A stretch of DNA of 64,000 nucleotides from Coptis chinensis (lineage: Eukaryota; Streptophyta; Magnoliopsida; Ranunculales; Ranunculaceae): contig CM027380.1 of the NCBI GenBank assembly GCA_015680905.1, forward strand, positions 106,793,001 through 106,857,000. The letters run 5' to 3'. This document shows, one piece after another, positions 1 through 64,000 of the stretch. A program made the position numbers and the translations under genes. The notes under the pieces were generated by a model that was given only the letters and a program-made list of their open reading frames with translations, ran no database searches and had not been told where the DNA came from. Every line of letters starts with the position of its first letter. The stretch's first letter is position 1.

Positions 1-623
1 CTTCCATGCCGTGAAATCATTCCAGTGTTCAGAGCGACTTCGCCAAAAGCAAACAAGCTCTCAAGCTCCAAGATGTTAACGACCAATTCAAAAGGGCTGA
101 CGCTGCCGACTCAAGATATCATGCCAAGCGACCAGCTTCCAAGTCTAATTTCGTGGGTCTCGCTACAGTAACCGCGAAATTTGGTTTTTGGAGATAAAAA
201 CCAAAATCAAGGTTTGGGGAAGATCTAAGACTAAGAACCAGACAAAAACAAAGAGAGAGAAACCCAATCTTGAAAGCTATCAAGATTGAGAGATAACCTT
301 TACAGAGATACAACCCTGTAAAGAGATAAGAGTGATCTAGTAAGGTGAGAGACTGAAAGTAGAGATTGTAATCTTCCTTCCCACTTTATAAAGAACTGAC
401 TCTTGTGGAAGTAGGCATCATTGGCCGAACCACGGTAAATCTTTGTGTTGTGGTATGCTTTTACTATTTTACATTATTATCTGTTGTTAATAGTTGTTTA
501 GCAAGTTGGGCATGTTAGTATAGGTTGTAGTTGATATTTAGATTTTGTTCGGAGTTGAATTGAGTTCATATACAAGTTATCTGTGTAGTGGGGAATCGAT
601 TGGTATTGGTTTAATCCCCAATA
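1..623 (+). repeat. Left LTR of Ty1/copia element (5' end outside window)
   Basis: This matches the complete LTR at 4813-5530. From about 180 to 623 I count roughly ten base differences in about 445 bases, while bases 1-175 match the other LTR poorly and with indels. The LTR ends in CCAATA, against CCAACA in the right copy, and a primer-binding site follows. About 100 bases of the LTR lie beyond the left window edge. Confidence 0.9.
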
Positions 624-625
624 AG

Positions 626-638
626 TGGTATCAGAGCC
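626..638 (+). other. Primer-binding site, initiator-Met tRNA type
   Basis: The sequence TGGTATCAGAGCC lies two bases after the LTR end. This is the usual plant copia site, complementary to the 3' end of initiator methionine tRNA, where minus-strand DNA synthesis starts. Confidence 0.9.
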
Positions 639-733
639 TTGGTTAGAATAGCTTAGGGTGTTATCCGAATCTTGGTCAGAAGGTGTTTGACGAAATTCCT
701 GAGAGAAGATTTGAGGTTAAATAACTTGTAGAG

Positions 734-1497
734 ATGGACCATTCCGCGAACACTTTCGTGATGATGAGTCCGAATAGGAAGAACTACACCATCCGAAAGC
801 CAAGATGGAATACTTGCTATAATCGCAAGGACTTGGCACTTCCCATTGAGAATGAGGGAGTAAAACCGTAAAAGAAAAAATGATGGAAAGTGGAAAAAGC
901 TTGACGTAGAAGCGATTGGATACATTCGACAGTGGATTGACGAATGTCTTTCACCATGTGTCCCCAAGAGACTACAACCTTCACCGTGGAAGAAACTCGA
1001 AGACCATTTGAGAGGAAGCCCGGTGGAAACAAAGTGCTAGTTGTTAAAAGTTTGCGCACCACGGTACCAAGAAGGTTCTTCAATGTCCGAGCATCTTAAT
1101 GAAGTACAAAATATCATCAATCGATGCATTTGATGAAGATCAATTTAGGGAGACGGTTTGAGGCTTTGTTTCTATTAGGCTCTCTACCCGAAAGTTGGGA
1201 GACATTAGCAGTTTCTCTACATGGAGCAGCCAAGGATGGAATTGTTACCATGGAGATGGCTACCATGTCTTTGTTGAATGAGGGAGACTAGAAGGAGTGG
1301 AAGAAGTAGCTCCTCACTCGCAGATCCTTTTCACGAGAAACGGGGAGAGGTCGAAACGTAAAAAACCATCTCGCTCTCTGGAGGTGATGATAGAAGTAAA
1401 TCTAGGTGAAGCTAGAACTCCTAAGGCGCAGAGGCAATGTTACTATTGTGCCACCAAAGGCCACTTCGATATATGTCGCGCAAACGAAAGAGGATGA
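734..1497 (+). pseudogene. Degenerate copia gag (UBN2-like) with zinc knuckle
   Basis: Reading shifts between frames. From the ATG at 734 the frame soon stops. Recognisable pieces include KDLALPIENEGVKP (about 828-872) and SLPESWETLAVSLHGAAKDG-like coding near 1180-1240. Both are typical of the capsid protein of Tnt1-like copia elements. A CCHC-type knuckle, CYYCATKGHFDIC, is encoded near 1438-1477, with one residue fewer than usual between His and the last Cys. Gag would package element RNA in cytoplasmic particles. With several frameshifts and stops, no functional product is likely. Confidence 0.75.
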
Positions 1498-1617
1498 GAA
1501 GAATAACCGTGGTACATGAAGACATGGTGCGCGGAACCGGACACAAAGAGATACTACCGCACTAGTCGACGACTGAGTGGGAATTGTGTCGATTGTGGTG
1601 TGTCTTGCCTTAGTACC

Positions 1618-1850
1618 TCATGTTAGGATACGAGAGTGGGTGATAGATACTGAGCATCCTATCACGCACACCGCGACGTGGGATTCTTCACTACCTACAC
1701 CGTGGTGAATATGGTGAAGTAAGAATGGGTAAAAAGGGAGTCTCAAGATTATAGCATCGAGATGTTCATGTTGAAACCAATGTCGGCTACACCTTGACAC
1801 TCAAGGATGTAAGACATGTCCCCGACATACGGTTAAAGTTTAATTTCGGG
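1618..1850 (+). pseudogene. Degenerate copia aspartic protease
   Basis: A coding trace reading WVIDTE near 1636-1655 corresponds to the copia protease active-site region, normally W-I-L-D-T/S-G. The glycine after Asp-Thr is replaced by Glu, and the trace is followed by frame breaks. The position between zinc knuckle and integrase fits the copia order gag-protease-integrase-RT-RNase H. This is an inactive remnant. Confidence 0.5.
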
Positions 1851-2040
1851 CCGGAAATTAGATGACGATGGCTTTGTAAACTCGCTTTGGTAACGGGTAT
1901 GGAACCGAAAGCGAGGTTCCATTGTAGCAGCCGGAGGAAAGAAAACTTGCTCTTCGTAAAAACACAAAGGTTTGTGTAAAGCGTAAGTTTAACGCGCGTA
2001 AGAAGAAGAAGCTTCATCCGAACTGCGGGTACAAGAGACC

Positions 2041-2960
2041 GGGCACACGGGCATAAAAGGGATGGAAGTTCTTGCTAAGCAAAAGGCCGTGCAGGGCATT
2101 AAAGGTACACATTTAGATACATGTACTCATCGCTTGGTAGGAAAGCAACACGGTGTCTTTCCAAAGATTCTCGTCTCACGTAAAGGACATCGTCCTTGAA
2201 CTAGTGCAATACGCACTTATGTGGTCCTATGAGAGTGAAGTCCTACCGTGGAGTTTCACTTTTTGACATTCATTGATGATGCGTCAAGAAAGATATGGGC
2301 CTATAGTCCGAAGACCAAGGATGAAGTACTTGGCGTGTTTTGAGAAATTCCACAAATGGTGGAAAGGAGAGAAGTTGTTGAAGTGTATTCGCCGGATAAT
2401 GGGGTGAGTACATTGGGCCATTTGAAGAGTATTGCCGAGTCATGGGATTCGGCCATGAGCGCACTCGCCCCCAAGACACCGCAAATGTAATGGAATAGCA
2501 GAGAGAATAAACCGCACCATTGTAGAGAGGATGAGATGCATGCTATCTCACTCTAAGCTACCTAGAAGCTACCGGGTAGAAGCAATGCGCGTGCATACCG
2601 TGCATGTGATCAACCTCGTCGCCGGCAAAGCCTCCAATAGTGATTATCCGTAGAGAGTATGGTCAGCAGAGATGTTGATTATGGATACTTGAGGGTATTT
2701 GGGTGCGCGAGGCATTTGTGCATATTCCGGGGATGAGAGATCCAAGCTTGATGACAAAGCCAAGCAAAGCATTTTTCCGGGTTATGGAGATGAAAAGTTT
2801 GGTTACAAACTCTATGATCCGATTAACAAGAAGGTAATCCGAAGTCGGATGTTGTGTTCTTAGAAGACCAAACCATAGCAGACTTTGAGGAGGGTGAAGC
2901 AGCCTACGTGCTTTCACCAATGATCTTGTTGATTCGTAACCGTAAGTTCCTACCGTGGAA
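2041..2960 (+). pseudogene. Degenerate copia integrase
   Basis: Pieces in shifting frames read DDASRKIWAY (about 2275-2305), the start of the integrase catalytic core. They are followed by a stretch typical of Tnt1-like integrase (GIAERINRTI-like near 2495-2520) and then the conserved C-terminal block DDKAKQ...FGYGDEKFGYKLYDP (about 2752-2820). Integrase would insert the element cDNA into chromosomes. Frameshifts occur about every 100-200 bases, so the protein cannot be made. Confidence 0.75.
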
Positions 2961-3249
2961 CGTCGCGTAAGGCATTGAGAATGCAGAGAACCATGAGTTT
3001 GAAGCTCATGATGAGAATCCTATTGCTTCATGATGGGATAGAACCTATTGGTATAGAAGATGCGATGAGATGCATAAACCACCACCGAGCAAGTAGAAGT
3101 GCATCTTCCGAGGCACCAGCCAGATGGGGCAAGGAGGTCCGACAGAGGAGACTAGCTTCAACCAGGTATCCACCACATAATGCGCGCTACTATCGGATGG
3201 TGGAGAACCTATGTACTATCAAGAGGCACTTGAAGGTACGCACAAAGAA

Positions 3250-4010
3250 AAGTGGTTGAAGGCCATGCATGACGAGATGGATTCTTTGCATAAGAATCAC
3301 ACTTATGAAGTTAGTTGAGAAACCCACAGGAGAAAAGTTCTTAAGAATAAGTGGATATACAAAGTCAAGCATGAGGAGAACAATCCTCACCCAAGGCACA
3401 AAGCTCACCTTTGTCAGGAAGCGGATTCGGTCAAAGGAAAGGGATCGACTTTGATGAGATTTTCTCTCCTCAGAGTGAAGATGACTTCTATCCCGGGTGG
3501 TATTGGGTATGGCCGCAAGTATGAACCTAGAGGTTGAGCAGCTAGATGTTAAGACAGCTTTTCTTCATGGAGACCTTGAAGAAGATGTCTACATGGACCA
3601 GCCCGGGGGGTTTGAGGTCAAAGGCAAGGAGCACCTAGTACGCAAGCCGATAAAGAGCTTGTATGGGTTGAAGCAAGCACCGAGATGCTGGTACATAAAG
3701 TTTGACTCCTTTATGGTGAAGCAAGGATACAAGAAGTCCGGCTTCCGATCATTGTGGGTTTGTTCGTAGATTTCCGGATGGGGATTTCATAGTGCTATTG
3801 TTGTATGTGGATGATATGTTGATAGTTGGCCCAAACATCAACAAGATATCCAAGCCAGAAAGATTTGAGTAAGTCCTTTGAGATGAAGATTTGGGTCAAG
3901 CAAAGTAGATACTTGGGATGCGGATCACCGCGATGTGAAAAGAGTGGGGAAGTTGTGGCTTTCTCAAGAAAGCTACATTGGTAGGTGTCAAAGAGATTCA
4001 ACATGGATCA
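3250..4010 (+). pseudogene. Degenerate copia reverse transcriptase
   Basis: The longest open piece (3497-3769) contains LDVKTAFLHGDLEEDVYMDQP and SLYGLKQAPRCWY, diagnostic of copia RT. The catalytic motif LLYVDDM follows in another frame near 3800-3822. RT copies element RNA into DNA. The catalytic Asp pair is preserved but the frame is broken on both sides. Confidence 0.85.
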
Positions 4011-4259
4011 AGCGGCCGTTAGTTGTCCGCTGGCGGCCGCCCGCATGACCAAAGAGATGTGTCCTAAGGGTGAGCATGAGCAGAGTCGATGGAAAAGATT
4101 CCTTATGCATCCGCAGATGGGCGCTTTGATGTATGCCATGGTGTGTACTAGACCGATATTGCTTTCTCCGGGGTTGTAAGCAGATTTACACAAATCCGGT
4201 AAAGAACATTGGGAAGGTGTTAAGTGGATATTGAGATATCTCAAGGGCACTTCCAAATC

Positions 4260-4762
4260 GTGGTTTGTGCTTTGGTGGAAGTAAGCCCTTACTTGAAGGC
4301 TACACCGATGCGCATATGGCGTGATGTTGACTGATGAAGTCCACCTCCGGTTATTTGGTTACTTTTGCGGTGGGGAGCAGCTTCTTGGCAATCTAAGTTG
4401 CAAAAGTGTGTTGCCCTCCACTACGAAGCCGATTATATTGCAGCCACCGAAAGTGTTGCAAAGAGATGCTATGGATGAAGAGGTTCTTCGACGAACTAGG
4501 GCTAAAGCAGAAACAGTTTGTAGTTCTATGTGACAGTCAGAGCGCCATCCACTTGAGCAAGAATCCGAGTTTTCATTCTAGATCCAAGCACATACATGTG
4601 CGTTATCATTGGATTAGAGAAGTACTCGAAGACAAGCATTTGTGTATCGAGAAGATCCATACCGACAAGAACGGGTCGGATATGATGACCAAAGTCTTAC
4701 CGAAAGGTAAGTTTGATATTTGTTGTGCTACCGCCGGAATGGTAGCGCACTCTCCCCGCTGA
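4260..4762 (+). pseudogene. Degenerate copia RNase H and pol C-terminus
   Basis: The piece at 4406-4762 encodes CDSQSAIHLSKNPSFHSRSK and HIHVRYHWIRE, followed by a C-terminal block around DMMTKVLPKGKF. This is the conserved end of copia pol. The upstream active-site region (EGYTDA-like near 4295-4320) is in another frame. RNase H would remove the RNA strand during reverse transcription. It lies just upstream of the polypurine tract at 4801. Confidence 0.8.
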
Positions 4763-4800
4763 TTTGGAAATTGCATGGAGGTATCCCCCCTCACTGTTCG

Positions 4801-4812
4801 GGAGGGGGAGAT
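4801..4812 (+). other. Polypurine tract of copia element
   Basis: GGAGGGGGAGAT sits directly before the TGTTGG start of the right LTR, the expected place of the plus-strand primer. Confidence 0.85.
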
Positions 4813-5530
4813 TGTTGGAGTTATCCCTCACATGAGGAGAGAAACGGAGGTGATTCTGCAAGGATTTGTCAGAGTGCACCAAGGCCGATCGAAGCGCTTT
4901 TCAAGCCATGCCGCGGAAATCATTCCAGTGTTCCGAGCCGACTCGACTTCCTCAAAGCGCACCCGCCAAGCTCCAAAGATGTTAGGCGCGACCGCGACTC
5001 GACTCCCATTACGTTACCAACTCCAAAAAGCAGGCGCCCGCCAGCCAGTCTAATTTCGTGGGCCTCGCCACAAGAATTCAAGTAAATTTGGTTTTTGGAG
5101 ATAAAAATCAAAATCAAGGTTTGGGGAAGAACTAAGACTAAGAACCAGACAAAAACAAAGAGAGAGAAACCCAATCTTGAAAGCTATCAAGATTGAGAGA
5201 TAACCTTTACAGAGATACAACCCTGTAAAGAGATAAGAGTGATCTAGTAAGGTGAGAGACTGAAAGGAGAGATTGTAATCTTCCTTCCCACTTTATAAAG
5301 AACTGACTCTTGTGGAAGTAGGCATCATTGGCCGAACCACGGTAAATCTTTGTATTGTGGTATGCTTTTACTGCTTTACATTATTATCTGTTGTTAATAG
5401 TTGTTTAGCGAGTTGGGCATGTTAGTATAGGTTGCAGTTGATATTTAGATTTTATTCGGAGTTGAATTGAGTTCATATACAAGTTATCTGTGTAGTGGGG
5501 AATCGATTGGTATTGGTTTAATCCCCAACA
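4813..5530 (+). repeat. Right LTR of Ty1/copia element (718 bp)
   Basis: The LTR starts TGTTGG after the polypurine tract and ends CCAACA, giving a 6-bp terminal inverted repeat. The part after about 5090 is nearly identical to the left LTR. The five bases after it (CTTCA) would be the target duplication, but the other end is off-window. Confidence 0.9.
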
Positions 5531-6474
5531 CTTCAACTCTTCTTCTTCTCGTTCTTCGTGTTCTTCCTTCTTCATGGAAGGCTAATCTTCTCCTTCAATG
5601 GAGGAGATGAAGCCAGTGCTTAAGGTTTAATGATTCTTCTGGTTCATGGGTGTTCTTCAATCATGTTAGTTCTTTATGTTTTTAGTTATTAGTTCTATTG
5701 CCCACACCAGGGGATGAAAGTATATAATAAGATTTATGTTTTGCAATATTAATATCATGCTAGTGTTCTTTACTTTTCTTCTAGTAGTATAGTTCTTTAG
5801 AGTTAGGGAAGTATTCTTTGTGTTGCCTTAGAAGGGGTAGCTTAGGGAGTGGCTGCTTAGGGGAAATATATATTCTTTGTGTTTGCCTTAAGTGGTGATT
5901 CATTGAATGGCCGCCCTATTAGGAAGTACTCCTTGATGTTGCTCTCGGTAATACATTGAATGACCGCCCGAGCTTACATAAAAGGAAAGAAGATATTAAT
6001 GGCATAAACATAGGAACAACTTTAAGTAGAGTTAATTGTTAGCGATATTTCGTCCAAGAGGGCATCAGCACTCGCTCGATTGCCTAATTGTAGTCTACTT
6101 GTAAGAACAACCATGAAGCAGAATATCATAGATCAAAAGTATTGGTGGATGCTAATCTCTTGAATTCCCTCTCTTATAAATTCTTAATAGTTTAGTTAGT
6201 TTAGTTTAGTTTAGCATTAGAATATAAAATCTCTACAATCATAGTTTTTAATCCCTCAAACCCCCTTTCCAGTCTTGTCCTTCATATAACATACACTTAA
6301 AAGTAGAACGATACCCTACTCATCTTTTACTTATTGAGGGATAATTAGGTTTTGATACGCTTCTATTTTGTTCAACGACCATCATCCATCTACATCATCT
6401 ATCTACCATCATCCATATACCATCACAAAAACACAAAAAGAAGTAAGGTTAGCAACGTGGAGGTACTAGTGATG
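5531..6474. repeat. Unassigned LTR-like repeat between copia and Tat element 1
   Basis: No gene is visible here. At about 5810-5975 a unit of roughly 60 bases recurs three times in decayed form (TATTCTTTGTGTTGCC, TATTCTTTGTGTTTGCC, TACTCCTTGATGTTGC), with TTGAATG(A/G)CCGCCC recurring twice. The wording of 5560-5700 and 6240-6360 resembles the downstream half of a Ty3/gypsy LTR, but I find no LTR ends. Similarity to the antisense gene of element 2 begins only at about 6475, so the left part of element 1, including its 3' LTR, has been lost or replaced here. Confidence 0.4.
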
Positions 6475-6506
6475 ATAGGGGGACAAGGGAAGTATCTCCC
6501 CTTGTA

Positions 6507-7393
6507 ATGGAGGAGATTGAGTTCATAAATCATCGCCGGTGTGACTGTGGCAAACGTAAGGCTGTTACCTTTGGTTCAAAGGATGCCAAACGTGCCAAAG
6601 TGGAAGGTCGTTGTACCGCTGGTTCGCGCAAGAGACCTAGAGGTATAATGTTCAGGTCTCCCAATCGTGGAGAAGGTAACGACCTGAATCGGGAGGAACC
6701 TGGTGACCTGGGTCGAGGTCACAATGCTTCTGGCGGCAGCTCGTCACAGCGTGTTGGTGATGTGGGGAGCAACTTCTTCTATGTTGGGAAGACGGGGAAG
6801 AAGCGTATGGTCAAACGCTCTGACTGTAGCTTCCATTCGACCTCCATAGCGACCTGCCTTCTAGAAGCGATAGTGCTGGACGGTGATAAGGCAAAGCTTG
6901 AAGGTGAAACTCTAGAGACGACGCTGAAGACCATGGACTTGGCATGTTGTTTGGTGAGCTCTTTATCTGTACTAGTTTCTTGTTGTTTGATTGGTGAATG
7001 TTAACATTGGTGTTTTCTTTGTAGTTCCTAGCTAGGTAAGATAAGCTGAGGCAAACTGTTCAATGTACTGATACTGTTGAAAGTGACAAGGCTGAGCTGC
7101 TAAGGATGCGTACTGCTTGGGAAGTTGACAAGAAAAAGCTGAAGGCATTGACGAAAAAACATCAGGACGCGTTGGATGAGAAAGCGGTTCTGGTTAGTTC
7201 GATGATCAACTTGCGTGAAAAGCTGGCCTCCGTGACTGAGTACGCCAAGCACTGTCAAGGCGTAGCACGAAAAGTGCAGAGAGGATATAATCGAGCTTGT
7301 GAAGAACATGCTTTGCTGGAGGAGATGTATTTTGATCTAAAGGAGGAGCAAGATCGTGAGGCTGGGGGTACCCCTGTACTTGTCGAACCATGA
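6507..7393 (+). pseudogene. Antisense spliced gene of Tat element 1 (function unknown)
   Basis: Exon 1 (6507-6953) starts at an ATG giving MEEIEF. It has a basic segment (KRKAV, KRAKVE, RKRPRG), then the core NFFYVGKTGKKRMVKRSDCSF and an LLEAIVLDGD block. A GT-AG intron (6954-7024) follows the codons for Cys-Leu. Exon 2 (7025-7393) encodes FLAR-stop-DKL and then a charged coiled coil (about 100 residues; KLASVTEYAKHCQGVARK). The stop at 7037-7039 stands where the 58-kb copy has Tyr, so this copy is broken. The gene runs opposite to pol and beyond its 3' end. Extra ORFs in this place are known for Tat-lineage elements. I recognise no described domain. The basic N-terminus suggests nuclear or nucleic-acid contact, but that is inference. 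Confidence 0.75.
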
Positions 7394-7554
7394 GATGCGA
7401 AGTAATGCTCCTTCTACCGTCTTTGCTCTTCATCGATAAAACACGCTTGTTGCCGATGCTTGAGTATGATTCTTTGGACTTGTCTTTGTAAGTTGAAAAT
7501 TCTTTGAATGTTTTGCCCGCTTTCCTTCTTTGTAAGGGATTAAAACTATAGAAA

Positions 7555-7735
7555 CGGGTTTCCTAGGCTTACCCGGCGCCCACCTTTTGGTACAGATATG
7601 GAATGAATTGGTTTCCACGCAAGTGGTAGTTCGATATTTTCAAAAGTTGTAATGATACCGATCTGGATTTCTGGGTGGTCCCAGCAGATCGGTGGATTTG
7701 TGAACTGGTTTCCTAAGTTTGTTCAGGCAGTTCAC
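7555..7735 (+). ncRNA. Hairpin cluster in 3' region of antisense gene, element 1
   Basis: Three bulged hairpins follow the stop of the antisense gene. (i) 7605-7632: outer stem GAATTG/TAGTTC, bulge GTTT, inner stem CCAC/GTGG, loop GCAA (GNRA type). (ii) 7658-7692: outer CCGATCTG/CAGATCGG, bulge GATTT, inner CTGGG/CCCAG, loop TGGT. (iii) 7700-7735: outer GTGAACTG/CAGTTCAC, bulge GTTT, inner CCT/AGG extended. A weaker form lies at 7555-7575. Counterparts occur at 56858-56964 and 58603-58744 with compensatory changes. The shared plan is an outer stem, a T-rich 4-6 nt bulge on the 5' side only, an inner stem and a small loop. Confidence 0.75.
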
Positions 7736-7899
7736 ATTATGAATGTTTATGAAATGCATGTCATTTACTTGGGTCCATCTGCTTGTACATATGCTTTGTT
7801 ATTTCTTCGTTATAGCCTCTTGTTGTAGGTTTACAAGGAATAAGGTTTGTAGAGGCTAAGAAGACTAAGATTTAGCTGAAGGAAGTGTTCTGCTCTTAG

Positions 7900-8345
7900 A
7901 GAGCATTCTCACTGATGTGATCCTAGAGTTATAGGTCCTCAACTAGTGAGGATTGGAGAGGCTATGGAGCCTATGAGCTCAAGAGGGCGTGTTGCTCGCG
8001 AAGAGCGTGTTAGCTTAAGAAAGCGTAGTGCTCCCCCGTGTTAGCTTAAGAAAGCGTAGTGCTCGCTGAGAGCGTGTTAGCTTAAGAAAGCGTAGTGCTC
8101 CCCCGTGTTAGCTTAAGAAAGCGTAGTGCTCGCTGAGAGCGTGTTAGCTTAAGAAAGCGTAGTGCTCATGAAGAGCGATCTCATTGAGTTGCTCCTAGAG
8201 TTATAAGTCTTTAACTAGTGGGAATTGGAGAGGATATGGAGCCTATAGCTCAAGAGAGCGTGTTAGCTTAAGAAAGCGTAGTGCTCGCTAAGAGCGTGTT
8301 AGCTTAAGAAAACATAGTGCTCGCTGAGAGCGTGATAGTAGTTCG
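7900..8345. repeat. Tandem repeats in 3' UTR of Tat element 1
   Basis: A longer unit beginning GATCCTAGAGTTATAGGTC occurs near 7920 and, as GCTCCTAGAGTTATAAGTC, near 8194. Between and after them the subunit GTGTTAGCTTAAGAAAGC recurs seven times (first near 8007, last near 8297) at spacings of about 31 and 36 bases. The longer unit is related to the 138-bp unit at 58990-59800 in element 2, but here the subunit rather than the whole unit has multiplied. Tat-lineage elements are known for variable tandem repeats between pol and the 3' LTR. Confidence 0.85.
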
Positions 8346-8482
8346 CGTATGCTGGTGGCTTTTTCAGTGCGAGTTTATGCCTGATGATGAACTTGAACAG
8401 AGTGGGTTGCAATAGCACACATAAGTAAATCATACCAAAGTTTGTAATAAATAGAAACATGCATTGCAAAAACATTACACTT

Positions 8483-9705
8483 TTATTGATAAATTTTTTT
8501 TAACAAATAAGTGTTCCAAGGACGTGATAATGGTTTCCCTTCTTGGGTCTTAATCCAATACGCTCCATTGTTGACGATGCGTTCTACTATGTACGGACCT
8601 TCCCATGTTAGTGCGAGTTTAGCATCGTCTTGAGTCTTTTTCAGAACTAGGTCACTAGGTTGAAAAGATCGAGGATTAACTCGCTTGTTGTAGGATTTCT
8701 TTAGAGTCTGATGGTAAAATGCCACTCTGATGGCTGCTAGGTCACGACGTTCTTCCAGCAAGTCGACCTCTCGAGCTAGGACGGAGTCATTTTGTCCAGA
8801 CTCGACGAGCTCTGACCGAGTCGTGGTGACTGTTAGTTCGGTAGGAATAACGGCTTCTATGCCATAGCATAATGTAAATGGTGACTCGCCTGTGCTAGAA
8901 CGAGCTGTAGTTCGGTGAACCCATAGAATATTCTCTAGTTGGTTTGGCCATTGGCTCTTGTTCTTTTCAACCTTTTTCTTCAAGTTTTCCAAGATGGCTT
9001 TGTTGCTAGCTTTTGCTTGGCCATTGCTTTGGGCATACTGGGGAGTGGAGATTGCATGGACGATCTTCCACTTGGCCAAAAACTCCTTGACTATTTTTCC
9101 CTTGAACTGGGAACCATTGTCCATCACCAGTGTGTGTGGCAAGCCAAATCTGGTGATGATGTGTGTCCAGATGAAGTTTTTGATGTGTGATTCCATTACA
9201 TGAGCTAAGGGGATTGCTTTGACCCACTTAGTGAAGTAATCAGTTGCAGCCAAGACAAATCGAAAACCAATGCTCTTTTGTGGGATGAATAGTCCCATAA
9301 TGTCCAAGCCTCACATGTGAAATGGCCAAGGGCTGGCAAATTAATGTTGATTAACTTGCGAGTTGGCTGAACGATATTGTGGCCAAAAGTTTGGCATTTG
9401 ATGCACTTAAGTACGTACTTTTTGGTATCGATCTGCATTTGTGGCCAGAAGTACTCCTGGGAGATCGCTTTGTGAGCCAAGGAGCGACCTCCAGCATGGT
9501 TCCCGTATTCACCCTCATGGATTTCTGCAAAAATCAACTGACCTTGTTCTGGCCTTATGCACCTTAAATGAGGTCCGCCAGCAGACTTTTGGAATAATTT
9601 GTTGTTGATTAGGCAGTAACAACGTGCTTGATACTGTACTTGTCTGGCTTTGGTACGCTCTTCTGGGATTGTATCATGTTGGATGTACTCTATGATGGGC
9701 TGCAT
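8483..9705 (-). pseudogene. Ty3/gypsy (Tat) integrase, element 1
   Basis: Two overlapping frames (9705-9205 and 9307-8483) cover the protein. The first has the HHCC zinc-binding region (HEGEYGNHAGG...CIKCQTFG). The second has the catalytic core, with the first Asp in ATDYFTKW, the second in VMDNGSQF, and then SNGQAKASNK. The third catalytic residue should be Glu, as in element 2 (NGQAEASNK); here codon AAA gives Lys. The C-terminal domain ends near the stop at 8483, with a DLVLKKTQDDAKLALTWEGPY block. With a frameshift and a lost catalytic Glu the enzyme is dead. Confidence 0.9.
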
Positions 9706-10366
9706 CTAAGTTTGACTCATCTGACCATCAGAGAGTGGGCATATGTCGCTAACTTCCAAGATGTGTTCGGTTTGGTAAGAAGGTCGGTCAATTACTTCAA
9801 TGAGTAACTGTCTAGGGGCGCAATTCGGTATCTGGGTAGCCAGATAAGCTAAACTGTCCGTGTGACGATTCTTGTCACGCAAGAAGTGATGTATGGAGGC
9901 TTTCTTAAAAGAAGGAAGTAACTGATAAACAACTTGAAGGTATTTAGAAAGGTTACCTTCATGGGTAGTGTACTCTTTAGCAACCTGGCGAACAACCAGT
10001 TGCGAGTCACTAAAGACTTGAAGCTCTTGTACACCAAGCTGTAGTGCCATTCTGAGCCCCATGATTAGTACCTCGTACTCTACCTCGTTGTTGGAGGTCG
10101 CAAAATTAATGCGAACTGATTTCTCCATCTGGGGACACTAAGACGACTCCAATTATACTCCCTCTAGGGTTGCTAGAACCATCTACAAAGAGAGACCAGA
10201 TAGACTTGTCCTGCTTCTTCATGGCTGGGGTGTCTGTTTCTTGTTCCCAATTCAGGTCATCGACAGGAAAATCTGCTAGAAAATCTGTAACGACTTGTCC
10301 CTTCTGAAAAGTACGTGGGAAAAACTTAATGTGATGTTCTCCGAGCTCTTTTGCCCATACCGCCAT
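9706..10366 (-). pseudogene. Second (additional) RNase H domain of Tat element 1
   Basis: The coding reads LFVDGSSNPRG, then ATSNNEVEYEVLIMG, FSDSQLVVRQVAKEYTTHEGNL and RDKNRHTDSLAYLAT. These supply the Asp, Glu, Asp and final Asp of an RNase H of the plant/archaeal type (RVT_3-like). It is separate from the retroviral-type RNase H that follows RT at about 10402-10750. A second RNase H between RT-RNase H and integrase is a hallmark of the Tat lineage. One frameshift near 10110-10130 splits the domain into two overlapping frames. Confidence 0.85.
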
Positions 10367-10401
10367 GCGAGTTGTCTTGTTTTCCTTAAGAAGGATCTTC
10401 T

Positions 10402-11480
10402 TTAATGGGAGGTCGGTGAGTACTTTGATGGGATATGCTTGAAAATAAGGCCTGAACTTCTTTGCAGGTAAGAGTAGTTCTTTTCAGCTGGTGTTAATGT
10501 CTTACTTGTGAAGTAGATCAGCTTCTCTGAGTTGTCCTCCTTGAAGAAAACCGAACTGATAGCAAAGTCTGACACTGCTAGGTAGAGCCCCAGCGTTTCT
10601 CCATCTGTTGGTTTTGCTAGGACGGGTGGTGTCGTCAGGTATTCTTTGAGGGTGGAGAACACTTGGTGGCACTGGTCATTCCATGAGAACTGTTCTCCTT
10701 TTTTAAGAAGTTGTAAGAAAGGTCGACATTTGTCTAACGCCCTTGATATGAATCGGTTGAGTGTTGCCACCATTCCTGATAGCTTATGTACTTGTTTCTT
10801 TGTCTTTGGATCGGGCATTTCCAGGAACGCTCGAATCTGGTCTAAATTGGCTTCGATCCCTCGTTGTGATACTTGATACCCGAGGAACTTTCCGGAGGAC
10901 ACTCCAAAAAGGTATTTCTCGGGATTTAGCTTCATCTGAGTTCGGCGTAATCTAAAGAACGCCTGTTCAAGGTGAGTGAGGTGGTCACCTGCTTTTTTGC
11001 TCTTGACTATCATGTCATCGATATAGACTTCCATGGTATCACCCAACATGTCCTGGAACATGTCAGTGACAAGTCGTTGATAAGTCGCTCTAGCGTTCTT
11101 GAGGCCGAACGGGAGGACGTTGTAGCAGTAGATTCTCTGTTCAGTGATGAACGACGTTTTCTCTTGATCTTCTTCAGTGAGTGGGATCGATCGGGTTGTA
11201 TCCACTGTATGCATCCATAAATGACAGGAGCTCGTGACCACAAGTCTGATCGATAAGTCGGTCGATTCTAGGTAAATGAAAGCTATCTTTTGGTGTTTCT
11301 TGGTTGACATTGGTGAAGTCAACGCAGAGGCGGATGGTGCCATTCTTCTTTGGAACTGCTACTATGTTAGCGATCTAGTCTGGGTAATCAACTTTCCGGA
11401 TGAAACCGACTTGCTTGAATTTGTCAACCTCATCATTGATTGCTTTTTAAAATCTTAGGGATAATATCCGAGGTCGTTAT
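10402..11480 (-). pseudogene. Ty3/gypsy reverse transcriptase plus RNase H, element 1
   Basis: The main frame (11343-10402) carries LPFGLKNARATYQRLV, the catalytic MEVYIDDMIVKSK (positions near 11015-11035) and GKFLGYQVSQRGIEAN. The connection and RNase H region ends in SEKLIYFTSKTLTPAEKNYSYLQ. The upstream part (FIRKVDYPD, KKNGT, RLCVDFTNVN near 11330-11410) is in another frame and has a stop where element 2 has Trp (EWVANIVAVP). The Tyr-Ile-Asp-Asp motif is intact but the frame is not. Confidence 0.88.
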
Positions 11481-11880
11481 CGAACTGGCCTAGCATTAAG
11501 ATTAACATTTAATCTATGACATGCAACACTAGAATCGATACCAGGCACATCGATATACGACCAAGCGAAAACATCTTTATTCATTGATAAAAAGTTTACA
11601 AGCTGGGCCTTGAGTGTAGGGTCAAGGTTAGCACATACATAGACGAACTTAGGATCGTCCTCTGTTCCTAAGTTCACTTGCTCATTTTTTGCTTGCTGAA
11701 CTGCTGCTTTTGAAGATGAGGCAACCTTAGGGGAACTGATCTCTGGAGATGCTTTGTCGATCTGAGGAATGGAGGTATTGGCAGCAGGAGTTGGAGTGAC
11801 CTCTGTGGTTACGACAACAGGGGCTGATGCGACTTCTGTGGTCATGACAACAGGGGCTGGAGTGATCTCTAGAATCTGTA
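11477..11880 (-). pseudogene. Protease-RT linker and RT N-terminus, element 1
   Basis: An open stretch (11845-11477) begins with a low-complexity segment rich in Thr, Val, Ala and Pro (repeats of VVTTEVTP/TPEVAS type). It ends in the conserved Ty3/gypsy RT entry segment NKDVFAWSYIDVPGID...VACHRLNV. The repetitive part continues into 11885-12000, where PPVRTPEVA is repeated at least three times. The linker has probably expanded by short in-frame duplications. Confidence 0.65.
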
Positions 11881-11884
11881 CCGG

Positions 11885-12565
11885 TTAACTAACAAATTCT
11901 GGGGTGACCTCTGGGGTCCTGACTGGTGGAGTAACTAATGCTGAAGCGACCTCTGGGGTCCTGACTGGTGGATGCACAGGAAGTTTGGCGACCTCTGGGG
12001 TCCTGACAGACGAATAGACTTTTTTACTAGATCTCCTAGCGTTCTGCTTTAGTGCTTTGGATCTGACCTCAGCGATTAAATCTTTAGCCATTGTGTAACT
12101 GGTGGGCTCGTTCCTAGTGCTGATAGGTAGGTCGATAGACTTGTTTGCTGATAGAATCTGGTTACAATGATAAGCCTCAAGCTGATTGCTTTGAAGCTCC
12201 ATCATATCCCTAAGGCCGAGGAAGCGGAGCACTTGATGCAGTGTCGATGGTACAACTTGCATTTGGTGAATCCAACACCGTCCTAGGATTGCGTTGTAGG
12301 ACGATTGGATGTCTAGAACGCTGAAACGCAAATTGAAGCTAACTTTGTCTTCCCTAGATCCTACTGAGACTGGGAGTATGATGTCACTAATTGGGTCAGC
12401 TCTGGAGCCATTGAACCCATAGAGAGGAGCCATTGGGTCTATGAAGACCGACTTGGGCAGGTTCATCTCCTGGATGGTATGGTAGAACAAGATGTCACAC
12501 AAACTATTGGGATCTATCAGAACGCGCTTGACTGTCCAGTCGCTGATTTTGACGTGGACCACCAA
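11885..12565 (-). pseudogene. Ty3/gypsy aspartic protease, element 1
   Basis: The 226-residue frame has the fold pattern of Tat/Ogre-type proteases. VLIDPNSLCDILFYHTI stands at the place of the usual D-T/S-G-S-S, followed by LYGFNGSRADPIG-like and YNAILGR, the hydrophobic-hydrophobic-Gly of retropepsins. The active-site triplet reads Asp-Pro-Asn rather than Asp-Thr/Ser-Gly, which may inactivate it. Element 2 has the same downstream blocks at 63992-63544, but its active site is off-window. Confidence 0.75.
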
Positions 12566-12599
12566 GGCATCATTATGAGGGAGGCAAACCTTGTTGAGG

Positions 12600-14071
12600 T
12601 CGGCCTCTGTGAAAGTTATATCACCTGAGCTGCGACCTGAACTACGTAGGGCAGGTGCAGCCTGTGAAGAGAATTGGTAGACTTCTTGGAGAACGCTTAC
12701 GCGACTCCTTTTTTCTCTGGAGGATGGAACATAATCATCCTAAAATGTTATCATGTGTATTGTTCTGTCATTATCTCTATCTGACGAATGCTGACGGCGC
12801 TCATGGTGGGAGCGGTTGCTGGGGCGTCCTCTGCTACGAGAGCAAGCTTGGACACTCTGGTGCTTATGGCGAGCTGGAGATCAACTGCGCTTTTGCGAGC
12901 CATGAGCTTATGGCGCAGGTCGCCATCAGGAATATTGGTATAATGCTTGATATGTTCTGATTCAATGAGGTCTTGGAGGTAATACTTGGGCCCCCAGCAC
13001 TCATCGGTCTTATGACATTTTTCTCTGGAAGGCACAGTAAGGCTTGCCAGGATGATCCTCTGGTTGTCGTACGTTGGGTCGGTAATATTAAGCTCGCTTG
13101 ATTTTGTCCAGTATGTAACTGGGAGATCGAGTAAGTACAACGAACTCGTGATTGTTGCTCATTTTGTTCCCAGACTTCTATCCTTGTTATCTGGGTCACT
13201 TTTTAGAGGGTGGGGCATCATCAGATATTGCTGCTACCTCTTGTTCTTCTAAGAGGCCTTGACGCTTCAGGCCCTCTTGTAACTTGATGAATTTGTCAAC
13301 GCGAGCGTATAGCTCAGACAACGTCTCTGGACGTTCTTTCATCAGCAATTTGGAGAGCGCCGTGTTACGCACACGGCAGGCGTTGGAGAATGCCAATGTG
13401 GCGAAAGATTCTTTGAGACTACTTTCCATACATAACAGTTCGGTTTTGAACCGACCTAGGAATTCTCAAATGGTTTCATCTTCGCCTAATGAGAGTTGGA
13501 AAAGTGAATCAAGATCAGCTATCGTATGCCTATTGTGGACGTACTGACTAGCGAACAGATCAGTGAGTTGCTCGAAGTTCTTTATCGAGTCTGGCTCGAG
13601 TGAAAGAAACTAGTCAAGCGCGCCATCTTTAAGACTGGCTGGAAACAAACGGCAATGGAGATGGTCGAATTCTTGAGCATTATAGAGTGCAAGGCTCTGA
13701 ATGTAGCGAGCTACGTGTTGACCTGGACACGTGCTGCCATCGTATATTGCAAAAGTGGGTTGAACAAAATCTGGAGGGGATGATTTACCAAGTACATCAG
13801 CTGTGAAAAGGGATGCACGGTACGTTTTTAACATCTTCTGAATGATCTGGGTAGGGTCCTTCTTAACTGCGCTCTAATATATCCTTTGTGGAAGCTCGTT
13901 GATCTGTTGATTTACTTCGTTGATGTCGTCCTCTCCTATGGCACCTGGTGTATTTTGTGTGTCTACTTGCGCATGTAAAGCAACATTCTCCTGCCTGAGC
14001 AGCGTAATGTGCTCGTTCATTGTACCTAACTGAACTGCAAAACTCTGGATTTGAGCTTCGAGGCTTTCCAT
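12600..14071 (-). pseudogene. Gag of Tat element 1, broken into several frames
   Basis: The N-terminus (14071-13874) starts MESLEAQIQSFAVQLG and is a short coiled coil. The capsid region follows in other frames: FAIYDGSTCPGQHVARYIQSL (about 13760-13690), then DLFASQYVHNRHTIADL near 13570-13520 and ETLSELYARVDKFIKLQE (13340-13270). A C-terminal region lies at 13140-12751. At least four frame changes are needed, so this copy cannot make Gag. It follows directly after the primer-binding site at 14146-14155. Confidence 0.75.
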
Positions 14072-14145
14072 GCTTCGTGGGCTTGAGGATTTTGTTTATT
14101 GGTTTTGGGATTTGTGAAGTGGTTTCTCAAGAAATCGAGACCATA

Positions 14146-14155
14146 GATGGCGCCA
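14146..14155 (-). other. Primer-binding site, element 1
   Basis: On the - strand TGGCGCCATC begins one base after the LTR end (14157). TGGCGCC starts are typical of plant Ty3/gypsy elements. The tRNA cannot be named with certainty. Confidence 0.8.
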
Positions 14156-14156
14156 A

Positions 14157-14715
14157 TGTAAATGAGCGTTTTAGCCTTCCCTTACATACAAGATTAGGAG
14201 GAAATGGGGATGGAATATTTGAAAGACCGAGTTCGTTGTTGAGCGAACTACCTACGTATCTATCTCTCGATTCTGGGGGCAGAGAAGAATCAGGTCTGAC
14301 GTAGTTCATATGGGGGATATTTATAGCTGGTGAAAGTGGATCCCTATCCAACACGTGTAATGAAAAACACAAATTTATGGTTGAGATTGAGAAGGAGTAT
14401 TAGAGTGGTGTTGGTAGGAATTCTATAATGATGGAGAGTGGTTACAATGGTTCGTAATTTGCGGTGATGAAGTGTGTAAGTACAGCTTTGGCAATGATTG
14501 CTTCTAGAAGATAGGCTGAGTCATGATATAGAACGCTCTGTGTGAAGATGTGCGAGTTGATCTATTCTAGAGCGATCTCATAGCTCATGGACATGAGTTG
14601 ATGATGTAGGTCGCTCTGAAGGTAGTTCGGAGAACTAGGTCAGAGGTCGGTGTGGTATTTCCACTATGCTGAATACGTGCTTGATATTCATGAATGGGAA
14701 TATCACTCCCTCACA
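14157..14715 (-). repeat. 5' LTR of Tat element 1 (559 bp)
   Basis: On the + strand it runs from TGTAAATGAG to CTCACA, beside the primer-binding site. It shares blocks with the LTR of element 2 (53807-54333): CCTACGTATC, AGAATCAGGTCTG(A/G)CGTAGTTCATA, and the end GAATATCACTCCC. A TATA box for the - strand lies at 14318-14325. The partner LTR is missing from the left end. Confidence 0.8.
14318..14325 (-). promoter_or_regulatory. TATA box in LTR of element 1
   Basis: TATAAATA on the - strand. The conserved block GAACTACG...CGTAGGTAGTTC starts 15-20 bases downstream, at the expected 5' end of the element RNA. The same TATA occurs at matching positions in the LTRs at 53970 and 26121. Confidence 0.6.
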
Positions 14716-14718
14716 AGG

Positions 14719-14990
14719 GACACTTGGGCTTGATGAGGCTTTATGTTTGTTTAATAGTTTAATTCAGATAAGACCCTCGCCTTGTATTTTCTCTTTTAAC
14801 CAATTACTAGGAGCACTTGTCAAGATGAAGCACTTTTCTGTCGCGTTATCTATCTCCAAAGGATGGATACAACTAGATGTTTTAGAGAAGGGAATGCGAA
14901 AGAAGCTCAAGATTTGTTTTACGAGATGCAAGAGATGATTTCACTTATTTCTTACTATGCTTTGGTTGGAACAAGTTTGAATGTGATGTT
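14719..14990 (+). pseudogene. PPR protein gene fragment (Rf-like type)
   Basis: Directly beyond the LTR end, codons read GLDEALCLFNSLIQIRPSP, FNQLLGALVKMKHFSVALSI, the usual wording of the first repeats of mitochondrial restorer-like pentatricopeptide proteins. After a frame change at about 14862 comes REGNAKEAQDLFYEMQEM, a repeat from farther along such proteins. The piece therefore has an internal deletion and has lost both ends. PPR proteins bind organellar RNA. This remnant encodes at most two repeats and is not functional. Element 1 seems to have inserted in or next to it. Confidence 0.7.
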
Positions 14991-15488
14991 TTGTAATACT
15001 GGCGGATCTTGTTTATGATATTATACTAGATAACTGCTAAGCAGTGGGGGCGTGAGCTGAGGCATAAATATACTAGATAACTGCTAAGCAATGGGGGCAT
15101 GAGCGGAGGGTGGAGAAGAGAGAGGGAGAGATGGGTTTGTGGGTGGGGAGAGAGAGAGAGTTAGGGTTTGGTTGAGAGGGAGAGGGAAGGAAGGAGGGAG
15201 AGGGAGGGGTGAGGACAGACAGACAGAAACCTACCAAACTACCTTTTGTCCCATGTACCCCCACTTCTCCCAAAAATGTTCGTTCGCTCTTCTCACTTGA
15301 TTAATTGTACTAAAGAAATAATTTTGAGTTGTTCTTGCTTACTTATGTGTACAGAAGGTCATTTTGCATTGCATATAATGAGAAACAATGCTTGGTTACT
15401 TATCCCTTTTATAGTGCTTCTTAAAATGTGTGCGCATTTTAGAATTATTGTATTTTTGTTGAAAGAGTGAACTAGTTTATCAGTTTAA
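14991..15488. other. Gene-free stretch with GA-rich tract
   Basis: No coding potential is recognised. CTAGATAACTGCTAAGCA occurs twice (about 15027 and 15070), a short local duplication of about 43 bases. A purine-rich tract (GAGAGAG, GGGAGAGGGA) covers about 15105-15215. Confidence 0.5.
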
Positions 15489-15694
15489 GAGCAAGTATAA
15501 TGGAGAGCTACTAAATTGGGCTGCTAAAAGGTGCCACATAGGCCTTTTAGCTTGCCCAGCCAAATTTGGCACCTCAAAATCAAAAAACCAAATCCAATCA
15601 TGTTTTCTGTTTTGAAGTGCTAAATGATACGGACGGCAAAAGTTTCACGCCATCCGTCCATTATTTTATAACTTAGGTTGAATTTTTTTTGGAC

Positions 15695-15757
15695 GGACGA
15701 CATAGTTTCTGCCGTCCGTCAAAATTTAACACACGGACGACAGAAACTATGTCGTCC
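15695..15757. repeat. Near-perfect 25-bp inverted repeat, 13-nt loop
   Basis: The arms 15695-15719 and 15733-15757 are reverse complements with one mismatch. They begin GGACGACATAGTTTCTG and end CAGAAACTATGTCGTCC. The sequence lies inside the Tourist-like MITE. A third, diverged copy of the GGACGG word lies at 15629-15660. Confidence 0.85.
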
Positions 15758-15854
15758 ATCTCCCGAATTTATTATAGCAGCTGCTAGCGAAGGTCTTAAC
15801 TTTGGCTGGGTTTTTTACTCCTTCCATATTTAAGACCCTTTTAGCAGCCCCATT

Positions 15855-16397
15855 TAGGGGTGGAACTTGGGTCGGGTTAGCCCAAGCCCGATGGACTAAA
15901 ATCCAACTTTTGTTGGTCCTGGGCTAACATGTCAGATCCGTGGTCTGGGTTTGGTTTTGTAAAATTAAAACCCGACTCGGTTTTAGGTTGGGCTTGGGTT
16001 AGAATATTAAAAAATCGAAAACCCGAGCCCGTGTGCATATACGTACGTATATCTTTCAATCATTCTATTTTTGTAAAAAATAAGGTTGAGAATCTCTATT
16101 TTAGAGAGAATAATGTAATCAACAAGGTTATTTTCTCTTTCAAACAATCAAATCTCTTTGATTTCATTAGAAGATTTCAATTTTAGTGTTTTTTATCTCA
16201 TAATTCCAAAAAAACCCCAAGAAGTTTGAGTAACCCGACATAACTCGACCCAACCCGAATTGGTCGGGATAGGGCTTGGGCTGAAATTTTAAAGACCGAT
16301 TAGGGCTTGGTCCCAAGCTCAGGTTGAAACATTTGAAACTCGGGTTGGGCTCGGGTTATGCCTCAACCCAACCCAACCTGCCCGAGTTCCACCCCAA
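15855..16397. mobile_element. hAT-like MITE, copy 1 (543 bp)
   Basis: The ends read TAGGGGTGGAACTTGGG and, reversed, TTGGGGTGGAACTCGGG. They are flanked by the 8-bp direct repeat GCCCCATT at 15847-15854 and 16398-16405. An 8-bp duplication and GGGGTGG ends point to the hAT superfamily. The sequence is rich in GGGTCGGGTTGG words. It carries no transposase and was inserted into the Tourist-like element. Confidence 0.85.
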
Positions 16398-16551
16398 GCC
16401 CCATTGAAATGACATTTTTGTGGTTGAGGTGTTATATTTGCCGTTAGCAGTCCATATAGCCCTCCATTGGACTTGCTCTAAACAATTTTTTTACTTGTAA
16501 GCTGCTATCTTTTTGGGGTTTCCAAACTCCTTGTCCAAACATTGACACGGA

Positions 16552-17078
16552 TAGGTGGAACTCAGGCGGGTTGGGTCAGGTTGAGGCATAACCCGATCCC
16601 AACCCGAGTTTCAAATGCTTCAACTCGAGCCCTGGACCAAGCCCTAGTCGGTCTTTAAATTTTCAGCCCAAGCCCTAGCCCGACCAATTTGGGTTGGGTC
16701 GGGTTATGTCGGGTTGGTCAAACTTTTCGGATTTTTTTTGGAATTATGAGGTAAAAAACACCGAAATCGAAAATCTTCTAATGAAATCAAAGAGATTTGA
16801 TTGTTTGAAAGGAAAACTAACTTTGTTGATTACATTATTCTCTCTAAAATAGAGATTCTCAACCTAATTTTTTTAGAAATAGAATGAATTATATATATAT
16901 ATATATCACGGGCTCAAGTTTTTTGGTTTTTTGATATTCTAACCCAAGCCAACCGAGTCAGGTTTTGATTTTACAAAACCAAGCCCGGACCACAGATCTG
17001 ACATGTTAGCCCAGGACCAACAAAAATCGGGGTTTAGTCCATCGGGCTTGGGCTAACCCGACCCAAGTTCCACCCCTA
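16552..17078. mobile_element. hAT-like MITE, copy 2, inverted relative to copy 1
   Basis: This is the reverse complement of 15855-16397 over nearly its whole length, with small indels and a (TA)n tract at about 16888-16906. The ends are TAGGTGGAACTC and CCACCCCTA. GACACGGA occurs at 16544-16551 and 17085-17092 and is the likely 8-bp target duplication, although six extra bases (GTTTCC) separate it from the right end. The different duplication shows an insertion separate from copy 1. Confidence 0.8.
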
Positions 17079-17092
17079 GTTTCCGACACGGA

Positions 17093-17987
17093 TATGAAGA
17101 GTCCGAAAAGATGAATTTTCAGAAATTAAGGTATACCACATAGAATATGCGTCCGACACGGACATGTGGATATGTATCCGACTCGGATTATTTTCAAAAT
17201 ATGGCATGTTCATGTAACTTAGATTTTTTGTAAAGATGATTTCTATTGTGTGGAGAGCATTTCCACAAATAATAAGGTTCTAATTGATAGTTTTGAGTGG
17301 TGAAGTTTTTTTGGAGTCACTTTAAGTGGAGTTCTTATAAGCACCCCGTTACGTTAGTTAAAGTAGCATTTGGTTACTAAATGTGTATGAAAGTTCATTT
17401 GTTCTGTGTCCCCATGTCTAAGCAGTTTGCTCAGTGCAAAATCACATGTCTCATTTTAACTGTTCTTTCGTATTGACGTGTAACTAAGTGAGCTTTGGTA
17501 CTTATAGAATATGTCTACATGCAATTCCAGGTTCCCAAGAGGAAGTTGTTGACTCGTGACGTTTAGTGCAGCTAAGTTTCATGGCCAAAAAAGTCTTCAA
17601 CAACCTTAACATAAGAGGATCTAATAAGCAATTTTATTGGGATCATTATTTCTAATTCCTGATCAGGGTAGTTCCTTAAACTTAGCATATATTGCATCTA
17701 GCATTGTTTACAATCAACATACGGTTTGGAATAACAGGAACTGATATTCAAAGAAACTTTGTTTGATCTAAGCGTAAGTCTTATGTTACTCTTTTGTACA
17801 AAAATAATGCAACTTAATTAACCTTTAGATAAAGATTTGGGATGCAGTAGTCATATTGTATGCTGGCTTTTGAGATGTATATGGTGAACTACAATCTATG
17901 TGTGTGGATAACACAACCCTACTTGTTGAAGAGTGAACTAGTTTATGAGTTTAAACAATTATTTATTTTGTTTGTGTCCTGGTGTGT
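17093..17987. other. No recognised feature
   Basis: Mixed AT-rich sequence. TCCGACACGGA-type words recur at about 17081 and 17152. I see no coding region longer than background and no element ends. Confidence 0.4.
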
Positions 17988-18366
17988 GTTTCAGCAAGAT
18001 TTGCCAAAATACACCAATTGAAGGTCAGAAGTGATGTTTTTGAAGATTGTGAAGGAGATGGTTGTTGGAGAAAGATAAGACTGGACTTCGGTTTGAAGTT
18101 GCCTATGTACCCAAATGTTGGATTGCTTAGATCAAGTCTCGAGGCGTAGTTTAGGAGAATGACAAAAGTTGGATTTTATAGGTAGGATCGGCGATTAATT
18201 ACTTCCTTGTTCTCCAATATTCCAATCGTGGGATAAAGTTGGAGAACTATAGAGTCAAATTGGGTTTGAGCATGGACTTTATTATAGGTAGGTAAGAAGG
18301 CTGGTTATAAGCATGGGTTCTGAGTATGGGTTTTTATTGGGCCACATTTGTGGGGGTCGGAATATT
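17988..18366 (-). repeat. Decayed solo-LTR-like sequence
   Basis: The block reading AAGTTGCCTATGTACCCAAAT, followed by GATCAAGTCTCGAGGCGTAGTTT (18096-18152), matches the conserved part of the LTRs at 14240-14310, 53895-53960 and 26050-26101. The limits TGTTTCAGC and GGTCGGAATA resemble the TGTTTCGACC / GGTCGAAACA ends of the solo LTR at 25937-26418. No target duplication is visible. Confidence 0.5.
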
Positions 18367-19232
18367 GCTATCTTTTTGGCAAAGAAGACAATTTTTTTAT
18401 TTTATTTTTGGTATTTGGTAGGTCTATAAAAAATATATATTGGTCTGTAAAATTGACGTGGTAGGCAATATTTTGACGGGTTGGATATTAATGTGGTAGG
18501 CAAAAGTCCTAGGTTTGATATAATATAATGGCACTTTGCTAAATTGTGGGTAATAAAAGTGAAAGGATCGGCAGCTTAGTTAGTGCCACGGCAGTTTTTG
18601 TTCAATAATACAAAAGAAAGTTAAGGAATTGAGGCTAAAGAATATTGAGATGGAGTGGATCATTGAAGTGGACTTTTGTTTATCGAGTTTAGTATGCACA
18701 TGGATTGGCTAATAGATAAGGATTTTAGATAGTGAGCTTGTTAGTGAAAGGATAGGCAAGCTTAAATTGATGGTTGGTAAACTGATAGGTAAAGTTCAAA
18801 GAAACTGATCGGGAAGTCCAACTTATCGGCAAATTGAGTTATCACAATTTGTCAATTGGGTTACCAAAATCGGTTGGGCAATCGGTTTATATGCAATTGT
18901 CATTGATCGGTAAAAATTAAAAATGTCACAAAAATGAGAGGGTTGGGTATATTAACTCAAAGTTCATACAAACTCATATATTATCGGCAAATTGATCGAT
19001 TTGCGTCGAGATTTTTATTGAGAACTGGGGAATTGAGATTGGGTTTCGAATTAGTCAACTTGATCAGCAAATTGGCCTATTGGCATCTTGACTGAAAGAT
19101 TGATCTTTAGCAAACTGATGAGTTTATATGTGAAGATGATCTAGACAGTTCGGTTGAAGTGGCCAACATATTTGTGTGTGCTTTCAAATTGGGTTTTTTT
19201 ATCAGTTAGTTTCGAATTTGGTTGCTAAGTCT
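18367..19232. other. Unassigned sequence with recurring ATCGG words
   Basis: No gene recognised. Between about 18560 and 19120 the words ATCGGCAAATTG, GATCGG and CAAATTG recur irregularly, suggesting an old tandem repeat, perhaps belonging to the LTR-like sequence on its left. Confidence 0.35.
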
Positions 19233-19341
19233 AAGGCCAGATTTTTTTTAAAATTTTTTTTTTTAATTTTTTGGGTTGGTAAGCGAGGTTGTTAACGAGG
19301 TCCTCTACCCCTTCTCATTAAATAAAATCATAGCTTGTTCA

Positions 19342-19710
19342 TTACATTCTTACATACTCTTTCCCTATTGCATCTTCATATGCAATTTTCCTCACATCCT
19401 CAGCAAATGAGCTAGGTACAATATCAAAACATCTAACACTCGAGCAGTTTGTAACTAGTGCATCTGCTAATTTATTTGTTTCTCTATAGATATGCTCTAA
19501 TGGGAAATATAAAAGTTCTGCTCTCATATTCCAGATACTATTCATCATCTTTTTCGCTTGCCATGGATACCTTTGCTTGTGTACAAAAGAGACCACATTC
19601 TCCGAGTCTGTTTGTGCCTTTAATCTTTGGATGTCGTGTCTTGCTGCCAATCTCAGTCCTTGCTCAAGCCCTTCTAGTTTCACCATTGCTATTGTATCAT
19701 AATACCCCAT
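19342..19710 (-). pseudogene. LINE RNase H domain (RVT_3 type)
   Basis: The 122-residue frame reads AMVKLEGLEQGLRLAARHDIQRLKAQTDSENVVSF. It supplies the Glu and Asp of an RNase H fold, followed by HIYRETNKLADALV with the last Asp. The N-terminal strand with the first Asp is missing from this frame. In RNH-type plant LINEs this domain forms the C-terminus of ORF2. Confidence 0.75.
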
Positions 19711-19791
19711 GTGCTGCTGCTGTCACTATCCTTTCACTTGTTCTAATGACTGTTGCCCATTGACCTCTTGCTTGAATGCTACCATCTGTGT

Positions 19792-20696
19792 TTAAGGAGT
19801 GATTACTTTGTTGTGCCTTTTTCCACTTACAGCGAATCTCCTTTTGTTGCACAGTTCTGTTTCTTTATTCCATAGCTGACTAAATCTCTCTCGGTCGGGC
19901 CCTTCTCTCATTCTTACTTTAGTAGCCTGAAGTTTTGTCCGCATATCCCTGAGAATTAGTTCTTTCACTTGGGTTGCTGTCGAATGTTTGTGTTTGAAAA
20001 TCCTTGTATTCCGCTCTCTCCATGTCCAATAAATGAATCCTGTAAAGAGAAGTCGCACGTATCTTGGTACCCACCCTTTCCTTCGCATCTGTCTTGTATC
20101 CATTTCACCCCTTGTTGCCATGTCTGATCTCGAGCTTTATTATAACCAGTTGCCTTCAGTAATTCTCTCCATATATTTTGGCCAAATACACGTTGAAAGA
20201 ACAAGTGTTCTCCTGTTTCTACTCCTCCATTACATAAAATACATGTGTCATCCTCAACTTTTTTCCACTGTTTCATCCTCTGCAATGTCTTCAATCCATC
20301 CCTCAAGCATAACCAGCTGATGAAAGAGAATCGTGGTATTCGATTAGAAAACCACACCAAGTTCTTCCAGTTCACTTTTTGCTTTGTCGGTCTCATGCAC
20401 TCATATGTTTCCTTGAGTTCAAAGTCTCCACATAAGGTAGCTGTCCATATAACTTCTTCCTCACCTGAATACAGTTTCACTTCCTCTTCTATGCCAGCTA
20501 CCAATTCAGGACAATGCCTTTGAAACTGGTTCGGAAGCTGCCATTGCCCATCTTCTATCAAACTCGCAACCTTTGCACTTTTGCCACAGCTTGATCTATA
20601 TAACAATTCCGGTGGGAATTTGTCTTTAAGTATTCCTGTTGGGTGCCATGGGTCATACCATAAGCTAGTATTCTGGCCATCCCCAATTTGATGCAT
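19792..20696 (-). pseudogene. LINE zinc-binding RT-associated region (zf-RVT type)
   Basis: Frames 20696-19965 and 20121-19792 encode DGQNTSLWYDPWHPTG, then IPRFSFISWLCLRDGLKTLQRMKQW and DDTCILCNGGVETGEHLFF. This is the Cys-Cys-His arrangement of the plant LINE zf-RVT region. A region FIYWTWRERNTRIFKHK follows in a second frame. One frameshift occurs near 19970-20120. Confidence 0.8.
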
Positions 20697-20711
20697 CGCG
20701 ATACCTTTTGC

Positions 20712-21830
20712 CTATTTTCTGTCTTTCAATATTTGTCTCCAGCTCCAGGAGCAATTTTGCGGAATATCAAGATCCCAAAAATTCCTTCCTTTTATCAAGG
20801 TTTTCTGTATCCATTGTACCCATATTGTGTTCTTGTTGCTGATGATGTTCCATATATGTCTCATATTGGCCGCATGGTTCATTGTTTCTAAATTTCTTAT
20901 ACCAAGCCTTCCCTCCTCAAAAGGTACACAGACATCTTCCCAACTAATGAACGCATGAGAGGCCCCTCCTTCTGGTCCCGTCCATAGAAAGTTCCTACAG
21001 AGTTTGTTGATCTCATCAATGGTCCTCTGTGGAATTATGAATACAGATAGCCAATATACACTCAAGTTGTTAAACACTTACTTGAATAGTTGTAGTCTTC
21101 CTGCATAAGAAAGAAATTTACTCCTCCAACTCTGGATTTTGTTAGCTACCTTAGTAAGTAAGGGTAGACAATTTGAGTGTGACAGTCTAGAAGTAATGAG
21201 AGGCACTCCCAAATACTTAACTAGCAATGATCCTTGAGAGAACTGAATACACTGTCTTGCTTTATCACACAACCTTTCATTCATCCCTCAACAGAACAAC
21301 TGGCTCTTCTGCACATTTACCTCAAGCCTAGAGCACTCCCTGAATCCATTCAAATTTGCCCTTAAAGTCCTGACTGTATCCAAATCCCCATACATAAAAG
21401 CTATAAGATCATCCGCAAATGAAAGATGAGTGATTACTAGATCATGACATCTATAATGAAGCTTATAATCCCCCTCTGTAACACTATGCAACATAATATC
21501 AGTGAAGAGTTCTATGACTAATACAAATAGGTAAGGTGACATGGGATCCCCTTGTCTTATCCCCCTCTTCCCCTTAAAATATCCATATGGTGAACCATTG
21601 ATCATAATGGAATAGTGAGGGGACTAAATGCATGTCATCACCCATGTAATGAATTTGATAGGAAAACCCACCCTTTTAAGAACAAATTCAACAGTTTCCC
21701 ACCTCATTGAATGCATGTCAAATCTATCTTTGCAGCCATTCTTGGAGGGAAATCATCTCTATGGTAATTATGCAACAACTCATGTGATAATAAAATATTG
21801 TCTTGTATGCTCCTCCCCGAAATGAAGGTT
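20712..21830 (-). pseudogene. LINE reverse transcriptase, C-terminal two thirds
   Basis: The frame at 21605-21288 carries GKRGIRQGDPMSPYLFVLVIE and the catalytic HLSFADDLIAF. The next two frames (21284-21078, 21077-20712) carry VKYLGVPLITSRL, LLTKVANKIQSWRSKFLSYAGR and the thumb-like CRNFLWTGPE...SWEDVCVPFEEGRLGIRNL. Stops separate the pieces. The enzyme would nick-prime copying of its own RNA at the target. This copy is inactive. Confidence 0.88.
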
Positions 21831-21839
21831 GATTGTTGC

Positions 21840-22554
21840 TAAAATAAAATATGTGAAAAAACATATTTTTAGAATAGTTTCCTACACATGAATTCTATTT
21901 CAGTTTTTGAAATTTCTATATGATTAGCCTCCGAAATTCCCTAAAATTTTGGCATTTCATGAAATTTAAGATTCCTAATTACATTGTGGATCCCAATTGA
22001 ATAAAAAAGGCCCATGGGTTGCATAAAATGGGTTTCTTTATTATATTAGCTTCTAAAATTCTGCGAAACTTTGAAATTTCTTGAAATATCAGGTACCTAA
22101 TTACATTGTGGATCCCAATTAAATTAAATAAGGCCCAAGGGTTCTTATATTTTGGCCCAAAACATATATAAATGTGATTTCATGCTTGCAATTTTATACA
22201 TTCACATACATTGTGCTAAATTAAAATATACCACCCCCAAACAATTTGAGAGGGGGAGGGGGGTTCAAGACATTGATCAATTAAATTACCTAAACATGCT
22301 GAATATCAACTTAAAATCCATATGGTAAAATAAAAATATGCGATTAATCATGTATTAAATTTAACAATATGTGCATAGATGAGCAATCACATAAACAAAT
22401 AAATACTAACTACTTAACTAAAAATGAAATTAACAATTAATTAAACTAAAGTACTGAAATTAAAACAAGTACGGAAATTAAATAGTTATTACAAAACATA
22501 AATAATTCTAAATCAAATTCATCACAACAAATCAAAAATAAATAAGCTATCCCT
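21840..22554. other. AT-rich gene-free stretch with a direct duplication
   Basis: A segment of about 110 bases containing CCTAATTACATTGTGGATCC occurs at about 21905-22010 and again at 22045-22140 in decayed form. The rest is AT-rich with no gene recognised. It separates the LINE from the broken ORF on its right. Confidence 0.5.
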
Positions 22555-23655
22555 AGGAAGAAGAAGGTCCAGAACCATCAGTAGGACGACGACGACGCCA
22601 CGTCTAGAGTCGAAGAAGAAGGTGAACCTCCTGGCTAGGGCAGACGTCTTAAGACCTCAGCCTGAAAAGCTGCCTGCGCCTCTTCCATATTCTCTATAGA
22701 ATTAAGCATGTCGGCGTGGTTATCGGCTATGGTTCGAATGTTATGCTCTAAGATGCAGTGATCACGTTGAATGGAACCCTAACGCTTCTGTATCGATTCA
22801 CAGAGCGTAGTTAGGTTTCCCTGATGATCATAAAGCGTACACATCCCGCTATGGAGTAGTGAAAAATGTGCAAAATCAGAAGAAGCACGATCCATAGCAT
22901 TCTCAGCAAAACAAACAGGATATTCATCCTCATCCTGATCTATACCATCAGCTCTCTCTTCAGGCAGTGTCCAATGCCTTTGGACACAGTCACTATATGC
23001 CTTTGTGTTTGAGTAAAGCTTAATATGAGTCCTAGGTGACTCAGGCACGCAACCCCAAGATAACATAATCTTGGTAACTAAAACAGGTAGGGGTGCAGTG
23101 CTCAGGCCTACAACCATAAGCTCTTCACGCAGAAAATCAATGAGGAAAAAACCATACCTCCTGTTCTGCAAAACCCAAAGAACGTGTAAGAATGACAAGC
23201 TGATGTCACTTGGCTTTGAAGTGCTATAGAGGTTCTTTCCTAGCCATCTGCGCCACGACCAAATTGGTTAATCCTCGGCCGACTGGCCGCACGGCACGAT
23301 GAGAACGATCATTGTAACGACCCTCAAGCAGCGTCTCTAGCATCAACTAATGCACTCCATCAAACTGGGATCTCTATAACGTCAAGGTGACCTATTTAGC
23401 GGGTATCCCAGTGATGGTAGCGAGCAAATCATGAGTTACATCCATGTGAACTCCGTCCAAATCCACAAACATTCTCCCTGAAGGAAGTATCCTCTTATTA
23501 TGATAAAAATGCAATACCAAATCCTCATAGTAGTACTCCTCAGTAGACTATGATATTCTATCCCACCCTCTAGCACGCATCTCTGTACCATAGAATGGCT
23601 GGAATATCTCCGCGTTAAATGTGAATTCTGATATGATTTTTACTAGTCGGGCCAT
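22555..23655 (-). pseudogene. Broken transposon-type protein gene
   Basis: From an ATG at 23655 the reading gives MARLVKIISEFTFNAEIFQPF, EMRARGWDRIS-stop, GRMFVDLDGVHMDVTHDLLATITGIP and later LTNLVVAQMARKEPL. A clean 139-residue frame follows (23198-22779) with FLIDFLREELMVVGLSTAPLPVLVTKIML. The tail is MEEAQAAFQAEVLRRLP. Several stops interrupt it. The pattern of a short domain asking whether a locus-specific helix precedes GIP, then a second helical domain, resembles plant-transposon proteins found beside Ty3/gypsy elements. I am not sure of the family. A possible 5' leader lies at 23660-23960. Confidence 0.5.
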
Positions 23656-23959
23656 TGTATGGTTGAAACTTGAATACGGGTAGGGGTTTAAGTAGGGGAT
23701 GATGGGTGAAAGGTGTTGTAAAAATTTGGAGAAGGCCTGTTTCGATGGAGGCGCGGGGAGCGCTTGGATTTAGTTTCTGATAAGCGCGGTGCGCGCTGGG
23801 ATCGATTTAGGCTAGATTGTATTTTGTTTGAGAAGATGAAGTGAATGGGCCGATGTTGGATTTTAAATAGGATGGTCGATGGGGTGTAAATATCGTGAGT
23901 TGGGTGGAAAAATGAATTTTGGCCCAAGCCCAATTTTTTTAAAATACCCATCTTGTCCT

Positions 23960-24551
23960 ACTGTCTCATAAACTTAAAACTAAGATTCCCGATTCGTTAG
24001 CGGTCGATTTTTGCGAATGAGCTATGAAAATGATCAACATGAAGAATGTTATCTAATGATCTAGGAAAAACACAAATCTAACCGTGGGTGACATGAAATG
24101 GTGGAAGATCGCCTCGAAATGCATAAATGGCATAAGTTATGAGGGCAAAGGAACATCTAGAATACTAGATTGTGTCACACAAATCTATACGACTAAAAGC
24201 AGCATAAACAAAGATAGGAAGTGAGAGGACAAGGTGCGGTGATTACCCACCTCCAAACAAAATTTTAGAATATGATGAATTTTTTTTGTTGTGGTGAAAA
24301 ACAAGGTCTTTTAAAGTCAGATATCCTAGACTTTCTAATCTATCTAATATTTATGGGTTTTATATTTTCTAATTTTATGAAAATGATTTTTGAAAAATAC
24401 AATAATAAAGCAAGTACAAATGTAAATCACTCCATAGAGAAACACTACTCAAAATAAACGAGAAAAAGTGCAAGAAAGGAATGCATGAATTACATGAACA
24501 TGGACTAAGGATCCGACACTTACAGCCACACACTTCGAAAGGAGGGTCCGG
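23960..24551. other. Gene-free flank downstream of Athila integrase
   Basis: No gene is recognised. In an Athila element the region after integrase should lead to an env-like ORF and the 3' LTR. Neither is found here, so the element appears truncated on this side. Confidence 0.4.
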
Positions 24552-25936
24552 TTACCTTAATGGAGTACTCCCAAAATATAGAGTATGGATAGGAAGTACA
24601 CCAAGCATAAAGGGCCAGTCCTCATAAACAGGGTCTTGTAGAAGAGTTTCTTCTATAGCGGGATAACGTAATTCATGGAAATGTTTTAAGCATTGGTCAT
24701 TTACTTGAAAGGTACTGTTGTCTTTGGGATTTACCAAAGTGATTACCCCTTGAGAAGTGACATCAGTAACTAGAAAAGGTCCGGACCAACGTGTTTTTAA
24801 TTTACCAGGAAAAATATGTAAACGTGAGTTATATAGCAAAACTTTTTGACCAAGGTTTCATGTTAGCTTTATAATCCTTCTCTAAATCATAAGAATCTCT
24901 ACGGATTTCTTCAAGCTCATTTAATTGTAATTTGTGCTTGACACTAGTGGCGTTAATGTTGAAATTTAAACTTTTAATAGCCCATAGGGCATGATATTCC
25001 AACTCAACAGGTAAGTGGCAAGGTTTACCAAAAACTAAGCGATAAGGGGACATACCAATATGTGTTTTAAAAGCTGCTCTATAGGCACATAAAGCAATTG
25101 TTAGGCGTCTAGACCAGTCTTTCCTATCAGGATTAACTGTCATTTCTAAAATCTTTTTAATTTCTCTATTGGACATCTCTACTTGACCACTAGTTTGAGG
25201 ATGATACGGAGTCGCCACCTTATGAGTAACTCCATATTTCTTGACTAAAGATTCAATAACTCTATTACAAAAATGTTTTCCTCCATCACTAATGATGGCC
25301 TTAGGTACGCCGAAACGTGAGAAGATATACTCCTTCATAAATAATACTATAGTTTTATGGTCATTATTACGACAAGCCCTGACTTCAATCTATTTAGAAA
25401 TGTAGTCTACATCTACAAGAATATAAATGAAATCATGCGAAACAGGAAACGGGCCCATGAAATCAATACCCTAGATATCAAAAATCTCCACTATAAGAAT
25501 GATATTTAAGGGCATCATATTACGTTTAGTAATATGCCCATGTTGTTGACATCTAATACACGCTTTGCAATGTGCATGGGCATCTTGAAACAGGGTTGGC
25601 CAATAAAAGCCGCATTGAAGAACTTTGGCGGCAGTTTTATTTCCACTAAAATGACCCCCGCATGATTGTTCATGGCAGAAAGATAAGACTTCATTGTGCT
25701 CCCACTGGGGAATGCAACGACTAATTATCTGATGTGCACAATACTTAAAAAGGTAGGGTTCATCCCAGTAGTAAAACTTAACTTTGGCCAAAAATACGTT
25801 TATTCCTAGTCCATATCTCAGGAATGATCTCAGACACTAAAAAATTAACAATGTCTGCATACCAAGGTGCAGAAAAAATTGAATAAAGATGTTCATCCGG
25901 AAAAGAGTCAGATATTGATTTGGAATCACTGTCATC
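24552..25936 (-). pseudogene. Athila-type integrase
   Basis: On the - strand the pieces read DSFPDEHLYSI...WYADIVNFLVSE (25900-25830), DEPYLFKYCAHQIISRCIPQ and the HHCC region HEQSCGGHFSGNKTAAKVLQCGFYWP...CIRCQQHGHI (25791-25471). The catalytic core at 25338-24829 has RFGVPKAIISDGGKHFCN and HPQTSGQVEMSNREIKKIL, so the second Asp and the Glu are present. The C-terminus is at 24839-24552, ending PIHTLYFGSTPLR. Frame changes separate the pieces. The first catalytic Asp region (25340-25470) is damaged. Confidence 0.88.
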
Positions 25937-26418
25937 TGTTTCGACCAAATATGATTAAAACACTAAGTGATGACGAAAGAGGTGAAGAACGTAGAAAAGT
26001 AGTTAGAAAAGTGATGGTGATCGGAAGAATGATGAGATTGTACCTTTCGGTTGCCTACGTACCCAAATTATCGGTGGGATCAAGTCTCAAGAACGTAGTT
26101 CTGTATGAAAAATAGTTTGGTATTTATATAGGTAGAGTAGAGAATCCTTGTAGCTCAAGTATTCTTGTAGCTTGAGTCATTGTGATAGAATATAACTCTC
26201 AACTGATAATTATCTCTTTGATAAGAAATGAATTTGGACATAAATCAATGTACATTAGTGGCAAGCTATGTGGCTAAGGTTCAGCCTTAGACACATGAGT
26301 TAATGGGCCTGTACATTAATCCATGGTACTGCAAATTGAGCTTTAGCCCTGTCGATTAAATGAATAAAGTGGAGATCCCTACCAATGGACGTTCGCCACG
26401 TAGGTGGGGGTCGAAACA
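25937..26418 (-). repeat. Solo LTR inserted in Athila pol (482 bp)
   Basis: The ends form a perfect 10-bp inverted repeat, TGTTTCGACC and GGTCGAAACA. The 5-bp direct repeat TCATC flanks it at 25932-25936 and 26419-26423. On both sides the Athila reading resumes (NVVADHLSRLTNEDD on the right, DSFPDEHL on the left). The orientation is judged by a - strand TATA box (TATAAATA, 26121-26128) and the LTR motif TTGCCTACGTACCC...GAACGTAGTTC shared with the Tat LTRs. A solo LTR is what remains after recombination between the two LTRs of an inserted element. Confidence 0.92.
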
Positions 26419-26423
26419 TCATC

Positions 26424-28292
26424 CTCATTAGTTAACCTTGATAAGTGATCTGCAACTACATTTTCAGCTCATTTTTTATCCTTAATTTCTAAGGTAAATT
26501 CAGTTAGGAGAAAAATCCAACGGATCAATCTCTGCTTAGCATCCTTCTTCGCGAGAAGGTACCTAAGCGCGGCATGGTCTGTATAGACGATGGTCGTGGA
26601 ACCAACTAAGTAGGGACGAAACTTATCTAAGGTATAAACAACGGCTAGAAATTCCTTTTCAGTAGTAGTATAATTATGTTGAGCATCATTTAAGGTTTTA
26701 CTAGCATAAAAAATTATGGTAGACTTATTATCTAACTTATGTCCTAGCACAGCACCAACGACATAATCACTAGTATCACACATAAGTTCAAAATGTTTTG
26801 ACCAGTCTAGTGGTTGTATGATAGGTGCAGAGGTTAAAGCAGCTTTCAAAGTTTTGAAAGCCTGTTTGCAGTCATGATTAAAATAAAAAATGACATCTTT
26901 TAAAAGCAATTGTGTTAAAGGCTTAGCTATTTTTGAAAAATCTTTTATGAAATGTCTGTAGAAATCTGCATGGCCTAGAAAGGCCCTAATCTCATGGATA
27001 GTCCATGGTATAGGCAGAGACACTATTTTATCTATTTTAGCTTTATCCACTTCTATTCCATTTTAAGAAACAATATGACCTAAAACTATACTTTTAGTGA
27101 CCATAAAATGACATTTTTCTTCGTTTAAGACTAAGTTCTTTTCCTAACACCATTTCAAAACTTTAGAAAGATTTGAAAGACAATCTTCAAAGGAATGGCC
27201 ATGAATAGAAAAATCATCCATAAACACTTCCATAAATTTTTCCACCATGTCACTAAAAATATGTAGCATAAAACGCTGGAAAGTACCAGGTGCATTAATT
27301 ACAAAGGCCAAAGGGAATTCTTTTATATGCATACGTACCAAAGGGACATGTGAATGTAGTCTTCTCTTGGTCATCAGGGTCAATAATAATCTAGAAATAG
27401 CCAGAATAGCCATCTAAAAAACAATAGCAAGCATGGCCGGCTAGACGTTCAAGCATTTGGTCGACAAAGGGTAAAGGAAAGTATCCATACGTGTCATAGT
27501 GTTAAGCTCCCTATAATCAATACAAATCCATCACGTTATAGGAATTCGGGTGGAAACTAACTCTCCATCGACATTACGAATGACTGTAACACCTGATTTC
27601 TTAGGGACTACATGAACTGGGCTCACCCATTCACTATCTGAGATGGGGTATATAATGCCAACATCGAGTAATCTCAAAACTTCCGCTCTAACTACCTCTT
27701 TCATGGCAGGGTTCAAATGATGTTGTGGCTCACGGGAGGTTTTCGCATTATCCTCCAAATGTATGTGATGTTTGCATACGCTAGGGTCAATGCCCTTAAT
27801 GTCGTCTAAAGACCAACCAATTGCATAATGAAGTTCACGAATAACCTTAATCAAATTTGCCTCTTCAGTAGCAGATAACTGAGATGATATAATAATCGGA
27901 TGAGTGCCATCAGGATCAAGATGAATGTATTTTAACTCAGCAGGAAAAGGTTTAAGCTCAAGGGTGGGAGAAGTGGGAATGAGGGATTCAGGAGGGTCTT
28001 CCTCCTCTACAATGTAGATTTGTTCAGGAATGAGTTCTTCAAACTCAGGAGCTAGATCATGGATAAGAGTAGATTCTAAGAGGGCATGTACTTCTTGGAT
28101 GTATGAACCCCTAGTACTACCAAAGGAAAGAAATTGGTGCATCTGATTTTCTGGAAAGACTTTGTTAAAATAATCTTGAGTGAGGCTCTCTATCATGCTA
28201 ATTTTTCCATCTATAATTGTGTCTAGTGTCTGTTGCATCATCTTAAAAACATTTATCTTAACAGCAAGGTTTCCAAAGGAAATGGACATCAA
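26424..28292 (-). pseudogene. Athila-type reverse transcriptase and RNase H
   Basis: The N-terminal frame (28292-27531) ends in VRAEVLRLLDVGIIYPISDSEWVSPVHVVPKKSG. The middle (27413-27144) holds PGTFQRFMLHIFSDM and the catalytic MEVFMDDFSIHG. The last (27050-26469) holds [25 protein letters not shown] and the RNase H blocks [32 protein letters not shown] and [12 protein letters not shown]. The wording is that of Athila elements (non-chromovirus Ty3/gypsy). Stops or frame changes lie near 27060, 27140 and 27420-27530. The catalytic Asp pair is intact. Confidence 0.9.
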
Positions 28293-28676
28293 ACCATCGC
28301 GGTAATTAATGAGGGCATTGGCAGTTGCTAAGAAATGATGCCCTAAGATGATAAGAACAGAATCTTGGGCGACTTCTATGTCTAGAATGACAAAATCGGC
28401 TGGATAATAAAAGTCTTGTACTTTAACAATAATATTTTCAACTACGCCCTTAGGATACTTAATCGAACGATCGGCTAACTACAAAGCCATTTTAGTTGGT
28501 TTTAGATCGTGTATACCTAGTTGTTTATAAAGGTAAAATGGGAGTAAGTTAACACTTGCCCCTAGATCTAGAAAAGCAGTTGTGGTGAAAGTATCGCCTA
28601 AGGTGCATTGTACAGTGGGACGACCAGGGTCCTTGTACTTAACGATTCCATTGTGCTCAGATAAAGAAGGAAACTG
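28293..28676 (-). pseudogene. Athila-type aspartic protease
   Basis: The - strand reads TTAFLDLGASVNLLPFYLYKQLGI (about 28590-28520), with the intact D-x-G-A-S active site, then KGVVENIIVKVQDFYYPADFVILD and VLIILGHHFLATANALINY (I-L-G-H/R). A stop occurs near 28480. The domain lies between gag and RT as usual for the lineage. Confidence 0.75.
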
Positions 28677-30471
28677 TTATGTTAAGGAGGCTTCTTTAGG
28701 TATGTTTGTTTTCCTCTTTGTGGTGTACAAATCTTTAAGAAACTTAGCGTGTGTTGGAAGACGTTTTATGGCTTGAGGAAGGTTTATAGTTAAATTTTTA
28801 AAAACTTTCCTATTCTTGTCAAAATTATCGTCCTTCTTTAGCATAGCTAGTCTCTGGGGAAACGGGGGCTTTTCCCTATATCTAGCGTAAGGGTTAGTAG
28901 GAGTATCACCTTCTTCTTTAACTTTTGTTAGTTTTCCCATAGGTTGAGGTTTAATTGGTACTTCTACCGTGGTAGGATCTTTAGTTTCAACTATGGTATC
29001 TAGTAAGTTTTCTTTATCTTGTTGTGGGGAATCCTCAGGCATTATAACTTTGTTGTCAACCACTTTCCCTGAACGGAGAGTAGTTACGGCCTTTAGTTCT
29101 CCTTGTATTATATTTTCATTACTAGAGCTACCATTTAATTCAAAAGCTGTGTTTGTTGATTTTGGATTAGGTATGGATTGACCTGGAAACACGCCTTTTT
29201 GTTGGGTATTCTCTTGGGATAATTGTTGGATAGCTAGTAATATATGTTGTTGAGTTTGCATGTATGCATCGAATCTATTAGTTTGGAAAGGTTGAGTTGT
29301 CATGGGTTGTGTAACAAGTACTATCTCACGTTGATTATTAACAGGTGAATTTTGATAGTTGTTATTAACCGGGACTAAATTTCTATTATTATTATTATTA
29401 TTAATACCCTGCCCTTGTCCTTGCCTTGGTTGATATTGATTGTAGTTATTGTTGGACCTAACGTTTGATTATTAAAACCTGGAGGTGCTCCTTGATAGTG
29501 ATTACTACGCCAACTAAAATTAGGATTTTGTTTCCAAGGTGCGTTAGGTATATAATTAAAAGCACAGACATCTTCTGGCTATGATTGTGTAATGGTTTGT
29601 TCATAAGCAAGAGGACAATAATGATCGGAATGCTCAAGACTATAACAGAAATTATAGCAAAGAGAGTTTATATTCATGACGGGAGTTGGTTTCTCTTCTT
29701 GTTTTGTAACAGAAAGGGCATCTACCTTATGAGTGAGGGATTCAATTAAAGTTTTAGTTTAGGATCTTGTTTAATCTCAAACATACTGACTGCCTTAGCT
29801 GTAGAAGAAGGAATGGAGCGGGAGTAATCGTTACCTCCCTAGTTGTTACTTTTCTTGGATTTATTATCTAGAAAGTTATAAGCATCTGTGGCTCTTTTAC
29901 CTAGGAAATTACCTCCATTCATGATATCTAAAGTCTCTTTATGATGTTAAGATAGGCCTTTGAAGAAGGCACAAACTAGTGTGTCTTTACCCAGATTATG
30001 ATGTGGACATTCTACTAGAAGATCAGTGAAACGATTCCAAGCCTCATAAAAGGATCTTGAGGCTTTTGGCGAAAGAAATGAATATGTGATAGCATTTCAT
30101 CAGTCTTCTGTGGCAGGTAAAATTGTTCCATAAATAATTCTACTAGTTTTTCCCATGTATCGACAGAGTTCAACTTTTGTGTTGTTAGCCAAGCAACCGC
30201 TTTGTCAACTAGGGTGAACGGAAACACCCCGAGCTTTATTTGTTCAGGTCTTACGTTAGGATATGAAATGTAGTAAGAACGTGTTGTATCCTACGTAAGT
30301 ATTGATAAAGTTTCTCATGGTCTAACCCATGGAAAACAGGTAGCAGATTAAATATATTGGGGGGAATTCTAAAATCCCCATAGTATCTGCAAGAATTATG
30401 CAGGACTCAGGTCTATCGTTTAAAGCCTTATAGAAATCAGAGAGGGGTCTCTCTGCTATTTCTTCATCCAT
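28677..30471 (-). pseudogene. Athila-type gag
   Basis: The start MDEEIAERPLSDFYKAL lies at the ATG 30471. The capsid core is at 30227-30015 (MFPFTLVDKAVAWLTTQKLNSVDTWEKL...FYLPQKTDEML), with continuing coding in other frames to about 29900. The C-terminal part (29303-28677) carries FPQRLAMLKKDDNFDKN...FLKDLYTTKRK. An ATT repeat at about 29380-29403 would encode poly-Asn. Several frameshifts and stops are present. Confidence 0.8.
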
Positions 30472-31532
30472 TGCTACAAATGCAGTGTTGGTGGGTGTAC
30501 GTAGGTGGTGGGTGTGTGGTGATTGGTAAATTTCTAGATAGGCAATTATTTTTGCGTCTACGATAAATTAATATGGCAGGTTTATGCGTACCATATCTTA
30601 ATCTCATGCAAGTTTTAAGTCTAATAGGCAAATCCTAACGAGCATGCAAAAATAGCCTAATTATTACTAGAAATAGAATCCTCTGACAATAATTCGAGGA
30701 TGTAAAGAGGTGTTACCAGAGCATCCTTGCTACGATATAAATAAGCGTCTTCAACAAAATTGAAGCACATCTACGTTACTTGAACAATTATATGAGTACT
30801 GGTCCTAGTACACGATGTGGATTGTGAAGTCCTGTAAAAAGATTAACCTTATTAGTTTTTAAAATTTTAAGAATTAGGAAAATGCTTTTTATTATGGGCT
30901 TCATGTTGGGCCTTGATGTCAGGCCTGTGAAACGGGCTTTGGTAGTGGGTGGGCTTTCTAATTAATATTTAATTAATTAATTTTTTTGTATTTTTTATTA
31001 AACCAACGGCCAAGTCACTTAGGAATTTAAGGGAGATTGTCCGTGGGTGCACGTCCTTAATTAGATAACCCCAAATTCTTTCAGTTTTCTAGACACCGTT
31101 TATAATGAAGAAAAATAATTTTATTTTTTTAAAATTTTGTAATTTTTAGCGTACGAGTACTGTACTGTACTCGTGAGATAATATTGGAAATAATATTAAA
31201 AAATTAAGTTACTGTATTTAACCTAGGGTGCGTGCTCGCTTAGAAACAAGGTAATTTGGGCTCAATGCGCGCCTAAGCATAGAGAGAATGAATCGCGGTC
31301 GATTCGAAGAAGAAGGCAAATTGGGGCTCGTGCGCTTGTGAGTTAAAACTAGGGTTTCAAATTTTTAGGGTCAGGTCACGGGAGGGCAGGGAGTTGGCTG
31401 AACAACTCTTCTGCTCTCAAACAGTAGCAGAAAAAATTGAAGAAATTACGAATAGTGTTTTAGTGTGTGTTTTGTGAATAGTAAAAACAGTGTTTTGTAA
31501 TCTAAACACGCGTAATGTAAACGAACTAGATA
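30472..31532 (-). other. Athila leader region between LTR and gag
   Basis: No ORF is recognised. The sequence lies between the primer-binding site and the gag start and would be the untranslated leader, which is long in this lineage. Confidence 0.6.
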
Positions 31533-31545
31533 ACAAGCGGCGCCA
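31533..31545 (-). other. Primer-binding site, Athila element
   Basis: On the - strand TGGCGCCGCTTGT starts one base after the LTR end. The one-base spacing matches that of Tat element 1. Confidence 0.8.
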
Positions 31546-31546
31546 T

Positions 31547-32867
31547 TGATAAGATAACATTTAATTAACTTCTTGGGAACAGTATATTAGAGATGCTTGA
31601 ACAGTGAATAAAGCTTATCAAAACAGTAGATATAATACTCTCAATATCATAGAAATAAATAGGAGAGTAGTCGCGTTCGCCCACTCTAGTCGTACACTAC
31701 TTGAATGCGAGTTTTGATTAGAAGTATGTTTCACTAATGAGAGTCAAAACAGTAGATATGAGGTGAAAAACAGTGATTTCAAATGACAATACAAGGTATT
31801 AGAAGGGGTTTAATCTGCCATGCGATTCGATTGACTATTAGTTAGTATCGAATTGCTTGTATTAATCCCTAGTGAACACCAAGTCCTCTCAGATCAAGAC
31901 TTCACTAGCATGAGAGTTTAGCTCGACCACAAATCTCTTTGGTAGTGGCTCTAAACTCTAGCTCTCCGTTATGAGCTCTATCTCTAGTTACTCATAACGA
32001 AGAACTTGAAGTTCTTATTTGCAAAATAATAATACTAATGTTTAATCATCCTCACATGGCTTCATAAACCTCCTCTAATAGAGATTTAGCCTTGTATCAT
32101 TGGAATCATTATACTAAAACAATAAAAGAAAGACATAATTGAAAAGACAATAATTAATTAAAGAACTAAGCTTTTATTGATGGGAATTAATGGTGGCTAC
32201 AACCTAACATATTTTAACCCTAAAGAAAGTAAAATTAATTAAGAACTAAACTAATTATAAACTAAGGGAAAAAAAAATATATGAAGTGTTTAGCCTTAAC
32301 CCTCTTTATATAGGAGAGGGTTAGGGTTACATTTTCGTACATGGGCCAAAAAGGGGGAGTTTGGGCCTCTAAAGTGAGCGCAAAGTCTATTAGGTTAAGT
32401 CTAAAGAGGCCACAGTTGTTGGAAATTACTTCTGTGCCTTTTTCGTCCACTTTTATAGCTCTTATTGGAGCAAGTCTGGTTCCATTGGAAAGAGAATTCC
32501 GAGCCGGTTGTTTTGACATAAAGTAGGCCCAATTCCGAGGCCTGAGTCCAAAGATATGGCCTGTTGAAGTTCTATTGACTTTTCTGTCATTTTTCTACCC
32601 GGATTGACTTTGACTTCCCAGCTTTGACTAGGCTTAAAAAAGATTTTTCTCCATGATTCTTGGGCTTTAAATATAAAACTTCCTTGGCAATCATTTTGAC
32701 TCGTTTTCCATGCAAAAGTGGTGCCTTTAGTCACCTAATCAATTTCAAGTCTTAAAATGCACAAAAACACGTAAACAGTACTAACTCTTATTTATTATAA
32801 ACATAATTGGCCTAAATGTAATACTATTAAGGGGTTAAGTTTAAACTACACTTTTGAGTGCTTATCA
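31547..32867 (-). repeat. 5' LTR of Athila element (1321 bp)
   Basis: On the + strand the LTR begins TGATAAG and ends CTTATCA, a 7-bp terminal inverted repeat. It begins one base from the primer-binding site. Its length fits Athila LTRs. The flank on the right starts ATCAA, the expected target duplication. The left LTR is not found in the window. Confidence 0.8.
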
Positions 32868-32873
32868 ATCAAC

Positions 32874-33580
32874 ATGAGCTATGAACACTCATTGTTCATA
32901 TGAACAATCAATGTTCATACTGTTTATACCTATTTGGGGTATGAACAATCAATGTTCATACTTCAACATTAGTTATGAACAATCATTGTTCATACCTACT
33001 TGGCCAATCAATGTTCATGTTCATACCTCGACATAATGTACGATTAGTAAAAACACTTATTGGAGTATGAACACTTATAGAATATCTTCAACTAGAACAC
33101 CCTGTATTCGTAAAATTTCATCTGACCAAGCGATTGCTCTTCAAAAAACATAAGAAATAACCATTAGTCAAAAAAGTTATTTACTCAAAACATATATGAA
33201 CAATAAATGGTCATACCCAAAACAAATATGAACATTGATTGTTCATACCCAAAAAAAAATATGAACCCAAAACAGATGTGAACAATGATTGTTCATACCC
33301 AAAACATATATGAACAATAAATGTTTATACCCAAAACAGATATGAACAATACGTGTTCATACTTAAAGTAGGTATGAACAATACGTGTTCAATAATAAAA
33401 ATGAACAATCATTATTCATACTTATTGGACTATGAAGAGTCATTGTTCACACTGAACAATCATTGTCATACATCAACAACATGAGGAATGATAAATGAGA
33501 ACACCTATTGGACTATGAACAATGATTGTTCATACCTCAACAACTATGAACTTTTTTTGGACTATATGAACTTCTTTTGG
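32874..33580. repeat. Array of imperfect palindromes around GAACAAT/ATTGTTC
   Basis: TATGAACAATCATTGTTCATA-type words, each nearly self-complementary, occur about eighteen times at irregular spacing of 25-60 bases. They are often separated by CCCAAAACA or CTTATTGGACTA. Examples start near 32938, 32979, 33280 and 33519. No gene is present. Confidence 0.8.
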
Positions 33581-34469
33581 AACTGAATTACACACTTGAT
33601 ACTTAATTCCCTGTTTGATTAACGTTAGAAATTTAGATGATCTTGGTGGATTTGAACCACCATCTCTTTTGGATATCTCCAAAATGCTTGGCCATTGGAG
33701 CTAAAGATCCACCTTATAGATGTATTGATTGTTAGATTTACACGTCCGACTTCAAGATTTACACGGTCTACATACCTTCCAGACCCTATAATCAAAATCT
33801 TTAAAAGAGAAAAGAAAGATGATTGGTTGTTAACAAGTAACCTAAAGCGATCAATAACTTAAAGATGACGAATTGGTAATCGAAATGAGTACCTGTTGAA
33901 GAGATTCGATTTGTAGTTTGATGAGGTGCGTCATGAATCAAAGAGTCTGGTCGGTTGGAGAAGAAAGGGGTTTTGGGTTTTCTCACTCGTAATTTTGTTT
34001 ATTAACATGAACGGGTAAAAGTGGTATTTAAGAAATATAAAATGAACCGGGCCAACTTATTTTGTCCTTGAGGGTTATTAAAATCAAGAAAGTGGATTCG
34101 TGAGCTATTTCAATGATGAAAATAGTTTTGTGAGTCATTATAAAAAAACTTTGTCCTCTAGAGTTGTTTTCAATCGAAACTGGGCCTTGGGACCAATTTC
34201 TTGTTTTCATTATAGTAGTTTGGAAATAGTTATGATAACCATTATATATATCCGGTTTGATACACTTCATGGAATTTGTTTAAGAGAACGAATTTGTGGA
34301 CAGACTTGTCCACAAACATCAACTTTTCATTGATCCAATTAACTTTTGGACAGAAAAACACAAATTTTGGGCAGCTAAATAGTTTTTTCGGGCAGCAAAA
34401 CCACCAATCAGCACTTGATGTTTTGTGGACAGCAAACAATTGTCTGTCTACAAATTTGTTATGTTTGTT
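33581..34469. other. No recognised gene
   Basis: AT-rich sequence with short open frames of unlikely composition. TTTGTGGACAG and GGGCAGC words recur at 34290-34430. Nothing is assignable. Confidence 0.35.
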
Positions 34470-34473
34470 TAAT

Positions 34474-34500
34474 ACTAGTATTTGCACATGCCTTACGACA
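34474..34500 (-). other. Possible Helitron 3' terminus on - strand
   Basis: Read on the - strand the sequence is GGCATGTGCAAATACTAGTA, that is, a CTAG end followed by T with the GTGCAAATA lead-in common in plant Helitrons. The hairpin that should precede it (GTCGTAAGGCAT) is weak, so this is tentative. Confidence 0.35.
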
Positions 34501-35370
34501 CTGTTTAAAATAGGCCCAAAAGAACCCCAACCCACCAAACTTTAAAGCCCACCAAATGTGATAAAACTCAACCCACTCAATGTGACAAGGCCCAACCCAT
34601 CAAACAATAAAAGGCTGGCATACTTTGTTGACCAAATTATCAAGGATTGAGTACTCTTGTGCCCAAATAACAAATTGCACAAAAATTTGAGCCACCGGAT
34701 AGGGCCCTACAGGCCCACACCGATTTGTTTTATTAGATAGATTGATTATCTCAATATAAGTAACTAGCAATTTGGGCATGCTCTATGAGCGTGAAATTGA
34801 GAGTTGTTCAATTAACCAAGCCATGAAAGCAAGCCCAACAAAAGCCTAGTCTATGTAAAGTAAGTCCAATTAACCAAGCCATGAAAGCAAGCCCAACTAA
34901 ATTGCAATCGAAGCGCAATACCAAAAAGCCCATTGAATTCAAAGACTATTAATACTGAGTAGTTGAGAATGCTCCCAGTGACCCACGTCAGCCCCACTTT
35001 TTTCTCTCAGACACATCAGATTTTACCTAAAAAAATGAATTCTACGCCCATATTTACGCCCTTTTTTTGCGATTTCAATTGTTCGTAGCCCATGGATAAG
35101 TAGATAAAGACCTTTCTTAAATCTTATCTCAATTCTTAAATTTTATCTCCATTCTTAAGCCGTTCTTAAATCTTATCTCCTTCTTTTTCATTTTAGTACC
35201 ATGTTTCAAATCAAAGGCTTAACGTGAATCTTCAAGCAATCTTACACGAATTGTGAAGGCACGAAAAAGGATGGGTAAACATATTATTCATGATAATCTC
35301 TCTCTTATTCTCAACAGATAAGAAACAAATTAAGGCGTCACATAGTACTCCAAAAAAATCTGCAAAAGTC
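34501..35370. other. Gene-free stretch before captured exons
   Basis: Words such as AAGCCCAAC, CCAACCCA and CCATGAAAGCAAGCCCAACT are repeated (34800-34900). No coding region is recognised. This could be the internal flank of a Helitron-like element. Confidence 0.35.
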
Positions 35371-35835
35371 AATGGCGAGCTTGCTAAAGGAACAGCTAAA
35401 AATTCCTCTTATCGAAAGTAAGTCCATCCAAAACCATTATCAGAATCATTCGAAGGGAGTGAAGAGAAGTCTCTTCATCTATTTGTTCGAAACATAGATG
35501 TAAATGACGAGTTTCATGTGCTCATGAACGAACAGGTAAAGGACATAGATCTCATGGATGAGGGCCCAAATAGTTCTCAAAGCGTTGGAAGTGAGGATGA
35601 AAGAGTTGATGTTGAGGAGAATGGTTTGGATGAAGAGCAGAGCCTAAATTTTGAAGAGATGGAATCCAGAATCAAGAAACTTGAAGATGAGCTGAGAGAA
35701 ATTGCTGCTCTTGAGGTTTCCCTTTATTCTGTGGTTCCAGAGCATGGGAGCTCGGCACATAAGGTTCACACCCCTGCTCGGCGTCTTTCTAGCGAGCCTC
35801 CATTGCTAGAAACACCTCCTCGACGTGTTTGGTAA
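35371..35835 (+). pseudogene. Exon fragment of a gar2-related-type gene
   Basis: After a possible splice point the reading gives FEGSEEKSLHLFVRNIDVNDEF, then an acidic stretch, then the coiled-coil start LNFEEMESRIKKLEDELREIAALEVSLYSVVPEHGSSAHKVHTPARRLS. The last block closely recalls plant nucleolar gar2-related proteins of unknown function. The expected continuation is missing. Instead the frame reads SEPPLLETPPRRVW and stops at 35835. The fragment is open for about 105 codons, lacks both ends of the gene, and sits near fragments of other genes, which suggests capture by a transposon. Confidence 0.6.
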
Positions 35836-36269
35836 AATTCTCAATTATAAAATAGGTTAATGGTAGCTTTTGTTTTATGAAACTACCTAATAACCAACAA
35901 TCAGATACTCTAAATCATTATAGAAACATAAAAAAGTTCGGGTCGTGGTACACAGATGATGTAGTGTAAACCCAGACGGGTCAAATGCTGGAATGGTTTT
36001 TCAATAATTTTTATGATGTGAGTGGAAGGTGTTTTTTTCTGTTTTTTGTTTACAAATTGATCTTTTGCAGAACGGTCTTCTATCCTTATTTCATTTTCAC
36101 TTTCCATCTTATTTTCAGCTGGATCACTGGGGTTTTTGAAATATATTGTTTAATTTTATCTTCTGCTAATTTTATTTATACACTAAACTGATTGAAAAGC
36201 ATTATTGCTTTGGTTTTCAGGTTGTACTCAAAGCGAATGTTTTTTATTTGTGAAAGACGACAAGTTTTG

Positions 36270-36715
36270 ATAGGAAGTGAGTGAATCGGAAGCCTGGAAC
36301 ATAATAAGTGGCACTCCAAAGAGACTGCATGAAGAGGTAAGTCATTCTTCGGCTTCAAAACATGTGATTGAAAATGCGAACCTGTCTCATAGTAATAATC
36401 ATTCTGGAAAATTGAAACAGTTGGCTTCGAACGAATACCATCCATTGCCATTTGAATCAAGGCAAGATGGGAGGTCAGCCAAAGTGCCTAGAACTGAATC
36501 CCGTGATGTCAATAGGAGGTCACCCATGCATCCAGTTTATCGATCCCAAAGTAGATAACAGAGATTTCAAGGGTGAAACTAGGGACATGTATGCCGAGTC
36601 AAGGGTTGAGCCTCAAAGTGGTAAAGGTGTTCAGTTTCCTTTTGCAGTTACTGACAGAGTAGTTATCAAGGTATGTTGTTCAGATTTAAGTATGTATGCT
36701 TGCTTTGTCTTATAA
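36270..36715 (+). pseudogene. Exon-like fragment, gene not identified
   Basis: A frame at 36277-36558 reads SEAWNIISGTPKRLHEEVSHSS...ASNEYHPLPFESRQDGRSAKV. The next frame continues DNRDFKGETRDMYAESRVEPQSGKGVQFP to 36715. The composition is that of a real, Ser- and charge-rich plant protein. I do not recognise the family. The frame change at about 36550 argues for a fragment. Confidence 0.4.
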
Positions 36716-37369
36716 AAGTTGACTGTAGAGTAACCGAAAAGAATTGGAAGCAGGGAAACAAGAGGACACCTCTACGCTTTGTGGGACGGGAAGTTGTTGT
36801 AACAACACAATGTTTGAATGGATGGTTAGTTATTTTTTGCTTACATGTGTTTTAATTTCTACGGGCTTATATTTGTGTGCAACTGTGCACTCACAAATTC
36901 TTAATCACCCATATCTTTGTGTGAAAGTAATGGAGGCAATTATCAGGATGTTACTTGCCGTCACCTACTCACCTTGCTGGGTACTTTCCCTGCTGTTATA
37001 AATCTCTTAGAGCAGAAAGTTTAGCATCACCTGTATACATAACAATATTCAATCACAAGACTCCTATAGCTACCATCGTTGGTTTAACATTTGGGCAGAT
37101 TGGCAACAACAAACCCAGTAAGCCTTAGTTTCAGTAGTTAGCTTTAGTTCAGTTTGGGAAATACACGTGAAAGACAACTCCACGTACAGTGCATAGTTTC
37201 ATTCCTATCTCAAAAGGCGGAGAAACGCATTCAAGAATGCCATTCCTTCATTCATATAAAAAATGATTTCGTGCTCAAGTATAGACGTCCTCCATTCTCC
37301 TATCTCATCAGTTTCCCATCCAGTGAGTTAATCGTTATTTCAATTTATGTGCATTTACCACACCTATAT

Positions 37370-37460
37370 TGTAAAAGCGGAATTGTACCCTTTTGCACCT
37401 GCTCTTGCAGAGGCTCTGAGAGAAAGAGTACTTTCCCTCGAGGATTCTGACTTTCTTTAT
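37370..37460 (+). pseudogene. Short exon-like fragment
   Basis: The reading ELYPFAPALAEALRERVLSLEDSDF looks like genuine protein sequence, but it runs into non-coding sequence on both sides. The parent gene was not identified. It lies among the other gene fragments of 35-39 kb. Confidence 0.3.
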
Positions 37461-38122
37461 AATTCTGGAAAGTTTTATATTTTTGTTATTATTCTTTACT
37501 GTGTGCTTCTATGTGTTATATTGTTTGATTTAGTGGATGTCATGAATTGTTGTTACTTTTTTAGGCCAGCATTGGTGGGTTGGTATGACGACTTGAATTT
37601 TGATTAGTGATATATGGTCATTGTTTTGTTTATGAGTGTCCGAATTAGCATTATGATCTAAGTACTTGCCCTTAAACCTTGGATTCAGGGAATTGAATAG
37701 CATGCCAAAGAATTTAGTTCTGCCATATGCGACAATGAAAGCTGCACATGAAACCGATGAAATATATTTACTATATTGAAGAAGTGCAAGTCTGAACAAA
37801 ATAAGCAATCTTAGCCATCAACGATCCTGAAATGTTTGTCAGATCAAATAACCATGAAGCCAAGAATTTATAACTCATACCATCACATATTTTTAGCAGA
37901 TAGCTTTAGGTAGTCAAAGTTCTGTCTCTTCTTATTTCTTTCCATTTTTTTTTCTCTAATGATTATTTTCTTTGTCAGAATGTGTGACCGTGCACTTTAG
38001 CCGCAGGCAGTCTAAATAGACACTATACTATGGGAATCTACAGCATGATGAAAGAAAATATGCAAGAAACCATGTTGCTCTATCAAGGGCTGCTTCTTAC
38101 CTGTTCCACTATACCATATATC

Positions 38123-38622
38123 TTAATTCTGTGGAGCATAGTATTGAGGTGCTAACTCGGATAACCACAGATCTATTATTGTTATGTTGCGGATGTAATC
38201 ATCATTTGTTCGAACCAGTTCATTGAATATTATGCATTCTGCCTTTGTCCGGAATAACACCGAAGAAGGATGAATCCGCACTATCTGACCACCAGCACAT
38301 ACTCTCGCACAGCAAATATGAGGTTGACATATTAGAAATAATTAATAAGAGCGCGTACAAAGAGCTCAGAGAAGCATTTCGCTTCATCAAGTAACAAGCA
38401 ACATATATATGGGATAAATCATAAGTCACAGGTGTTGGTTAATATTACTCAGTTGTCAAATTACATAAGGTCATGTGAAGTTCAGACCTGTAAGAACCAT
38501 CTGGCTGTTTAGAAGCTGCATTGAGGAAAAAGGAAGCAGTAAGGCATCTTCGGAATTGAACAATTTCATCTCCACATGAAGTAATACGCAAACCCATCTG
38601 TTCAACGTGCCCTCTTATTTGA
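38123..38622 (-). pseudogene. Two-exon fragment of a DEAH-box RNA helicase
   Basis: The upstream exon (38622-38488) follows an acceptor TTCTTGTAG. It reads QIRGHVEQMGLRITSCGDE...FRRCLTASFFLNAASKQPDGSY and ends at a donor CAG/GTCTGA. The downstream exon (38284-38123) follows CAG. It reads IVRIHPSSVLFRTKAECIIFNELVRTNDDYIRNITIIDLWLSELAPQYY and ends in TAA. Together they match the C-terminal OB-fold region of DHX33/DEAH10-like helicases, which remodel RNA-protein complexes. The helicase core is absent, so this is a fragment. Splice sites and frame are intact, pointing to recent capture or duplication. Confidence 0.75.
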
Positions 38623-38639
38623 CTACAAGAATGAAAATT

Positions 38640-39547
38640 ATGTGCATAAGGATGAAGAACGACAGATGAAACCATAAATATCAACAGAACTAACTTATAT
38701 GAAAAATGGGTAGTAAGGTCCGTCAAATGCAAATTACAATATATACACCAAAGATGATTGGACATAAAAAAAACCAAACTGGTCCTTAACTCTAAATTTC
38801 AGACACGCCCACATATAAATGAGAAGCACATTGCATTCAGAGGCTAAAAAACCAAACGGCCTCCGACTCTAATTTTCTGACACGCCTATAGATAAATGAG
38901 ACGGTATTCATAACAACATACCCTTCCAAGTGACTAGAGAATAATATCACAACTACAATTATATTCAGATGGCAAATATTTGTGTGGTGCAAATGTGACT
39001 TATCTTAGCCCAACCCGGTCTCGAAAATAACTGCCTCAAAGACAAGCTCTTAAAGTTGTATCTACTTCGAAAGACTATAGAATTCAGCTATCATGTATAA
39101 CAGTTTCCTGAAGTAGTCCTAAGTACAAGGAATTGATGAAGCAAATGTCAATCTCCAAAGCAGGTAACCTGAATGATCAGATTGACTTGGAAATCTAAAG
39201 AAATTACATTTTTGTTGTGATAACTATTATTTGTCTCAATACTTCAATATTGCAAATGGTGCAATATAGTGTACAAACAAACATTCATTGTCACCTATAT
39301 CATGATATTTATTTAGATTTGAAATTGACATCGATTTCTCTTTCGCTACTGTTGATGCATCAGCCAGAAATAATGTATGCATTACACGTACTATATCATG
39401 GTTTGAGAGCTTGCAATCTCTTAAAAAAAATAGAAAAACATAAACTCTTCAAACAAAGTATGCAATGAATCATTAGCTATCAATATATATATATTATTTA
39501 TTTAAGTGGACTTTAGGCTTTTGAGTCATTAGCTATCTATGTAGCAA
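38640..39547. other. Gene-free flank of helicase fragment
   Basis: AT-rich; probably intron and captured flanking sequence. ACACGCC(C/T)A(C/T)A(T/G)ATAAATGAGA is repeated at about 38805 and 38880, together with CCAAAC...TCT words, a local duplication of about 75 bases. Confidence 0.35.
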
Positions 39548-39577
39548 GTCCGGCCATAGGCCGGGCCAAATGGCTAG
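39548..39577 (+). mobile_element. Helitron-like 3' terminus
   Basis: An 8-bp GC-rich stem, GTCCGGCC / GGCCGGGC with a 3-nt loop (39548-39566), is followed after seven bases by CTAG (39574-39577) and then T. A hairpin a few bases before CTRR, followed by T, is the signature 3' end of Helitrons. The matching 5' TC end was not located, so the extent is unknown. The gene fragments at 35.4-38.6 kb would be its cargo. Confidence 0.6.
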
Positions 39578-40592
39578 TTCTAGTAGAAGCCCAGTCGTTA
39601 GACCACCCTAATTAGATTTGAATATTACATTTACATATTTATCCTTATGAAATACTAGGGTATGCGTGCCTTTTCCGCCCGAGACCTCGGCGTGCTGCTG
39701 CGATTAACTTTAGCGTCTTGAAGCAAAGCCATCCCATAAACCCAATAATATCAATTGGGGCAGCTAATTGTGCAATATCATGTCAAATTTGGGGGCCCAA
39801 TAGTTTATGGGCTACTAACCCAACAATTTATAAGTCCAGTCGCAATTGTTGACTTTTGGCTGATTTTTTGATAAATTTCATAGTATTGATTACACTTAAC
39901 AAAATTTCACAAACCCTCTAAACACTTAGATCTGCCAAGTCATATTTTGGTGAAAATGATTATCTACTATTGGATGGGGTCTTTTGAGCCCCACACTTCT
40001 CTATTTTGTTAGATAGATAACAAATTACACATAATATCAAGTTAGAGCCTTGTAAATAGAAAATAGTAATCGGGTGGGGATATTTCACCAAAAGAAAAAA
40101 TCCCGTCGACCCAAACGCTACTGGAGGAGTTTTCTTTGCATAGGAAAGATTAAAACTTTTTTAGTTTTTTAAAATTGTAAAATTACTTTTAGGTGCTTTT
40201 CTTTTTCTACGTGAGAGTTTCAAGTTTCAACCCTTCCTTGTTTTTTTTTGGGTATCCTGTTATATGGACATCATTGGCTCATTCATACATGTATGGATAT
40301 CCTTAAGAGTTAAGACTTAAGACTTAAGACTTAAGAGCACCAAACTGGTACACGTATCGCTCCTCCTCTGACTCAAAACAGAGACTTCAAACGCATCTCC
40401 GTTCATATGAAGTTAGGATTGAATTAGGCAGAGTTGCATGCTCTTCAATGATTTCAATAAACCATCTGAATGTCGTGTGTATGTGTGACTATTCTCAAAT
40501 AAAACAGAGACTTTTGAAAGCAGCTACGTTCCTGTTTCATTAGATAAGACTGCCAAGTTGACAGTGGCATATCGGCAATAGCCTCATCCCTC
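39578..40592. other. No recognised gene; upstream region of Kunitz gene 1
   Basis: A short direct repeat GACTTAA occurs four times at 40310-40335. The remainder is AT-rich, without coding or element ends that I recognise. Confidence 0.4.
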
Positions 40593-40598
40593 TATATA
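40593..40598 (+). promoter_or_regulatory. TATA box of Kunitz gene 1
   Basis: TATATA 59 bases before the start codon, in a context (CCTCTATATATC) like that of the second Kunitz gene (CCTCTATATAAA at 46510). Confidence 0.6.
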
Positions 40599-40656
40599 TC
40601 TGAGCTATCAGCTAAGCTGAATCTCATCATTAAATTCTAGACATAATTAAAATATC

Positions 40657-41247
40657 ATGCTCCGAGAGATTGGTGTTATAGCAGTTCTATGGCTGGTTAT
40701 GGCCAATCCACTGGCGACAACTGCCCAACCTGCAGTGCTTGACACCGCAGGACAAGCACTTCAACCTGGTATTCAGTACTACATCTTACCAAGCACCACT
40801 AGTGGAGGTGGTGGTTTAACCCTCGTCGACCGCAATGGCTCCTGTCCATTGTACGTTGGGCAAGCGGCTCAAGCTGATGCAACTGGGCTTCCAGTCCTCT
40901 TCAACCCCTTTGTCTCTGACGAGACAATTATACGTGAATCAAGCGACTTCGCTATATCATTTTAAGCCTCTTCAACTTGTAAGCAACCCACGGACTGGGC
41001 ACTTGATAATGAATCTGATCCAAACATGACTGGAAGGATGCTTATAACAACAAGAGCAGAAAATGCACCTAGCGACTTCTTTAGGATCCTAAGGGATGGA
41101 AATGCTTATAAGCTTAACTACTGCCCTACTGATGTGTGCCCAATTTGTAGGTTCAGGTGTGGCGATATTGGTGTTTCTACTGAAAATCGGATAAGATTAC
41201 TGGCTTTGTATGTTCAAGCTCTACCAGTTGTGTTTAGGAGAGTTTGA
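40657..41247 (+). pseudogene. Kunitz-type protease inhibitor gene with one premature stop
   Basis: A signal peptide (MLREIGVIAVLWLVMANPLATTAQ) precedes the Kunitz signature VLDTAGQALQPGIQYYILP. The single frame is then open to the natural stop at 41245-41247, except for TAA at 40963-40965 (codon 103). This TAA stands where the intact neighbour has Asn in FNAST. After it come the matching blocks CKQPTDWAL, YKLNYCPTDVCPICRFRCGDIGV and LLALYVQALPVVFRRV. No indel is needed. The full product would have 196 residues, close to the neighbour's 202. Kunitz inhibitors are secreted or vacuolar and block serine proteases of insects and pathogens. The gene is intronless, as usual. Confidence 0.9.
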
Positions 41248-41370
41248 ATATTATGGAAACCAGAGTAATTTGATCAGTAAATTGGAATAAATTGGATGTA
41301 CGTGAGATACATTGTAACATTTATTACTTTCTGATCTGTATATACCTTGTATGATCACATGTTTATAATG

Positions 41371-41376
41371 AATAAA
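41371..41376 (+). terminator. Polyadenylation signal of Kunitz gene 1
   Basis: AATAAA 124 bases after the stop codon. Confidence 0.5.
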
Positions 41377-41399
41377 AAGATGTTCGACCACTTTGTTAT

Positions 41400-42189
41400 T
41401 CATCATCCATGAACACAATGTATATTTGGGTACGGCCGCCCCAGCAATTTATTGGATCTCTCTGTGTTTTTAATTATTTATTTGGAGATGGATATATGAA
41501 CTTCAATTAAAGTGACTCCCAAGTTACTCACTACTAAATACGATGAATTAGAAGCTGATTTTTTGGTGGAGAGACGTTCATCTCCACATAATAGAGATCA
41601 TCCTCACAAAAATCAGTTCATTTGAAGATGTACAACCTCGTCAAAATGTTTAGAATGTTATAAAATTATCCACGCCTTCATTTTTTCATTTCATAACAAC
41701 TTTTGACAAAGTTAAACATATTCAATTGAGCTGATTTTTTGTAGGGGTGTTCTCCATCATGCAATGGATATCTCCACAAAAACATAGGCCTCAATTCATC
41801 AAGTAAGTTCACTTTTAAGAGTGGAGTAACTTTAAAATCACTATAAGGTGAATTCATATAACCAGTCCCTAATTAGATATGTCTTCCTTTGTATTTAGCA
41901 ACAATTCATTGTTTTGTTTTTTCCAAATAAGACCCAGGACAATATTGGATATTGGAAATCACATATACTGATTCACTAGAAAAGCATATATTGCATTTAC
42001 TGAAAATCGTTTTCTTCAATTCATCGTTCACTGCCTTATTTTAAGACATAGAACCCTATGAAAGCATGTTTGTACAGCAGTAACAGCACATCGAAAATCA
42101 TCAAGTCTTAAAAATTCAAATATTTGATTTTACTGCTTTCTTCCCAATTAAACGTAAAATTAAGAGTATAATCATAGTTTTATCCAATT
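41400..42189. other. No recognised gene between Kunitz gene 1 and LINE
   Basis: AT-rich. The phrase (T/G)GAGCTGATTTTTTG(G/T) recurs near 41550 and 41735, and CATCTCCAC-type words recur, suggesting a small decayed duplication. No coding seen. Confidence 0.4.
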
Positions 42190-43715
42190 TTTGCTTAGCA
42201 TACGCATGCTGGGAACAAGGTCTTCAAGGCTAGTTTGTGGAACAAATTCAAAGCGACTTAAGTACTTAATTAACCACCAATCCCGCATTGTTTTGATCTG
42301 GCCATACGCCAGGTGCATGTCACATGTGGTGGATCACTACCGGCACAAGTTCCAAGCCGTACAATTACACAAAGATGAGCAACTCCTGGATTTGATTCCT
42401 CAAGTGCTCACTACCGATGACAACTTGATGCTGACAAGGATTCCTGACTTCTTAGAGATAGAAAGGGCAGTTTTCCTCATGAAATCAGATAGTGCTCCTG
42501 GGCCGATGGCTTCCAGGGCCATTTCTATCATCATTGCTGGAGCATTATTAGGTACGATGTATGTTTTGTTGTACAATCGTTCTTTAAAGATGTTACTATT
42601 CCAGGGGGACTCAATGCAAACTTTATCACTCTTATCCCTAAGAGCAAGGATGCCAAGCAATTAAAGCACTATCGACCAATTTGCATGAGTAATTTTCTTA
42701 TGAAAATCATTTCAAAGGTGTTGCAGCTTAGACTCAATGAACACATGCACAAACTGGTCTCTAAGGAACAATACGGTTTCATTAAAGACAAATGTGTGCA
42801 CTCTAGCATCGGTCTTGCATCTGAGCTCATGAATGAACTAAATAGAAAAAGTTTTGGCGGCAGTGCAGCAATCAAAGTGGATATTTCACAGGCTTTCGAT
42901 ACTATGAGTTGGGAATTTGTTTGTCAAGCCATGTCAAGGATGGGGTTTTCACTCACTTGGATCGCATGGATAAAAAAAAAATCATGGAATCAGCTTCGCA
43001 TGTCTATTCTTCTTAATGGGGACCCGTTGGGTACTTTTCGGTTGGAAGGGATTGAAACAAGGGGACCCATTGTCACCGCTCCTATTTGCTCTTGCAGAGG
43101 ATTGTCCGAGTAGAGGAATCAATGATTTGATGCTTTCGGGAACAAGATAAAACCAATGCTCTTTGTCAAGGATATACCGGCTCCAAGTCACTTGCTTTTC
43201 GCGGATGACATTATTATCTTCACCAATGGAAATCTCGGTATCTTCAAGCAATTTCAAAGTTACTTTCTAGATATGAGAAAGCCTCGGGCCAAACTATGAG
43301 CGAGACAAGTGTAAACTTTTTTGGGGAGTTTTACACATGATAGGAGGGCAAGAGCAAGTTCAAAAGTTAGCATAGCGGGAGGGCACTCTCGAAAAAATAT
43401 TTAGGCATCCCACTCATCCAAGGCAGAGTCACAAGAGATGCAAATTTAGTCAATGAATAAATTAAACTCAAGTTGTCTAGTTGGAAAGGACGCATGCTTT
43501 CACTTCAAGGCAGATGCACACTGATCAAATCTGTGATTAGTAGCATGCCTATATACAATATGTCAATTTACAAGTGGCCTCAGAGTGCGATTAAAGATGC
43601 CGAAAAAGCGATGAGAAATTTCTTATGGAGTGGTGACCCATCCATAAAAAAGGGAGTAACGGTTGCGTAGGACAAGGTATGCAAACCTTACAGAGAAGGA
43701 GGGCTCGGTATTAGA
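42190..43715 (+). pseudogene. LINE reverse transcriptase (copy at 42 kb)
   Basis: The first frame (to 42664) contains LDLIPQVLTTDDNLMLTRIP and SDSAPGP, the block just before RT. The next (42685-43113) contains MSNFLMKIISKVLQLRLNEHM, QYGFIKDKCVHSSIGLASELM and KVDISQAFDTMSW. The catalytic LLFADDIIIF follows in another frame at 43192-43221, then the thumb LSSWKGRMLSLQGRCTLIKSV (43470-43535). The frames are broken at about 42600, 43040 and 43260-43330. Confidence 0.85.
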
Positions 43716-44740
43716 AAACTTGGAGAAGTTAATCGAGCAATGCTCATGAAGTTAGCCTGGAGGTTTCTAGAAGGGACTGATGATTTTGCAATCTTTATGC
43801 AAAACAAATATCTTACAAGAGATGGTGATGTGATAGGCTATTATAGGCCAACCTCTATATGGCAGGGAATCAAAGAAGCAATGCGAGAAATCAGACCAAG
43901 AACTCAATAGGCTATTGGTAGTGGCAATCTTGTGGATATCTGGAGAGACAATTGGCTGGGTTCTGCATCACTCAAAGATGCACTGAATCTCACCAACCAT
44001 GAACTCAAAGATTGTAACTCCAAAGTAAGTACACTTATTGTAAATGGATCTGTCCAAATACCAAGTAACTTTCAGGCCTTGATAACCACTGCTGGACTCA
44101 CAACTGATGGCATTCTAAAATGGAACGATGGTGATAGAGACACACTTATTTGGTGCCTCGACCTCAAAGGGAAATTCAGTGTTGCCTCGGCATTTCAAGA
44201 AATCCAGGGGAAAAGAAATGTGAATAGTTGGCACAAGCATATGTGGAACTCACACACTCATCCTAGAACCGCATGACTATAGCATGGAGAATTTGTCAAA
44301 TGGGCATATCAATTGATGAAGCGAATAAAAGAAAGAGGCGTCAAGCTAGTTTCTTCTTGCCGACTTTGTGGAAATAATGAAGAAACAAATTCTCACCTTA
44401 TATGGGAATGCTCCTTCTCATTCTGAGATATGGAGCCGCTCGGACAAAAGTTTAAGATGAGAGGAAATTTCAACAAGTTAAATGATGCTATCAAACTCTC
44501 TCGATTCGAAGTCCACTAATCAAACAAGCTGGAACCTCGGCGATGGTGGGCACTATGACCATCATTTGGAAACATAGGAACATGGTTGTGTTTGAAGACA
44601 AGAAGCCGGACATCTTAAAATGCCTTACACAAGTCGGAAGACAAATTCATTGTTCTTCTCACTTATCCAAGGCTGTCATGTACTTTCGAAAGACACTCAA
44701 ATTCTCAGCGATTGGGGCATTCAAGGGAAACTAAGAACCT
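43716..44740 (+). pseudogene. LINE zinc-binding region (copy at 42 kb)
   Basis: The frame 43932-44276 begins MDIWRDNWLGS and includes LKGKFSVASAFQEIQ. The zinc-binding SCRLCGNNEETNSHL follows in another frame near 44358-44400. The next frame (44543-44734) reads IIWKHRNMVVFEDKKPD, the IW-xR-N-xxF block after zf-RVT. Confidence 0.75.
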
Positions 44741-45247
44741 GCTCCCGAATAGAGAGTGTTAACTGGGTTGCACCAAATGCTCCAACCATCAAAGTCAACA
44801 CCGATGGGGCATCTAGGGGTAATCCAGACTTGCCGGGATTGGATCTACTTTCGAGAGATCATAACGGAGATTTTCTCTTAACTTACTGCAGGCGTGGGAG
44901 TGACTACGAGTTCTTGGGCCGAGTGTTTGGCAATCATTGAAGCCCTTGAACCGGCAGCCACTAAGGGATGGTCCGACATTTGGGTTGAAACAGACTCTGA
45001 AGCAACAGTCCAGGCTTTTGGATCGTCACAGCTGCCATGGGCCTTGATTCACAGATGGAAACATGTCCAAAATATGCTACAAAAGTTTGTCATCACTTCA
45101 ATTTGGAGAGAAGCAAACTTCTCTGCTGATGCTGCTGCCAGAAAGGGAGTCACACTTACAGACAACATAGGAAGAACATATCTTGGTAGACCTTCATGGA
45201 TTACAAGATGGGAGCATCCTGCGAATACCTACTATAGACTTAGATAG
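44741..45247 (+). pseudogene. LINE RNase H (copy at 42 kb)
   Basis: KVNTDGASRGNP gives the first Asp. A frame change at about 44900 leads to SSWAECLAIIEALEPAA (Glu), VETDSEATVQAF (Asp) and WREANFSADAAARKG (last Asp). The ORF ends at 45247. All four catalytic positions are visible but in two frames. Confidence 0.85.
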
Positions 45248-45484
45248 TGCTTTGCACTTTTTTGAATCTTTGTAAAGACCTAGTGCTGATTCTGAGTGAG
45301 ATGTGAACTTGTCACAATCCACTCACACCATTCTTTTGTTCTTTTTTCCTTTTAATACAATCGAAACGAGCTTACCCAGCAAAAAAAGCATGTCAGTGTG
45401 TATGTCAGCAAAATCGGTCCTAAAATTTAACAAATAATTTGGGATAAGAAACTAAAATTTTACATCTAATTTGTGAATGGGTCG

Positions 45485-45850
45485 CCTAACATCAAATGGA
45501 AGTGGTTATAGTGGTGCTTTGAGGGCTCTAGAGGTGAAGTGATAATGGCTTACTCAAGTTTTGGAGGTAAACCCTCATCAGTTCTATTTCAAGAGCTTAG
45601 TGCTATTTATTATGGTCTCAAAGGAGGGATTTTATGCAATGTTAAGAAGCTGGAGGTGGAATCAGACTCACTTAAGGCTACAGAGATTTTAATGGTAATT
45701 AAAAAGTCAGAATTTGGCTGCAGGTATACTTGGTGCGCTGCAAGAATTTATTGGTGTAAGTTTCACTCATGTGTTTAGGAAACGAATAGAGTAGCTGAAT
45801 AGAGTAGCTAGTGAAGAAGGTTGCATGTATTTTATATCTCCTCTAACCTC
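45485..45850 (+). pseudogene. Isolated RNase H-like fragment
   Basis: The reading SVLFQELSAIYYGLKGGILCNVKKLEVESDSLKATEIL resembles the middle of an RVT_3 RNase H (Glu and Asp present). FTHVFRKRIE...NRVASEEG follows as a damaged end. It lacks the first Asp strand. It is not the continuation of the LINE on its left, which has its own RNase H and tail. Confidence 0.6.
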
Positions 45851-45875
45851 AAGGCCAGAAGAATATGTAAAGCAG

Positions 45876-46100
45876 GGGCGGATCCAAGGGGGATGCAGCA
45901 CACCCAATTTTTCCGTCGAAAAGAAAAATACTAGTTATAATAGTGTATAATTCACCCCAAAAAAATATTTGTAATAGTGTATAATAGTGTAATATTTGTA
46001 ATAATTATAATAGTGTATAATTCAACCTAAAATCTTAGTTCAAAATCTCGAATTGGCTGAGATTTTGGAAGGCAGGAAATCCCGGCCTATCCAGAAAAAA
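45876..46100. repeat. Dispersed repeat with GGGGCGGATCC start
   Basis: AGGGGCGGATCCAAGGGGG(A)TGC at 45881 closely matches CGGGGCGGAGCCAAGGGGGTGC at 47612. GGGGCGGA(G/T)CCA starts are common at ends of plant hAT-type MITEs. The far ends are unclear. A TATAATAGTGTA word is repeated four times at 45935-46022. Confidence 0.45.
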
Positions 46101-46509
46101 AACTTGTATGTCACGTAGTGTGTACCAAAACATTTTGTAAAATGGTTGAAACTGAGAACTTGAAACTTTTTAATTTGGTATTCACTATTCAGCATTCACA
46201 CTTATCTGCCTCGTAAGTCCATTTATAGGTCTGTCAAAGCTTAGATTTGTGTTGTCTTTGCTCAACTTGTTTGAACAAACATGTTCGGAATATGGATAAG
46301 TGTACTCCTTTTGCATGTGGTGAAATTGGATACCTTTACGATAGCTGTACATGTATGACTCTTACAGTCTTAGGAACATCACTAGAGATAGGCAGATAGC
46401 ATGTTGGTACAAGTAATAAAGCCTTCATCTACTGTACACATAGACGTACTCGCAGAAACATTTATGTTTATCTTGACGAATTTGTCAACTTCTCAAATCC
46501 TCACACCTC

Positions 46510-46517
46510 TATATAAA
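46510..46517 (+). promoter_or_regulatory. TATA box of Kunitz gene 2
   Basis: TATATAAA 55 bases upstream of the ATG at 46572. This position also argues against the in-frame ATG at 46401 as the start. Confidence 0.75.
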
Positions 46518-46571
46518 TCAGCTCAATCTCAACAAATCATCAAACTTCTTTGCTTTGACACCTCTATCATC

Positions 46572-47180
46572 ATGTTGAATGTAATAGGAGTTGTAAGCCT
46601 TCTATTGTTCGTTATAGCCGACCCACTTTCCATACTTGCTCAAGGCACAATTCCTCCTGTGCTTGACACCACTGGACAACCACTCCAAGCTGGTACTCAG
46701 TACTACATCTTGCCAGCAAGTACTCATAATGGAGGAGGTGTCACCTTGGTTAACCGAAATGCCTCGTGCCCGTTCTTTGTTGGCCAAGAGGACCGCATCG
46801 GTTCAACAGGCCTTCCTGTCATTTTCACTCCATCCTTGGCTACTGAAACAGTTATAGGGGAATCCAGGGACTTTAGGATAAGATTCAATGCTTCCACGAT
46901 TTGTGTTCAATCGACAGAATGGGCACTTGAGTCTAATCCTGCTTCCACACAAAGGACACTTATAACAACAGGAGCCGGTAACAGGGCTGGTGTCTCCCTT
47001 CAAATTGATAGAAATGGAAGTGGCTACAAGCTAGGCTTCTGCCCTGAGTGCCGGCCCCCTAGGCCGCCTAGAGTGTGCCCTAAGCCTAGGTGCGGAGATG
47101 TTGGAGTTTATGTTGAAAATGGAAGGAGACTGTTGGCTTTGTATGCTCCAGCTCTTCCAGTTGTATTTAGGAAAGCTTGA
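46572..47180 (+). CDS. Kunitz-type protease inhibitor (miraculin-like), intact
   Basis: The protein has 202 residues and no intron. A signal peptide (MLNVIGVVSLLLFVIADPLSILAQ) is followed by the Kunitz signature PVLDTTGQPLQAGTQYYILP and then VTLVNRNASCPFFVG (first Cys). ICVQSTEWALE follows, then CPECRPPRPPRVCPKPRCGDVGV, which holds extra cysteines and a Pro/Arg-rich insertion, and finally RLLALYAPALPVVFRKA. Members are secreted or vacuolar inhibitors of serine proteases, used in defence or storage. I chose the ATG at 46572 over 46401 because it matches the neighbour's start and lies after the TATA box. It is a tandem paralogue of the interrupted gene at 40657, now 5.3 kb away because of a LINE insertion. 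Confidence 0.95.
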   Translation: MLNVIGVVSLLLFVIADPLSILAQGTIPPVLDTTGQPLQAGTQYYILPASTHNGGGVTLVNRNASCPFFVGQEDRIGSTGLPVIFTPSLATETVIGESRDFRIRFNASTICVQSTEWALESNPASTQRTLITTGAGNRAGVSLQIDRNGSGYKLGFCPECRPPRPPRVCPKPRCGDVGVYVENGRRLLALYAPALPVVFRKA

Positions 47181-47240
47181 ACTAAGAACAGTGAAGTCGT
47201 TTGACAATAATAGCTAAAGATGAAAAAAACGCACGCATTG

Positions 47241-47246
47241 AATAAA
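47241..47246 (+). terminator. Polyadenylation signal of Kunitz gene 2
   Basis: AATAAA 61 bases after the stop codon. Confidence 0.5.
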
Positions 47247-47599
47247 CTGCATAATAACGAATAAGTTGAATCTGTATAGCTGTAATTCAACGAAGAATGA
47301 GTTATATAAAGCCATTCAGGGATCGTGGAGCTTTCCTCTTCAAATGACTTTCCTTTTTTTTTTTCCCTTTTTTTCAGTTTGATATAATTTTCTCTTTCCA
47401 TGTTTGTTTTTGTCATTAAATCATAAATTGTTTTGTATTTGATTGTTTGGTATAATGTCAAAATCATTTATGTTAAATTTGATTTTAAAAACATAATTAG
47501 TTATAGTAAAAATGGTTGCCGACATTCTCCAGTGCCTCACTTTAGTCACTGAGACTATTGGAGGAAACTACATAATGCAGTTAATATAGAATAACTAAG

Positions 47600-48670
47600 C
47601 CCCAGTCCCGGGGCGGAGCCAAGGGGGTGCAAGGGTCCTCAGCTGCGCACCCTCAACCTTTGACAAAAAAAAAAACAGTAGTAGTAGTACAAAAAGAATT
47701 CCTAAAACAACATATAAAATATATATCATCTCTACTATCCCTTTAATTTGTTTCATAATATTGTAATTTAACTAGTTTTCAGTAAGTTGAAACTACCATG
47801 ACAAAGTGAAAATTTTCTTCTGGGTTTATCTTTGCACACATTGTATCAACTAGCTACCAAGCTATTTTCGTTTGGTAAATTAATCAAATTTCTTGTTAAA
47901 AAATTCCATTATGCTCTAAATTAGATTTTATAATTTCGGGCAGTTTCTATCATCAAATTGGATTATTGTAGTGCCCCTATATTATAATTACATTACAAAA
48001 ATGCCCCTACACTTTATTCAGGTATATTGAGCATATTTTGAAATTATCAATATTTCAACCATTAACATATAATTTTGAATTTTTCAAAAACTAAAATATC
48101 CGACGGAATTCTGAGATTCTGTTCGAAATCCCGAACTATGGTTCTAATGTAATTAGAATTGCTACAATGATAAACTTGCATTAATCAATAATAGTACAAA
48201 AAAACTAAAAACGCTAGAATATGTATACATTATACAAATTATAAAATAGATTGAGTGATTCAATTGCATCCGATTTATTTTATTTTTTTTTAAATTTGTC
48301 AAAAATTCCAATTCTCCAACTTTGGAAAAAATGTTACCATTTCGAAAACAAAAATCATATTTGGCATGACATATTAGATTATGAAAATTTTGAGAATTAA
48401 TTATGTAAACCCATACCATAATCCGATCCGAAGCCTGAAACACGCCCCTATAAAACACATTTTTTATTTAAGGCTAATAAACAAAGCATCTAATGTTCCG
48501 GGTTGAAAAAAAACCACCAAGTTATGCCATTTTTTAACTGGAACCAGTTTAGGGGTTTTCTTGAACTAAAAATCAACCTGAGGTAGTTCCAACTCAAGTT
48601 CAAACTTGAACCGGGTACACTATATAACTCAAACACAACCTTATAAATAGGACGGAGGGGCTTTTCATTT
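47600..48670. repeat. Gene-free stretch with dispersed-repeat end
   Basis: GGGGCGGAGCCAAGGGGGTGC at 47613 repeats the motif at 45881. The rest (AT-rich, GGTGCAC/GTGCCCC words) has no coding. 48490-48660 (GAACCAGTTTAGGGG, GTTCCAACTCAAG) may be part of another short element, but its ends are not clear. Confidence 0.4.
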
Positions 48671-48682
48671 CCCACTCACAAC

Positions 48683-49357
48683 CCTTGTTAGCAATTTGCC
48701 GAATTATTCGCGAATCGAATTTTTGAAGGGCAAAACGTATAATACTTCCGAATGTTTGAAAGATTCGCAATAATTCGCAATTTTTTGCCTTGAAACGAAT
48801 AATACGGATTTTGCCAAATTTTTCAAAAATTCCGCTCCAAAATAATAATAATAATAATAAAAATAAAAATTCAGTTTCATTTTTATTATTTTTTATGTCT
48901 TTTATGTTCTCACTTTTACTTTAAGTCCCTCACTCTTACATTTTTAGTGATAAATTAATCAAAAAACTTTGCTTTTATACTTTTTGGGCAATATTTAAAT
49001 TGTCATGTCATGGTGTGTGTGCATTTTGAAATTTGAACGGTAATTTCAATCCAAGAACAAATAAATGAAGGTACCTATGTGAACTATTCAATTGGTTTCA
49101 ATATTTTTGTAGCTAAATTGTTTAAATATGTTTGTTATGTTGTAAATAATGACAACTATTATTAATATTTACTAACATAATATCACGAATTTTTTACTTC
49201 CAAATTTTTGCAACCAAACGTTTAAAACGCGTATTAATTAAACACCGCATAATTGCCGTATTGCGAATTTTTGACCGTACTATTTTTTTTAATCACCGAA
49301 TAATTCTCGAATTATTCCCGTACCGAATTTTTGCCGTATCCCGAATTGCTAACAAGG
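48683..49357. mobile_element. hAT-like MITE (675 bp)
   Basis: The perfect 14-bp terminal inverted repeat CCTTGTTAGCAATT/AATTGCTAACAAGG is flanked by the 8-bp direct repeat CTCACAAC at 48675-48682 and 49358-49365. Subterminal regions are full of GAATTATTCG / CGAATAAT words on both strands. There is no transposase coding. The duplication length and element size fit a non-autonomous hAT element. Confidence 0.92.
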
Positions 49358-49365
49358 CTCACAAC

Positions 49366-50629
49366 TTCTTAAAAAACTATGGCCCCATTTAATAAAGGAG
49401 CTGAGTTTAATTTTAGGCAAAAATGGATAGGCAAAGAGGGCAAATATCTGAAGCAGTAAAATCACAAGTAGTCATTACCACCTCCACAGTTAACCATATT
49501 TTGCAAACTTGAAACTGTGTAGAGTACTATTAGTAGCTGCTAAGGTGTTCTACTGCATGAGTTCGATAAGGAATGTCGTAACCATTTGGACAAATGGTAA
49601 ACTACAAAAGATTAACATTGAAAGTAAAAAATTATCTTGTTTTGTTTTGTTATTTTTTTGTTTTTTTGTTTTTTTTAAGTGAAAATTTTATTAATAATGA
49701 TAACGAGTTTTACAAATAATTAGGACAAGCGCTATGTCTATATATATCTATATAATCTAGTCTACAAGTCTACAACAATTCAACAAATTGTTAACTTCCT
49801 ATAATACTATAAGTCTATATAACCCTACTATCATGTGGAGGAAACTATAAAAGATTAACATTGAAAGTAAAAAAAATTAACTTGTTTTGTTTTGTTATTT
49901 TTTTTTAAGTAAAAATTTTATTGATAATGATAACGAGTTTTATAAATATTAGGACAAGTGTCTAACAAGTTGCACAAGTCCTTTATGAATTTGTTTTTTG
50001 TTTTTTGTTTTTCGTTTAGGTTGAGGTCTGATACTTGTTTAAGAATTGAGAGTGAAATAAATGAGGGAGAGTTTACGAGTTTGTTATGGGTGATTAGAAT
50101 TATACAAACTGATTGGTTGAGCTTTGAGCTTTTGACTATTTGACAAGGCTATAGTTATATATAATTTTTACTCCCATTTGACTATTTGTTTTAATTAGAA
50201 ATGATATAATTTCTCTTTTCAATAGGAGAAGAATCCCCGTTTTAATAGAAGTTGATGACATAAAATTTTAAGAAAACTCAAAAAATATCCCTTTTAGGAG
50301 CTTTAATGTTAAGATATAGATATATCTAATTACGAGCAGGTTCTCTTTACCATACTTTTTATACTAGTTTATACCATGCCTCACAACTTCATCTACAACG
50401 CAAATTATAACATAGTTTTTTGTGGATGTGTTCAACTAACCATGAAGATCATCTCTACTAAATTTCAACTTATTTGATAATTATTATATATATTATAGCT
50501 CTACCCTCTTCAATTGAGGAAGTGTTTCTAGAGTGTCCATGTGTCATGGCTAATTAAGAAAAAGTAGGAGATAAAATAGGAAACAAATATTTATCTTTAT
50601 CCATAGATATATATTATAGCTATATGAGA
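49366..50629. repeat. AT-rich stretch with a 110-base duplication
   Basis: The segment AAAAGATTAACATTGAAAGT...ATGATAACGAGTTTTA occurs at about 49607-49725 and 49848-49955. No gene recognised. Confidence 0.7.
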
Positions 50630-51420
50630 CTCCAATTTTTCCTAAACTCTATTACTAAATATAAAAAAGTATGATATAAATAAGTAAACAATCTCATCTA
50701 GAGTTTCACAGACTCTCCAACTTTTCCTAAATACTATAGCTAATTAAGTACGAAAAAACAATCACATCTAGAGTTTCACATAATCTCTAACTTTTCCTAA
50801 GCAATATAGCTAATTACGAACAAAAAAATATGAGACAAAAAACTAAATTGCTAAAAACAATAATTTCTACCGAAAACGATTTTCCTAATTTTCGATTTGA
50901 TGTGTCATCCACTGTGTGATTTAGACATTTATTCAGTTAAGGATTTAAAAAATCACAACTACGGCCACAATAATTACCACATATTCCAATTCTTTAGATA
51001 TATATTAAGTTGTACCCTCACCAATCTATTTTTTGGAACACTCGCAGGGACTCCAGTTTTTTCTAAACTCTATTACTACTTATAAAAAAGTAGGATATAA
51101 ATAAGAAAACAATCTCATCTAAAGTTTCAGAGAGTCTATAACTTTTTCTAAACACTATAACTAATTACGAAAAAATAATCCCATCTAGAGTTTCATAGAG
51201 CCTCCAACTTTTCCTAAACAATATAGCTAATTACGAAAAAAAAAAACATATGAGACAAAAAACTAAATTGCTAAAAACAATAGTTTCCACCGAAAACGAT
51301 TTCCTTAAAACCCTTTCGATTTGATGCGTCATCCACAATGGGATTTAAACATTTATTCATAGTTGAAGATTCCAAAAATCACAATTCTTGCCATAATAAT
51401 TGCGACATATTCCAATTAAA
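50630..51420. repeat. Tandem duplication of about 420 bases
   Basis: Copy 1 (about 50630-50990) and copy 2 (about 51050-51417) share the order CTCTATTACTA, ACAATCTCATCTA(G/A)AGTTTCA, GAGACAAAAAACTAAATTGC, TTTCGATTTGATG and CATATTCCAATT. Within each copy a unit of about 75 bases (ATCTAGAGTTTCA...TCCTAAACAATATAGCTAATTACG) is itself repeated. No coding. Confidence 0.85.
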
Positions 51421-51689
51421 TTTATACATTTATAAATTTTTAACACTATATATATATCACAATTCTAGCCATAATATATATATTTCGGCGGAATAACAAG
51501 ATTCAGTTAAAGTGGACGTTGGGCTTAAATAAATTATATACAAAACCAAAACAAATTACATGTGGAAAATTAAATTATACAAAAAATAACATTACACAAT
51601 ATATAATAGAAAATGAAAAAAAAAATAACGACAAAGAAATAATAACAAATATTTTAAAACATGTATAATACTGAATGAAATTAACGTCA

Positions 51690-51975
51690 AAGAACAATTA
51701 ATGGGGAACCGAAAACTGGATCCAAATGCATCGAACTAACCTCAAATAATATTTAACGGGAATTCAGAAACTGGATGCAAATACAAGCATTAAACTAATC
51801 TTAAAAAGTAATTAATAGAAAATTAGAATATGGATACAACTACATTAAACTAACTTCAAAGAATAATTAACGGGAAATCAAAATTTGGATGCAAATACAT
51901 CAAACTAATATAAAAAAATAATTGTCGGGAAATCGGAAACTGGATGCAAATGCATTGAACTAACCCTCAGAGATT
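51690..51975. repeat. Five-fold tandem repeat, unit about 60 bases
   Basis: The unit GGGAAATCGGAAACTGGATGCAAATACAT...AACTAAC occurs near 51703, 51760, 51820, 51876 and 51927 with substitutions and small gaps. It ends just before the LTR at 51981. Confidence 0.8.
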
Positions 51976-51980
51976 AAATT

Positions 51981-52250
51981 TGTTAGAATATATCAGTATT
52001 AGAATATGTCAGTATTATAATATGTCTGGAAAGTCCCATGTTTCTATAAGTGTGGACATCCATATCTAGTAGTTTCTATTATCATGTTTTAGGTTAGTAT
52101 AAGTATGTAACTCTGGGTAGAGAACAATAACTCTCAGACTCTCTCAACCTAAGAACTCTTTAACCCTAATAAATCTCTAGTCTTCTTTGGTCTTCTTATT
52201 GGTGTCTTTAATATATCAATATCACAACTCTCCTAGCATCACCACTAACA
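51981..52250 (+). repeat. Left LTR of non-autonomous LTR element (270 bp)
   Basis: It starts TGTTAG and ends CTAACA, a perfect 6-bp inverted end. It is followed after 12 bases by TGGTATCAGAGC. An alternative end (TTTAACA, 52262) would abut the primer site. The first 128 bases match 53679-53806 with one difference. Confidence 0.85.
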
Positions 52251-52262
52251 CATAATTTAACA

Positions 52263-52274
52263 TGGTATCAGAGC
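52263..52274 (+). other. Primer-binding site, initiator-Met type
   Basis: TGGTATCAGAGC, the same site as in the copia element at 626. Confidence 0.85.
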
Positions 52275-53670
52275 GAGGTTCAGTGGTATGTTAGGAGAGG
52301 AATCCCTCACCAATAAACAAAATCAAGTTTATTTAAGTTTTTCAGTATAGTATTCAAGTCAAGTTTCAAGAAGAAGAAGGATTTCTCACAAGAAGAAGTT
52401 CTTATATCTCAATTCAAGTTTCAATTTTTTTTTCTCTGGCGGTTTACTGTTCACCGGCACTGTTCACGATTACTATTCACGGTTTACTGTTCACGGTTAC
52501 TATTCATGGTTACTGTTCACCAACGCTGTTCATAGTTACTATATTATTCACGGTTTGAAGAATGCTAGGAGAGAGATCCGAAGTTTCTCAGTATTGGTTT
52601 CTTAGTATTGTTTTAAACTTCGCGCAAGAATGGTATTGATGTCGTCTTACATCTCCGGTTTCTAGAACATGATCAAGTTGTTTGTTTGAAGTATTATAGG
52701 GCACATGACCTCTATCTCACGAGGAATTATTCTTTCCATTTTCCACTGTTCCAGAAGTTCGCAGTCATAAAAAGGCGCGACCCACCCTCCACCCTCTATC
52801 GTGAGTTTTGTTTGATGCATGTTCTATTAGAATTTTTTTTGTGAATGAGAATATGAAGTATTGTTTTTTGAAGTGGGCATTGGTTGGTTGTATAAGTTGG
52901 TATTTAGTTTTCTCAGTTTCAAGTTCAAGTCGGAATAGACAAGCCTTTGTATTTTTCAACAGCCTTGTATATTCCCACTTGAGAGGGGGAATAGGGAGAT
53001 ATGAAGACATTCAGTAGTATATGAGGGAAGGAGAATATGGAGACGTATGAGGAAGAGTACTCATGTCTCCATATTCCAACAAGCCTTGACGAACTCTTCA
53101 TGACAAGGCAATCCACTATTCAGTCTTCAGTATGACATCCCCACTCTGCAGTCTTGATATTCGTAGCTTGATCAAGCCCTAAACTGCAAACAAGTTTCAG
53201 GTAGCAGTCAAGCCTCAACTGCAAGTATGTTTCAGGTAGCAGTCAAGCCTCAACTGCACGTATGTTTCAGGTAGCAAATCAAGCCTCAATCATGCGTATG
53301 TTTTGAGAGTACCCATAATAGTATTTTTTGTTGACATTAATGGTGATATTGATAGTAGCAACCAAGAAGCGCACATCAAGTCACCGCTATTGTTTTCAAT
53401 TTATATTATGACAGCCCATAACAACGAATGAAGTAAGTAGTAGCCAAGCAAAGACGCCACTAATGGGTGTTATGATTTCGGTTTGTGGATCGAGGTACAC
53501 CTTCATATTCGGTTAGGTCATTTCCTACACCGACAGTTTCAGCTCCAGAACGTCTCAACAGTTGTTCGAGTTCTTCAACTGAAGACAGTTCTATGCGAAA
53601 GGGGAGCAGTATTCTTATCTTTTGTTTTTTGTAATCCAAGTTGTAATTTGCATAGTTTGCGTAATTACAC
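52275..53670 (+). mobile_element. Internal region of non-autonomous LTR element, no pol
   Basis: About 1.4 kb without gag or pol coding. ACTGTTCAC / TACTATTCACGG words repeat about nine times at 52446-52560. AGGTAGCA(G)TCAAGCCTCAA is repeated three times at a spacing of about 37 bases (53199-53290). Such an element would depend on proteins of a related copia element. Confidence 0.75.
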
Positions 53671-53678
53671 GAGGGGAA
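53671..53678 (+). other. Polypurine tract of non-autonomous element
   Basis: GAGGGGAA directly before the TGTTAG start of the right LTR. Confidence 0.8.
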
Positions 53679-53806
53679 TGTTAGAATATATCGGTATTAG
53701 AATATGTCAGTATTATAATATGTCTGGAAAGTCCCATGTTTCTATAAGTGTGGACATCCATATCTAGTAGTTTCTATTATCATGTTTTAGGTTAGTATAA
53801 GTATGT
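53679..53806 (+). repeat. Right LTR of non-autonomous element, interrupted
   Basis: Its 128 bases match 51981-52108 with one substitution, then stop abruptly after GTATGT where the LTR of Tat element 2 begins. The remaining 142 bases should lie beyond the right window edge, preceded by a duplication of about TATGT. Confidence 0.92.
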
Positions 53807-54333
53807 TGTAAAGGTGTGATGTGATATTCCCTTACAAACAGTCTCTGGGGGACTGATATGGATGGATGGGTGAGACCGAGTTCGGCTTTGAGAGCGAACT
53901 GCCTACGTATCTTACTCTGGGTTCCTGGGGTCAGAGTAGAATCAGGTCTGGCGTAGTTCATAGGAGTGGTATTTATAGAGATTGAAAGTGTATCCTCACC
54001 CTCCACGTGTAAAGGATGTCACCAACGTGGGGTGTGGATCATGGGAGCACGTGAGAAATATCTACATAGGTCTTTCTTTGTGATGATGAGGAGTGGCGAT
54101 CGGGCAAGTAGCTTCATGGCCGTGACCCGATGGATCGATCGGGATTAGTGCAAAGTACCTTCATCATGATTGCTTATGGATAGGGTCCGTGGTCACCGCC
54201 GTAGTTCGCGTGATGTTGCGATCTGTCTTGTGGCGCGATGTTGGCTCATGGATGCGACCTGATACCATAGGTCGGTGCATTAGTTCCACCATGCTAAGCG
54301 CGTGCTGGATAGAGAATATCACTCCCCTACACA
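53807..54333 (-). repeat. 3' LTR of Tat element 2 (about 527 bp)
   Basis: On the + strand it starts TGTAAAGG and ends at CCCCTACA(CA). A pyrimidine tract (GCCCCCTACC, the polypurine tract on the - strand) follows at 54334-54343. It shares CCTACGTAT, AGAATCAGGTCTGGCGTAGTTCATA and GAATATCACTCCC with the LTR of element 1. A - strand TATA box (TATAAATA) lies at 53970-53977. Confidence 0.85.
53970..53977 (-). promoter_or_regulatory. TATA box in LTR of element 2
   Basis: TATAAATA on the - strand, followed by the conserved GAACTACGCCAGACCTG block about 10 bases downstream. Confidence 0.6.
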
Positions 54334-54343
54334 GCCCCCTACC

Positions 54344-54835
54344 GGTGGGTTGTGATAACGACTGGCGAGAGAACGGTGGCACGCTGCCAGCGTACTATGT
54401 GATAGTTGGGAATCGTCCCACGATCGATTAGAAGAACAGCTAGTGTTAACCGCGTGAGCTAGTTAGTGCGATCGTGTGACGCGTGTGCGGTGCGCGTGAC
54501 GACAGATCCGGCGATTCTGAAAAACGTGGCGCCCGTTTTTCGGGATGTGAAAAGACAAGACAGATTACTTGGAAGTCGTAGGCTAGGGCTAGGGTGTAAT
54601 CATAATGCCTTGGAAACTGGAGGGGCGGTTGTTCAAAAATTTTACTTGCTTGACTGAGACTTCATTTGGCTGCTTCGTCTGGTAGAGAGAACTTCATTAG
54701 CGCATCAATCTTCAGGTTAGTTCTCTTCCATTTTTGAACCCGTTTCCCTTGTTTGGTGCTAAGCTTCTGTGCTAGAGTTGTTAGGGTACTCTGTTAGATA
54801 CTAGTAGCTAGATTTGTTAAGCTTAGAGGAGAAAG
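54344..54835 (+). other. Leader of antisense gene A in element 2
   Basis: No ORF. A possible leader exon ends at TTCAG/GTTAG (54715/54716), which would start a 5' UTR intron like the one suggested for gene B (57437). No good TATA box was seen. Confidence 0.35.
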
Positions 54836-56527
54836 ATGTCGGATTCCAATGACACTCGTTCGAACGAGGTTCGTGAAGTTTCCCTTGGTTGGGGAGATGA
54901 GGAGGAGACAGACGAATCAGTTGGTATGCTTGGTGAGGGTGATGGGGATGAGGGATGAAGTGAGGAAGGAAGATGCTCGATCCGCTCCGCAATGGTTGCC
55001 GACGTTAGCACTTCAGACGCCGTGAGAGGTCGCTCTTCGAAATGAAGCCGCCCGCTAGGGCTGTGGATAAACACGCTTTGAGGGCGTTTCCATATCTAAG
55101 GAAGAGATATGGTATAAACGTAGACGGTCTGGAGATCCACGAGCCTGAGCGAGGCGATTTGGTCTTTAGCGATAGGTACGTCCCACCGCACCACGGGGTG
55201 ATCGTCTGTGAGGGGCAGCTGAGGGCGCATATGACGATACCATTTTCGAAGTTGGTTTGCGAATTTTTGAACCGCCAGGCAAAGCTGTGTGCAGTTAAAT
55301 GGGTAACACGCATGGCGGTTGTTGAAGGTGTTCGACCTGTTGAACGCCAGCGGTGAATACCAGATCGAAGTCGCTGATATTATTGAGCACTTCACTTTGA
55401 AGCGATCTAGGGCATATAACTTTAAGGAGCGTGGAGGGCCTGTCGTTCGGAAGAGAAGGGAAGCTCAGAAAACAAGGGCTCGTGGTAAGGGAGCGTCCAA
55501 AGAACGTGTTATGGAGAAGCGTGGGAGTGATCTGGTGACCAGAGAGGATAGAAACCGGGGTCGTACTGGGGTGAAGCGACCCCCGAAGTCTTTGGGGCCT
55601 CAGTGCGGATCGGGATGGGTCGGGAGGATGCTCCTGTCGACGTGGAGGACGCTCCCTCCGACGCTCCGGAGTACCGACCTGCTAAGACTGCGAGGGTGGC
55701 CTAGACCGCACAGGGTGGTGAGGTGCAAATGGGTGGGAGGGCAGCTCGCAACCCGAGGTCGAGGCCGATGCCCGACTTCAGCGTTCTAGTTGAGGACGGC
55801 CCGGAGGTTGCCCCGGAGGTCGCTCGACCCCGGGTTGTTGGAGATGCCTCAGGCAAGATGAAGGGGAAGGTTGGCTCAAGAGATGCTGGTAAGGGGCCGT
55901 CCAGTACTGGCAAGGACGAGCTGGAGCGCAACCTGATGTACATTGATGAGGTAACTGGGAAGAAGCGCTATGTGAAGAGGTCGGACTGCAGCTACAAGTC
56001 CGCACCCATAGCTGCTTGCTTGTTGGAGGGGATGACGCTTGATGGTGATAGGAAGGACCTTGATGCCAAGGAGCTGGAGTCGAATCTGAGAGGGGTGGAT
56101 AAGGCGATTTGTCTGGTAAGTGGTCGCGTTGTTACTGTTTGTGCTATCACTTATTGTACACTGTTGCTTATCGTTTGTTTGTGGTACTATGTGCGAGCTG
56201 CTGCAGCTGGTTGCCGGGTATCAGAAATTGAAGACAGCTGCCTTGTTTGCTGAGATGGAGAAGTCGGAGGTCGAGTCCTTGAGGCTCGAGGTCTCCGATC
56301 TCCGAGCGATAGCTCAATCGGAGAAGGTGGAGCTGGATACTCAAGGCAATAACCGGGTTCTGTTGTCTCTGGAGAGGACGTCGGCTGTGAACGAGGCGAC
56401 TGGGCTGAGGTATGAGGTCGATGATCTGAAGAAAAAGGTTGTTGCTTTAATACGCCACTGCGACGTTGTAAAAACTACCGCGATGGAGGCGAGGGGAGGC
56501 CTATCTTGCTATCCGTCTTTGAAATAG
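54836..56527 (+). pseudogene. Antisense gene A of Tat element 2 (function unknown)
   Basis: The start MSDSNDTRSNEVREV is followed by a frame break near 54950. A folded-looking region comes next (55042-55310: ALRAFPYLRKRYGINVDGLEIHEPERGDLVF...EGQLRAHMTIPFSKLVCEFLNRQ). A frame change leads to VFDLLNASGEYQIEVADIIEHFTLKR and a basic linker, then a third frame with YIDEVTGKKRYVKRSDCSYKSAPIAACLLEGMTLDGD. A GT-AG intron (56116-56206) follows the codons for Cys-Leu. Exon 2 reads LVAGYQKLK and then a coiled coil to 56527. The first region resembles in layout the ORFs annotated in databases as gypsy-type transposon (Transposase_28-like), but that is uncertain. At least three frame breaks. Confidence 0.65.
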
Positions 56528-56857
56528 AAGAACTGGAGGCGAGATATGGCGACTACCGCCGAGGAGCCTTCAAGGACACCGCAATAGACCGGCAGTCGAT
56601 TCACTCGAGGTCGGTAGTCTTTGGTCCTCGCCGGTCTCTAGCGTCGTTCTTACTCCCCGCGGTGAGGTGGTTGCGGATTAGCCTCCTGTCGTTGGCGGTC
56701 TGGGTGGGACGTTAACTGAAGGAGTGGTGGCGTCTCCTGGTGATCCGAGTTGTTCCCAAGTGCTGGACGTCCCTCTTGTTGAAGGCTTCGATGATGTTAT
56801 TTGAGAGGTCAATGTCTGGTTTTTGTGTTTGTACGCGGCCTCTGGCCTAAAACAATA

Positions 56858-56964
56858 GAGCTGTTTTCCTGGGGTTACCTGGGCAGTTCGTCCTTTTCTT
56901 TGCCTGTCTTTATGATACTGATGTTTAGTTGGGCTGGATTTCCTGGGTAGACCCAGCAGCTCGG
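56858..56964 (+). ncRNA. Hairpin pair in 3' region of antisense gene A
   Basis: Hairpin 1 (56858-56889): outer GAGCTG/CAGTTC, bulge TTTT, inner CCTGG/CCTGG with one mismatch. Hairpin 2 (56929-56964): outer TTGGGCTG/CAGCTCGG (three G-U pairs in + strand RNA), bulge GATTTC, inner CTGGG/CCCAG, loop TAGA. The latter is the counterpart of 7658-7692 and 58709-58744, with a different but still pairing outer stem. Confidence 0.75.
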
Positions 56965-57337
56965 CTTATCCGGCGACCTGAGGCTGGACTGTGGTATTCA
57001 GTTTGCTAACTGTTTTATATTAAGGCTATATTGTTATCCTTTGTTTTTCTTCCTTGCGTACTGTATGTCTGTTTGATTTGTATGCCTTTGGGTTGGTGGA
57101 CCTGTGTCACTCTTGAACTGTTTTGCGTGTAGCCGGTGTTAGCGTCCTCTAGTTAATCAGTATTGGTACGGCTGGAGCGTCCTGTGAGCAGTGGTCACTT
57201 CCATTACAGTGCGTGCTTGGCACGTGTGCGGATATGAACGGTCTGTGAAATATGAAATGATGGTTGCCAGTTGGATTGGCGTTTGGCGTCTCGATGCCAT
57301 AATGAGTTGCCTCGGGAAGACGTTTCCCTTGCATAAA

Positions 57338-57343
57338 TATAAA
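57338..57343 (+). promoter_or_regulatory. Possible TATA box of antisense gene B
   Basis: TATAAA in GCATAAATATAAATC, 256 bases before the ATG at 57594. A potential leader intron starts at CTCAG/GTATG (57437) and may end at TTATTAG (57556). Confidence 0.5.
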
Positions 57344-57593
57344 TCGCTCGGGAGAGAGCGGCGGCATTTGGACTTCCCGCTGTCTTCGCCTCTTTTCTCC
57401 TCTGAACTTGCTTGCTTTCTTTGGTCATCTTCTCAGGTATGTTTGTTCTTTCATTTTTTTTTTGTCGTGATGTTGGATGCTATCTCTCCCTCATTGGCTT
57501 TGTTTTGTTCCTTGTGCTTTAGCTTTTCCTATGGCTCGGTGTTATGGTTTTATTAGGGGAGAAGGCAGTCTACGAGAGAGCTCTCCTCTACTG

Positions 57594-58518
57594 ATGGAGG
57601 AAATGGAGTTTCATCCTCATGTGCACGAGGACCGTGGCAAGAGGAAGGCGGTAGCGTCGGGTCCAAAAACTAAACGGCCCCGGAGGTCGTGGCGCCCTAC
57701 TGGAGGTATTGTGATCAGGTCGCCCCACCGGGAGGACGGCGTCCCTCGGCCGCCGAACGGATGGACGACCTGGAGCAGGGGGGCCACGTCGCTAGTGGGA
57801 GCTCGCACCCTCGCGTTGGGGACGTGGAGAGTGAGTTCTTCTACGTCGGGAAGACGGGGAAGAGGCGTGCTGTAAAGCGCTCCGACTGCAGCTTCCACTC
57901 TGCGCCCATAGCGACTAGTCTTCTGAGGGGTATCGTGCTGGACGGGAACAAAGCTGAGGTCGAGGATGAAGATATGGATACGCTCCTGGGGACCATGGAC
58001 ATGGCGAGCTGTTTGGTGAGTACGTTGTTTGTTAATTTTTCACTCGTCCGCTTTGATTGATTTTCATTGTCCTTCCGTACTTGTAGTTTCTTGCTGGTTA
58101 TGATAAGTTGAAGAGTGTTGTGCAACGCCTCGATCATCGATATCGATGTCCGAAGTCGAAATGGATGTCTCGAGGCTGCTTTCGGGTAGCTGACAAGAAA
58201 AGGCTGGAGACTATGTCGGCTAGATGTCGTGCTGTTGCTGATGAAAATGCGAAACTTGCTGCGTCGATGGCTGATCTGCAAGTGGAGATCGCGGAAGTCA
58301 CCGAGTACGCGAAGCAATGCCAGAGGGTTGCCCGTAAGGCTCAGAACGCGTATACCACTGCCTGTAGTGAGTACGCCAAGCTGGACGAGAAATACTGTCA
58401 GCTAAAGAAGGCAGATGGGGCTCGAGAGGCCGGTATGCGTGTTGCTCTGCGAGCTGCCAGGCATGTTCCCTCAACCAGCACTGTTCCTGAGGATAAACAT
58501 GTGGTCGCTGCTCCGTGA
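57594..58518 (+). pseudogene. Antisense gene B of Tat element 2 (function unknown)
   Basis: This is the closest relative of the gene in element 1. MEEMEFHPHVHEDRGKRKAV is followed by a basic stretch, one frameshift near 57740, and then ESEFFYVGKTGKRRAVKRSDCSF with LLRGIVLDGNKAE. A GT-AG intron (58016-58086) falls after Cys-Leu. Exon 2 begins FLAGYDKLK and carries a coiled coil (RAVADENAKLAASMADLQVEIAEV) to the stop at 58518. Apart from the frameshift it is open. The position of the intron, the core motif and the coiled coil are shared with the other two genes. Confidence 0.7.
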
Positions 58519-58602
58519 TGCTGATTCTGTCTACTGGTGAGAATTTGTTTTGTGTTTGATACGAACGTGTGTCTTCTTTGCCCCTACGAGGGTTAAACAC
58601 TA

Positions 58603-58744
58603 GAGCTGCGTTTTCGGGCTTGCCCGAGCAGTTCGCTTCTTTTGAATTTGGAGAACTGGCTTCTACGAAAGTGGCAGTTCGTTAACTTTGGTTTTTGTAA
58701 TTTGGTAGCCGACCTGGATTTTCTGGGTAGACCCAGCAGGTCGG
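58603..58744 (+). ncRNA. Hairpin triplet in 3' region of antisense gene B
   Basis: (i) 58603-58634: outer GAGCTGC/GCAGTTC (one G-U), bulge GTTT, inner TCGGG/CCCGA, loop CTTG. (ii) 58653-58680: outer GAACTG/CAGTTC, bulge GCTT, inner CTAC/GTGG (one U-G), loop GAAA (GNRA). (iii) 58709-58744: outer CCGACCTG/CAGGTCGG, bulge GATTTT, inner CTGGG/CCCAG, loop TAGA. Order and shape repeat those of the other two genes. Confidence 0.8.
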
Positions 58745-58989
58745 TGCTCTAGAGCTGATTTCACTGGATCCGAAATGTGTGCTCCTTTTGGTGAGCACTT
58801 GATTAATGTTATATACTTTTTGGTCTGATTTGTTCATGGCTTTGATTCTGTTTATGGATTTTGCTTCTGAGACGTATTCTCGTTACATGTTAAGCCGCTA
58901 TGATAATGCGCGGGAACGCGATATGTAAGTGTTTGATCTTTTAGGACGAAAGGGGACCGTGCCCCTGCGAGTTCGTGGGTTATGGTGCT

Positions 58990-59800
58990 CACTGGGAGCG
59001 TTCTTCGTTGGTTAACCCTAGGAGTATCGGTCCTCGTCTAGTGAGGATGAAAGAGGCTATGAGCCTGTAAGCTCCTTAGAACGTCCTGCTCGTATGAGAG
59101 TTTGTTTTAGTCGCTGAGGGCGTAATGCTCCTGAGAGCGTTCTCGCTTAGTTGATCCTAAAAGTGTAGGTCCCCAACTTAGCGAGACTCGGAGAGGCGAT
59201 GAGCCTGTAAGCTCCTGAGAGCGTCCTGCTCGCATGAGAGCGTGTTTAGCCCCTGAGGGCATTCTGCTCCTGAGAGCGTTCTCGCTGAGTTGATCCTAGA
59301 AGTATAGGTCTTCAACTTAGCGAGACTCGGAGAGGCGATAAGCCTGTAAGCTCCTGAGAGCGTCCTGCTCACATGAGAGCGTGTTTAGCCCCCGAGGCGC
59401 TACGCTCCCGAGCGTTCTCGCTGAGTTGATCCTAGAAGTATAGGTCCTCAACTTAGCGAGACTTGGAGAGGCGATAAGCCTGTAAGCTCCTGAGGCGCCC
59501 CCGCCGCATGAGGCGTGTTTTAGCCCCCGAGGGCGTTACGCCTCTGAGCGTTCTCGCCGAAGTTGATCCTAGAAGTATAGGTCCTCAACTTAGCGAGACT
59601 CGGAGAGGCGATAAGCCTGTAAGCTCCTGAGAGCGTCCTGCTCGCATGAGAGCGTGTTTAGCCCCTGAGGGCGTTCTGCTCCTGAGAGCGTTCTCGCTGA
59701 GTTGATCCTAGAAGTATAGGTCCTCAACTTAGCGAGACTCGGAGAGGCGATAAGCCTGTAAGCTCCTGAGAGCGTCCTGCTCGCATGAGAGCGTGTTTCG
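58990..59800. repeat. 138-bp tandem repeat array, about six units
   Basis: Unit starts (GTTCTCGCT) lie at about 59139, 59278, 59414, 59550 and 59690, at spacings of 139, 136, 136 and 140 bases, preceded by a diverged unit from about 58998. Each unit carries a foldback GCTGAGTTGA...TCAACTTAGC (10 pairs, one G-U) with inner CCTA/TAGG. It also holds GAGAGCGT and GCTC words. It is related to the array at 7900-8345 in element 1. Confidence 0.92.
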
Positions 59801-59931
59801 GTATGGAGCTTGCTGTGTGAGAGGTATGGTTTGGAGATGTGAGTAGATCCGCCATTTATGATAACAATCTTGAGTTTCTTTCATATGAACTTTGTAGTGC
59901 CTGGGAGCAGGAATTACAATGCGTAATACAA

Positions 59932-61332
59932 CTATTGGTAAAATTGCTTTAGCAAGTATGTGTTCCATGGTCGTGGCAGCAACTTTCCTTCTTGGGTTTT
60001 AATCCAATACGCGCCGTTGCCAACGACGCGTTCCACTATGTAAGGGCCTTCCCACGTTGGTGCTAGCTTAGCGTCATCTTGAGTTTTCTTCAAAACGAGA
60101 TCCCCCGGTTGAAAAGACCGTGGATGTACTCGTTTGTTGTAAGATCTCTTAAGGACCTGTTGGTAGGCTGCCACCCTGATGGCTGCTAGGTCGCGCCGTT
60201 CCTCGAGGAGGTCGATCTCTCGAGCTAGAACTGAGTCATTAAAGCCTGATTCGACAAGTTTAGATCGGGTTGTCGTGATTGTCAGCTCGGTGGGGATGAC
60301 GGCTTCTGTGCCATAGCACAGGGAAAATGGTGACTCGCCGGTGCTTGAGCGAGCTGTAGTGCGATGAGCCCATAGTATGTTCTCCAGCTGATTTGGCCAC
60401 TGGCTCTTGTTCTTTTCAATTTTCTTCTTCAAATTCTCCAGAATGGCTTTGTTGCTGGCCTCTGCTTGTCCATTGCTTTGAGCGTACTGTGGTGTGGAGA
60501 ATGCATGAACGATCTTCCATTTGGCCAGAAACTCTTTGACTGTTTTTCCCTTGAACTGGGAGCCATTGTCCATCACCAGTGTATGTGGTAAGCCAAACCG
60601 GGTGATGATATGAGTCCAAATGAAATTTCTGACGTGTGATTCTTTGACGTGTGCTAATGGAATTGCTTCAACCCACTTAGTGAAGTAGTCTGTGGCAGCA
60701 AGGACGAAGCGGAAGCCGGTGCTCTTCTGAGGGACGAATGGTCCCATAATGTCCATGCCCCACATGTGGAACGGCCAAGGGCTCGCGATGTTGATCAATT
60801 CAAGCGAAATGGGTCAGATGATGTTGTTGTGACCAAATGTTTGGCATTTGACACATTTGAGGACATACGCTTTAGCATCAATCTGCATACGAGGCCAGAA
60901 GTACCCTTGGGAGATCGCTTTGTGGGCTAGTGATCGACCTCCAGCATGGTTGCCGCACTCTCCTTCATGAATTTCAGCAAAAATTAGCTGGCCTTGCTCT
61001 GGACTGATACATCTCAGATGAGGTCCCCCTGCGGATTTGCGGAATAATCTGCCGTTCACCAAACAATAGCTACGTGCTTGGTGTGGAACCTTCTTGGCTT
61101 TGGTGCGCTCCTCTGGGAGTGTGCCGTACTGGATGTACTGTATAATAGGCTGCATCCAGGATTGACTCGTCTGATCTTCAGAGAGTGGGAACAGGTCGCT
61201 AATTATCAAAACTTGGTCCGCTTGGTAAGCTGGTCTATCGACTACTTCGATAATCAGTTGTCTAGGGACACAGTTCGGTGTCTGAGTGGCTAAGTATGCC
61301 AAGCTATCTGCGTGACGGTTCTCGTCACGCAA
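59932..61332 (-). pseudogene. Integrase of Tat element 2, catalytic residues present
   Basis: The frame 60798-59932 (288 residues) holds MWGMDIMGPFVPQKS, ATDYFTKWVEAIP (first Asp), VMDNGSQFKG (second Asp), SNGQAEASNK (Glu) and the C-terminal block DLVLKKTQDDAKLAPTWEGPY. The frame 61332-60814 holds the HHCC region HEGECGNHAGG...CVKCQTFG, joined upstream to the end of the second RNase H. A frame change or stop near 60810 separates the two. This is the better preserved of the two Tat integrases. Confidence 0.9.
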
Positions 61333-61740
61333 AAAATGGTGTATCGTTGTTCGCTAAATGGCCGGAAGCAAATTGTTAACAACTTGAAGGTATTTGGAGA
61401 GGTTACCTTCACCGGTAGTGTACTCTTTTTGCAACCCGGGCGAATCCACGATTCGCGAGTCACTAAAGATTTGGATCTCCTTTACTCCGAGCTGGATCGC
61501 CGCGCGCATTCCCATTATTAGTGCTTCGTACTCTGCTTCGTTGTTGGACGTTGCGAAGTCTATACGAACTGCCTTCTCTACCATAGCTCCCTCGGGGGAG
61601 ACTAAAACGATTCCCATACCACTTGCCTCGGGGTTCTTTGAACCATCGACGTAGAGACCGGATTGTTTTGCGTGCTTTTCGCTTTCTTGGGTCGCGACCT
61701 GCTTTCAGACCTCCCAATTAGGGTCGCCGACCGGAAATCT
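61333..61740 (-). pseudogene. Second RNase H of Tat element 2
   Basis: GLYVDGSKNPEASGMG (first Asp, near 61650) leads to VLVSPEGAMVEKAVRIDFATSNNEAEYEALIMGM (Glu) and QIFSDSRIVDSPG (Asp). After a frame change comes RDENRHADSLAYLAT (last Asp, at the start of the next frame). As in element 1 it lies between RT-RNase H and integrase. Confidence 0.85.
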
Positions 61741-63000
61741 GCTAGGAAGTCCGCGAACGACTGAGCCTTCCGCGATATCGCGGGGGACGAGTCCATGTGG
61801 TGTTCGCCAACTCTTCGCCCATATTGCCATCCTAGTAGTCTTGTTTTCTTTGTGAAGAATCATCTTCAAAGGGAGATCGCTAAGTACTTTGATTGGATGA
61901 GCCTGGAAATACGGTCTGAATTTTCTTGCCGAGTATAACAAAGCAAGGACCGCTCTTTCTATGTAAGAGTAGTTCTTCTCGGCTGGAGTGAGTGTCTTGC
62001 TTGTGAAGTAGATCGGCTTTTCTGAATTGTGCTCGTCCTTGAATAGGACCGAACTGATGGCGAAAATCGGATACCGCCAGATAGAGCCCCAGAGTTTCTC
62101 CGTCTGTTGGTTTGGCTAGGACGGGAGGTGTTGTGAGGTACTCCTTAAGGGTGGCGAATGCTTGGTGGCATTGATCGTTCCATGAGAATTGCTCGCCTTT
62201 CTTTAGTATCTGTAAGAACGGTCGGCATTTGTCTGATGCTCTGGATATGAATCGGTTGAGTGCAGCGACCATACCTGACAACTTTTGTATCTGTTTCTTT
62301 GTTTGCGGGTCGGGCATGTCGATGAACGCCCGAATTTGGTCTGGATTTGCTTCGATGCCTCGTTGCGAGACCTGATATCCGAGAAATTTTCCGGAGGACG
62401 CTCCAAAAGACACTTCTCTGGGTTCAGCTTCATTCCGGTTAAAAATCGTCGTAATCTGGAGAACGCTTGCTCGAGGTGAGTGAGGTGGTCAGCTGCTTTT
62501 TTGCTTTTGACAACCATATCGTCTATGTAGACCTCCATGGTATCGCCTAACATGTCCTGGAACATGTTAGTTACTAGCCGCTGATAGGTTGCTCTTGCGT
62601 TCTTTAGTCCGAACGGGAGAACGTTGTAACAATAAATTCCTTGCTCAGTGATGAACGATGTCTTCTCCTGATCTTCTTCACTAGTGGTATCCGATTGTAC
62701 CCACTATCTGGCGTCCATGAATGATAGCAGCTTCGTGCACACAAGTCTGGTCGACTAGTTGGTCGATTCTTGGTAGGGGGAAGCTGTCTTTTGGAGTTTC
62801 TTGATTGACGTTGGTGAAGTCGACGCACAAACGGACTGTGCCATTCTTTTTCGGGACTGCCACTATGTTGGCGACCCACTCTGGGTAGTCGACCTTCCGG
62901 ATGAAACCTACTTGTTTGAGCTTCTCTACCTCGTCGTTGATTGCTTTTTGAAAGCGTAATGACAATCGCCTAGGATCTTTGTCGAACCGGTTTGGCACCG
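61741..63000 (-). pseudogene. Reverse transcriptase and RNase H of Tat element 2
   Basis: The upstream frame (62998-62681) reads EVEKLKQVGFIRKVDYPEWVANIVAVPKKNGTVRLCVDFTN. The middle (62565-62203) has the catalytic MEVYIDDMVVKSKK. The last (62413-61880) has GKFLGYQVSQRGIEAN and the RNase H entry. The rest of RNase H and connection (HPIKVLSDLPLKMILHKENKT) lies at 61941-61705. Frame changes separate the pieces. Confidence 0.88.
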
Positions 63001-64000
63001 TGGTTGACGTTTAACCCGATGGCATGCAACACTAGGGTCTATACCGGGCACATCGATATCGACCACCAGCGAACACATCTTTATTCATGGACAGAAAATT
63101 TACAAGTTGAGCCTTAAGTGTGGGGTCGAGGTTGGCTCCCACATAGACGAAGTTTAGAATTCGCCTTCGGTTCCCAGGTTCACTTGTTGCTTGTCTTGAG
63201 TCGGTGCTTGGCTCTGTGCGTTCTGGGCGCTCTCTGGAGGATTGTTCTTTGCGACTCTCTGCTTGGTGGCTACCGGTAGTAGAGTAGTCGAGGAACTGGG
63301 GCGTCCTCGTGGTTCACGACAACGAGGTCCGGCGATGGCTGTTGGCGTGACAACAAACTCTGGGGTAGTTCCCCGCCATTCTTCTCGGTTGGGGGGAGGT
63401 GGTGGTGGTATCACGAGACTTTGCTTGTTCGTGATGCTTTCCAATGGGGCGACCTCCAGGATTTGTACTGTTGGTACGCCTGCTGCTTTGGTAGTGGTCG
63501 AGATCGGGGCTGGTGAGTGGAAACTCTTGTTGGAGCCCCCAAATTACTCGCTTTTGTTCTTGTTAGCTCTCACCTCAGCCACTAAATCTTTGGCCATTGT
63601 ATAGCTGGTAGGTTCGTTGCTGACGGAGATGGGAGGTTCCGTGGTCTTGTTTGCTGCGATGATCTGGTTACAATGATGGGCCTCGAGCTGGTTGCTTCGA
63701 AGTTCCATCATTCCCCTTGGGCCAGGAAAACGGATGACTTGGTGCAACGCGACGGGGCGGGCGACGATCGATGTATCCACCGTCGTCCTAGAATGGCGTT
63801 GTAGGACGACTTGGTATCTAGGACGCTGAAGCGCGTGTTGAAGCTGACTTTGTCTTCCCGGGATCCCACCGACCGGAAGATGATGTCTCCTATTGGATCG
63901 GCTCTGGAGCCGTTGAATCCGAAGAGGGGTGCAATGGGGTCTATGAAGACCGACTTTGGTAAGTTCATCTCTTGGATCGTGTGGTAGAACAAAATATCGC
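63001..64000 (-). pseudogene. Protease region of Tat element 2, running off the window
   Basis: Frames 63992-63708 and 63780-63544 match the protease of element 1 (FYHTIQEMNLPKSVFIDPIAP, LFGFNGSRADPIG, YNAILGRRWIH). The active-site Asp lies just beyond the edge. 63444-63154 is the low-complexity linker (PPPPPPN, TKQRVAKNNPPES). Gag, primer-binding site and 5' LTR are off-window. Confidence 0.8.

Follow-up and report, generated by a model that had tools for sequence, protein, structure and literature searches.

The antisense genes that Retand-like (Tat-clade) retrotransposons of Coptis chinensis carry have arrays of bulged hairpins in their 3' region. These arrays are judged, with slightly better than even confidence, to be a conserved structured RNA element, probably a multivalent protein-binding one. 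Comparison of genome copies supports selection for pairing on the antisense-gene strand, with G-U pairs being tolerated. The function of Retand-type antisense genes is left unexplained in the available text of PMC7264820 and PMC11963269. A strand-specific conserved RNA structure behind such genes indicates that selection acts on the antisense RNA itself, beyond its protein, and the hairpin array offers a handle on their role.

Elements and antisense genes of the window

The window, i.e., the whole 64-kb stretch of DNA that was analysed, carries by its sequence features Tat-clade, Retand-like Ty3/gypsy elements on the minus strand and three antisense genes on the plus strand. The pol of the first element (8483..11358, minus strand) consists of an integrase (8483-9310), a zinc-binding domain (9205-9705), a second RNase H (9706-10137) and RT/RNase H (10402-11358), with Pfam matches to rve (2.4e-9), RVT_1 (1.1e-19), Integrase_H2C2 (4e-11) and RVT_3 (3.3e-17). 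The pol of the second element (59932..63998, minus strand; integrase 59932-60798) matches it at 76% over 3.2 kb. The domains (RVT_1, RT_RNaseH_2, RVT_3, Integrase_H2C2, rve; minus strand) follow the Ty3/gypsy order RT-RNase H-integrase, with the second RNase H, a marker of the Tat clade, between RNase H and integrase. As in other Retand-like elements, open reading frames run antisense, genes 1, 2 and 3 being on the plus strand and pol on the minus strand. The side of the 3' LTR is suggested by this orientation and an LTR-like match.

Gene 1 (6453..7393, plus strand) has an open frame from 6453, exon 1 up to 6956, a probable GT..AG intron at about 6957-7024 and a stop at 7393; its exon 2 is coiled-coil-like in sequence, with one in-frame stop in the window copy. 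Gene 2 (54827..56804, plus strand), delimited approximately from ORFs, is broken in its frames in the window copy and presumably stops at 56804; compared by eye, it is paralogous to genes 1 and 3 in the region of KRxVKRSDCS. Gene 3 (57674..58518, plus strand; ORFs, with exon 1 to about 58020 and exon 2 at 58087-58518) is a homologue of gene 1, the stretches 57812-58020 and 6750-6958 being 74% identical by BLASTN. Tandem repeats lie between gene 1 and pol (7872..8338), with 4.8 copies at 8006-8167, and between gene 3 and pol (58986..59798; 5.9 copies of a 139-nt unit).

The antisense protein contains a well-conserved basic stretch, GKTGKKRMVKR. None of 61 candidate relatives of the gene 1 exon 1 protein in a large protein database reached E 0.001, and the AlphaFold prediction for the conserved antisense domain is of low confidence (pLDDT 54) and was left aside. 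PF04195 (TRP28) had no match in the single piece of gene 1 or in the seven from genes 2 and 3, the five of gene 2 among them (E up to 0.1 in a first search, up to 1 in a second). A comparison by eye placed none of the 17 genomic PF04195 matches, among the best 150 of 1,297 candidates, closer than 10 kb to the loci analysed.

Hairpins behind the three antisense genes

Three, two and three hairpins of a common design are located 3' of genes 1, 2 and 3, respectively: an outer stem ending in CTG, a T-rich 5' bulge (mostly G-N-T-T), an inner stem, a 4-nt loop and CAG. All of those named in the preliminary description, which had claimed bulged hairpins of one shape behind every antisense gene, were found again at the positions given. 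Behind gene 1 on the plus strand (bulges in square brackets, loops in round ones) are h1 at 7605..7632, GAATTG[GTTT]CCAC(GCAA)GTGG TAGTTC; h2 at 7658..7692, CCGATCTG[GATTT]CTGGG(TGGT)CCCAG CAGATCGG; and h3 at 7702..7733, GAACTG[GTTT]CCTAAG(TTTG)TTCAGG CAGTTC, with one A-C mismatch. The last of these scores 46.4 bits (E 6.6e-9) on the plus strand with the covariance model R2, and folded alone it is more stable on the minus strand. A decayed first hairpin, h0, is traced at 7556..7591 (plus strand) by the model R1 alignment, with several broken pairs and no good fold. Gene 2 is followed on the plus strand by h0 at 56858..56889, GAGCTG[TTTT]CCTGGG(GTTA)CCTGGG CAGTTC, with three G-U pairs and a covariance-model E of 5.2e-6, and by h2 at 56929..56964, TTGGGCTG[GATTTC]CTGGG(TAGA)CCCAG CAGCTCGG. 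Gene 3 is followed on the same strand by h0 at 58603..58634, GAGCTGC[GTTT]TCGGG(CTTG)CCCGA GCAGTTC, h1 at 58653..58680, GAACTG[GCTT]CTAC(GAAA)GTGG CAGTTC, and h2 at 58709..58744, CCGACCTG[GATTTT]CTGGG(TAGA)CCCAG CAGGTCGG.

The eight hairpins together contain 83 Watson-Crick, 11 G-T and one A-C pair. The view that all non-Watson-Crick pairs, about seven in number, are G-U on the plus strand thus holds except for the A-C pair at 7702-7733, and the count is 11. A scan by shape alone was discarded as too permissive, since the 64 kb gave 139 loose hits on the plus and 98 on the minus strand, and 14 and 6 under tighter settings. The excess over chance lies in the shared sequence-plus-structure model, not in the bare shape.

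Arrays across genome copies

Copies from this one genome were picked by their match to the exon 1 protein, so that their choice is independent of the hairpins. The best 150 of 3,882 candidate places for gene 1 exon 1 were scored (57-100% identity), and exon 2 was matched in 47 of 50 loci including the window's own, one match (L041) lying upstream. The copies carry an array of four hairpins. Counting a hairpin as kept with at most two unpaired pairs, and after 11 of 111 rows had been dropped, four hairpins are kept in 63 of 100 rows, three in 22, two in 12 and none in 3. Of the 21 loci searched, 20 have a second array upstream, at the position where gene 2 ends in the second element of the window. 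Model R1, trained on 20 genome copies with the window sequence excluded, found only three array sites in the window, all on the plus strand (E 3.5e-44, 5.5e-25 and 7.8e-15); its next-best match, 18734-18885, is chance-like (E 0.052). Spacers are mostly 22/23/30 and 23/24/25 in length and vary by non-multiples of three, which indicates that the hairpin region is non-coding and led to rejection of a coding explanation. An AATAAA poly(A) signal has no consistent placement.

Strand-specific selection on pairing

On internal branches of the tree, Watson-Crick pairs changed to G-U 56 times and to A-C 24 times (p 4.5e-4), or 24 versus 5 by pair. Outside the hairpins, C>T and G>A occur at similar rates (0.69 and 0.72 on internal branches, 0.84 and 0.97 on terminal ones). 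Against a null of shuffled substitutions (300 simulations), 97.4% of cells at internal nodes are paired versus 90.6% (maximum of 300: 92.7%), A-C cells number 37 versus 314, and the G-U/A-C ratio is 8.1 versus 1.85. A joint test of three families gave 98.2% paired versus 89.7% at internal nodes, a value reached by 0 of 500 null sets, and a G-U/A-C ratio of 7.8 versus 1.6. The proposal of a structure selected on the antisense-gene strand is therefore borne out in the larger set, by both the 56 versus 24 changes and the joint ratio. The upstream h2-like hairpin (20 rows) shows 9 changes to G-U versus 1 to A-C on internal branches and 17 versus 18 on terminal ones, and h2 of the gene 1 family is weakly biased (12:9 on internal branches). 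Terminal branches of the main arrays lean to G-U as well (224:156), with stem C>T at 1.15 versus G>A at 0.86; such a lean is unexpected under neutral decay, and some mutation bias inside the stems may thus contribute.

Covariation, rates of change and folding energy

Significant covariation, for which the preliminary description had suggested a test on each strand, was absent within the main (largest) family, where a phylogeny-aware G-test found 0 of 50 stem pairs; a lack of covariation in a larger alignment was to count against the proposal, which on this point is half contradicted. Doubly changed pairs in the joint test are near the null (12 versus 8.1, with 29 of 500 reaching the observed count), and doubly changed cells number 77 versus 47 (19 of 300). 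Compensatory changes are seen mainly when families, or paralogous hairpins, are compared with one another. At outer pair 6 of h2, 85 of 92 gene-1-family rows have T-A, 29 of 30 gene-3-family rows C-G (the window copy entering twice) and 7 of 11 gene-2-family rows G-C. Aligning the paralogues h0 and h3 reveals two-sided changes in five of six inner pairs and 43 two-sided cells over the whole hairpin, reached by 0 of 500 shuffles.

The core common to the hairpins comprises CTG, a bulge starting G-T/A-T-T, an inner stem starting C-G, and CAG. The bulge is the slowest-changing part: per site it underwent 1.41 changes on internal and 2.71 on terminal branches, versus 2.70 and 6.15 outside the hairpins; at A/T sites only, the values are 1.46 and 2.38 versus 2.29 and 5.21. 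Loops change at about the background rate (2.44 and 6.94).

On the plus strand, RNAalifold recovered four bulged hairpins de novo (-48.3 kcal/mol, with compensatory change in 11 of the 48 pairs) from 20 of 100 rows partly picked for intactness; on the minus strand it gave -19.5 kcal/mol and 28 pairs, a loss of one hairpin and 20 pairs. With 25 unpicked rows the four hairpins were recovered in part only. Single-sequence z-scores of 33 arrays tie between strands (-2.69 on plus, -2.74 on minus; plus lower in 13 of 33). Whole-UTR folding energy in the window is not significant on the plus strand (z -0.5, -0.9, -0.5) and lower on the minus strand (-1.65, -1.55, -1.97).

Possible function and alternative explanations

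Under the favoured reading, the arrays would form part of the 3' UTRs of antisense mRNAs, with the repeated core as a putative binding site in a multivalent array that one protein could bind cooperatively. The bound protein would control the fate of the mRNA, i.e., its export, stability or translation. The likeliest ligand would be encoded by the element, the antisense protein with the above basic stretch being a candidate. A more specific version, drawn by analogy and rather doubtful, is a Rev/RRE- or Tat/TAR-like circuit in which a small coiled-coil protein of the nucleus, bearing a basic patch and expressed from an antisense promoter of its own, would bind the repeated U-rich-bulge hairpin code in the 3' UTR of each of the element's two antisense mRNAs and couple their expression.

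The hairpins might instead do no more than make the antisense mRNA's 3' UTR stable or protect it, be it from decay or by serving as a dsRNA-like silencing substrate or decoy, without any specific protein. This is fairly improbable: inner stems do shift in sequence with pairing kept, as pure stability would have it, and the h0 and h1 loops fall into stable tetraloop classes, which include CUUG closed by G-C and GNRA; yet the outer-stem core and the bulge are conserved in sequence across all four hairpins, and a conserved 5' bulge is unneeded for stability alone. Regulation by base pairing, with loops starting kissing contacts with complementary genomic RNA, is unlikely. The h0 and h3 loops fit, by column counts, YUNR, the U-turn motif of bacterial antisense RNAs, but the GNRA and TAGA loops do not, and loops evolve no more slowly than the background. 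An antisense transcript would overlap the genomic RNA in the latter's 3' part, and dsRNA-based regulation is raised in the accessible text of Vicient and Casacuberta 2020; this scheme, however, requires hairpins in both RNAs, whereas selection favours the plus strand.

That strand preference also bears on the quite unlikely possibility that the structure works in the pol-strand genomic RNA and serves export or packaging close to the 3' LTR. In retroviruses, export elements such as the MPMV structure are found towards the 3' end of genomic RNA; the whole-UTR z-scores in the window are also lower on the minus strand. Against this, G-U on the plus strand is A-C on the minus strand, at 8:1 for internal nodes, the RNAalifold structure loses a hairpin and 20 pairs on the minus strand, and the elements stand behind every antisense gene of the window. 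Least probable of all are inverted repeats acting at the DNA level, or functionless leftovers of local duplication: h0, h1 and h3 do look like duplicates, with common outer stems, but G-U retention is strand-asymmetric, the bulge is one-sided, and pairing is preserved although stems carry a substitution load similar to the flanks (9.2 versus 8.8 changes per site).

Relation to known systems

HIV TAR has a U-rich bulge on the 5' side near the hairpin loop, and in HIV RRE a structured, multivalent RNA is the binding site of a basic accessory protein. The comparison with the present arrays is one of working principle (bulge and multivalent array) and claims no homology; here the structure is on the antisense strand of a plant Ty3/gypsy element, in up to four repeats, and the ligand is hypothetical. 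Kink-turn, iron-response and similar motifs were considered and rejected, as no tandem G-A pairs and no CAGUG loop were seen.

The best reading is that the RNA element is new; it is without an Rfam match and not described in the portions of the literature searched. Rfam release 15 gave no match at gathering score across the window; under relaxed settings, two stretches of the window and four loci yielded sub-threshold matches only, none near threshold, and exact patterns of h1 and h2 had no match in IMG/VR. The hairpin element was not found in the available parts of published descriptions of Retand/Tat antisense ORFs, and the main text of PMC11963269 makes no mention of hairpin, stem-loop or secondary structure. 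According to the accessible text of PMC7264820 and PMC11963269, Retand/Tat LTR retrotransposons with antisense additional ORFs (aORF-3R; Grande gene23, RIRE2, Retand ORF4) resemble the window in that genes run antisense in the stretch from pol to the 3' LTR, together with tandem repeats, and TRP28 (PF04195) is in an antisense ORF of 97% of Retand clusters (PMC11963269). Proteins and repeats are described there, whereas the window adds an RNA element, and PF04195 was not found in its genes. In Cer1, the nuclear accessory protein CERV acts on the retrotransposon's own RNA, the sense genomic one, and a hairpin array is absent from the available part of its description (PMC10309623). The arrays reported here offer bait RNAs, clear mutants and a covariance model for a partner search, and the same covariance model is applicable to other plant genomes.

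Element structure and antisense genes

Two Ty3/gypsy elements lie on the − strand of the window, which encodes reverse transcriptase, RNase H, a second RNase H (RVT_3, 3.3e-17), a zinc-binding domain, and an integrase core. A second RNase H is a mark of the Tat clade. Antisense genes on the + strand and tandem repeats occupy the 3' side of pol. The first element carries gene 1, with a Ty1/copia-like element (4–5528, +; flanking repeats 4–621 and 4906–5528, 89% by BLASTN) adjoining on its left, and the second carries genes 2 and 3 in tandem. As a motif around KRxVKRSDCS, followed by an exon boundary, is common to all three genes by eye, they are taken as paralogues. A survey of this element region covering elements from 617 assemblies gives TRP28 (PF04195) in 97% of Retand clusters (PMC11963269). 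Since PF04195 had no match on the tested pieces of the window antisense genes, the elements are named only Retand-like, from their domains and layout. Of 1,297 candidates for PF04195 across the genome, 150 were scored, and 17 of these are matches. None of the 17 is (by eye) within 10 kb of the antisense-gene loci used, so other Retand-type families probably coexist in the genome.

Hairpin arrays of the antisense genes

Eight hairpins of one design, comprising 83 Watson-Crick, 11 G-T, and one A-C pairs, lie 3' of the three antisense genes in the window. The first hairpin begins 54–212 nt past the stop and the last finishes at 160–340 nt, the stop of gene 2 being placed by inference in a broken frame. 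The downstream regions of genome copies contain four homologous hairpins. Written as outer stem[bulge]inner stem(loop)inner stem outer stem, their common forms, from which individual rows differ, are GAACTG[GTTT]CTCAGG(CTTG)CCTGGG CAGTTC for h0, CGAACTG[GTTT]CCAC(GNAA)GTGG CAGTTCG for h1, ACCGATCTG[GATTT]CTGGG(TAGA)CCCAG CAGATCGGT for h2, and TGAACTG[GTTT]CCTGAG(TTTG)TTCAGG CAGTTCA for h3.

In a shape scan the bare hairpin shape is common in the window, whereas matches to a sequence-plus-structure model are not. A covariance model of the whole array (R1), trained on 20 genome copies with none from the window, found 7556–7734 (E 3.5e-44), 58603–58785 (E 5.5e-25), and 56858–57006 (E 7.8e-15) over the 64 kb, all on the + strand; the next match after these three arrays had E 0.052, at 18734. 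A single-hairpin model built from h0 and h3 (R2) was searched over 29 loci, namely 8 reverse-transcriptase loci and 21 of 30 antisense-gene loci, and had 79 matches with E no higher than 0.05. The 8 reverse-transcriptase loci contained none of these. All but one were on the antisense-gene strand, and the exception overlaps a gene-strand match at the same hairpin.

Of the 21 antisense-gene loci, 20 also have R2 matches upstream of exon 1, at about the position where gene 2 ends in the second window element. This upstream array includes a hairpin GAGCTG[GTTT]CCTGGG(GTAA)CCTGGG CAGTTC. It also has a long h2-like hairpin, in which CTGAG/CTCAG mostly replaces CTGGG/CCCAG as the inner stem. If a gene ends at the upstream site, each antisense gene would have its own array. 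In the window, R2 found no match between the Ty1/copia-like element and gene 1, so an upstream array of gene 1, if ever present, may have been lost.

Strand under selection

A G-T pair on the + strand is G-U in antisense RNA and A-C in genomic RNA, and the preliminary description held that the structure was selected in the former. The genome (935.6 Mb, 116 contigs) was searched with the gene 1 exon 1 protein, giving 150 scored places among 3,882 candidates; 110 of the 150 were retrieved, the window's own included, with loci on nine contigs of 85–125 Mb. Being chosen by exon 1 protein match, the copies are independent of hairpin presence. Genes 1 and 3 and 109 other loci of the genome made up a starting alignment of 111 rows. 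Two rows with too few stem columns were left out, as were nine, including gene 3, whose terminal branches were long when judged on columns outside the hairpins. If a hairpin counts as kept when no more than two of its pairs are unpaired, 63 of the 100 rows retain all four, 22 three, 12 two, and 3 none.

Changes were reconstructed by parsimony, with a tree built from the columns outside the hairpins. On internal branches, Watson-Crick pairs changed to G-U 56 times vs 24 to A-C (p 4.5e-4), or 24 vs 5 when counted by pair, and returned to Watson-Crick 28 times from G-U vs 5 from A-C. Per hairpin, the internal G-U:A-C counts were 14:3 (h0), 13:4 (h1), 12:9 (h2), and 17:8 (h3). A null in which the substitutions of each branch were reassigned randomly to stem columns gave 90.6% paired cells at internal nodes (maximum of 300, 92.7%) vs 97.4% observed, and a G-U/A-C ratio of 1.85 (maximum 2.35) vs 8.1. 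A joint test of h0–h2 in the families related to the arrays of genes 1, 2, and 3 (141 rows) gave 98.2% paired cells vs 89.7% and a ratio of 7.8 vs 1.57, both matched by 0/500 nulls. These results show that a structure 3' of the genes is under selection on the antisense-gene strand.

C>T and G>A rates differ little outside hairpins (0.69/0.72 on internal branches, 0.84/0.97 on terminal ones); the corresponding stem values are 0.61/0.42 and 1.15/0.86. Terminal branches also lean to G-U (224 vs 156 to A-C), which neutral decay does not predict, and this leaves some room for mutation bias inside stems. The upstream h2-like hairpin (20 rows) gave G-U:A-C counts of 9:1 internally and 17:18 terminally, as expected under selection in active lineages and decay afterwards. 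For the upstream h0-like hairpin the counts were 4:1 and 14:6, with a bias because the model itself located this hairpin.

Among 20 rows picked partly for intactness, RNAalifold recovered the four bulged hairpins unaided on the + strand (−48.3 kcal/mol) vs three partial hairpins on the − strand (−19.5). With 25 unpicked rows the energies were −14.4 (z −7.9) and −3.8 (z −5.2), the + fold recovering the hairpins in part only. Single-sequence folding energy did not separate the strands.

Covariation

The covariation proposed in that description proved weaker than hoped, and its clear cases are between families and between paralogous hairpins. Within the gene-1 family, a G-test in the manner of R-scape, run against a null that keeps the phylogeny, found 0/50 pairs significant. 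In the joint test, 12 pairs were doubly changed vs 8.1 in the null (reached by 29/500), and Watson-Crick types numbered 50 vs 44.9 (7/500). Across families, outer pair 6 of h2 is T-A in 85/92 rows of the gene-1 family, C-G in 29/30 of the gene-3 family (window copy counted twice), and G-C in 7/11 of the gene-2 family. Between the paralogues h0 and h3, five of six inner pairs carry two-sided changes, with a covariation score reached by 0/500 shuffles in a control that ignores relatedness. The 20-row array alignment has two-sided changes in 11 pairs vs 5.2 in shuffles (1/500).

Conserved parts and possible function

All four hairpins share the bulge, the CTG/CAG stretch of three pairs beneath it, and the first pair of the inner stem (majority letter 73–99%). 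The bulge is the slowest part, with 1.41 internal and 2.71 terminal changes per site, vs 2.70 and 6.15 outside hairpins; loops do not stand out (2.44 and 6.94). Inner stems keep pairing and not sequence, and the h2–h3 spacer is 7 nt in 91/93 rows with both ends present. Such conservation is the pattern of a candidate recognition site on a structural stem, with fairly fixed spacing.

Antisense transcription has been reported for Grande and Retand (PMC7264820). The array would sit within the antisense mRNA, as a putative multivalent protein site controlling it. A first guess at the ligand is an element-encoded protein, in view of the position of the arrays behind antisense genes and of a basic stretch, GKTGKKRMVKR, that is conserved in the antisense protein; the fold prediction of the antisense protein domain was too poor to help. 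The hairpin arrays had no match in Rfam, the words hairpin, stem-loop, and secondary structure do not occur in the main text of PMC11963269, and no such RNA element is described in the titles and abstract openings of the matches listed in open-licence literature.

Other repeats in the window

A 540-bp inverted repeat (15855–16393 and 16554–17078; arms 87% identical, about 160 bp between) is preceded by a 27-pair palindrome, G-T allowed, at 15692–15760. Direct repeats of 128 bp (51981–52108 and 53679–53806) are 99% identical and 1.7 kb apart, with TGGTATCAGAGC about 160 nt past the first; together they could represent an LTR element that is small and young. Matching pieces at 53873–54012 and 14224–14360 (80%) resemble LTR fragments from the two Tat-clade elements. 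Additionally, two diverged copies (66%) lie at 40729–41248 and 46653–47181, one of which overlaps a 259-aa ORF at 46401–47180 (+).
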